This document shows positions 1 through 35,533 of a stretch of 35,533 nt of DNA, in pieces. The notes beneath the pieces were generated by a model, which saw only the letters and a program-made list of their open reading frames with translations, did no database searches and had not been told where the DNA came from. The translations under genes and the position numbers were made by a program. Each line of letters opens with the position of its first letter. Positions within the stretch are counted from its first letter, which is position 1. Source of the DNA: an uncultured Clostridia bacterium (lineage in GTDB: Bacteria; Bacillota; Clostridia; Christensenellales; Borkfalkiaceae); NCBI GenBank assembly GCA_946055105.1, contig CAMGEK010000007.1:1-35533 (forward strand), given 5' to 3'.

Positions 1-381
1 AACCGACAAAGAATCGGCGCGGCGGGCATGAGGCAAGGGCGAAAAGCCCGACGGCAAGTAAATCAAACCGACAAAGAATCGGCGCGGACGGTAAAGCGCG
101 GTCGGGGCGGACGGGAAAGAGCAGAATCGGCGCGGCGGGCGTGAGGCAAGGTCGAAAAGCCCGACGGCAAGTAAATCAAACCGACAAAGAATCGGCGCGG
201 CGGGCATGAGGCAAGGGCGAAAAGCCCGACGGCGAGTAAATCAAACCGACAAAGAATCGGCGCGGCGGGCATGAGGCAAGGTCGAAAAGCCCGACGGTAA
301 GTAAAGCAAACCGACAAAGAATCGGCGCGGCGGGCATGGGGCAAGGTCGAAAAGCCCGACGGCAAGGAAATCAAACCGACA
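1..381. repeat. Array of 65-bp tandem repeats upstream of uvrB
   Basis: The motif AACCGACAAAGAATCGGCG recurs at 1, 66, 179, 244 and 309, with a truncated copy at 374. The spacing is 65 bp except for unit 2, which is 113 bp because of a 48-bp insertion (about 88-135) ending in a second AGAATCGGCGCGG. Units differ by a few substitutions. Each holds short complementary arms (CCGA...TCGG and CGGGC...GCCCG), so folding of the transcript is possible. The array is already in progress at base 1 and so continues upstream. 65 is not a multiple of 3, so the array is unlikely to be coding. I see no -35/-10 pair and no LexA/DinR-type box in this stretch, so uvrB may be transcribed from further upstream. 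Confidence 0.95.
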
Positions 382-400
382 AGTGATAGGGGAGGCAGAA

Positions 401-2365
401 ATGACGGAACATCGGGAATATCAATTAAAATCGCCCTTTTCCCCCACGGGAGACCAGCCGCAGGCGATCGAAAAGCTGACGGAGGGGGTATTGGACGGAA
501 TCCGCACGCAGGTGCTGGTGGGCGTGACGGGGAGCGGAAAGACGTTCACGATGGCGAACGTCATCAAAAACGTCGGGCGTCCCGCGCTCGTCATCGCGCA
601 TAACAAGACGCTGGCAGCGCAGCTCTGCAACGAATTCCGTGAATTTTTCCCCGATAACCGCGTGGAGTATTTCGTTTCCTATTACGACTATTATCAGCCG
701 GAGAGTTATATTCCGTCCACGGACACCTACATCGAAAAAGACCTGTCCATGAACGACGAAATCGATAAACTGCGCAACGCGGCGACCTGTTCGCTGGGCG
801 AGCGCGACGACGTCATCGTGGTGTCCTCGGTGTCCTGCATCTACGGCTTGGGCGCGCCCGAAGAATTTTTCCGATTGGGCGTATCGCTCCGTCCGGGGCA
901 GGCGATGGAGCGGGACGAGCTGTTGCGGCGGCTCGTGGAGATCCATTATTCGCGCAACGACGTCGATTTCAAGCGTTCGACCTTCCGCGTGCGCGGCGAC
1001 GTGGTGGAGATCTTCCCCGCTTCCAATTCGGAAGTGGCGATCCGCGTGGAATTTTTCGGCGACGAGATCGATAAACTCGGAGAGGAGGACGTCGTCACGG
1101 GGAAGGTGCTCAACGAGCTCAAACACGCGGTCGTGTTCCCCGCAAGCCACTACGCCGTGGGAACGGAACGCCTGCAATCGGCGCTCTCCATGATCGAAGA
1201 GGACCTGCGCGGAGAGGTGAAGGCGTTCGAGGACGCGGGAAAACTGCTCGAAGCGCAGCGGCTCTCTCAGCGGACGGAGCACGATCTGGAAATGATGCGC
1301 GAAATCGGCTACTGTTCGGGCGTGGAGAACTATTCCCGCTACTTCGACGGCAGAAGTCCGGGGCAGCCCTCTTTTACCCTGCTCGATTATTTCCCGAAGA
1401 ACTTCCTCGTCTTTATCGACGAAAGTCACATGACCATTCCGCAGATCCGCGCCATGTACCACGGCGATCTTTCGCGCAAGACCAATCTGGTCGAATACGG
1501 CTTCCGTATGCGCTCGGCATACGACAACCGTCCGCTCACGTTTGAAGAATTCGACGAGCGCGTTCCCCAGCTCATCTGCGTTTCCGCGACGCCCGCGCCC
1601 TACGAACTGTCGCAGGCAGGGCAGGTCGTGGAACAACTCATTCGTCCGACGGGCTTGCTCGATCCGCCCGTGGAAGTCAGACCGACGCGCGGACAGATCG
1701 ACGATCTGCTCTCCGAGATCAGAAAGACGACGGAGGCGGGCGGCAGGACGCTCGTGACCACGCTCACCAAGCGCATGGCGGAGAGCCTGACGGACTATCT
1801 CAAAGAAAACGGCGTAAAGGTGCGGTACATGCACTCGGACATCGACGCGTTGGAGCGGATCGACATCGTAAACGGACTGCGCGCGGGCGAGTTCGACGTG
1901 CTGTGCGGAATCAATCTTCTGCGCGAGGGGCTGGATCTTCCCGAAGTGCGGCTCGTCGCGATTCTGGACGCGGACAAGGAGGGGTTTCTGCGGAGCGAGA
2001 CCTCGCTCGTGCAGACGATCGGGCGCGCGGCGCGCAATGCCGACGGGCGCGTGATCATGTACGCGGATACCGTGACGGGGAGCATGCAACGGGCGATCGG
2101 GGAGACCGACCGCCGCCGCGCCGTTCAGAAGGCGTATAACGAAGCGCACGGAATCGTGCCGCGGACGATCGTCAAAGACGTCAAGTCCTCTTTGAAGATC
2201 ACGACCAAGACGCGCAGGACGGACGAGGTGCGCGCGAAAGATATTCCCGAAGAGATCGAGAAATTAAAGGCGCTGATGAAGATCGCTTCGGCGCAGCTCG
2301 ATTTTGAACGCGCGATCGAAATACGGGAGACGATCGCGGAACTGAGGAAGAGACTGCGGACGTGA
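401..2365 (+). CDS. uvrB: Excinuclease ABC subunit B (UvrB)
   Basis: UvrB is the damage-verifying, helicase-like subunit of nucleotide excision repair. It is loaded by UvrA and then recruits UvrC for incision. The 654-residue product shows Walker A GVTGSGKT at residues 41-48, the Tyr-rich beta-hairpin [12 protein letters not shown] at about 92-103 that inserts between DNA strands, a DESH Walker B box, helicase motif VI (TIGRAARN), and a C-terminal UVR coiled-coil motif (the last ~35 residues) that contacts UvrC. Length is normal for the family. I chose ATG 401 because GGGGAGG at 389-395 sits 5 nt before it. An in-frame GTG at 383 would lie inside the repeat-derived leader with no Shine-Dalgarno. 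It is followed 21 nt later by the HAD-GNAT gene and then uvrA, which suggests one operon. Confidence 0.98.
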
Positions 2366-2386
2366 CTTCCGCGGCGGGAGGAGAGC

Positions 2387-3667
2387 ATGAAAATCGCGGT
2401 GGATCTCGACGATACGCTGAGCGTCGTCGACAGAGTGACGCGGGCGAGCGGCTATATCGCGCGGGAGGGACTGCCCTACCGATTGGTCGATCCCGACGCG
2501 TTGCGCATTGCGGATGCGTTCGATTGGGACGCGGAAGAGGCGACGAAATTCGTGCGCGCGGGCGGGCTCGCCGTGTTTACGGAAGCGGAGGCGCGGAAGG
2601 GCGCGCGCGAAACGCTGACGGCATGGCGGGCAGCGGGGCATACCGTGACCGTACTGACGGCGCGACAGAGAGATTGGTTCGGCAATCCTTCCCGCCTGAC
2701 GCGGGATTGGCTGGAAAAACGCAAAATCCCCTTCGACGAAATCGTGGCGGAGGCGACGGACAAGGGCAGGTACTGCGCCGAACACGGAATTTCCGTTCTG
2801 ATCGACAACGATTTCGCAACGTGCGCCGCCGCGCAGGAGCGCGGCGTGTACGCGGTGCTGGCAGTCAGGCGCGCAAACGCCGCCGACGCGGGCAAGATCG
2901 CCTTTCGCGGAGCGAGCTGGGCGCAGATCGCGGAGACCGTGTCGCGGATTGCCGAGACCGTCGGTCGGCGGGATCGGTTGCTTGCCGCCGCGCCCGCCCG
3001 CCGATCGGAGCGGTACGACGGCTGGGAACTGCGGTTTGACGAATGGACGGGCAGGCGCGGGAATTGCGTGATCCCGCTGAATCCCTCCCGCCGCGGCGTG
3101 CAAGAGAAACTCGCCGCGGTCGGCGCACGGTACGCGGCGGCGGGAAAACCCTGTCGGTTTCTGCTCACGGAGGCGGACGCCGCGCTCGCGGAGACGTTGA
3201 GAGCGCGCGGATTCCGCTTTGAGAGCGCGGTCGAATGGATGCGGCTCGATCGGATCGCGGAACAACGGCTTGCGGATTCGGCGCGCGCGTCCGACGAGCC
3301 GACGGCATGGCGGGAGGACTACCGCGCCGTGCGCGGCGGGAACTGTACGCGCGACGTCTCGCGGGGCGGCGACCGTCGGGTATTCGTCTCGCTGTATGAG
3401 GGCGAGCGTCCCGTCGCGGTCGCGTCCGGCGTACTCATCGGAGACGAGGCGACGCTGTTCGACGTATGCGTGAGACCGGATATGCGCCGTCGCGGGTACG
3501 GTCGCGCGGTCGTGGAGTCGACGCTCGCGGCGTGTCGCGCGCGGGGCGCGACGCATGCGGTTCTGCAAGCGGAAAAGGACAATTTCGCGGCGAAGGCGCT
3601 TTACCGCGCGGCGGGATTTTACCGCGTTGCGGAGTACTTCTATCTGACGGACGGCGCGGGCGCATGA
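2387..3667 (+). CDS. HAD phosphatase (5'-nucleotidase-like) fused to a GNAT acetyltransferase
   Basis: A 426-aa two-domain protein. Residues 1 to about 165 carry the haloacid dehalogenase motifs: DLDDT at 6-10 (nucleophile D6, acid/base D8), a Thr motif in LTAR, a Lys in DKGRYC, and DND as the metal-binding acidic motif. The arrangement resembles bacterial 5'(3')-nucleotidase-like HADs. After a linker, the last ~200 residues look like GNAT N-acetyltransferase: the acetyl-CoA loop RRRGYG at 367-372 follows a VRP strand, and the final part has the usual NxxAxxLYxxxGF pattern. The ATG follows a GGGAGGAGAG ribosome site. It lies between uvrB and uvrA (gaps 21 and 43 nt). Substrates of both halves are unknown; nucleotide clean-up is only a contextual guess. 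Both domain assignments are fairly secure. Confidence 0.85.
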   Translation: MKIAVDLDDTLSVVDRVTRASGYIAREGLPYRLVDPDALRIADAFDWDAEEATKFVRAGGLAVFTEAEARKGARETLTAWRAAGHTVTVLTARQRDWFGNPSRLTRDWLEKRKIPFDEIVAEATDKGRYCAEHGISVLIDNDFATCAAAQERGVYAVLAVRRANAADAGKIAFRGASWAQIAETVSRIAETVGRRDRLLAAAPARRSERYDGWELRFDEWTGRRGNCVIPLNPSRRGVQEKLAAVGARYAAAGKPCRFLLTEADAALAETLRARGFRFESAVEWMRLDRIAEQRLADSARASDEPTAWREDYRAVRGGNCTRDVSRGGDRRVFVSLYEGERPVAVASGVLIGDEATLFDVCVRPDMRRRGYGRAVVESTLAACRARGATHAVLQAEKDNFAAKALYRAAGFYRVAEYFYLTDGAGA

Positions 3668-3710
3668 AATCTGCGCCCGGGCAAAGAATAGAGTAGAGAA
3701 AGGAACGGTC

Positions 3711-6524
3711 ATGAACGGAGAAATATACGTTAAAGGCGCGAAGGAAAACAATCTGAAAAATATCGACGTGCATATTCCGCGCGGAACGCTCACCGTATTT
3801 ACGGGGCTTTCGGGAAGCGGGAAGAGCACGCTGGCGTTTGAAACCATTTTTGCGGAGGGGCAGAGGCGGTACATGGAGAGTCTCTCCTCTTACGCGCGGC
3901 AGTTTCTGGGCATGATGGAAAAACCGGACGTGGAGAGCATCGAAGGGCTTTCCCCCGCCATTTCCATCGATCAGAAGACGACGTCGCACAATCCGCGTTC
4001 GACGGTGGGAACGGTGACGGAGATCTACGACTATCTCCGATTGCTGTTTGCGCGCGTGGGAACGCCGCATTGCCCCGTCTGCGGCAGGGAAATCCGTCGG
4101 CAGACGGTGGACGAGATCGCCGACCGCGTGACGGAGCTTCCCGCAGGGAGCAAAATCCTCGTCGTCGCGCCCGTGGTGCGGGGGAAGAAGGGGGAATACC
4201 GCAAGGAGTTGGAGGGCTTCCGCAAGAGCGGCTACGCCCGCGTGAAGATCGACGGCATCGTTTACGATTTGCAGGAGGAGATCACGCTCGACAAGAACGT
4301 CAAACACACGATCGGCGTCGTCGTGGACCGTCTCGTCGTCAAAGAGGGAATTTTGCGCCGTCTGACGGACAGTCTCGAAACGGCGCTCGCGCTTGCGGAC
4401 GGACTCGTGATCATAGACCGGGAGGGCGAGGAGACGCTGTATTCTTCCCGCTATTCCTGTCCCGATTGCAACGTTTCGATCGAAGAGATCGAACCGAGAC
4501 TGTTCTCGTTCAACACGCCCTACGGGGCATGTCCGACCTGTACGGGGTTGGGGTTCCGTCAATCGGTGGACGCCGATCTGATCTGTCCGGACAAGAGCAA
4601 GACGCTCCGCGAGGGCGCGATTAAAATCAGCGGCTGGAATCTCGATTCCTCTTCGGTCACGCAGATGTACCTGGGCGCGCTCTCCCGTCGGTACAAGTTC
4701 TCGCTCGACGTGCCCGTGAAAGATCTCCCGCAGGAGACGTACGACCTGCTCATGTACGGAAACGACGGGGAAAAGATCGATCTCGAATACAATACCAGAA
4801 CGTTCCGCAGTTCGTATCAGGCGGCGTGGGAGGGATTCGTCAACAACTTACAGCGTCGGTACAATCAGACGTCGTCGGACGGCGTGAAGTACGACATCGA
4901 ACGGTACATGCGTACCTGCGACTGTCCGACCTGCCGCGGTCGGCGGTTGAAAAAAGAGGCGCTCGCCGTCACCGTCGCGGGCAAAAACATCTCGGAAGTC
5001 TGCGACATGCCCGTAAAGGAGCTGAAAGCGTTCGTCGGCGGGCTCGCGCTCTCCGAAACGCAGCACGCGATCGCGGACGTCATTCTCAAAGAAATCGGCA
5101 GCCGCACGGACTTTCTCATCGGCGTGGGGCTGGACTATCTGACGCTCTCGCGTTCGGCGGCGACGCTTTCGGGCGGGGAGAGTCAGCGGATCCGTCTCGC
5201 CACGCAGATCGGGAGCGCGCTGACGGGCGTGCTGTATATTCTCGACGAGCCGAGCATCGGGCTACACCAGCGGGATAACGAAAAACTGCTCGCGTCGTTG
5301 CGCGGGTTGCGCGATCTCGGCAACACGCTCATCGTCGTCGAGCACGACGAGGACACGATCCGCGCCGCGGACTATCTCGTGGACATAGGTCCGAAAGCGG
5401 GCGTTTTCGGCGGAGAGGTGGTCGCGTGCGGCACGCAGGAGGATCTGATGAACGAGCCGCGCTCGATCACGGGCGACTATCTTGCGGGCAGGCGCAAAAT
5501 CGAAGTTCCGTCCGTGCGCAAACAGCCGGACGGGCGTTGGCTTCGCGCGACGGGCTGTCGGCAGAACAATCTCCGCGGCATCACGGTTGAGATTCCCGCG
5601 GGGCTCGTCACGGCGGTGACGGGAGTGAGCGGTTCGGGCAAATCCTCTCTCGTCAACGAAATCCTTCTGCCGCGCCTTGCGAACGTGCTCAACGGCGCGC
5701 ATCAGCCGGAGGGTAAGTTCGATTCCGTGGAGGGAACGGAATATTTCGATAAAGTCATCGCGATCGATCAGTCTCCCATCGGCAGAACGCCGCGCTCCAA
5801 TCCCGCGACTTATACGGGCGTGTTCACCATGATCCGCGAGCTGTTCGCGCAGACGGCGGACGCCAAGGCGAAGGGGTTCAAATCGGGGAGATTTTCCTTT
5901 AACGTCGCGGGCGGGCGGTGCGAGAACTGCGCGGGCGACGGCATCATGCAGATCGCGATGCACTTTCTGCCCGACGTGTACGTTCCTTGCGAGGTCTGCG
6001 GCGGAAAGCGGTACAACCGCGAGACGCTGGAAGTCAAATACAAGGGCAAGTCGATTTCGGACGTGCTCGACATGACGGTGGAGGAGGCGTGCGAATTTTT
6101 CCGACCGGTTCCTTCCATATTCAATAAACTGCAAACGCTCCGCGAAGTGGGGTTGGGGTATATCAGGCTCGGACAGAGCGCGACGACGCTTTCGGGCGGC
6201 GAAGCGCAACGCGTGAAGCTTGCGACGGAGCTTTCCAAGCGTTCGACGGGAAAGACCTTTTATATCCTCGACGAGCCGACCACGGGATTGCACAGTTACG
6301 ACGTGGATAAGCTCGTGCAGATCCTGTTGCGCCTGCGCGAGAGCGGAAACACGGTGCTCGTCATCGAGCACAATCTCGACGTCGTAAAGGTCGCCGATTG
6401 GATCGTCGATCTCGGACCCGAGGGCGGCGACGGCGGCGGAACGGTGATCTGTACGGGAACGCCCGAGACCGTCGCGGCGTGCGAAGAGAGCTATACGGGG
6501 CGGTTTCTCAAAAAAATGCTGTAA
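3711..6524 (+). CDS. uvrA: Excinuclease ABC subunit A (UvrA)
   Basis: UvrA is the DNA-damage sensor ATPase of nucleotide excision repair. It works as a dimer with UvrB. The 937-residue product has two ABC ATPase halves. The first Walker A is GLSGSGKST at residues 32-40 and the second is GVSGSGKSS near 640; each half has an LSGGE signature and an ILDEP Walker B. Zinc-binding CxxC pairs are visible in CPVCGRE and in CPDC...CPTC, and in the C-terminal CENC...CEVC finger that contacts DNA. Length matches typical UvrA (about 940). The ATG at 3711 follows AGAAAGGAAC. It ends 11 nt before the aminotransferase, which is probably co-transcribed. Confidence 0.98.
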   Translation: MNGEIYVKGAKENNLKNIDVHIPRGTLTVFTGLSGSGKSTLAFETIFAEGQRRYMESLSSYARQFLGMMEKPDVESIEGLSPAISIDQKTTSHNPRSTVGTVTEIYDYLRLLFARVGTPHCPVCGREIRRQTVDEIADRVTELPAGSKILVVAPVVRGKKGEYRKELEGFRKSGYARVKIDGIVYDLQEEITLDKNVKHTIGVVVDRLVVKEGILRRLTDSLETALALADGLVIIDREGEETLYSSRYSCPDCNVSIEEIEPRLFSFNTPYGACPTCTGLGFRQSVDADLICPDKSKTLREGAIKISGWNLDSSSVTQMYLGALSRRYKFSLDVPVKDLPQETYDLLMYGNDGEKIDLEYNTRTFRSSYQAAWEGFVNNLQRRYNQTSSDGVKYDIERYMRTCDCPTCRGRRLKKEALAVTVAGKNISEVCDMPVKELKAFVGGLALSETQHAIADVILKEIGSRTDFLIGVGLDYLTLSRSAATLSGGESQRIRLATQIGSALTGVLYILDEPSIGLHQRDNEKLLASLRGLRDLGNTLIVVEHDEDTIRAADYLVDIGPKAGVFGGEVVACGTQEDLMNEPRSITGDYLAGRRKIEVPSVRKQPDGRWLRATGCRQNNLRGITVEIPAGLVTAVTGVSGSGKSSLVNEILLPRLANVLNGAHQPEGKFDSVEGTEYFDKVIAIDQSPIGRTPRSNPATYTGVFTMIRELFAQTADAKAKGFKSGRFSFNVAGGRCENCAGDGIMQIAMHFLPDVYVPCEVCGGKRYNRETLEVKYKGKSISDVLDMTVEEACEFFRPVPSIFNKLQTLREVGLGYIRLGQSATTLSGGEAQRVKLATELSKRSTGKTFYILDEPTTGLHSYDVDKLVQILLRLRESGNTVLVIEHNLDVVKVADWIVDLGPEGGDGGGTVICTGTPETVAACEESYTGRFLKKML

Positions 6525-6535
6525 GGAGAAAGAGC

Positions 6536-7720
6536 ATGGTAAACGAAAGAATGAAAAAACTCGGTTCGGAGCGTTCGGCGATCCGGGAGCTGTTCGAGTA
6601 CGGGAACGCGCGCGCGGCGGAGATCGGACGGGAGAACGTGTACGATTTTTCGCTGGGGAATCCCAACGCGCCCGCGCCCGCGTGCGTGCGGGAGGAGATC
6701 GAACGGCTTTTGCGCGATACGAAGCCTGAGGTTCTGCACGGATACACCTCCGCGCAGGGCGCGGCGGACGTGCGGCAGGCGGTCGCCGACTATATCCGCA
6801 AGACGTTCGGCGTCCCCATGCGCCCCGATCTCGTGTACATGACGTGCGGCGCGGCGGCGTCTTTGACGGTCGCGCTCAACGCGCTCTGCGAAGCGGGCGA
6901 CGAATTTGTCGTCGTTGCGCCCTATTTCCCCGAATATAAAGTATTCGTCGAGGGCGCGGGCGGCAAGGTCGTGACGGCACGCTCGGACGAGCGGTTTCAT
7001 CTCGATCTGAACGCGCTCGACGAAGCGATCGGAGAACGGACGAAGGCGGTGTTGATCAATTCGCCCAACAACCCGACGGGCGCGGTGTACGGCGAACGCG
7101 AACTCGCCGCGCTTGCGGCTCTGCTGCGCAGAAAGAGCGCGGAACGCGGCGCGCCCGTTCTGCTCCTTTCGGACGAACCCTATCGCGAACTCAGCTACGG
7201 CGCGGAAGTGCCCTATCTCATGAACTTGTACGAAAACACCGTCGTGTGCTATTCCTTTTCCAAGTCGCTTTCGCTGGCGGGGGAGCGGATCGGGTATATC
7301 GCGGTCAGTCCGCAGGCGGAGCGCGCGGAGGAGCTCTACGCGGCGGTCTGCGGCGCGGGGCGCAGTCTCGGATTCGTCTGCGCGCCCGCTCTGTTTCAAC
7401 GGGTGGCGGCGAAATGTCTCGGAAAGACGAGCGACGTCGAAGTATACGCGCGCAACCGCGCCGTTCTGTACGACGCGCTCACCCGCGCGGGATTCGAGTG
7501 CGTGAAGCCTGAGGGCGCGTTCTATCTGTTCGTGAAATCGCCCGAACCCGACGCGGTTCGCTTCTGCGAGCGGGCGAAAAAATACGAGCTGTTGCTCGTT
7601 CCGTCGGACAGTTTCGGCGTGAAGGGCTACGCGCGCGTCTCCTATTGCGTATCGTCGGAGATGATCGGGCGCGCGCTTCCCGCTTTTGAAAAACTCGCGA
7701 AAGAATATTTCGGGCGCTGA
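6536..7720 (+). CDS. Class I/II PLP-dependent aminotransferase
   Basis: A 394-aa fold-type I aminotransferase, related to aspartate/aromatic aminotransferases, that moves an amino group between an amino acid and a 2-oxo acid in the cytoplasm. Visible family features are SLGNPN near the N-terminus, the NSPNNPTG motif, SDEPYRELSY (cofactor-ring Asp and Tyr), and SFSKSLSLAGERIGY with K243 as the predicted Schiff-base lysine. The open frame extends further upstream inside uvrA, but ATG 6536 has GTAAGGAGAAAG just before it and begins the conserved sequence, so I use that start. The substrate cannot be told from sequence. It is the last gene of the uvrB-uvrA run and is followed directly by a strong hairpin. 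Confidence 0.93.
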   Translation: MVNERMKKLGSERSAIRELFEYGNARAAEIGRENVYDFSLGNPNAPAPACVREEIERLLRDTKPEVLHGYTSAQGAADVRQAVADYIRKTFGVPMRPDLVYMTCGAAASLTVALNALCEAGDEFVVVAPYFPEYKVFVEGAGGKVVTARSDERFHLDLNALDEAIGERTKAVLINSPNNPTGAVYGERELAALAALLRRKSAERGAPVLLLSDEPYRELSYGAEVPYLMNLYENTVVCYSFSKSLSLAGERIGYIAVSPQAERAEELYAAVCGAGRSLGFVCAPALFQRVAAKCLGKTSDVEVYARNRAVLYDALTRAGFECVKPEGAFYLFVKSPEPDAVRFCERAKKYELLLVPSDSFGVKGYARVSYCVSSEMIGRALPAFEKLAKEYFGR

Positions 7721-7737
7721 TTGCGCGCTCGGTCGAA

Positions 7738-7780
7738 ACGCGCGGGCGGTTTTCTTCGGAAAACCGCCCGCGCGTGTTTT
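7738..7780 (+). terminator. Intrinsic terminator of the uvrB-aminotransferase operon
   Basis: A perfect 17-bp stem (7738-7754 with 7759-7775) closed by a TTCG tetraloop and followed by GTTTT, starting 17 nt after the aminotransferase stop codon. Confidence 0.93.
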
Positions 7781-7787
7781 CGGGAAC

Positions 7788-7877
7788 GGAATAATTCCGT
7801 CCGCAGAGAAAAGGAGAATCCCGTCGGGGTTCTCCTTTTCTCTGCGGTCTTACCGTCGGACTTGCCGCAAGCCGCGG
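7788..7877. repeat. 90-bp direct repeat, copy 1 (left end of the fructan cluster)
   Basis: Bases 7788-7864 are identical over 77 bp to 24015-24091 in the same orientation. The match continues to 7877 with two mismatches. The core (7801-7847) is a near-perfect hairpin with a 22-bp stem including one G-U pair (left arm CCGCAGAGAAAAGGAGAA), preceded by the small palindrome CGGAATAATTCCG. No U-tract follows on either strand, so it is not a textbook terminator, though it could act as one between the convergent aminotransferase and LacI genes. The two copies flank the whole fructan gene set. Confidence 0.95.
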
Positions 7878-7910
7878 TGAACTTGCGTTGTTCCGATCTC
7901 CCGCGGGCGT

Positions 7911-8930
7911 TTACCGCGCGGTGGATTCGCGGGGGACGGGTTTCGCGCCGACGATGATCATCCGTGCGGGCGCGGCGGGGTTCTCGATCCGATGGACGAG
8001 CGTCCGAACGGTCTCCGAACCGAGAAATTCTTTGTTGACGGAAAAGGTGGTGAGGGTGGGGCGGGAAGCGACCGTCTCCGCGACGTTGTCGAATCCGACG
8101 ACCAGGACGTCGTCCGGCACGGCGACGCCGAGCGGTTTGAGCGCGTTGCAGACGGCGCGCGCGACGAAATCGTTACAGCAGATAAAACATTCGGGACGAT
8201 TGACGAGTTTGAGGATTTCCGTTGACAGCGCGGCGGGGTTTCCGTAATCGAACGTTTCGTCGCTGCACAGGACGTCGTCCGCGGCGGCGTGGGGGCAGCC
8301 TTGCGCGGCGAGCGCCGTCAGCATGCCGTGATAGCGTTCGCGGAAGCTCATGCAGTGTTCGGGATCGCCGACGAAGCAGAAGCGGGAAATCCGATACCGT
8401 TTTCTCAGCCGCAGGACGAGATCGTACACCGAACGGAAGTCGTTGACGGCGATGACGTCGAACGCGCCCGCGGCGGCGTCCTGCGCGGTGAAATCGATGA
8501 AGCAGACGGGCTTCCCGAAATTGACGAGCCTCGTGTTGAAATCCTTGTTGAAACATTCGATGGCGACGATTCCCGACACGTTGATCTCCTTAACGTAATT
8601 GGCGAAGTCGGAAAAGGGCGTGCGATCCCGATGATAGGTGTATTGAAAGAGCTCGTAATTTTTGGCGTAACAGGAATTTTCGATACCGCGGATAATCGGC
8701 ACGAAATAGTTGATGTTGTTGAGCGGTTTCCCCGAAACGAGCAGAATCCGATAGGACGGCGATGCGCCCTGCTCGGCATTGATGGATTTGTAGTTGAGCT
8801 CCCGCGCCTTATTCAGAACGAGCTCCCGCGTCTTTTCGGGAACGTAATGCCCGTTCAGCGCCTTGGCTACCGTGTTCCGCGAAAGATTCAGTTGTTCCGC
8901 AATGCTCTTGATCGTAACGGCTTTTTTCAT
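7911..8930 (-). CDS. LacI-family transcriptional regulator of the fructan operon
   Basis: A 339-aa DNA-binding protein. Residues ~5-27 form the LacI helix-turn-helix with hinge (TIKSIAEQLNLSRNTVAKALNG). The rest is a periplasmic-binding-protein-like sensor domain, with VVGFDNVAETVASRPTLTT as the typical C-terminal core. It is divergent from the fructan operon across a 270-bp control region, so a sugar-released repressor (or activator) of that operon is the natural reading, with a fructose-type or fructo-oligosaccharide effector inferred. The start ATG (8930) has GGAGG at 8937-8941. The predicted transcription start is near 8941, so the leader would be only about 11 nt, starting at the ribosome site itself. 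Its 3' end lies 33 bp from direct-repeat copy 1. Confidence 0.93.
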   Translation of the reverse strand: MKKAVTIKSIAEQLNLSRNTVAKALNGHYVPEKTRELVLNKARELNYKSINAEQGASPSYRILLVSGKPLNNINYFVPIIRGIENSCYAKNYELFQYTYHRDRTPFSDFANYVKEINVSGIVAIECFNKDFNTRLVNFGKPVCFIDFTAQDAAAGAFDVIAVNDFRSVYDLVLRLRKRYRISRFCFVGDPEHCMSFRERYHGMLTALAAQGCPHAAADDVLCSDETFDYGNPAALSTEILKLVNRPECFICCNDFVARAVCNALKPLGVAVPDDVLVVGFDNVAETVASRPTLTTFSVNKEFLGSETVRTLVHRIENPAAPARMIIVGAKPVPRESTAR

Positions 8931-8947
8931 TTTTTTCCTCCGTTTCC

Positions 8948-8976
8948 ATTATAACACAATGTTTTGAAAATAGCAA
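8948..8976 (-). promoter_or_regulatory. Promoter of the lacI-type regulator
   Basis: On the minus strand, TATAAT (plus-strand 8948-8953) is preceded by TG for an extended -10. TTGCTA (8971-8976) is a 4/6 match to the -35 at a 17-bp spacing. Confidence 0.75.
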
Positions 8977-8981
8977 CTTAA

Positions 8982-9033
8982 TTTTGTCAAATGCGCAAAA
9001 ATTCGCCGCATTTTGATTTGCAAATGCACAAAA
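8982..9033. promoter_or_regulatory. Candidate operator pair for the LacI-type regulator
   Basis: CAAATGCGCAAAA (8988-9000) and CAAATGCACAAAA (9021-9033) are a 13-bp direct repeat with one mismatch, spaced 33 bp (about three helical turns). Each is preceded by TTTTG (8982-8986 and 9011-9015), and the second contains the palindrome ATTTGCAAAT (9016-9025). They sit between the two divergent promoters, where an autoregulating LacI protein would bind. This is inferred from repetition and position only. Confidence 0.5.
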
Positions 9034-9046
9034 TATGAAGAAGATC

Positions 9047-9075
9047 TTGACACGAAACGGCGCTTTGGATATGAT
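9047..9075 (+). promoter_or_regulatory. Sigma-A promoter of the fructan operon
   Basis: Consensus TTGACA (9047-9052), 17-bp spacer, TATGAT (9070-9075). The predicted start is near 9082, giving a leader of about 120 nt. The -35 overlaps the 8-bp palindrome AAGATCTT (9041-9048). Confidence 0.9.
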
Positions 9076-9122
9076 GATACTGCAAGAAAGCCGCAGAAAC
9101 GCTCTCCGTCGGGCGTACGGCT

Positions 9123-9163
9123 CAGAAAGCTACCTTTCTGTTTTGCGTACCGCAAAACAGAAA
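9123..9163 (+). promoter_or_regulatory. Overlapping hairpins in the fructan operon leader
   Basis: CAGAAAG (9123-9129) pairs with CTTTCTG (9134-9140). The same CTTTCTG region is also part of a 13-bp perfect stem, TTTCTGTTTTGCG (9135-9147) with CGCAAAACAGAAA (9151-9163). The two helices share bases and exclude each other. The second is followed by A residues rather than U residues, so it is not a normal terminator. A role in mRNA stability or attenuation is possible but unproven. Confidence 0.6.
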
Positions 9164-9200
9164 AAAACTTAACTGAAAAAATGTAAGGAAGGTGAAAAAG

Positions 9201-11303
9201 ATGAAGAAAAGACAATGGCTGGCATTGCTCACGGGCGCGGCGATGGCGTGTTTTGCGGGGTGCTCCGCAGAGGTCGCCTCTCTTCCCGCCGACCGTGAAT
9301 CGGGCGAATTTTCGGCGCAACCGGTCGCGCTTCCTCTGAACGAACTTACGGAGCTCTCCGAGACGACGGCGACGGACTGGACGGGCTACGGCGTTTCGTT
9401 TTACAGGAACACGGCGGGAACAAGCGGATTGGAGGACGGCGTCTACAAGATCAAGGGCGAGACGGTGGACGGAACCGATTGGCATATCAAGTTTGAAAAA
9501 AACTTTTCCGGGCTCGAAGCGGGAAGGACGTACTCGATCGAATTTGCGTTCCGCTCGAACGTCGCGGGCGCGATCAGATTGGAAATCGGGGGATTGCTCA
9601 ATCGGGAGTACCCTATCGCAGAGGGCGAGAACGTTGTGACGGGCACGTTCACGATGCCTTCCGATTCGACCGAGCGGTATATCGATTTACAGCTCGGCAC
9701 GTTGCCGCAGGGGTTTGAAATTGCCGTCTCCCGCGTCACGCTCTATCAGGCGACGGCGTATCACGTCGTCGACGACTTCAACGTGTACGTGAACGAGGCT
9801 GCGGCGGCGACAAAGACGGTGGAGGAGAACGGCTGCGGAATCGAAATCGTCACCTCGCCGGACGATTATTGGAAAATCAAGTACGAGAGAACGTTCACGG
9901 GACTGACGGCGGGCGAGACGTATGCGATCGAATACGTCTTTGATTCGACCGCGGCGGGTTCGGTCAAATTGGAAATTGGAGGAGAAACGACGGATTTTAA
10001 CGTTCGGGAGGGCGAGAACGTTGTGACGGGCACGTTCACGATGCCTTCCGATTCGACCGGGTATATCGATTTACAGCTCGGAAAGCTGGCGGCGGGAACG
10101 AAGATCACCGTAAAGAGCGTGGCGCTGTTGCAGAACGGCGCGGTTCAGGAGTTGAGCGGCTTCGGCGGCTACTTCAATAACGACAACGGAACGGAAGGCA
10201 CGGCGAATATCGTCGACGGCGCGTACGTCGTCAACGCGACCAAAACGACGGGCGAGGCGTGGCATATCAAGCTCGACCGCACGGTGCAGACGGTCGTCGG
10301 CAGAACGTACAGCGTGAGTTACCGTCTCGTTTCGGATCGGGCGGGTAAGCTCGCCGCGGAGGGCGGTTCCGGCGCGACGTGGCTGGAAGTCGTCGCGGAC
10401 GAACCGACGACGCTCACGCACACGTTCAAGGCGACGGAGGAGAATACCTATCTCGCGTTGCAGCTCGGAGAATTGCCGAGCGGGTTTACGGTGAGAGTCG
10501 AGAGCGTGACGGTGGAAGAGGTCGCCTTTACGGGAATCGGCGTCGCGCTGGATTCGAGAATCCAGCTCCGCGTGACGGCGACGGACGAGATTCAAACCGT
10601 CGTGTTCGCAAACGGGAAGCTGTTCGGCGCAGAGGGGCAGAGCGTTGCAAGACAGGACGGCGTGTTCGTCTGCACGGGCATCACGCCGCAGTATCTCAAC
10701 GAGACGATCGTCATAACGGCGTTTGACGTAAGCGGCAATCAGATCGGCTCCGCGGCGGAAAAATCGGTCATGGACGTCTGCGAGATGTACGCGGCGTCGG
10801 GAGAACCGACGGAAGTGAAGCAACTTGCGGCAAACCTCATGGCGTACGGAAACGCCGCCGCCGCGCAGGAAGGCACGAGCGTGCGCGTTCTGAGCGACGA
10901 CGCCGTCGCGTTGGTGACGGAATACGCAAAACCGGAACGGGTGAGCGTTACGAAAAAGACGGACGGCAATTTCACCTGGACGGGCGCGCACCTGACGCTC
11001 ACGGACGGCGTGACCGTCGTGCTCGAATATACCTGCAACAACGCAACGGGAGTCACCGTTCAGGTGAACGGAGAGGAGATCGAAGCGGTCGGCGGAACCG
11101 TTCGGTTTGAAGTGCCTGCGGCGCAGTTGTTGGATTCCTTTGAAACGACGGTGAAAAACGACGGGAGCGTCGTGGACGAATTGACCTTCTCTTACGGCGT
11201 GACGACGTACGTTTCGAGAACGGACAACGCGCTTGTGACCGCGCTCTGGAACTATGCGAAAGCCGTCGAAACTTATCAGCAATCGATTATAACGGAGGGT
11301 TAA
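9201..11303 (+). CDS. Lipoprotein with three CBM-like beta-sandwich modules (first gene of fructan operon)
   Basis: A 700-aa exported protein. The N-terminus is a lipoprotein signal with C21 as the predicted lipidated Cys (FAGC). Three related modules of ~110-130 residues follow (about 30-175, 185-310 and 315-445), each with a W-x-I-K-[FYL] strand, a GRTYS/GETYA strand and an IDLQLG-type strand. This pattern resembles CBM4/9-type carbohydrate-binding sandwiches. The remaining ~250 residues include a CEMYAASGE...ANLMAYGNAA helix pair and further beta structure that I do not recognise as an enzyme. No catalytic motif is visible, so a glycan-binding surface protein is inferred. Start: ATG 9201 has AAGGAAGG at 9185-9192; GTG 9192 would overlap that site. 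Its stop lies 4 nt before the 42-aa gene. Confidence 0.85.
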   Translation: MKKRQWLALLTGAAMACFAGCSAEVASLPADRESGEFSAQPVALPLNELTELSETTATDWTGYGVSFYRNTAGTSGLEDGVYKIKGETVDGTDWHIKFEKNFSGLEAGRTYSIEFAFRSNVAGAIRLEIGGLLNREYPIAEGENVVTGTFTMPSDSTERYIDLQLGTLPQGFEIAVSRVTLYQATAYHVVDDFNVYVNEAAAATKTVEENGCGIEIVTSPDDYWKIKYERTFTGLTAGETYAIEYVFDSTAAGSVKLEIGGETTDFNVREGENVVTGTFTMPSDSTGYIDLQLGKLAAGTKITVKSVALLQNGAVQELSGFGGYFNNDNGTEGTANIVDGAYVVNATKTTGEAWHIKLDRTVQTVVGRTYSVSYRLVSDRAGKLAAEGGSGATWLEVVADEPTTLTHTFKATEENTYLALQLGELPSGFTVRVESVTVEEVAFTGIGVALDSRIQLRVTATDEIQTVVFANGKLFGAEGQSVARQDGVFVCTGITPQYLNETIVITAFDVSGNQIGSAAEKSVMDVCEMYAASGEPTEVKQLAANLMAYGNAAAAQEGTSVRVLSDDAVALVTEYAKPERVSVTKKTDGNFTWTGAHLTLTDGVTVVLEYTCNNATGVTVQVNGEEIEAVGGTVRFEVPAAQLLDSFETTVKNDGSVVDELTFSYGVTTYVSRTDNALVTALWNYAKAVETYQQSIITEG
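9621..10081 (+). repeat. Intragenic duplicated segment in CBM-like modules 1 and 2
   Basis: Bases 9621-9672 are identical to 10008-10059 (52 bp). The similarity continues to 9697 and 10081 after a 3-bp gap. The shared stretch encodes EGENVVTGTFTMPSDST. Surrounding module sequence is much more divergent. Confidence 0.93.
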
Positions 11304-11307
11304 GGCA

Positions 11308-11436
11308 ATGACGAAAACGTGCTATCAGACGATGCAAATTCAGGTGATCTCCTTTCAGGCGGAGGACGTGATCGCAACGAGCGGCGTCGAAACGCCGACC
11401 GACAGCTTCGACGATCCGTTCGGCGTCGGCGTTTAA
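11308..11436 (+). CDS. 42-aa hypothetical peptide in the fructan operon
   Basis: ATG 11308 follows GGAGGG (11294-11299), with an 8-nt gap to the start and 4 nt after the lipoprotein stop. The frame runs to TAA at 11434-11436. The peptide begins MTKTCYQTMQIQVISFQAED and continues VIATSGVETPTDSFDDPFGV, ending in GV. The N-terminal half alternates polar and hydrophobic residues and leads into an EDVIATSG motif; the rest is acidic and Gly/Pro-rich. It has no signal peptide or transmembrane segment. Small proteins with a similar [DE]VI-x-TSG core followed by an acidic tail are, as I recall, common hypothetical genes in gut Clostridia, but I know of no assigned function. Good ribosome site and tight packing argue that it is real. 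Confidence 0.75.
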   Translation: MTKTCYQTMQIQVISFQAEDVIATSGVETPTDSFDDPFGVGV

Positions 11437-11454
11437 GAGACGGAGGGGATCGGA

Positions 11455-11736
11455 ATGAAGAAACTGAGAATCCTGATCGCGGCGCTGACGGCTGCGCTCG
11501 CTCTTGCGGCATGCGCCGCTTGCGGCGAGTCCGCTTCCGCGCCTGCCGATCCGCCCGTTGCCGAGGAGATCGGAACGGAAAATCAGGAAAGCGGAACGGA
11601 AAATCAGGAAAGCGGAACGGAAAATCAGGAAAGCGGAACGGAAAATCAGGGAACGGACGAAAGCGGATCGCCCGACGACGGCGGCGAGAAAGACAACGGC
11701 TCTTCGGACGTGGTATTGCCGATTTTGCCGCTCTGA
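11455..11736 (+). CDS. Small repeat-containing lipoprotein
   Basis: A 93-aa protein with a lipoprotein signal (LAAC, C20 the likely lipidated residue). A short Ala/Pro region is followed by four tandem GTENQES heptads (the last degenerate, GTENQGT), then an Asp/Ser/Gly-rich tail ending VVLPILPL. The acidic, low-complexity body suggests an extended, cell-surface-tethered spacer with no enzymatic fold. GGAGGGGATCGG precedes the ATG. It lies 18 nt after the 42-aa gene and 18 nt before the sugar kinase, inside the operon. Function unknown. Confidence 0.8.
   Translation: MKKLRILIAALTAALALAACAACGESASAPADPPVAEEIGTENQESGTENQESGTENQESGTENQGTDESGSPDDGGEKDNGSSDVVLPILPL
11572..11655 (+). repeat. 21-bp coding tandem repeat (GTENQES x4)
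   Basis: Three identical 21-bp units (11572-11592, 11593-11613, 11614-11634) and a fourth diverged one (11635-11655). The DNA identity suggests recent slippage. Confidence 0.95.
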
Positions 11737-11754
11737 CGGGGGAGGGGAAACGCA

Positions 11755-12663
11755 ATGATATTGAGTATCGGAGAAATTCTTGCGGACATGATCTGCGAGC
11801 GGAGGAACGGCGCCGTCCTGTATCGGAGATGCGCGGGCGGCGCGCCGTTCAACGTGGCGTGCGCGGTCAAAAAATGCGGCGGAAAGGTCGGATTTTACGG
11901 AAAAGTGGGCGACGATTCCATCGGCAGGGCGCTCGCGGAGTACGCGCGGGAAAAGGATCTGGACGAACTGAACGTGGTCGTCGATCCCGATTCCAACACG
12001 ACGCTCGCGTTCGTCGATCTGGACGAGAGCGGGGAGCGTTCCTTCACCTTTTATCGGAAACACACGGCGGACTACCGTCTTTCGATGTCGGAGGTGCGGG
12101 AGTCGATCGGAAGAGCGGACGTCGTACATCTCGGCTCGCTGATGCTGAGCGAAGAGGCGGGGCGCGCGTTCGCCGACGAAGTCGTTGCGGAGACGAAGCG
12201 TCTGGGCAAGAAACTGAGTTTCGACGTGAATTTCCGCGAGGACGTATTCCGCGATCGGGAGACGGCGGTCAAAATCTACGAAAAGTACGTCCGCGCGGCG
12301 GACGTCCTCAAACTTTCGGAGAACGAAATCGGGCTGTTTACTTCGGCGAAAGAGACGCGGAAGGCGATGAAAGAGCTGTGCGCGCCGAATAAGCTCGTCG
12401 TTCTGACGCTCGGGAAAGAGGGCGCGGCGTACGCGTGCGACGGTAAATACGAAGCCGTTCCGACGATCGGCGTAAAACCGATCGACACGACGGGCGCGGG
12501 AGACGCCTTCTACGGAGCGCTTCTGACCGCGATTCAGGAGAACGGATACAAAGACCTGACGAGGAGCGTGTTCTTCGCGAACGTCTGCGGATCGCTGACG
12601 ACGACGCGGAGCGGGGCGGCGGAAGCCGTGCCGACGCGGGAAGAGATTCAGGCGTATTTATAA
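11755..12663 (+). CDS. PfkB-family sugar kinase, probable fructokinase
   Basis: A 302-aa ribokinase-fold kinase. It opens with the short strand and acidic residue typical of fructokinases (ILSIGEILADM), then GGAPFNVACAVKKCGG (first PfkB signature region). Near the C-terminus is the second signature DTTGAGDAFYGALL at 244-257, with D250 as catalytic base and GAGD as the anion hole. Length is normal. Placed in an operon with three GH32 fructosidases and a sugar importer, fructose to fructose-6-phosphate (or 1-phosphate) is the most likely reaction; that specificity is inferred from context and overall resemblance. The ATG follows GGGGGAGGGG. Confidence 0.9.
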   Translation: MILSIGEILADMICERRNGAVLYRRCAGGAPFNVACAVKKCGGKVGFYGKVGDDSIGRALAEYAREKDLDELNVVVDPDSNTTLAFVDLDESGERSFTFYRKHTADYRLSMSEVRESIGRADVVHLGSLMLSEEAGRAFADEVVAETKRLGKKLSFDVNFREDVFRDRETAVKIYEKYVRAADVLKLSENEIGLFTSAKETRKAMKELCAPNKLVVLTLGKEGAAYACDGKYEAVPTIGVKPIDTTGAGDAFYGALLTAIQENGYKDLTRSVFFANVCGSLTTTRSGAAEAVPTREEIQAYL

Positions 12664-12679
12664 GGGGACGGGGAAAGGC

Positions 12680-13240
12680 ATGAATGAGACGGTATGCGAC
12701 AAAAAGGCGCATAAAAAAGCGGATTTTTACAGAAAACGGATTCTGGTGATTCAGGAAAACGTCAAATTATTCACCGTGCTGACGGGCGCGGTATCGCTCG
12801 TGCTGTTGACCGTCAATCTGTGCAACGCCTTTACGGGCGCGATCGCGGGTTGGGTGACGGTTCTGCTCGACGTCGTATGGCTGGCGGTCGTATGCGCGTA
12901 CGCAACGTATGCGGTTGTATCTTCCGCCTCGAAAAAGAAATGTTTCGGAAAGATCGGCGAGATCGCTTACGGCGCGTTCCCGAAGGAATATATCCGATGC
13001 AGCGCCGAGGCGGGGTGCGCATACTTTGAACGGGGCGCGGCGCTCAGGCTGTACGAGGACGATCGCTATTACTATCTCGTCGCGGACGGGCTGGACGAGT
13101 GCGGCGCGGAATTCTGGACGCGCTATCGGTTCGGAACGGATTTCGGCGTACTCAAAACGGAAAAAAATGCGTCGGCAACGGAGACGGACGTAACTTCCGT
13201 ATTCGGGGATCCGATCAGATTAAGGAGGAAATCATCATGA
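12680..13240 (+). CDS. Hypothetical small membrane protein
   Basis: A 186-aa product that I do not recognise. Residues ~31-52 and ~58-82 are hydrophobic and would form two membrane helices with a very short outer loop, leaving both ends on the same side. The C-terminal ~100 residues are soluble and mixed, with several aromatics (EDDRYYYLV) and scattered Cys. The last codons overlap the binding-protein start (ATGA, 13237-13240), and the ribosome site AAGGAGGA for the next gene lies inside this frame, so the two genes are translationally coupled. ATG 12680 follows GGGGAAAGG. Its position between sugar kinase and importer suggests a transport- or envelope-related role, which is only contextual. 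Confidence 0.75.
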   Translation: MNETVCDKKAHKKADFYRKRILVIQENVKLFTVLTGAVSLVLLTVNLCNAFTGAIAGWVTVLLDVVWLAVVCAYATYAVVSSASKKKCFGKIGEIAYGAFPKEYIRCSAEAGCAYFERGAALRLYEDDRYYYLVADGLDECGAEFWTRYRFGTDFGVLKTEKNASATETDVTSVFGDPIRLRRKSS

Positions 13241-14616
13241 AAAAAATACTATCGATCGGCTGTACCGCGGTACTTGCGGCGGTCGTTGCGTGCGCGGGCT
13301 GCGGCAAAGACGGCGAAACCGCCGACGGCGAATTTCTGGGGTTGAAGAAAGGGGAGACGTTTACGACCGATCAGGAAATTTCACTTACGTTCACCCGTCC
13401 GACGGGGAACAACGCGCAGGAGAAATGGTGGACGGACACGATCGCGGCGTTCAACGAGGAATACGCGGGCAGAATCAAGGTGACCTGTACGACCGCGACG
13501 CGCGGCAATTCGCGCGAATACGAGCAAAAAATCAGCATCTGGGCGGGATCGGATTCCCTGCCCGACGTGCTGTACGTCGACGGTCCGTTCGTCTCCAACT
13601 ATGCGAATTCGGGCGTGCTCGTTCCCATCGACCGCTATATTTACGAGGGCTACACCGACGATTTTCTCGACTACGTCAACGATCAGAACACCTACAACGG
13701 TCGGCTCTATACGCTGAGCATCGTCGATTCCACCGTCGTGCTGTTCTATAACAAGACGGTGCTCTCGGAGGAGCGGATCGCCGTTCCGGACGAGATTGCC
13801 GACGCGTGGACGTTCGACGAGCTCAAAACGACGGCGACGGGATTGACCAAGACGGTCGGCGCAAAGAAACGGTACGGGTTGCAGATCGCGGGCGACGCGG
13901 GCGAGTGGCTGTCCTATGCGTTCACGCCGCTGTGGACGGAGGGCGTCGTCAACTCTGAGGGGAAAGTAACGACGGGGTATCTGAATGGCGACGCGGGCGT
14001 GAGCGCGGGCGAATATCTGCGCAGTCTCGTCAAGAGCGGCGCGGTGTACGCGAGCGCGACGAGCTCCGACTTCTCCGCCAAGACGCCTACGGCGTCCATG
14101 GCGTTGATGGGAACGCAGAACATCTCCGAATTTCTCGCGCTGGGCGAAGACATGTGCGATTGGGGCGTGACCTTCTATCCCGCCGACGACGAGGGGAAAA
14201 TCTCCGCGCCCTGCGGCGGCTGGACGCTCGGCATTACGAAGAACTGCGCCTCGGGGAAAACGGTCGCGGCGTCCGAGTTCCTGAAATACTGCACGTCGAA
14301 AGAGGCGAGCGAGAGCTGCGCGCGCGACACGGCGTCTCCTCCGAGCAGAAAATCGCTCTATGAAACGATGCCCGAATACTCCGATCCGAACAACGCGATG
14401 TACTCCGTTTACAGCGTGATCAAATCGCAGATCTTAACGAGCGCGCAGCTCCGTCCCAAGACGGTCGGCTACGAGGTGTTCTCCACCGAGATGTCCAACG
14501 CGTTGAAGGATATTCTTTACAGCACGGGGTACGATACGCAGGCGCAGATCAGGAACAGACTGACGACCGCGGCGACGAAAATCGACGCGAGCATCGCTCA
14601 GATCAAAATTTATTGA
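13237..14616 (+). CDS. ABC sugar importer, extracellular solute-binding lipoprotein (family 1)
   Basis: A 459-aa lipoprotein of the MsmE/MalE type that captures sugar outside the cell and delivers it to the two permeases encoded next. It has a lipoprotein signal (predicted lipidated Cys at 19 or 22), followed by the family-1 core: NAQEKWWTDTIAAFNEEY at the start, DVLYVDGPFVSNYANSGVLVPID, TVVLFYNKTV, and PCGGWTLGITKNC near the C-lobe hinge. AAGGAGGA lies 7 nt before ATG 13237. The ligand is inferred to be fructose oligomers or sucrose-like sugars from the GH32 and kinase neighbours; sequence alone does not prove it. Confidence 0.93.
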   Translation: MKKILSIGCTAVLAAVVACAGCGKDGETADGEFLGLKKGETFTTDQEISLTFTRPTGNNAQEKWWTDTIAAFNEEYAGRIKVTCTTATRGNSREYEQKISIWAGSDSLPDVLYVDGPFVSNYANSGVLVPIDRYIYEGYTDDFLDYVNDQNTYNGRLYTLSIVDSTVVLFYNKTVLSEERIAVPDEIADAWTFDELKTTATGLTKTVGAKKRYGLQIAGDAGEWLSYAFTPLWTEGVVNSEGKVTTGYLNGDAGVSAGEYLRSLVKSGAVYASATSSDFSAKTPTASMALMGTQNISEFLALGEDMCDWGVTFYPADDEGKISAPCGGWTLGITKNCASGKTVAASEFLKYCTSKEASESCARDTASPPSRKSLYETMPEYSDPNNAMYSVYSVIKSQILTSAQLRPKTVGYEVFSTEMSNALKDILYSTGYDTQAQIRNRLTTAATKIDASIAQIKIY

Positions 14617-14631
14617 CGACAAGGGGGGACT

Positions 14632-15555
14632 ATGAAAACGACGTCAGTACGTCAGAAATGCATCGACCGTACGGGTTGGCTGTTCATGCTCCCGGCGATC
14701 GTATTCGGAACGGTCTTTCTCATCGTGCCGATCGTCATGTGTTTTTTGTACAGTTTTTCGGATTTTTATATGCTCCGTCCCGAAGCGACGCAGACGGTGT
14801 GGTTCGATAATTACGTCGCGCTCTTCCGCGACGAAATTTTCGGCAAGGCGATCGGAAACACGCTGTTGTTCGTCGTGATCGTCGTGCCCGTGCAGTGCGC
14901 GCTGGCGCTCGGTCTGGCGCTTCTCGTCAACCGCAAAGACAGGGGATACGGAATCTTCAAACTTGCGTATTTTGCGCCCGTGATCACGTCCATGACCGTG
15001 GTCTCCCTGTTGTTCCAGCTCTTTTACGCGCGGGACGGCGGCGTGTTCAATCTGCTGCTGTCGGCGATCGGCGTTCCCGCGCAGGGTTTTTTGCAGGACG
15101 AATCGCAGGCGATGTTCTGTATCATCTTCATGTCCGTATGGCAGGGCGCGGGGTATCAGATGATCATCTTTCTCGCGGGCTTGCAGGGCGTTCCGAAGGA
15201 ACTCTACGAGGCGGCGGACATCGACGCGGCGAACGCCTGGGATAAGTTTACGCACATCACGCTGCCGTCGATCGCGCCCATTTCGAGTTTCGTGTTCGTC
15301 ATTACGCTCGTCGGCGCGTTCAAGATGTTTACGCAGTCGTATATCATGACGAGCGGCGGTCCGAACGATTCCACGCTGACGGTCGTGTATTACATCTTCC
15401 AGAAGGGCATGTCCGAACAACTCGTGGGATACGGCTCCGCGATCTCCATGTTGTTTACGGCGGCGTTTATTCTCGCCAGCGTATTCAAGAATCTGGGCGC
15501 GAAGGGAATCGGAGCGTACAAGAAGTACAGAGCCTCCGTGCTGGGAGGGTATTGA
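14632..15555 (+). CDS. ABC sugar importer permease 1 (MalF/UgpA type)
   Basis: A 307-aa integral membrane protein with about six hydrophobic helices. The cytoplasmic EAA loop (E193-AADIDAANAW...ITLPSIAP) docks the ATPase. The N-terminus is a short basic stretch followed by GWLFMLPAIVFGTVF, typical of the first permease of family-1 sugar importers. It starts 15 nt after the binding-protein stop, with AAGGGGGG before the ATG, and ends 1 nt before the second permease, so they are co-expressed. No ATP-binding subunit is encoded anywhere in this operon. Confidence 0.95.
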   Translation: MKTTSVRQKCIDRTGWLFMLPAIVFGTVFLIVPIVMCFLYSFSDFYMLRPEATQTVWFDNYVALFRDEIFGKAIGNTLLFVVIVVPVQCALALGLALLVNRKDRGYGIFKLAYFAPVITSMTVVSLLFQLFYARDGGVFNLLLSAIGVPAQGFLQDESQAMFCIIFMSVWQGAGYQMIIFLAGLQGVPKELYEAADIDAANAWDKFTHITLPSIAPISSFVFVITLVGAFKMFTQSYIMTSGGPNDSTLTVVYYIFQKGMSEQLVGYGSAISMLFTAAFILASVFKNLGAKGIGAYKKYRASVLGGY

Positions 15556-15556
15556 G

Positions 15557-16393
15557 ATGAGACGGAAGAAAATTTTGAAAATCGTCTTTTACGTCGTCAA
15601 TACGCTTGTGGGACTGTTGTTTCTGTTCCCGTTGCTGTTCATGTTCCTTTCGGCGTTCAATCCCGCGCGGACGCTGCCGACGCAGATCGGATCGTTCGGC
15701 GACTTTCTGCCCGAATATCTGACGGCGAGCAATCTCGTCTCCGTCTTTACGCGGATTCCGATGCTGAAATATTTCGGGAATACGCTGTTGTACGCGTTCG
15801 GAACGGTGCTCGGCGTGCTCGTCGTCAATTCGATGGCGGGTTACGCGCTCGCGAAGATCAACTTCAAAGGCAACCGCCTCATCTATAACTTCATCGTGAT
15901 CATGCTCATCATTCCGTTCGAGGGGATCACGCTGACGCTCTATCTCGTCGTAAAGACGCTCGGAATTCTCGACACGCCGTTCGCGGTCATTCTGCCGAGC
16001 CTGTTCAGTTGTTTTTATATCTTCATGTTCCGGCAGTTCTTTCTCGGCGTGCCGACGGCGCTGATCGAGGCGGCGGAAATCGACGGCTCGGGCGCGTTTT
16101 CCACCTATTTCCGTATCGTCGTTCCGACGGCGGTTCCCGTGTTTATTACCGTATTCATTCTGGAATTTATCGGAAAATGGGGAGACTATTATTGGCCGAT
16201 GCTGACGCTCACGAGCGAGACCTGGTTTAACGTGCAGATCGCGATCAAGGAATTCAGTACGGCTTCGCCCTATCATTGGGGAACGGTCATGGCGTCGCTT
16301 GCGGTCGTCACCGTTCCCGTGTTGGTCGTGTTCCTCTGCTTGCAGAAGTACTACATCGAGGGAATCGCCACGCAGGGCATCAAAGATATGTGA
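15557..16393 (+). CDS. ABC sugar importer permease 2 (MalG/UgpE type)
   Basis: A 278-aa membrane protein with six predicted helices and the EAA motif E171-AAEIDGSGAFSTYFRIVVP. The start (KILKIVFYVVNTLVGLLFLFPL) and the end (QKYYIEGIATQGIKDM; QGI...KD is a frequent MalG-type ending) fit the second permease of a CUT1 transporter. It is encoded immediately after permease 1 and ends 8 nt before the GH32 gene. It forms the translocation channel with permease 1. Confidence 0.95.
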   Translation: MRRKKILKIVFYVVNTLVGLLFLFPLLFMFLSAFNPARTLPTQIGSFGDFLPEYLTASNLVSVFTRIPMLKYFGNTLLYAFGTVLGVLVVNSMAGYALAKINFKGNRLIYNFIVIMLIIPFEGITLTLYLVVKTLGILDTPFAVILPSLFSCFYIFMFRQFFLGVPTALIEAAEIDGSGAFSTYFRIVVPTAVPVFITVFILEFIGKWGDYYWPMLTLTSETWFNVQIAIKEFSTASPYHWGTVMASLAVVTVPVLVVFLCLQKYYIEGIATQGIKDM

Positions 16394-16401
16394 GGTAAGA
16401 T

Positions 16402-17721
16402 ATGCAGAAACCGACGATTCATTTCGCGCCTGAAAAAAATTGGATGAACGATCCCAACGGAACGGTCTACGCGGACGGGATCTATCATCTGTTCTACCAA
16501 TACAATCCCGACGGCGTGGAATGGGGAAATATTCAATGGGCGTACGCCACCAGCCGCGATCTCGTCGGCTGGAAACGGGAAGGACTTCGGCTCACGCCCG
16601 ACAGGGGCGCGGGAGAGAAGTACTGTTTTTCGGGTTGCGCCGTCAGGACGGAAGAGGGATTCAAGATTTTTTATACCTCCATCGGCGAAGAGCCGGACGC
16701 CGTCCAGCATCACGCGCGGCAGCTGATCTGCGACGCGGACGAACGCTTTTGCGGGATTCGCCGCAACGGCGCGGCGATCGAGGCGGGGATTCACGGGTTT
16801 CCCGTGTCCGAGTGGCGCGATCCGTTCGTGTTCCGCTTCCGCGGCGACGCGTACATGACGCTTGCGGGGATCTCCGACGTCGGGCACATCTTTCTCTATC
16901 GCGCGAAAGACGCGTCGTTGAACGGGTGGGAATATCTCGGGATTCTGTTTACGCCCGAAGAGACGGACGACCTGCCCGAATGTCCCAACGTGGCGGTGTT
17001 CGGCGACAGGATCGCGCTGTTCTATTCGCTTGCGAAACGCAATCTCGTGCGCTACGTCGTCGGAACGTTCGACGGAAGGTCGCTTTCCGTCGAGGGCGTC
17101 GGGATCGTCGATCGCGGAACGAACTGTTTCTATGCGACCAACCTTGCGACGGGCGCCGCGGGCGAAACCGTACTCTTCGGCTGGCAGAGGGAGAGCCTGA
17201 TCGGCGCATCCTCGCCCGACGGAACGTACAGCGGCTGTCTCGCGTTGCCGCGGACCGTGCGGCTGAACGGGAACCGCCTGGAATTTTCCTTTACGGACGG
17301 ACTGAAAAAACTGTACCGCCGCGCGCTCGATTGCACGCAGGAGGCGGGAAAGACGGTCTGTCGGGCTTCCGTCGAACGCGTGCGGATCGCGTTCCGTGCG
17401 GCAGGACGGGCGAAGGCGTTCGTTCAGAAGAACAAAAAAGAGCGCGTAACGCTGGATTTCGACGGGGATCGGTTGCGGATCGGGCGCGAGAGCCTGACGG
17501 AGAACGCGGACGAACGCGTTTTGGAACTTCCGTTGCGCGGAGACGGAGCGCACGACGTCGAACTGATTTTCGACGGTACGATCGCGGAGGCGATCGTGGA
17601 CGGCGAAGCGGTCAGTTTCCGCTTCTACCGCCGCGGGCGCGCGGAGATCGTGTTTGAACAGGTCGGGGGCGCGGTTTCGGACGTGTGCGCGACCGAGCTG
17701 AACGCCGCGGACGTGCGGTAA
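16402..17721 (+). CDS. GH32 beta-fructosidase, predicted cytoplasmic
   Basis: A 439-aa glycoside hydrolase family 32 enzyme that cleaves terminal fructose from sucrose, sucrose-6-phosphate or fructo-oligosaccharides. The three clan GH-J acidic residues are present: nucleophile D17 in WMNDPNG, transition-state stabiliser D140 in EWRDP, and acid/base E193 in ECPN. The N-terminal five-bladed propeller fills about residues 1-300 and a C-terminal beta-sandwich the rest. There is no signal peptide, so it acts inside the cell on imported oligosaccharides. It comes directly after the permeases (8-nt gap) and before the lipoprotein GH32. Length is within the invertase range. Confidence 0.95.
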   Translation: MQKPTIHFAPEKNWMNDPNGTVYADGIYHLFYQYNPDGVEWGNIQWAYATSRDLVGWKREGLRLTPDRGAGEKYCFSGCAVRTEEGFKIFYTSIGEEPDAVQHHARQLICDADERFCGIRRNGAAIEAGIHGFPVSEWRDPFVFRFRGDAYMTLAGISDVGHIFLYRAKDASLNGWEYLGILFTPEETDDLPECPNVAVFGDRIALFYSLAKRNLVRYVVGTFDGRSLSVEGVGIVDRGTNCFYATNLATGAAGETVLFGWQRESLIGASSPDGTYSGCLALPRTVRLNGNRLEFSFTDGLKKLYRRALDCTQEAGKTVCRASVERVRIAFRAAGRAKAFVQKNKKERVTLDFDGDRLRIGRESLTENADERVLELPLRGDGAHDVELIFDGTIAEAIVDGEAVSFRFYRRGRAEIVFEQVGGAVSDVCATELNAADVR

Positions 17722-17741
17722 GTTCAGGAAAGGGGAAAAGT

Positions 17742-20700
17742 ATGAAAGGATTACGGAAAATCATCAGTCTGACGGCGGCGGTCGCGATGGCGTTGCCTCT
17801 GTTTACGTTCGTCGGGTGCGGCGGAAGGGGCGAGACCGATTACGAATTTGCCGCGACGGACTATACGGACAAAAGCGCGACGGAGCTGGAAGCGCTCGCC
17901 GATTACAGCGTTTTTTATCAACCGGAGGACGGGCGCGTGGGCGACGTCATGCCCTATTACGAGGACGGCGTCTATCATATCTTCTATCTGAAAGACGGCG
18001 GCGGAAGTTCCTCGCATCCCGTCTATCGGGTAGACACGACCGATTTTATTCACTACGAAGAAAAGGGGCTGGCGCTCGACGCGGGCGGCTCCAATTCGGG
18101 CGAGGCGATGATCGGCACGGGTACGGTGCTCAAAAAGGGCGGAGACTATTATTTCTTCTATACGGGACACCCCTCGACGGGTGCGGAGACGGTGCGGGTT
18201 GCGAAATCTACGGGAAGTCTCGATCGGTTTGAAAAGATCGGCGGGTTCTGTATTTCGCCCGAAGATTACGGATTCGAGAACGATTTCCGCGATCCCGAAG
18301 TCGTCTGGGACGAGGAAAACGGACGGTTTGAATGTATCGTGGCGACGCGGAAGAGCGGACGCGCCGTGCTTGCGCGGTTCTATCTCGACGCGGCGTTAAG
18401 CGTTATGGGCGCGCCCGAAATCGTCTATACCGATCCGCACGGGTTCAACATGCTCGAATGCCCCGACCTCTTCGAGTGGAACGGCAGATATTATCTGACC
18501 TATTCCGCGCAGGATCTGTCTTTGGGCGGCGACACGGCGGGAACGGCGAACAATACGCTCGCCCTGACGGGCGGCAAGGGGTGCATGTACTATCTCAGCT
18601 CCGACGATCGGAACGGACCTTGGCGGGAAATCGGCAATCCGCAGATCGACGGCAGCGTGTTTTACGCGGGGAAGACGGCGTTCGGAAGCGAAGCGATGCT
18701 CATCGGCTGGTCGGCGCAGAAGGGCGTCAATCCCGGATACGATTACGAATGGGGCGGCAATCTCGTCGCGCATAAACTCGTGCAGAACGCGGACGGCACG
18801 CTGTCCGTCACCTATCCGCAGTCTTTGGCGAGTCGGTTCGACGTCGTTCAGCCCCTTCTGACGGAGGAGAACGCATTGCTTCTCATCAGTTCCGGGGGAA
18901 CGCTCAACCCTCTGGCTTCCGAACGGCTCTCCTACCGTCTGAGCATGAAGGTGAAATTTACCTCCGACACGCAGTCGTTCGGTCTTGCGTTCGGTTTGAA
19001 AGACGACATCGATCATATCGTCAGAGTGACGGTCAATCCCTCCGCGGGAAAAATCAAGGCGCAGTACGGTTCCAACGGGGAGATGGCGGCGGGATACGTC
19101 TCGCTCGAAGCGGACAGAGAATACTGTCTGGATGTGTTCGCGGAAGGATCCAACTACGTGCTCTATCTGGACGGCGTGAGCTTTACCTTCCGCGTGAGGA
19201 ACGCGGGAAACAAGAAAGTCGCCGCGTTCGCGAACGACGGCATGGTGACTTTTTCCGAGATCGCGATGCTCGCTCCGTCCGAAGCGGACGCGGACGAGAC
19301 CGGTGCGTGCTCGCTGGAAGCGGGCGAGAGCAAAGAGGTCTCCGTCGCCGCCGTCAGAGATTGTTACGCGGGCGCTTCCGCGCTTGCGTACGCGAGCGGC
19401 GCGGTGCGGATCGAGACGCTCGACGCCGACGGAAAAGCCGTCGCGCAGACGGAGGGCAGCGGCTGTCTGTATCTGTACGGCTATACGGGGACGGAAGCGG
19501 GGGAAACGTTTACCGTGCGGATCACGGCGCGGGAACGCGCGACGGTCTTATACGCGATCGACGGCGCGCAGACGCACTACGTTCCCAAACGGACGGTCGT
19601 AACCCGCGCGGCGGAAAACCGCGGCGCGCAGATCGTCGTCGCGGAGGAGGGTTGTCATTCCTTCGACGTCGTCGCAAAGCTTGCGGACGAGAGCGTTTCG
19701 GGCAGGCTGATCTTGACCGTGAAGGGCGAGGAAGTCGCGTTTGCCGTCGTTAAAGACGGATTTGCGCGGTTGAGCGGCGCGGTCAACCTCTCTTCGGGCG
19801 ACGCGGTGACGGCGAGCGTATCGTTCGGCGATCGCATTTCGCAATACGAAGTATTGTCCGCAGTGGGAACGGGAGCGGCTTGCGAGAGCGGGCTCACGCC
19901 CGCCGACACGCGGGAACGGGAATACGACGCGCGCGCGAACTTCCCGAACGTGCAGTTCGAGGAACGGGAGACGGACGGCGGTTCCGTTTCGGAGAGCTTC
20001 GGCGCGCAGGGCGCGGGCGGTTTCGTCTATACCTACGGAAAGGCGATCGACGAAATGAAGTCGATCTCGGTGTTTAACGTCAACAGCGACGAGACGTACA
20101 ACTATAAGTATATCGAGCCTTCCGCTTCGAGCGACATCGAAGTCAAGGCGGATTTCGTCAAGACGGGCGACCGCTATATGGTCGGCGCGACCTATCTCGC
20201 GGCGAAGGGCGGCGAGCTCAAAGTCACGCTCGCGGTGGCGAACGTGAAGGCGACGGGCGGATTCGCCCTGATTCAGATCTATCGCAACCGCGAACGCGTT
20301 TCGGAGGCGATCGTCGCGGAAAATTCCGAGCGGCGGGAGATCACGGCGACGCTCGCCGTCGAGGCGGGAGACGCGATCTCGTTCGGATTCAAAAACGTCG
20401 GATACATGACCGATCTCGGCACGGCGGAAGCGAATTACGCCTTCTCCGTCGGAGCTCCCCGACCGGACAGTTTCGACGAAATGACGAAGATCGCCGACTT
20501 TAACGCCGATTTCTATACCGACGCGGCGCAAGCGAATGCGTGGAAGTACGGTTATGCGAGCAATTTCTTTGCCGACGAAAGCAAGCTGCAATTCACGCAG
20601 GCGACCGTATTCAACGGCGAAACGGGCGCGTGGGGCGCGGACGGCGTGAGCGGGATCGAGATCAAGCGGGACTGGATCTGTACGGAAAATTATTCGGACA

Positions 20701-20993
20701 ACGCGGACGTCGCGCTGGGGTACGCGTTCGGTGCAGGCGGCAGTTATGCGATCGAAGTCGCGTTCGAGGGGGAAAACGACGCGGAAACGCGGCTGGCGGC
20801 AAGGCTTGTGATCGCCGACGCGAGCGGGAACGTGAAATCCGCGATCTTTATCGGTGACGGCAAGGAGAACGTCGATTGGCGTTACGAAAACTTCGACGTG
20901 CGCGTAGACGCAGGCGACGTCGCATACCTCGTATTCTTCCGCGAGGGAGTGGGGTATCATAAGGGCAGCGTCGTCTTTAACGTCTACGAATAA
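17742..20993 (+). CDS. GH32-like surface lipoprotein with accessory beta-sandwich modules
   Basis: A 1083-aa lipoprotein (signal ending FVGC, C26). The catalytic propeller spans about residues 55-370. It has D184 in FRDPE and E239 in LECPDLF, but the nucleophile region reads RVGDVMPYYEDG (D68) rather than WMNDPNG, which marks a divergent GH32 subgroup. Residues ~385-510 form a C-terminal sandwich (YRLSMKVKFTSDTQSFGLAF). The rest (~510-1083) is several beta-rich modules; the last two (about 760-905 and 910-1083) look alike and are probably carbohydrate-binding. Exact activity (levan, inulin, fructotransferase) is not readable. The start is ATG 17742 after GGAAAGGGG; the frame is open further upstream but overlaps the previous gene. 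There is no membrane helix beyond the lipid anchor. Confidence 0.85.
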   Translation: MKGLRKIISLTAAVAMALPLFTFVGCGGRGETDYEFAATDYTDKSATELEALADYSVFYQPEDGRVGDVMPYYEDGVYHIFYLKDGGGSSSHPVYRVDTTDFIHYEEKGLALDAGGSNSGEAMIGTGTVLKKGGDYYFFYTGHPSTGAETVRVAKSTGSLDRFEKIGGFCISPEDYGFENDFRDPEVVWDEENGRFECIVATRKSGRAVLARFYLDAALSVMGAPEIVYTDPHGFNMLECPDLFEWNGRYYLTYSAQDLSLGGDTAGTANNTLALTGGKGCMYYLSSDDRNGPWREIGNPQIDGSVFYAGKTAFGSEAMLIGWSAQKGVNPGYDYEWGGNLVAHKLVQNADGTLSVTYPQSLASRFDVVQPLLTEENALLLISSGGTLNPLASERLSYRLSMKVKFTSDTQSFGLAFGLKDDIDHIVRVTVNPSAGKIKAQYGSNGEMAAGYVSLEADREYCLDVFAEGSNYVLYLDGVSFTFRVRNAGNKKVAAFANDGMVTFSEIAMLAPSEADADETGACSLEAGESKEVSVAAVRDCYAGASALAYASGAVRIETLDADGKAVAQTEGSGCLYLYGYTGTEAGETFTVRITARERATVLYAIDGAQTHYVPKRTVVTRAAENRGAQIVVAEEGCHSFDVVAKLADESVSGRLILTVKGEEVAFAVVKDGFARLSGAVNLSSGDAVTASVSFGDRISQYEVLSAVGTGAACESGLTPADTREREYDARANFPNVQFEERETDGGSVSESFGAQGAGGFVYTYGKAIDEMKSISVFNVNSDETYNYKYIEPSASSDIEVKADFVKTGDRYMVGATYLAAKGGELKVTLAVANVKATGGFALIQIYRNRERVSEAIVAENSERREITATLAVEAGDAISFGFKNVGYMTDLGTAEANYAFSVGAPRPDSFDEMTKIADFNADFYTDAAQANAWKYGYASNFFADESKLQFTQATVFNGETGAWGADGVSGIEIKRDWICTENYSDNADVALGYAFGAGGSYAIEVAFEGENDAETRLAARLVIADASGNVKSAIFIGDGKENVDWRYENFDVRVDAGDVAYLVFFREGVGYHKGSVVFNVYE

Positions 20994-21012
20994 ATCAATC
21001 GGTCGGAGACGA

Positions 21013-21028
21013 GACGGGTTCGCCCGTC
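21013..21028 (+). other. Small intergenic hairpin before the levanase gene
   Basis: GACGGG-TTCG-CCCGTC, a perfect 6-bp stem with a stable tetraloop in the only longer gap (64 nt) of the fructan operon. No U-tract follows, so it is more likely a processing or stability element than a terminator. Confidence 0.55.
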
Positions 21029-21057
21029 GGACGGAAACAAAATTCGGAGATAACGTG

Positions 21058-24021
21058 ATGAGGGTATCTTTCAAAAAGAAAAGCGCGCTTCTGTTGTCGG
21101 CGGCGGCATTGGCGACCGCCGCGCTGGGGCTCGGAACGATGAAACTCGGCGCTTCGGCGCAGTCCCCGTACGGGGAGGCGTACCGCAACCGACTCGCCTA
21201 TTCGGCGGCGCAGGGCTGGAACAACGATCCCAACGGATTGCTCTACGTCGACGGTACTTGGCACATGTATTATCAATACAGCTATAACGCCGCTTCGGGC
21301 GAAACGTACAACTATTGGAAAGACGTCGGCTGGGGGCATGCCGAAAGTAGCGATCTCGTGCATTGGGAAGAGCAACCCGTCGCCATTCCCGCCTATCAGA
21401 CGGCGGACGGCGCGGAGTACGGCATGATGTTTTCGGGGAGCGCGGTCTATGACGAGAACAATACGAGCGGGCTGTTCGATACGGACGGCGCGGGGAATCT
21501 TCTTTCGGGACAAGGGATCGTCGCGATCCTGACGCAGCCGCTGGAATCGGCGGGCGGGCAGAGGCAGATTCTCGCGTACAGCAAAGACGGCGGGCGGAGC
21601 TTTGATCTTTACGGCGAAATTCTCTCCGCGCGCGAGGACGGAGGCCTTGGCGACGGAGAATTCCGCGATCCCAAGGTGAGCTGGAACGCGGAGCTCGGAA
21701 AATGGCTGATGGTCGTCGGCGGCGGTTCGGTGAGAATGTACGCGTCGGAAAATCTTCTCGACTGGGACTATCTCGGCGAGACGGGGTATTGGGGCGAATG
21801 TCCCGATCTTTCCGCCTATACGCTCGAAAGCGGGGAGACGAAGTACGCGCTCGTGATCTCCCCGGAGGACAAGGAGAACAGTCATATCTACAACGGCACG
21901 ACGCGCGATACGGCGTACTATCCCGCCGAATATTACGTCGTGGGCAGTCTCGACGAAAGCGGGCTGTTCGTCGGGGAAACGCAGATCGCGCGGCTGAGCG
22001 AAGGGATCGACAGCTACGCTTTCCAGTCCTTCAACAACGCGCCCGACGGCAAGGTTTACGGCGTGAGCTGGTCCGGGAGCTGGGAAACGGTGGAGGAATA
22101 CGCGGGCTTCCGCGAAGCGTATAACGGAGGCATGACCGTGGTCTGCGAGATGAATCTCGTCGCCGACGGAAACGGGTACCGTCTGACGAGAACGCCCGTG
22201 GACGGGTATGCGGCTTTGCGTTCGGAAGAACTGTTTTCCGCGCAGTCCCTGCGGTTGGAAGCGGGCGAGGACGCGCTGTCGGGCGTTCGCGCGACGGTGG
22301 CGGATCTGGAACTGACGCTCGATTTTTCTGCGGGAGACGCGACGGAAGCGACGCTTCTGTTGCGCTCGTCAACGGACGAACGCATTCGGTTGTCCTATTC
22401 TGCGGAGACGCAGACGCTTACGCTCGATCGGTCGTCAAGCTCGCTGCTTGCGGCGGAAACGTCGCTCTACCGTACGACTTATTCTGCGGCAGCGCCTCTT
22501 CGGGACGGAAAACTCGACTTGCGGATTTTGTGCGACCGCGCGTTCGTGAGCGTATTTGCAAACGGCGGCACGGCGAGTTTCTTCTCCGCCGTGTTCCCTG
22601 CGGCGACGTCGGACGGCATGTCGCTCACCGCAGACGGCGCGATCGTCGTCACGGGCACGGTGCATCGGATGAACGGAATTTTCTCCGCAACGGAGAACGG
22701 CGATCTGCTCGTCTCCGCGAAAAAAATCGATACGACGGTCGGGAGCGAAGAGACGATCCTCGTCTCCTCTTACGCGACGGGATTCGATCCGTCTCGGGTG
22801 TCCTTTGCGGTCGCGGAGGGCGCGGAGCTGATCTCGCTTCGGTCGGACGGCGCGCGGGCGACGCTGACCGCGCTCGCCGCGGGATATGCAAAAGTCAGAA
22901 TTTCTTACGGGACGCAAGAGACGGAGACGGAACTGTATCTCTATGATAACGGATTTACGAGCGATCTCGATTATACGCTCAACCGCAGAGGATTTTTCTA
23001 CGTCGGAAACGACGGATTGCATTTCGCCACAGGCGAAAAGGACGCGTTCCGATTCAGCGAAACGATTGCGGAGGACTTCCGCTATTCGGCGCGGCTCGTG
23101 CGTAAAGCGGGCGCGCAGGCGGCGGCGCTCGTGTTCGGCGTTAGCGACAACCTGACGGAATTCTGGGTGGTTACGGCGGATTGGAAAGAGGGGAAGGTGA
23201 AATTGTGGAAATCGGGCGTGGGCGATCTCGCCGTGGCGAGGTATTATTTCGCGTCCGACGCCACGGAACTCAGCGTGACCGTTCTGAACGGTACGGCGCG
23301 CGTCTGTCTGAACGGCTCGGATACGGAGATTCTCTCCTGTCCGCTTGCGGACTATCGCGGCGGCGGGTTGGGGCTCAACGTCTATAACGGCGAAACGGTA
23401 TTTTCCGACGTCTCTTTCGCCGCCCTGTCCGAAACGGCGGGCGGGCTTGCGCTCGGCGACGTGGAGATCGCGGGGATCGTGAACGTGACGGACGGAAACG
23501 CGATTTTGTCCGCGGCGGACTATACCTTCCGCGACGGCGTGCTCGCTCTGACGGACGAATACCTGCGGACGCTGGTCGGAAAGACGACGTACACGATACA
23601 GGTGATCACTTCCGCGGGAACGTTCTATTGGGACGTGCAGACGAAGTTTGCTTCCGTCTCCGTATCGGCGGAAAAGACGGAAACGTACGGCGACGAGGAA
23701 ATTTTGTTCACGCTGGGGCGGGACACGACGGTAACGCGCGTTTTGTTCGGCGATCGGGAAACGGCGTTTACGCAGTCGGACAGAACGGTGCGCGTCTCTG
23801 CGGACGAGCTGAAAGAATTGCCGACGGGAACGTATTTCGTCACGTTCTATACGGAGAACGGAAGAGCGGAGACGCGCGTCGCCGTGCTCGAAAAGGATCT
23901 GACGGACGTCAATTTATCCAAAACCGTCAGCATCGTTTCGATCTGCGCCGTCGTCGGCGTTCTTCTGATCGGCGCGGGAACGTATCTGATCGTAATGAAA
24001 AAATCCGGACGAAAGGAATAA
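21058..24021 (+). CDS. Secreted, membrane-anchored GH32 levanase/inulinase-type enzyme
   Basis: A 987-aa extracellular fructanase. The N-terminus is a basic signal peptide, likely cut after ASA (34/35). The GH32 propeller spans ~45-360, with nucleophile D57 (WNNDPNG), D204 (FRDPK) and E247 (GECPD). A GH32 sandwich follows at ~370-540. Next are an Ig-like (Big-type) stretch at ~555-640, a concanavalin-like module at ~645-800 reminiscent of the levan-binding CBM66 of B. subtilis SacC, another Ig-like region, and one C-terminal membrane helix (957-980) with a positive tail KKSGRKE. There is no LPxTG. ATG 21058 is 7 nt after GGAGA; GTG 21055 is a weaker choice. A 64-nt gap with a small GACGGG-TTCG-CCCGTC hairpin separates it from the previous gene. 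The last codon and stop lie inside direct-repeat copy 2. Confidence 0.92.
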   Translation: MRVSFKKKSALLLSAAALATAALGLGTMKLGASAQSPYGEAYRNRLAYSAAQGWNNDPNGLLYVDGTWHMYYQYSYNAASGETYNYWKDVGWGHAESSDLVHWEEQPVAIPAYQTADGAEYGMMFSGSAVYDENNTSGLFDTDGAGNLLSGQGIVAILTQPLESAGGQRQILAYSKDGGRSFDLYGEILSAREDGGLGDGEFRDPKVSWNAELGKWLMVVGGGSVRMYASENLLDWDYLGETGYWGECPDLSAYTLESGETKYALVISPEDKENSHIYNGTTRDTAYYPAEYYVVGSLDESGLFVGETQIARLSEGIDSYAFQSFNNAPDGKVYGVSWSGSWETVEEYAGFREAYNGGMTVVCEMNLVADGNGYRLTRTPVDGYAALRSEELFSAQSLRLEAGEDALSGVRATVADLELTLDFSAGDATEATLLLRSSTDERIRLSYSAETQTLTLDRSSSSLLAAETSLYRTTYSAAAPLRDGKLDLRILCDRAFVSVFANGGTASFFSAVFPAATSDGMSLTADGAIVVTGTVHRMNGIFSATENGDLLVSAKKIDTTVGSEETILVSSYATGFDPSRVSFAVAEGAELISLRSDGARATLTALAAGYAKVRISYGTQETETELYLYDNGFTSDLDYTLNRRGFFYVGNDGLHFATGEKDAFRFSETIAEDFRYSARLVRKAGAQAAALVFGVSDNLTEFWVVTADWKEGKVKLWKSGVGDLAVARYYFASDATELSVTVLNGTARVCLNGSDTEILSCPLADYRGGGLGLNVYNGETVFSDVSFAALSETAGGLALGDVEIAGIVNVTDGNAILSAADYTFRDGVLALTDEYLRTLVGKTTYTIQVITSAGTFYWDVQTKFASVSVSAEKTETYGDEEILFTLGRDTTVTRVLFGDRETAFTQSDRTVRVSADELKELPTGTYFVTFYTENGRAETRVAVLEKDLTDVNLSKTVSIVSICAVVGVLLIGAGTYLIVMKKSGRKE

Positions 24022-24104
24022 TTCCGTCCGCAGAGAAAAGGAGAATCCCGTCGGGGTTCTCCTTTTCTCTGCGGTCTTACCGTCGGACTTGTCGCAAACC
24101 GCGG
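24015..24104. repeat. 90-bp direct repeat, copy 2 (right end of the fructan cluster)
   Basis: Same sequence and orientation as 7788-7877 (77 bp identical, then two mismatches in 13 bp). The hairpin core is at 24028-24074. The repeat starts inside the levanase gene and supplies its last Glu codon and TAA stop. The hairpin just after the stop may end the operon mRNA or protect its 3' end. Confidence 0.95.
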
Positions 24105-24183
24105 CGTCTCGACTCTGCGTACTCCTACCGCCGCGATTTTCGCGCGCGTTCCGACGTTGTACGGTAGAATTTTCCTTTCGCCC

Positions 24184-24212
24184 TTGACATTTCCGTTCCG
24201 ATCCGTTATACT
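24184..24212 (+). promoter_or_regulatory. Sigma-A promoter of the acyltransferase gene
   Basis: TTGACA (24184-24189), 17-bp spacer, TATACT (24207-24212). The predicted start is near 24219, about 78 nt before the GTG start codon. Confidence 0.9.
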
Positions 24213-24296
24213 GTAAGAAAGTTTTCATTCTTAACAAAAACGTCTTTGCGGCGTACGTCGCGCGACGGAAACGGAACGGAACTTTCGGAGAAAAAG

Positions 24297-25634
24297 GTGA
24301 AAGAAAAAAAGATCAAACGGTACGATTTTACGAAAAAGCCGCGTCGGGCGAGCGGAATTCTGACGCGTTTTGCGCGCGCCGTGCTCGTTCCGATGAAGCT
24401 GAAAGGCAGGAGACTGACGATCAACCGTCTCGGTATGGAGGGGATCAAGCCGCCCTATCTGTTGCTCGCCACGCACGCCAGCATGATGGATTTTTACGTC
24501 ATGTTCAAGGCGACTGCGCCCTACCGCGCGAACAACGTCGTCGCGATCGACGCGGTGCGCGACGTCGGCGACGGAATCATGCGGATCATGGGTTGTATCT
24601 GTAAGCGGAAATTCGTCAAAGATCTCAATCTCATCCGCAATATGCGCTACGCGGCGGAAAAGTACGGCGATATTGTCTGCGTCTATCCCGAAGCGCGCTA
24701 TTCGCTGGACGGGTGCGAATCCTTTCTTCCCGATTCCGTCGGAAAGATGTGTCGGTTGATGGGGATTCCCGTCGTCGTATTGCGCATGTACGGAAATTTC
24801 GTCATGTCGCCGCAATGGAACAAAGAGGAACAGTACCTGCCGCTCCGCGCCGATCTCGAACTCGTCGCGACGGCGGAGGAGACGCGCGCGCTGACCGTGT
24901 CCGAGCTGAACGGTCGGATTCGCGCGGCGTTCCGTCGGGACGACTTCGCGTATCAGGCGGAAAACGGGTACGAAATCGACAATCCCAAACGCGCGAACGG
25001 ACTTCATTCCATTCTGTATCAATGTCCGCATTGCAAAAAGGAATTCGGCATGTATTCGGAGGGAACGCGGATCTGGTGTTCGGCTTGCGGAAAGAGCTGG
25101 GGCATGAGCGCGCTCGGCGAGCTGTCGGCGGAGGAGGGCGAGACGGAATTTTCGCATATTCCCGATTGGTTCCGCTGGGAACGGGAGAACGTGCGCCGCG
25201 AAGTGCGGGAGGGGAGATACCGTTTCGAGGACGAAGTGACCGTACATACGCTCCCCAACGCCAAGCGATTTTACGATCAGGGCAGAGGGAAACTCGTCCA
25301 GACCTGCGAGGGAACGCGGCTCGAATGTACCGCCTACGGAAAGCCGCTCGTCCTCGAATGGGCGGGTACGGAGCTGGAAAGCGTGCACGTCGAATACGAC
25401 TATCCCTTCCGCAAGGAGAAATACAAAAAGAATCTCTTCGGGGACTGCGTGGATCTTTCCACGCCCGACGAGAGCTATTGGCTGCATCCCGTGCACCTTC
25501 GCGATCAGTTGACGAAACTCTCGTTTGCGACGGAGGAGATCTATGCGCTGGCGCAGGAAAAAGTGCATGCCGCAAGACGGGAGGAGGCGGAGCGGGAGAA
25601 AACGGAAGGCGCGTTAAGTTGCGGCGAGGAATAA
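24297..25634 (+). CDS. PlsC-like acyltransferase with C-terminal zinc ribbon
   Basis: A 445-aa protein. Residues ~40-200 match the glycerolipid acyltransferase (PlsC/LPLAT) fold: HASMMD (H60, D65: the HX4D catalytic pair) and YPEAR at 130-134 in place of the usual PEGTR acyl-acceptor motif. Beyond the catalytic part are a CPHC...CSAC zinc ribbon (C243, C246, C261, C264) and ~180 residues with no family I recognise. It probably transfers an acyl chain to a lipid intermediate at the membrane face; the substrate is unknown. The GTG at 24297 is chosen because GGAG (24287-24290) is well spaced. The frame is open to a TTG at 24246, but that lacks a ribosome site. It is monocistronic, with its own promoter and terminator. 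Confidence 0.82.
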   Translation: MKEKKIKRYDFTKKPRRASGILTRFARAVLVPMKLKGRRLTINRLGMEGIKPPYLLLATHASMMDFYVMFKATAPYRANNVVAIDAVRDVGDGIMRIMGCICKRKFVKDLNLIRNMRYAAEKYGDIVCVYPEARYSLDGCESFLPDSVGKMCRLMGIPVVVLRMYGNFVMSPQWNKEEQYLPLRADLELVATAEETRALTVSELNGRIRAAFRRDDFAYQAENGYEIDNPKRANGLHSILYQCPHCKKEFGMYSEGTRIWCSACGKSWGMSALGELSAEEGETEFSHIPDWFRWERENVRREVREGRYRFEDEVTVHTLPNAKRFYDQGRGKLVQTCEGTRLECTAYGKPLVLEWAGTELESVHVEYDYPFRKEKYKKNLFGDCVDLSTPDESYWLHPVHLRDQLTKLSFATEEIYALAQEKVHAARREEAEREKTEGALSCGEE

Positions 25635-25681
25635 AAAAGTCCGACGCGCGAGCGCAAGGCTTGCGGAGTTTTCGGCGGAAG

Positions 25682-25715
25682 AAAAGGATAACGACCGAAG
25701 TTCGTCGTCCTTTTT
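25682..25715 (+). terminator. Terminator after the acyltransferase gene
   Basis: AAAAGGA (25682-25688) pairs with TCCTTTT (25708-25714) and CGAC (25692-25695) with GTCG (25704-25707), with a TAA bulge. The descending arm ends in a T-run. Confidence 0.8.
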
Positions 25716-25762
25716 CTGATTGTAAGCGCACGCGAAAACCTATGGGGACTGCGGGAAAGCGC

Positions 25763-25791
25763 TTGACTTTTTTTTACGGAAATGATACGCT
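25763..25791 (+). promoter_or_regulatory. Promoter of the riboswitch-exchanger-ABC operon
   Basis: TTGACT (25763-25768), 17-bp spacer, TACGCT (25786-25791) with TGA just before it as an extended -10. The predicted start, near 25798, coincides with the 5' edge of the riboswitch P1 helix. The -10 is weak, so confidence is moderate. Confidence 0.6.
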
Positions 25792-25798
25792 TAATCAT

Positions 25799-25921
25799 GC
25801 GGGAGGGAGTAGTCCTTCTCTTTGCTTCGCGGCAACATACCCCGGGGAAACCCGTGTCGCGAAGGTTCGTGCGAACGAATGACAAGACTTCCGCAAATTG
25901 TTCCCGAAAGGGGAAAGGCGG
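25799..25921 (+). ncRNA. yybP-ykoY (manganese) riboswitch with RBS-masking expression platform
   Basis: The leader holds the hallmark conserved blocks of the yybP-ykoY class in order: GGGAGTAGTCC (near 25805-25814), GCAACATACC (25832-25841) and GACAAGAC (25881-25888). P1 is GCGGGAG (25799-25805) with CTTCCGC (25888-25894), including one G-U pair. Between them, CGGGGAAACCCG and GTTCGTGCGAAC give internal stems. Downstream, CCGC (25891-25894) can instead pair with GCGG (25918-25921) around TTCCC-GAAAG-GGGAA (25901-25915), which would bury GGGGAAAGG, the ribosome site of the exchanger. The class is known to bind Mn2+ and usually turns genes on. The next gene encodes a CaCA cation exchanger, which fits Mn2+ or Ca2+ export. 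Confidence 0.85.
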
Positions 25922-25927
25922 TAGGGT

Positions 25928-26935
25928 ATGTTGGCGTTACGCATTTTTCTTCTCATTCTCGGATTCGCTCTGCTCGTGAAGGGCGCGGATTGGTTCGTGG
26001 ACGGCAGCGCGGGGATCGCGCGGCGGTGCCGCGTCTCGCCGCTCGTCATCGGTCTGACGGTGGTCGCGTTCGGCACGAGCGCGCCCGAACTTGCGGTCTC
26101 GATCGCTTCCGCGATCGGCAAATCCACCGACATCGCCATCGGAAACGTCGTGGGGAGCAACGTCTGCAACGTTCTGCTCATTCTCGGCGTGTCGGCGCTC
26201 ATGCACAATCTTCCCGTGCAAAAAAATTCGCTCGTGCTCGATCTGCCCGTATTGCTTCTGGCGAGCGTGCTCCTGATCGCGCTCGGCGCATGGGGACAGG
26301 CGTTGGAGTGGTGGGACGGACTGATTCTGATCGCCGTGTTCGCAGGATATATGGCGGTATTGTTCCGACTTGCGTTCCGTCAAAAGGAACGGGGCGCGGG
26401 AGAAAACGCGTTCGCCGCGGAACTTACGGAGAACGAACCCGTCGCGCGGGGAAAAATCGGGGCGTGGATTTCCGAAAAGAAAGAAAAGTTGTGGTTTCTC
26501 ATCGCGCTCGCGCTTGTCGGACTTGCGATGGTGGTCGGCGGCGGCACGCTGCTCGTGAACTCCGCGAAAGCGATCGCGTCCTATTTCGGCGTGAGCGAGC
26601 GCGTCATCGGGCTCACCGTCGTTGCGATCGGCACGTCTCTTCCCGAATTGGTGACGTCCGTGGTCGCGGCGAAAAAGGGGGAGACGGACATTGCCGTCGG
26701 GAACGTCATCGGCAGCAATATCTTCAATATTCTTCTCGTGGCGGGCGCGTCGTCCTTATTCTGTCCGCTCGCATTCACGACGGGCGGGAATCTCGTGGAC
26801 GCGTGCGTTGCGCTGGCGGCGGCGGTGTTGCTGTACGCGTTGGCGCTCTTCAAAGGGCATAAATTGGGCAAAGTCGGCGGCGCGGTAATGCTTGCGGCGT
26901 TCGTCGGTTACTATATCTATCTGTTCCTCGCGTAA
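25928..26935 (+). CDS. CaCA-family sodium/calcium (possibly manganese) exchanger, YrbG-like
   Basis: A 335-aa membrane protein with about ten hydrophobic helices in two homologous halves. Each half carries the alpha-repeat of the Ca2+/cation antiporter superfamily: GTSAPELAVSIASA from G49 with GNVVGSNVCNVLLILG, and GTSLPELVTSVVAA from G235 with GNVIGSNIFNILLVAG. The paired Glu residues (E54 and E240) are the expected cation ligands. A cytoplasmic loop of ~50 residues joins the halves. Placement directly after a yybP-ykoY riboswitch suggests that it exports Mn2+ or is induced by it; the family is otherwise known for Ca2+/Na+ exchange. It ends 16 nt before the ABC exporter gene with no terminator between them. 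Confidence 0.95.
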   Translation: MLALRIFLLILGFALLVKGADWFVDGSAGIARRCRVSPLVIGLTVVAFGTSAPELAVSIASAIGKSTDIAIGNVVGSNVCNVLLILGVSALMHNLPVQKNSLVLDLPVLLLASVLLIALGAWGQALEWWDGLILIAVFAGYMAVLFRLAFRQKERGAGENAFAAELTENEPVARGKIGAWISEKKEKLWFLIALALVGLAMVVGGGTLLVNSAKAIASYFGVSERVIGLTVVAIGTSLPELVTSVVAAKKGETDIAVGNVIGSNIFNILLVAGASSLFCPLAFTTGGNLVDACVALAAAVLLYALALFKGHKLGKVGGAVMLAAFVGYYIYLFLA

Positions 26936-26951
26936 GCGACGGGAGGCGATT

Positions 26952-28751
26952 TTGAAACATCTGATTTCCTGCCTGAAATCTTATCGGAAAGAGGCGGCGC
27001 TTGCGCCGCTGTTCAAACTGTTCGAGGCGACGCTCGAACTCATCGTTCCGCTCGTCGTGGCGGAGATCGTGGACGTGGGCGTCGCATCGGGGGATAGGGC
27101 GTATATTCTGAAAATGTGTCTCGTGCTCGTCGGGTTCGGGCTCGTCGGGCTGGGGTTTTCCTTGACGGCGCAGTATTTCGCGGCGCGCGCGGCGGTCGGC
27201 GCGGGGTGCGAACTGCGCGGCAGACTGTTCCGGAAATTGCAATCGTTCTCGTTTACGCAGATCGACGAGACGGGAACTTCGACGATGATCACGCGCATGA
27301 CGAGCGACGTCAATCAGGTGCAGACGGGAGTGAACATGGCTCTCCGTCTGTTTTTACGCTCGCCGTTTATCGTGTTCGGCGCGATGGCGATGGCGTTTTA
27401 CGTCGACCGTACCGCGGCTCTCGTGTTCGTCGCGATCATTCCTCTGCTCGCCGCGGTCGTGTTCGCGGTCATGGCGGCGTGTATTCCGCTCTATCAGAGG
27501 GTGCAGGAAAAACTCGACGGCGTGTTTCTCTCCACCCGCGAAAATCTGGCGGGCGTGCGGGTGATCAGAGCGTTTCGCCGCGAAGAGCGCGAGACGGAAG
27601 AATTCGACGGCCGCAACGGGGAGCTGCTGGCGGCGCAGAAACGCGCGGGCAGAACGGCGGCGCTGACCAATCCGCTCACGTTCGTGCTTGTCAATCTCGC
27701 GGTCATCGCGCTCGTCTACGTCGGCGCGTTGCGCGTCGACGCGGGCGCGCTCGGTCAGGGCGACGTGATCGCGCTCTACGGGTATCTTTCCCAGATCCTC
27801 GTGGAGCTCGTCAAGCTCGCAAATCTCATCGTCACGGTCACGAAAGCGGTCTCCTGTCAGAAACGCGTCGGAAAAGTGCTCGACGCGGAGGGAGAACCTT
27901 CGGCGCTCATTGCCGCGGATTCGGAATCGGCGGGAGAACCTTCGGCGCTCATTGCCGCGGATTCGGAATCGGCGGGAGGGGCTTCGGCGATCTCCGCGGC
28001 GGGAGAATCGGCGGGAGAACGGGAGGCGGTGCGGTTTGAACACGTGACGTTCCGCTATGCGGGCGGCGGCGCGCCTGCGCTTTCGGACGTGGATTTCACG
28101 GCAAAACGCGGACAGACGATCGGGATTATCGGCGGCACGGGATCGGGAAAGAGTACGCTCGCGCATCTGATTCCCCGTTTTTATACGGCGACGGAGGGGC
28201 GCGTGCTCGTGGACGGCAAGGACGTCGGGGAAATTCCCGTCGAACGCCTGCGCGAACGCGTGGGCGTCGTGCCGCAGAAGGCGGCGCTGTTCAAAGGAAC
28301 GATCCGCTCCAATCTGCTGTGGGGCAACGGCGCGGCGACGGAAGAGGAACTTCTGGCTGCGGTAAAGACGGCGCAGGCGGAGGACGTTTTGGCGGCGAAA
28401 GGCGGTCTGGACGGCGAAGTCGCGCAGGAAGGAAAGAATTTATCGGGCGGTCAGCGACAGCGGCTCACGATCGCGCGCGCGTTGGTGCGGAAACCGGAGA
28501 TTCTCATACTCGACGATTCCTCGTCCGCGCTCGACTATGCGACGGACGCGCGGTTGCGCCGCGCGTTGCGCGAAACGGGCTGTACGGTGTTCCTCATCTC
28601 CCAGCGCACGGCTTCCGTCGCGCACGCGGACGCCGTTCTCGTGCTCGACGACGGGCGGCTGGCGGGAAAGGGCACGCACGAGGAACTGCTCCGCACTTGC
28701 GAGATCTATCGGGAAATCGATCAGTCTCAGAACGGGGGGAAGCGCGTATGA
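26952..28751 (+). CDS. Heterodimeric ABC exporter, subunit with degenerate ATP site
   Basis: A 599-aa half-transporter: six membrane helices (about 1-310), a repetitive linker, and an ATPase domain. Walker A GGTGSGKST is at 394-402 and a canonical signature LSGGQ at 497-501, but Walker B reads LILDD with D522 in place of the catalytic Glu, and the switch His is Q551 (ISQRT). This is the pattern of the non-hydrolysing partner in exporters such as TM287/288, BmrCD and LmrCD. The start is TTG 26952, supported by GGGAGG at 26941-26946; the open frame further upstream overlaps the exchanger gene. Its stop overlaps the next start (ATGA). The substrate is unknown: drug, lipid or peptide export is typical. 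Confidence 0.93.
   Translation: MKHLISCLKSYRKEAALAPLFKLFEATLELIVPLVVAEIVDVGVASGDRAYILKMCLVLVGFGLVGLGFSLTAQYFAARAAVGAGCELRGRLFRKLQSFSFTQIDETGTSTMITRMTSDVNQVQTGVNMALRLFLRSPFIVFGAMAMAFYVDRTAALVFVAIIPLLAAVVFAVMAACIPLYQRVQEKLDGVFLSTRENLAGVRVIRAFRREERETEEFDGRNGELLAAQKRAGRTAALTNPLTFVLVNLAVIALVYVGALRVDAGALGQGDVIALYGYLSQILVELVKLANLIVTVTKAVSCQKRVGKVLDAEGEPSALIAADSESAGEPSALIAADSESAGGASAISAAGESAGEREAVRFEHVTFRYAGGGAPALSDVDFTAKRGQTIGIIGGTGSGKSTLAHLIPRFYTATEGRVLVDGKDVGEIPVERLRERVGVVPQKAALFKGTIRSNLLWGNGAATEEELLAAVKTAQAEDVLAAKGGLDGEVAQEGKNLSGGQRQRLTIARALVRKPEILILDDSSSALDYATDARLRRALRETGCTVFLISQRTASVAHADAVLVLDDGRLAGKGTHEELLRTCEIYREIDQSQNGGKRV
27891..27974 (+). repeat. 42-bp tandem repeat in the ABC subunit linker
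   Basis: Two identical 42-bp units (27891-27932, 27933-27974) encode GEPSALIAADSESA twice. A degenerate third stretch follows (GGASAISAAGESAGE, to about 28020). The repeat lies between the transmembrane part and the ATPase domain. Confidence 0.95.
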
Positions 28752-30502
28752 ACGGAACGAAACGAAACCGGACGGGCACGCTCGCAGGCGTCGCGCGCTA
28801 TCTGAAACCTTACGGCGGCTATCTTGTCTGTACGATCGTGCTGGCGCTCGTCACGGTGGCGTCGTCGCTGATCGTGCCCTATCTCGTCGGGCTTGCGATC
28901 GACTGCATCGTCGGCGCGGGCGCGGTGGATTACGGACGGCTGGGAAATCTGTTTCTGACGATCGGCGCATGCGTATTCGCCGCGGCGCTTTCGCAGTGGC
29001 TGACGAGCCTGTGCAACAATAAAATCGCCTATCACGTGCTCGCGGACGTGCGGCGCGACGCGTTCCGCAAGATCGAGAAACTCCCCCTGCGCTATATCGA
29101 CGCGCATGCGTACGGAGAGATCGCGAGCGTGGTCATCACCGACGCCGAACAGTTTTCCGACGGGTTGTTGCTCGGGTTCACGCAGCTGTTCACGGGCGTC
29201 GCCACGATCGTCGGAACGCTCGTATTGCTCTTTCTGTTGCGCTGGCAGCTCGCGCTCGTCGTGTTTTTCATCACGCCGCTCTCGCTGTTCGCGGCGAAGT
29301 TCATCGCTTCGCGCACCTATACCATGTTCAGAAAACAGTCGGAAGCGCGCGCCGAGCAGACGGCGTTCATCGACGAGATGATCGGAAATCTGAAAGTCGT
29401 CAAAGCGTACACGCACGAGGACGAAAACGAAGCGCGCTTCGACGAACTCAACGCGTCGCTCGGAAAATGCGCGTTGCGCGCGACCTTCTTTTCCTCCACG
29501 ACCAATCCCGTCACGCGGTTCATCAATTCCGTCGTCTACGCGGCGGTCGCGCTCGTCGGCGCGTTCACCGTCATCGCGACGGGCGGCGCGTTCTCGGTGG
29601 GAAATCTCGCCTCCGCGCTCTCCTATTCCAATCAATACACGAAGCCGTTCAACGAGATTTCGGAGGTGATCGCGGAGTTTCAGAACGCGCTCGCCTGCGC
29701 CTCCCGCGTATTCGCGCTCATCGACGAGGAGGAACAGCCCTCCGACGAGGGAAACGCCGAGCTGGGACGGGCGCACGGCGAAGTCGCTCTGCGCGACGTC
29801 AGTTTCTCCTATTCGCCCGAACGCAAGCTGATCGAACGCATGAACGTGCTCGTTCCCGCGGGCAAGCGCGCGGCGATCGTCGGTCCGACGGGGTGCGGAA
29901 AGACGACGGTCATCAATCTTCTGATGCGCTTTTACGACGTCACGGGCGGGAGCGTGACGGTAGACGGGAAAGACGTGCGGTCGGTCACGCGGAGTTCCCT
30001 GCGCGAGAACTACGGCATGGTCTTGCAGGAGACGTGGCTCAAACGCACGACGGTGCGGGAGAACCTGTGCATGGGGAAACCCGACTGTACGGAAGAGGAG
30101 ATGATCGCGGCGGCGAAGGCGGCGCACGTTCATTCGTTCGTGACGCGTCTGCCGCAGGGATACGATACGGTCGTCGGCGACGAGGGCGTTCTGTCGCAGG
30201 GACAGAAACAGTTGCTCTGCATCGCGCGGGTGATGCTCTGTCTGCCGCCCATGCTCATTCTCGACGAGGCGACGAGCTCGATCGACACCCGCACGGAGCG
30301 CAAAGTGCAGGACGCGTTCGCGCGGCTCATGACGGGACGGACGTGTTTTATCGTGGCGCACAGGCTTTCGACGATCGAGAACGCGGACGTCATTCTCGTC
30401 ATGAAGGATGGAAACGTCGTCGAACAGGGCACGCACGAAGAATTGCTCCGCGCGGGAGGACTGTACGCCGAGCTCTACCGCGCGCAGTTCGCGCCCGTAT
30501 AA
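28748..30502 (+). CDS. Heterodimeric ABC exporter, subunit with catalytic Glu
   Basis: A 584-aa half-transporter: membrane domain ~1-320 and ATPase domain ~340-584. Walker A GPTGCGKTT is at 379-387, Walker B LILDEA with catalytic E507, and switch histidine H538 (VAHRLS). Its signature is LSQGQ (482-486), not LSGGQ. Together with the partner's D522/Q551 this makes one consensus and one degenerate site at the dimer interface: the Glu/His of this subunit act with the partner's intact LSGGQ. ATG 28748 overlaps the upstream stop by 4 nt and GGGGGGAAG precedes it. It is the last gene of the riboswitch operon, ended by the hairpin at 30620-30643. Confidence 0.95.
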   Translation: MNGTKRNRTGTLAGVARYLKPYGGYLVCTIVLALVTVASSLIVPYLVGLAIDCIVGAGAVDYGRLGNLFLTIGACVFAAALSQWLTSLCNNKIAYHVLADVRRDAFRKIEKLPLRYIDAHAYGEIASVVITDAEQFSDGLLLGFTQLFTGVATIVGTLVLLFLLRWQLALVVFFITPLSLFAAKFIASRTYTMFRKQSEARAEQTAFIDEMIGNLKVVKAYTHEDENEARFDELNASLGKCALRATFFSSTTNPVTRFINSVVYAAVALVGAFTVIATGGAFSVGNLASALSYSNQYTKPFNEISEVIAEFQNALACASRVFALIDEEEQPSDEGNAELGRAHGEVALRDVSFSYSPERKLIERMNVLVPAGKRAAIVGPTGCGKTTVINLLMRFYDVTGGSVTVDGKDVRSVTRSSLRENYGMVLQETWLKRTTVRENLCMGKPDCTEEEMIAAAKAAHVHSFVTRLPQGYDTVVGDEGVLSQGQKQLLCIARVMLCLPPMLILDEATSSIDTRTERKVQDAFARLMTGRTCFIVAHRLSTIENADVILVMKDGNVVEQGTHEELLRAGGLYAELYRAQFAPV

Positions 30503-30619
30503 CGGAGAAACTCGCCGTCCGTATCAGGGAAAAACAGAACGCGCGGTTTTTGCACAAGGAACGGCGCGCGCAAGGGGAAAAGGACGAAGCGCTTAATCAC
30601 TCGCGCAAGGGAAAAACTG

Positions 30620-30647
30620 CGGAGCGGTCGTAAGACCGCTCCGTTTT
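30620..30647 (+). terminator. Terminator of the riboswitch-exchanger-ABC operon
   Basis: CGGAGCGGTC (30620-30629) pairs perfectly with GACCGCTCCG (30634-30643) around a GTAA loop and is followed by TTTT. The 297-bp gap 30503-30799 otherwise holds two CGGTATAAAAA copies (30665 and 30687) and the ClC promoter. I see no gene in it. Confidence 0.93.
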
Positions 30648-30737
30648 CGCGCGGCGAGACGCGGCGGTATAAAAACAGCTTAACTCCGGTATAAAAAATC
30701 GTGTCGGCGGGAAAAGAGGGCGCGCGGCGGGAAAAAG

Positions 30738-30766
30738 TTGCCTTTCCCTTTGATTTATGGTAAAAT
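30738..30766 (+). promoter_or_regulatory. Promoter of the ClC gene
   Basis: TTGCCT (30738-30743), 17-bp spacer, TAAAAT (30761-30766), with TGG directly before the -10 (extended -10). Confidence 0.8.
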
Positions 30767-30799
30767 AGGGCATATTCGGAAATACTAAGCGGGACAGCC

Positions 30800-32428
30800 A
30801 TGAAAAAGAAGATCGAAAAAATTAAAGGCGCGGCGTATCATTACGGGGTACAGCTCGTTGCGGTCGGCGCGCTGACGGGATTGTTCGCGGGTACGGTGGT
30901 CACGCTGTACACCGCGCTTGCCGCGCTTTCCGAGGATTTTGCGCGCGGCGTATACGCAGCGATCAGGTCCAATCCCGCGTTTATTCCGTTGCTCTTTCTC
31001 GCGCTGGCGGCGGGCGCCGTCGTCGTGGGCGGCGTCGTCAAGGCGATCCCCATGATCCGCGGAAGCGGGATTCCCCAGACGGAGGGCGCGACGCGCGGGC
31101 TGTTCGGGTTCCGATGGCTGCGCGTTCTGACGGGCATGTTCGCGACCAGTCTTTTCTGTATCTTTATGGGACTGTCGGCGGGAAGCGAAGGCCCGAGCAT
31201 TCAGATCGGCGGCGCGTGCGGATACGGGACTTCCGAGTTATTGCGTCGGAACGCGACCGTCCGTCGCTACCAGATCACGGGCGGGGCATGTACGGGGCTT
31301 GCGGTCGCGTTCAACGCGCCGTTGACGGGCATGGCGTTCGCCTTCGAGGAGGCGCATAAACGGTTTACGCCCGAGGTGTTCGTCTGCGCGTTCTCCTCGG
31401 TCATCGTCGGCGTTTTGACGCGCAATCTGCTCCGACCGCTGATGGGCTTATCCACGGGCGCGTTTTTGACGACGTTCGGGTTCGCGACGCCGCAGCCGAC
31501 GGACTATCTCTATATCCTGTTCGCCGCCGCGCTCTGCGGACTTGCGGGCGTGGGGTTCTATTTTGCGGTTTTAGGCGCGAAGAAATGCTTCGGGAAGATC
31601 GGGTTTCTGAAAAAAACGGGCGTCATGCTCGTACCCTTTCTGCTCGGCGGCGCGTGCGCGCTCGTCACGCCCAACGTCATGGGCGGCGGACACGAGCTGA
31701 TTTCGGCGCTCGGCTCGTTCGGAGCGGGCGTCGAGTCCGTCTTTTCTTCGCCCGTCTGGGTAACGCTGCTCATCGTGCTCGTATTGAAATTCCTGCTGAC
31801 CGTCGTCAATATGGGCGCGGGCGTGCCGTGCGGCGCGTTCATTCCCATGCTCGCCGTGGGCGCATGCCTCGGCGCGCTCGTCAGTCGCGTCTGCATGTCG
31901 TTCGGCATGGATTCCGTCCATTGCGATCTTCTCATTCTCATCTGCATGGCGACCTTCTTCACGACCGTCGTGAAAGCGCCGATCACGGGCGTCGTCATGG
32001 TGGTGGAACTGACTTGGGATTTTACCTTTCTTCTGCCCGTCATTCTCGGCGTCGCGGTCGGATATCTGACGGGCGATCTGTTCCGCACCGAACCGATTTA
32101 CGAAAAATTATTGAAAGATTTCCTCGTGGAACGCCCCGCTTCCGTGAAGCGGTTCACGGTACGCTTGCGCGTCGGAGAGCGGTCTCTCGGCAACGGCCGC
32201 GCGATCCGCGACGTGCTCTGGCCCGCCGATTCGCTCGTGGTGGAAGTGGCGCGCGGCGCGCGTCGGATCGTTCCGGACGGAGAAACGGTGCTTCGCGCGG
32301 GAGACGTCATTCTCGTCCGCGGCGAACGGGAGGACGGAAAAGCGTTTGCAGACCTGCTTGCTTCAACCGTCGGCGAAGCGTTGGAGGTGACCGAGGAGAC
32401 CGATCCGCAGGAAAGCGCGGAACGGTAA
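30800..32428 (+). CDS. ClC-family chloride transporter with TrkA-C-like C-terminal domain
   Basis: A 542-aa membrane protein. The ClC selectivity motifs are present in order: GSGIP at 88-92 (Ser ligand for chloride), GSEGP at 128-132 with the gating Glu E130, and GAFIP at 345-349. The retained E130 fits a ClC chloride pathway; antiporter and channel cannot be told apart here. After about 425 residues of membrane domain, the tail (SVKRFTVRLRVGERSLGNGRAIRDVLWP...GDVILVRGERED) resembles a TrkA-C (RCK-C) ligand-binding domain, a known ClC tail type likely to regulate activity. The ribosome site before ATG 30800 is weak. It is a single-gene unit with its own promoter and two downstream hairpins. 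Confidence 0.95.
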   Translation: MKKKIEKIKGAAYHYGVQLVAVGALTGLFAGTVVTLYTALAALSEDFARGVYAAIRSNPAFIPLLFLALAAGAVVVGGVVKAIPMIRGSGIPQTEGATRGLFGFRWLRVLTGMFATSLFCIFMGLSAGSEGPSIQIGGACGYGTSELLRRNATVRRYQITGGACTGLAVAFNAPLTGMAFAFEEAHKRFTPEVFVCAFSSVIVGVLTRNLLRPLMGLSTGAFLTTFGFATPQPTDYLYILFAAALCGLAGVGFYFAVLGAKKCFGKIGFLKKTGVMLVPFLLGGACALVTPNVMGGGHELISALGSFGAGVESVFSSPVWVTLLIVLVLKFLLTVVNMGAGVPCGAFIPMLAVGACLGALVSRVCMSFGMDSVHCDLLILICMATFFTTVVKAPITGVVMVVELTWDFTFLLPVILGVAVGYLTGDLFRTEPIYEKLLKDFLVERPASVKRFTVRLRVGERSLGNGRAIRDVLWPADSLVVEVARGARRIVPDGETVLRAGDVILVRGEREDGKAFADLLASTVGEALEVTEETDPQESAER

Positions 32429-32434
32429 CGCATA

Positions 32435-32506
32435 ACGGCTCGTCGCCGCGCCCGTCCGATTCGCGCGGCGGGCTTTCAAAGGAACGGAACGAGCCGTCAA
32501 AACTTT
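32435..32506 (+). terminator. Nested hairpin after the ClC gene
   Basis: Outer arms ACGGCTCGT (32435-32443) and ACGAGCCGT (32489-32497) are perfect complements. Inside them, CGCCGCGC (32444-32451) pairs with GCGCGGCG (32463-32470). CAAAACTTTT follows. Confidence 0.65.
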
Positions 32507-32514
32507 TAGACGAC

Positions 32515-32547
32515 AAAAAAGGCTAACGAAATTTCGTTAACCTTTTT
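32515..32547. terminator. Bidirectional terminator between ClC and GNAT genes
   Basis: AAAAAAGG, one mismatch, TAACGAAA, then TTTCGTTA, mismatch and CCTTTTT: a long stem with A-run and T-run at its two ends. It can stop transcription from the ClC gene (+) and from the GNAT gene (-). Confidence 0.9.
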
Positions 32548-32620
32548 CTTTTGCTTTCCGTTCGGGGAGTTTGATTTCCGCGCTCCGCGCGTTCGGGGTT
32601 TTACGCGAGAAGCAAAGGAT

Positions 32621-33025
32621 TTACGTCCATAGCGACGTTATGAACATCGGAGAAGCGTTGTTGCTTTTTTCAAATCCGCAGGCTTGGTAAAAGCGCAGTT
32701 CGTCGTCATACGCCACGACCACGATACGCATATATTCCTGATACTTGTCTTTTACCATCTTCACAAGCGTTCTTCCGATCGTTTTGCCTTGATATTCGGG
32801 ATCGACAAGAAGATAATGAACGTAGGCGTTCATGATTCCGTCGTCCATAGCGCATATCATTCCGACGAGTTTATCTCCGTCCCAAGCGGAAAAAACCGTA
32901 TCAAAATTTCTCATCGCAACGACAAGCTTTTCGGGAAAATGCCCCGACGACCATTCGACCGAAAGAAACAATCTTTCGAGTTCTTTCCGTTCAAAAAGAC
33001 GAACGTCTTTATATTCGATCTTCAT
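32621..33025 (-). CDS. GNAT-family N-acetyltransferase
   Basis: A 134-aa single-domain acetyltransferase. The core GNAT pattern is visible: a beta-4 strand AYVHYLLVDPEYQGKTIGRTLV, where QGKTIG is the acetyl-CoA pyrophosphate loop, then the strand RIVVVAYDDELRFYQACGFE, whose FYxxxGF ending is typical. The substrate is unknown. GAGGGAG lies upstream of ATG 33025 on the minus strand. The gene and its flanks are visibly more A+T-rich than all neighbours, and codon choice differs (more AAA, TTT, GAT), suggesting recent acquisition. It is convergent with the ClC gene and 92 bp downstream of the methyltransferase gene; no clear promoter was found between them. Confidence 0.88.
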   Translation of the reverse strand: MKIEYKDVRLFERKELERLFLSVEWSSGHFPEKLVVAMRNFDTVFSAWDGDKLVGMICAMDDGIMNAYVHYLLVDPEYQGKTIGRTLVKMVKDKYQEYMRIVVVAYDDELRFYQACGFEKSNNASPMFITSLWT

Positions 33026-33117
33026 ATTGGTCTCCCTCGCTAAATTCTTATGGAGCGATGCGATGACGACGGCTCAAAAACCGGACTTATAAAAAGCGAA
33101 CGAAATCGCGGCGATCG

Positions 33118-34281
33118 TTATTCCACGTGCAGAACGAAGAATTTCAGATATTGCGTTTCTTCGGCGCAGAGCAGAGACGGGTGATCGGGCGCCTGCGATT
33201 TGATTTCCACGCTCCGAACCCTTCTGCCCGAGTCGCGCGCCGCTTCGACGAGCATCTGTTCAAAGAGGGGGAAGGTCATGTAGTGCGAGCAGGAGCAGGA
33301 GACGAGGAATCCGCCGCTTCTGACGAGTTTCAAGCCGAGCAGGTTGAGATCTTTATAGCCGCGATAGGCGTCCTTCACTTCGTTCGCGCTCTTGCAGAAC
33401 GCGGGCGGATCGAGAATCACGCAGTCGAATTTTCTGCCCGCGGCTCTGTATTCGCGCAGTTTTTCAAACGCGTCGCCGCATTCGGTGCGGATATTGGAAA
33501 ATCCGTTGAGCGCGGCGTTTTCCCGTACGTTTTCGAGGGCGAATTCGGAGACGTCGAGCGCGGTCACGCTGTCGGCGACGGTCGCGGCGTTGAGGGAAAA
33601 GCCGCCGCTGTTACAGAAACAGTCGAGCGTTTCCCCGCGCGCATAGCGGCGCACGGCGTAGCGGTTCTCCTTCTGATCGAGAAAATATCCCGTCTTTTGC
33701 CCCTTTCGGAGATTGACGCGCATGCGAAGTCCGTTTTCTTCGATTTCCACCCATTCGGGCACTTCTCCGTAGAGAACGCCCGTCTCTTCGGGCAGACCTT
33801 CCTTTTTGCGCACGGCGACGTCCGACCGCTCGTAAATTCCCTTCGGGGAAAATTCCGCGACGAGCGCGGCGACGATGCGCGCCTTTCTCAGGTAGACGCC
33901 GAGCGAGAGCAACTGCACGGAGAGATAGTCGCCGTATTTATCCACGATGAGCGCGGGCAGATCGTCCGCCTCCGCGAATACGGCGCGGTAACAGTTCCCG
34001 TAGCCGAGCGCGCGGCGGTATTCGGCGGCGCGGCGGATTCGCGCGCGGAGCAGTTCGTCCGTGTCCTCTTCGTTGCCGCGCAGAAAGATGCGGACGAGGA
34101 TTTTCGAGGCGTGATTGAGATACCCTTTCCCGATATATCTGCCGTCGAACGCGCGGACGGTCGCAAGCGCGCCGTTCTTGTCCTTTCCTTCGATCCGCGC
34201 CGTCTCGTTGGCATAAACCCAGCTGTGCCCCGCGAGCAGGCGCTTCTCTTCCCCTTTTTTCAAATAAACTTCGTAACCCAT
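33118..34281 (-). CDS. rlmI: RlmI-like 23S rRNA m5C methyltransferase (PUA + Rossmann)
   Basis: A 387-aa class I SAM-dependent methyltransferase. An N-terminal PUA-type domain (LLAGHSWVYANE at 15-26) precedes the catalytic domain with the SAM loop LDCFCNSGGFSL (219-230), DPPAF (291-295), and SCSCSHYM (328-335), whose cysteines include the predicted nucleophile for cytosine-C5 methylation. This matches the RlmI/YccW (m5C1962 of 23S rRNA) family in layout and length. The frame is open to 34410, but family homology begins at MGYEVYLKKGEEKRLL, so ATG 34281 is used. No Shine-Dalgarno precedes it; the -10 box ends 7 bp before the ATG, implying a leaderless mRNA. Confidence 0.9.
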   Translation of the reverse strand: MGYEVYLKKGEEKRLLAGHSWVYANETARIEGKDKNGALATVRAFDGRYIGKGYLNHASKILVRIFLRGNEEDTDELLRARIRRAAEYRRALGYGNCYRAVFAEADDLPALIVDKYGDYLSVQLLSLGVYLRKARIVAALVAEFSPKGIYERSDVAVRKKEGLPEETGVLYGEVPEWVEIEENGLRMRVNLRKGQKTGYFLDQKENRYAVRRYARGETLDCFCNSGGFSLNAATVADSVTALDVSEFALENVRENAALNGFSNIRTECGDAFEKLREYRAAGRKFDCVILDPPAFCKSANEVKDAYRGYKDLNLLGLKLVRSGGFLVSCSCSHYMTFPLFEQMLVEAARDSGRRVRSVEIKSQAPDHPSLLCAEETQYLKFFVLHVE

Positions 34282-34287
34282 GCGCCT

Positions 34288-34316
34288 ATTATAGCGGAAC
34301 GCGCGGAAAAAGTAAA
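34288..34316 (-). promoter_or_regulatory. Promoter of the RlmI-like gene, predicted leaderless
   Basis: Minus-strand TTTACT (34311-34316), 17-bp spacer, TATAAT (34288-34293). Only six bases (AGGCGC) lie between the -10 and the ATG (34281-34279), so transcription should start at or next to the start codon. Confidence 0.8.
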
Positions 34317-34435
34317 GCGGATTGCGGGCGCGGTCGGCGCGAGCGGAAAAGTCGCGATCGGGAACGGGGACGGAACGGGTTCGCGCGGCGGCGAAAAAAA
34401 TTTTACGCAAAAGTGCGGACGGGACGGGCTGTCGC

Positions 34436-34463
34436 TTGCAATTTCACGCATATATGATATAAT
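34436..34463 (+). promoter_or_regulatory. Promoter of the ZIP gene, predicted leaderless
   Basis: TTGCAA (34436-34441), 16-bp spacer, TATAAT (34458-34463) with TGA before it (extended -10). The ATG is at 34472, eight bases after the -10, with no Shine-Dalgarno. Confidence 0.8.
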
Positions 34464-34471
34464 ATGGCGGT

Positions 34472-35332
34472 ATGGAATACTTAGCAATCATCGGAATTAC
34501 GTTTTTATCGGGCGTCGTCGGAACGGGCCTGGGCGGGGTTTTAGGCGCCGTATTGCGGCGCGATTCCAATAAAATCGTCAGTCTGCTGCTCTCGTTCGCG
34601 GCGGGGATCATGCTCGCCGTGGTCTGTTTCGAACTGATGAGCGAACCCGTCGAACTCATGCGTCAAGGCGCGCTTCCCGGTTATACGCCGCTGGTCGTCG
34701 TGGCGGCGGTCGTCGCGGGATACGGATTGATCCATCTCCTGAACGCGCTGATCGACAAAAAGACCAACCGCGAGGTGGCGCATATCGATCGGAATCATCC
34801 CGCCACGGCGGACGATCTGGACGAGCTGATTCACGCCGATCATTTGAAGGCGCACGTCGCCGAAAAATCGCGGTTGTTCGTCGCGGGGTTGGTCATGATG
34901 TTCGCGATCGCGCTCCACAATATGCCCGAAGGCATGGTCATCGGCGCGTCTTACGCAATCTCCGAGGATCTTCTTTCCAATCTCTTTACGGGGAGCGGAT
35001 TCATCATGGCGATCGTGATCGGACTGCATAACGTACCCGAGGGCATGGCGGTCTCCGTGCCCTTGATTTCGGGCGGAATGGGCAAGGGGAAGGCGATCCT
35101 GCTCACCGCGTTGAGCGGACTTCCCACCGTTGTCGGCGCGGTCATGGGGTACGCGCTCGGCGGAATCAACGACGTCATGCTCGAACTGTCTCTGGGATTC
35201 GCGAGCGGCGCAATGCTGTACGTCGTGTTCGGAGAACTGTTGCCCGAATCCATTCTCATGTGGAAGAGCAAGCTGCCCGCGTTTTCGCTCTTTCTCGGCG
35301 TCGTTTTGGGATTTCTTCTGGTCGTCTATTGA
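34472..35332 (+). CDS. ZIP-family divalent metal transporter (ZupT-like)
   Basis: A 286-aa membrane protein with about eight hydrophobic helices. The metal-site signatures of the ZIP family are both present: HNMPEGM from H149 (helix 4) and HNVPEGMAVSVPL from H186 (helix 5). A His/Asp-rich cytoplasmic loop (HIDRNHPATADDLDELIHADH, about 109-129) could bind metal. The family imports Zn2+, Fe2+, Mn2+ or related ions. It stands alone, divergent from the RlmI-like gene (190-bp gap). The promoter position implies a leader of only about 2 nt. No clear terminator is visible in 35333-35440, only short imperfect inverted repeats. Confidence 0.95.
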   Translation: MEYLAIIGITFLSGVVGTGLGGVLGAVLRRDSNKIVSLLLSFAAGIMLAVVCFELMSEPVELMRQGALPGYTPLVVVAAVVAGYGLIHLLNALIDKKTNREVAHIDRNHPATADDLDELIHADHLKAHVAEKSRLFVAGLVMMFAIALHNMPEGMVIGASYAISEDLLSNLFTGSGFIMAIVIGLHNVPEGMAVSVPLISGGMGKGKAILLTALSGLPTVVGAVMGYALGGINDVMLELSLGFASGAMLYVVFGELLPESILMWKSKLPAFSLFLGVVLGFLLVVY

Positions 35333-35441
35333 AAACGAGGCGGGAACGGGGGCGCGGTTTGCGTTTCGTTTCGTTCTCGTCATAAAAAACAGGCCGGATT
35401 ACGACCTTATCTAAAAAAACGAAAAAAGTTTCTCCGAACGC

Positions 35442-35472
35442 TTGACTCTCCTTTAAGGGGATAGATTATTCT
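35442..35472 (+). promoter_or_regulatory. MerR-type promoter with 19-bp spacer
   Basis: TTGACT (35442-35447) and TATTCT (35467-35472) are 19 bp apart. An imperfect dyad CTCTCCTT...AAGGGGATAG fills the spacer. Over-long spacing with a central dyad is the classic MerR-family promoter design, which fits autoregulation of the gene that starts at 35493. Confidence 0.75.
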
Positions 35473-35492
35473 CACAGGAAAGGAGCGGAACG

Positions 35493-35533
35493 ATGTACAA
35501 ACTCGGCGAATTCAGCATGCTTTCCAAGACGAC
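35493..35533 (+). CDS. MerR-family transcriptional regulator (5' end only)
   Basis: The reading frame begins at ATG 35493 after AAAGGAGCGG and is cut by the window edge after 13 codons. The peptide MYKLGEFSMLSKT matches the start of the MerR winged helix-turn-helix (typically [KL]IGEFSKL[TS]). The MerR-type promoter just upstream supports the call. Effector and targets cannot be judged. Confidence 0.75.
   Translation, partial: MYKLGEFSMLSKT

Follow-up and report, generated by a model that had tools for sequence, protein, structure and literature searches.

Direct copies of a hairpin at both ends of a fructan locus in a Candidatus Gallimonas genome probably represent a duplicated bidirectional terminator

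Gene content and repeats of the fructan locus

The window, the whole 35,533-nucleotide stretch of DNA analysed here, is an entire contig (C7) of a Candidatus Gallimonas MAG (G000; 1.39 Mb in 97 contigs, 90.65% complete). A public record gives the label Candidatus Gallimonas sp., a named Clostridia genus, to a protein 98% identical to the gh32a product listed below. A fructan locus with a LacI-type regulator at one end and a levanase-like gene at the other lies between two copies of a direct repeat:

6551-7720, plus strand: aminotransferase (amt) of the left flank, scanned as ORF 6398-7720 and preceded by uvrB-GNAT-uvrA (383-6524)
7784-7877 (core 7788-7877), unstranded: left repeat copy, between the convergent aminotransferase and LacI genes
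7911-8930, minus strand: LacI-type regulator (PF13377, PF00356)
9192-11303, plus strand: protein with a carbohydrate-binding domain, CBM_4_9 (PF02018)
11755-12663, plus strand: PfkB-type sugar kinase, a fructokinase by context (PF00294)
13099-14616, plus strand: ABC solute-binding protein (PF13416)
14632-15555, plus strand: ABC permease 1 (PF00528)
15557-16393, plus strand: ABC permease 2 (PF00528)
16402-17721, plus strand: gh32a, GH32 enzyme (PF00251)
17685-20993, plus strand: gh32b, GH32 enzyme with an uncertain start codon (PF00251)
21055-24021, plus strand: gh32c, levanase-like GH32 enzyme with a C-terminal membrane-anchor-like tail (PF00251, PF08244)
24011-24104, unstranded: right repeat copy, covering the last levanase codons and the stop
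24297-25634, plus strand: acyltransferase-like gene of the right flank (PF01553 below cut-off), with CaX, two ABC exporters and ClC after it

The repeat copies have the same orientation, are 94 bp each and are identical at 91 of 94 positions (97%), with 16,227 bp from start to start. Their three mismatches (left/right) fall at 7787 (C/A), 7865 (C/T) and 7871 (G/A), leaving a longest identical run of 77 bp (7788-7864) and 88 matches over the 90 positions of 7788-7877. The last two figures are exactly those of a preliminary description of this DNA, which had also set the repeats at the outer edges of the regulator-to-levanase genes; the coordinates confirm that the bracket is precise. Where the aminotransferase and LacI genes converge, the left copy starts 63 bp 3' of the aminotransferase stop codon (7718-7720), and its other end is 33 bp short of the LacI stop (7911-7913, minus strand). 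The right copy begins within the final levanase codons (stop TAA at 24019-24021), and a sigma-70-like promoter match (24184-24212) lies beyond its end. Both copies are thus at the 3' ends of the outermost genes of the locus, LacI on the minus strand and the levanase on the plus strand.

No Pfam recombinase or transposase domain was found in the 25 window ORFs scanned, which were drawn from 100 ORFs of at least 90 aa (most of the other 75 are frames that overlap, and shorter ORFs were left out). This bears out the preliminary statement that no integrase or transposase lies inside, and the nine main proteins within the bracket are all free of recombinase domains, small ORFs being outside the scan. 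No RNA family reached its gathering score in the window, and no tRNA was detected there. In 2-kb windows, the GC content of the block (0.54-0.61) overlaps that of the flanks (0.55-0.64), with a low of 0.544 directly inside the left repeat.

Predicted termination on both strands

The repeat is built around a palindrome, and the aminotransferase has a separate hairpin of its own:

7735-7778, plus strand: terminator-type hairpin of the aminotransferase, unrelated to the repeat, identified from its fold and the genome hairpin list
7801-7847, unstranded: left-copy hairpin, a 22-bp palindrome with an A-tract and T-tract on both strands, of the bidirectional terminator type
24028-24074, unstranded: right-copy hairpin, an identical 22-bp palindrome, 6 nt 3' of the levanase stop

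The folding energies of the 94-nt copies are -57.2 (plus strand) and -54.1 (minus strand) kcal/mol for the left copy and -50.4 and -48.3 kcal/mol for the right copy, and none of 200 shuffles per strand folded as well in any of the four cases. In each copy an inner stem, GGAGAA-CCC, lies between AAAA and TTTT tracts, and TTTTCTCT comes after this stem on either strand of both copies. By sequence and fold, a GC-rich stem and a U-rich tract are therefore present on both strands at gene 3' ends. Because the AAAA and TTTT tracts border the inner stem, either strand of the repeat core can be read as a putative intrinsic terminator. The core hairpin is absent from the output of a generic terminator scan, which found 20 sites against a shuffle mean of 22.8 and is therefore little informative; the scan probably missed the hairpin because its T-tracts fall within the longer stem.

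Copy number in the genome and beyond

The repeat occurs twice in the whole MAG, both times at the fructan locus. Among 61 genomes (this one, 36 of the same genus and 24 from other families of the same order) it was found only here, and the full element is absent from all 102 other genus genomes, one per species (103 searched including this one). Six of these contain fragments of 19-38 nt at E<=0.01, none of them with the palindrome. A scan of genome_contigs for the arm-loop-arm pattern returned a single stretch, from Flavipsychrobacter, which differs in loop and flanks; the same pattern had no match in viral contigs, and a 211-bp query (7700-7910) had none at E<=1e-5 in plasmids and phages, all four of these collections being ones that may omit records of the window's own genome. 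The preliminary description had offered two readings, a dispersed hairpin element or a common 3' hairpin of this genome. With only two copies in the MAG, both bracketing the locus, and none in relatives, the pair fits neither, and the scattering of copies after unrelated genes that would have marked an ordinary 3' element is not seen.

The background frequency of such sequences was estimated from 1,318,312 of the 1,393,585 bases of the genome (78 of 97 contigs). Fifty strong hairpins, defined by a stem of at least 18 with one mismatch allowed and counted irrespective of coding status, occur in this 1.318 Mb. The C7 hairpins are the sole near-identical pair among them, the only other likeness being one 18-nt match between hairpins of C13 and C50. 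Long hairpins of this style are ordinary in this genome; two copies of one are not, and since no other near-identical pair exists among the 50, the C7 pair is not attributable to chance. Forty-five alignments of at least 45 bp and at least 85% identity were found when same-contig pairs less than 1.5 kb apart were excluded, and 28 of them have both members within 200 bp of a contig end. Same-contig pairs are confined to C7, C17 and C30 among the 78 contigs. The 116-bp C17 repeat is taken as coding-derived because one copy sits within an ORF. On C30, repeats of 68-95 bp (88-91% identical) stand on either side of three genes that, assigned by eye, resemble a rhamnose operon. A crude ORF list shows ORFs that overlap the C30 repeats.

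The levanase 3' end

The preliminary description had held that the right copy supplies the levanase stop codon. The stop does lie inside the repeat, but levanase relatives have stops of their own at roughly the same position, so it is probably native to the levanase. In 12 other genomes the relatives carry a membrane-anchor-like segment, a basic tail of variable length and their own stop, and the levanase of G065, the nearest in sequence (56%), terminates within a few residues of the gh32c end. The left copy appears to include the last codons of the levanase and thus probably originated from the 3' end of that gene. The coding overlap that indicates this direction of copying is only about 10 nt, so the direction is something that we infer.

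The locus and its flanks in relatives

Counting the present genome, 14 of the 396 from the order have a gh32c homolog at E<=1e-60. A close full-length relative of gh32a (49%) is found in one of 60 other genus genomes (G082), with a further fragment at a contig end in G065; short pieces aside, the remaining gh32a matches in these 60 genomes are at most 39% identical over the conserved domain and are taken to be other GH32 enzymes. Two separate arrangements emerge from the relatives. In seven contexts (G346, G394, G330, G170, G228, G181 and G339), gh32c accompanies lacI relatives at 57-62% identity, and the permeases there are 26-30% identical to those of the window. The other arrangement, in G274 and G211, groups the binding protein, permeases, gh32a, gh32b and PfkB with a more distant gh32c. 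By this comparison, the window locus combines two gene sets that occur apart in relatives, and the bracketed set is no conserved unit. Outer bracket repeats were found in none of 14 contexts by a search needing an exact 18-base seed, several of the contexts being cut by contig ends. A fair test is confined to the six with lacI, gh32c and useful flanks (G394, G330, G170, G228, G181 and G339), so this negative result carries little weight. A repeat pair of at least 36 bp, more than 2 kb apart, is present in three of the 14 (G394, G181 and G339), each time inside the lacI-gh32c interval and not outside it.

The flanks point to a rearrangement. The order uvrB-GNAT-uvrA-amt is kept in G027, and from GNAT onward in the stretch of G074 that was read, and the order acyltransferase-CaX-ABC-ABC-ClC is the same in both. 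These two blocks are on separate contigs in G027 and G074, the two closest genomes read, with other neighbours at the points that form the junctions of the fructan locus. Because the blocks lie apart in relatives, the fructan locus occupies a rearranged junction. Of two neighbour genes taken from relatives, neither has an orthologue in G000: one has only partial matches there, at 35% identity or less, taken as ABC-domain paralogues, and the second has no match in a search run without a positive control. In G004, G009, G016 and G024, amt and CaX are on one contig in the same orientation, about 52, 60, 21 and 63 kb apart, versus 18 kb in the window. Genes in the 20 kb after amt in G016 match, where a match was found, G000 contigs C1, C3, C14, C20 and C38. 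The shared amt-CaX order may therefore be ancestral, with the intervening stretch lost or moved in G000. No empty site was seen in the relatives read (G027, G074 and G016): the two flanks of the locus are not adjacent there, so these genomes hold no simple empty site for comparison.

Assembly of the repeat joins

Eight pairs of contig ends in the set of 78 contigs have exactly 55 bp in common, and no pair has 53, 54, 56, 57, 60 or 77 bp in common; the assembler k was therefore 55. The 23 55-mers of the repeat core each occur twice, 46 occurrences in all. With k=55 the 77-bp core collapses into one graph node with two ways in and two ways out, and both repeat joins rest on this assembly. The contig gives the order amt-repeat-block-repeat-acyltransferase, and the same graph fits amt-repeat-acyltransferase together with a circle or a tandem array; the choice among these paths must have been made by read pairs.

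Origin of the repeat pair

The reading that we favour, and consider reasonably probable, is that the pair arose by recent local duplication of a bidirectional intrinsic terminator, which now closes off either end of the fructan locus. The original would be the right copy, as 3' end and terminator of the levanase itself, and a local rearrangement would have placed the second copy beside lacI. Two routes can be envisaged. The locus may have been duplicated in tandem, with most of one copy lost afterwards, or a template switch may have occurred while the two flanks were being joined by rearrangement. The left copy may have been retained beside lacI because a palindromic terminator functions either way round. 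As a likely side effect, RecA exchange between the copies would delete, circularize or amplify the 16 kb. No duplication intermediate, such as a tandem array or the remnant of a second locus, was seen.

Other histories were weighed against this one. The pair could delimit an excisable or amplifiable cassette, with RecA recombination reversibly removing or multiplying the locus and the variation under selection. Such recombination is possible, and exchange by RecA is made plausible by the length of the core and by a precedent: the 77 bp exceed the minimum homology of 23-27 bp (RecBC) and fall within that of 44-90 bp (RecF) given in an excerpt of PMC12074656, which supports the pair being long enough for homologous recombination, and the same excerpt describes a Salmonella wzy locus that is excised and reconstituted between direct repeats. 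The bracket is exact, and the same genome has repeats on either side of the rhamnose-type C30 genes. No excision junction, circle or strain lacking the block came to light, however; the copies are 16 kb apart as against about 2.6 kb in wzy, and frequent loss is not indicated by protein clusters at 90%, where gh32a has 6 members on 1 contig as against 2 on 2 contigs for amt and 2 on 1 contig for CaX. These counts, small and of cluster membership, which does not equal strain presence, do not suggest that the locus is less frequent than the genes beside it. As an account of the pair, the cassette is unlikely. A bolder extension, in which the duplicated terminator would itself serve as a recombinase-free RecA switch that excises, restores or amplifies a 16-kb regulon, with the C30 genes as a second case, strikes us as a long shot. 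Acquisition of the locus as a unit, by homologous integration at a resident repeat of a circle carrying the genes and one repeat, would suit the patchy distribution of gh32c and gh32a. Any such resident copy is lacking from all 102 other genus genomes, the GC contents of block and flanks overlap, the block combines two arrangements and is not seen elsewhere as a unit, and plasmids and phages gave no match; this origin, too, seems doubtful.

An assembly artefact, in which the real form would be amt-repeat-acyltransferase with a circle apart from it, a tandem array or a mixture of strains, gains from the assembler k of 55 and the doubled 55-mers of the core. Usual read pairs are nonetheless longer than a 77-bp graph node, which can normally be resolved, and the differences at 7787, 7865 and 7871 are distinct, so the two copies are true ones; we regard an artefact as improbable. 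Least probable, and largely refuted, is the insertion at two places of a dispersed mobile repeat of MITE, REP or attC-like type. In its favour, the repeat is palindromic, essentially intergenic and about 90 bp long, but a dispersed REP or MITE was rejected on finding two copies in G000. The repeat lacks terminal inverted repeats (5 of 20 positions match), the right copy shows no target-site duplication and the left one has only GAAC on its two sides, and the levanase stop is probably native. Integron attC sites have boxes of the consensus GTTRRRY / RYYYAAC, and neither copy has one on either strand.

The repeat pair is thus real, but it belongs to a known kind: it is a minor curiosity and no new mobile element, although the duplication could allow loss or multiplication of the fructan genes. 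Should the block prove to excise or amplify, a gut bacterium would acquire or shed an entire pathway for using fibre through ordinary recombination at a terminator of its own, with no mobile element involved. Otherwise the pair is a terminator duplication at a rearranged locus, and MAG repeats longer than the assembler k call for read-level proof.

Comparison with known systems

GH32 fructan loci of Clostridia combine a LacI regulator, an ABC importer, a sugar kinase and GH32 enzymes. The window locus shares this gene content, but differs in joining two arrangements found apart from each other in those relatives that were read. Bidirectional intrinsic terminators lie between convergent genes and have a palindromic stem, with an A-tract before and a T-tract after it, on both strands. 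The fructan repeat resembles them in its palindromic stem, its A- and T-tracts on both strands and its position at gene 3' ends; unlike the other strong hairpins of the genome, which are unique in sequence, its hairpin occurs in two near-identical copies. REP, BIME and REPIN elements are intergenic palindromes at gene 3' ends that are able to seed duplications, and in position and symmetry the fructan repeat is like them. REPs usually exceed 100 copies per genome according to an excerpt of PMC2817692, in contrast to the two copies here.

The closest parallel in overall layout is the wzy locus of Salmonella Typhimurium, as described in the excerpt of PMC12074656. There, 113-bp attL/attR direct repeats flank a unit that is excised and reconstituted, deletion to one copy depends on attL, and the authors leave the mechanism open. 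Both are chromosomal loci between direct repeats of nearly 100 bp, placed exactly at the locus edges, where recombination would leave one copy. The wzy repeats stand about 2.6 kb apart and excision there has been shown, whereas the fructan unit is 16 kb and its excision hypothetical. The wzy repeats, as given in that excerpt, are without symmetry, whereas those of the fructan locus hold a palindromic, terminator-type hairpin.

Repeats in the window and in the rest of the genome

The left contig end carries a tandem array of 65-bp repeats (window 10–447), which likely marks an assembly break. Smaller repeats lie within or between genes of the window:

11564–11647, tandem repeats of 21 bp in the stretch separating the CBM gene from the kinase gene
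9621–9672 and 10008–10059, perfectly identical 52-bp repeat within the CBM gene
27886–27969, 42-bp tandem duplication (98% identity) within the first ABC exporter gene

Repeat pairs are also present on other contigs of the same metagenome-assembled genome (MAG). On contig C30 (stretch L180), repeats of ~68–95 bp with 88–91% identity (60–154 and 4024–4170) flank three genes (576–3942) that visual inspection suggests form a rhamnose operon. Together, these repeats and the genes they enclose may represent a second repeat-bracketed sugar operon within this genome. The left C30 repeat is situated close to the contig end. Contig C17 (L167) contains a 116-bp direct repeat, with one copy (3243–3358) overlapping the stop codon of the upstream ORF (793–3246) and the other (6951–7066) lying within an ORF; by eye, an ORF between the two copies resembles an IS3-type transposase gene. 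Contig C10 (L160) contains a very long hairpin (13124–13186; 29 paired positions), whose stem is the longest among the 50 strong hairpins (stem of at least 18) in the stretches read from this genome. Contigs C35 and C36 (L185, L203) have 12,683 bp in common at 100% identity in reverse complement, reflecting either redundant MAG contigs or a true inverted duplication.

Composition and surroundings of the fructan locus

The right flank includes a 481-residue ORF (33127–34572) without a Pfam match, located downstream of the ClC gene, whereas its relative in two related genomes, G027 and G074, is upstream of the acyltransferase gene. A second GH32 locus in the same genome (contig C1, 47–65 kb; L102/L103) includes importer genes and a PfkB kinase gene, the product of which is 48% identical to the window's PfkB kinase. 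The fructan locus itself (7911–24021) looks like a mosaic of two arrangements: lacI and the levanase-like gh32c are similar to one gene arrangement within the order, and the importer, gh32a, gh32b and pfkB are similar to another.
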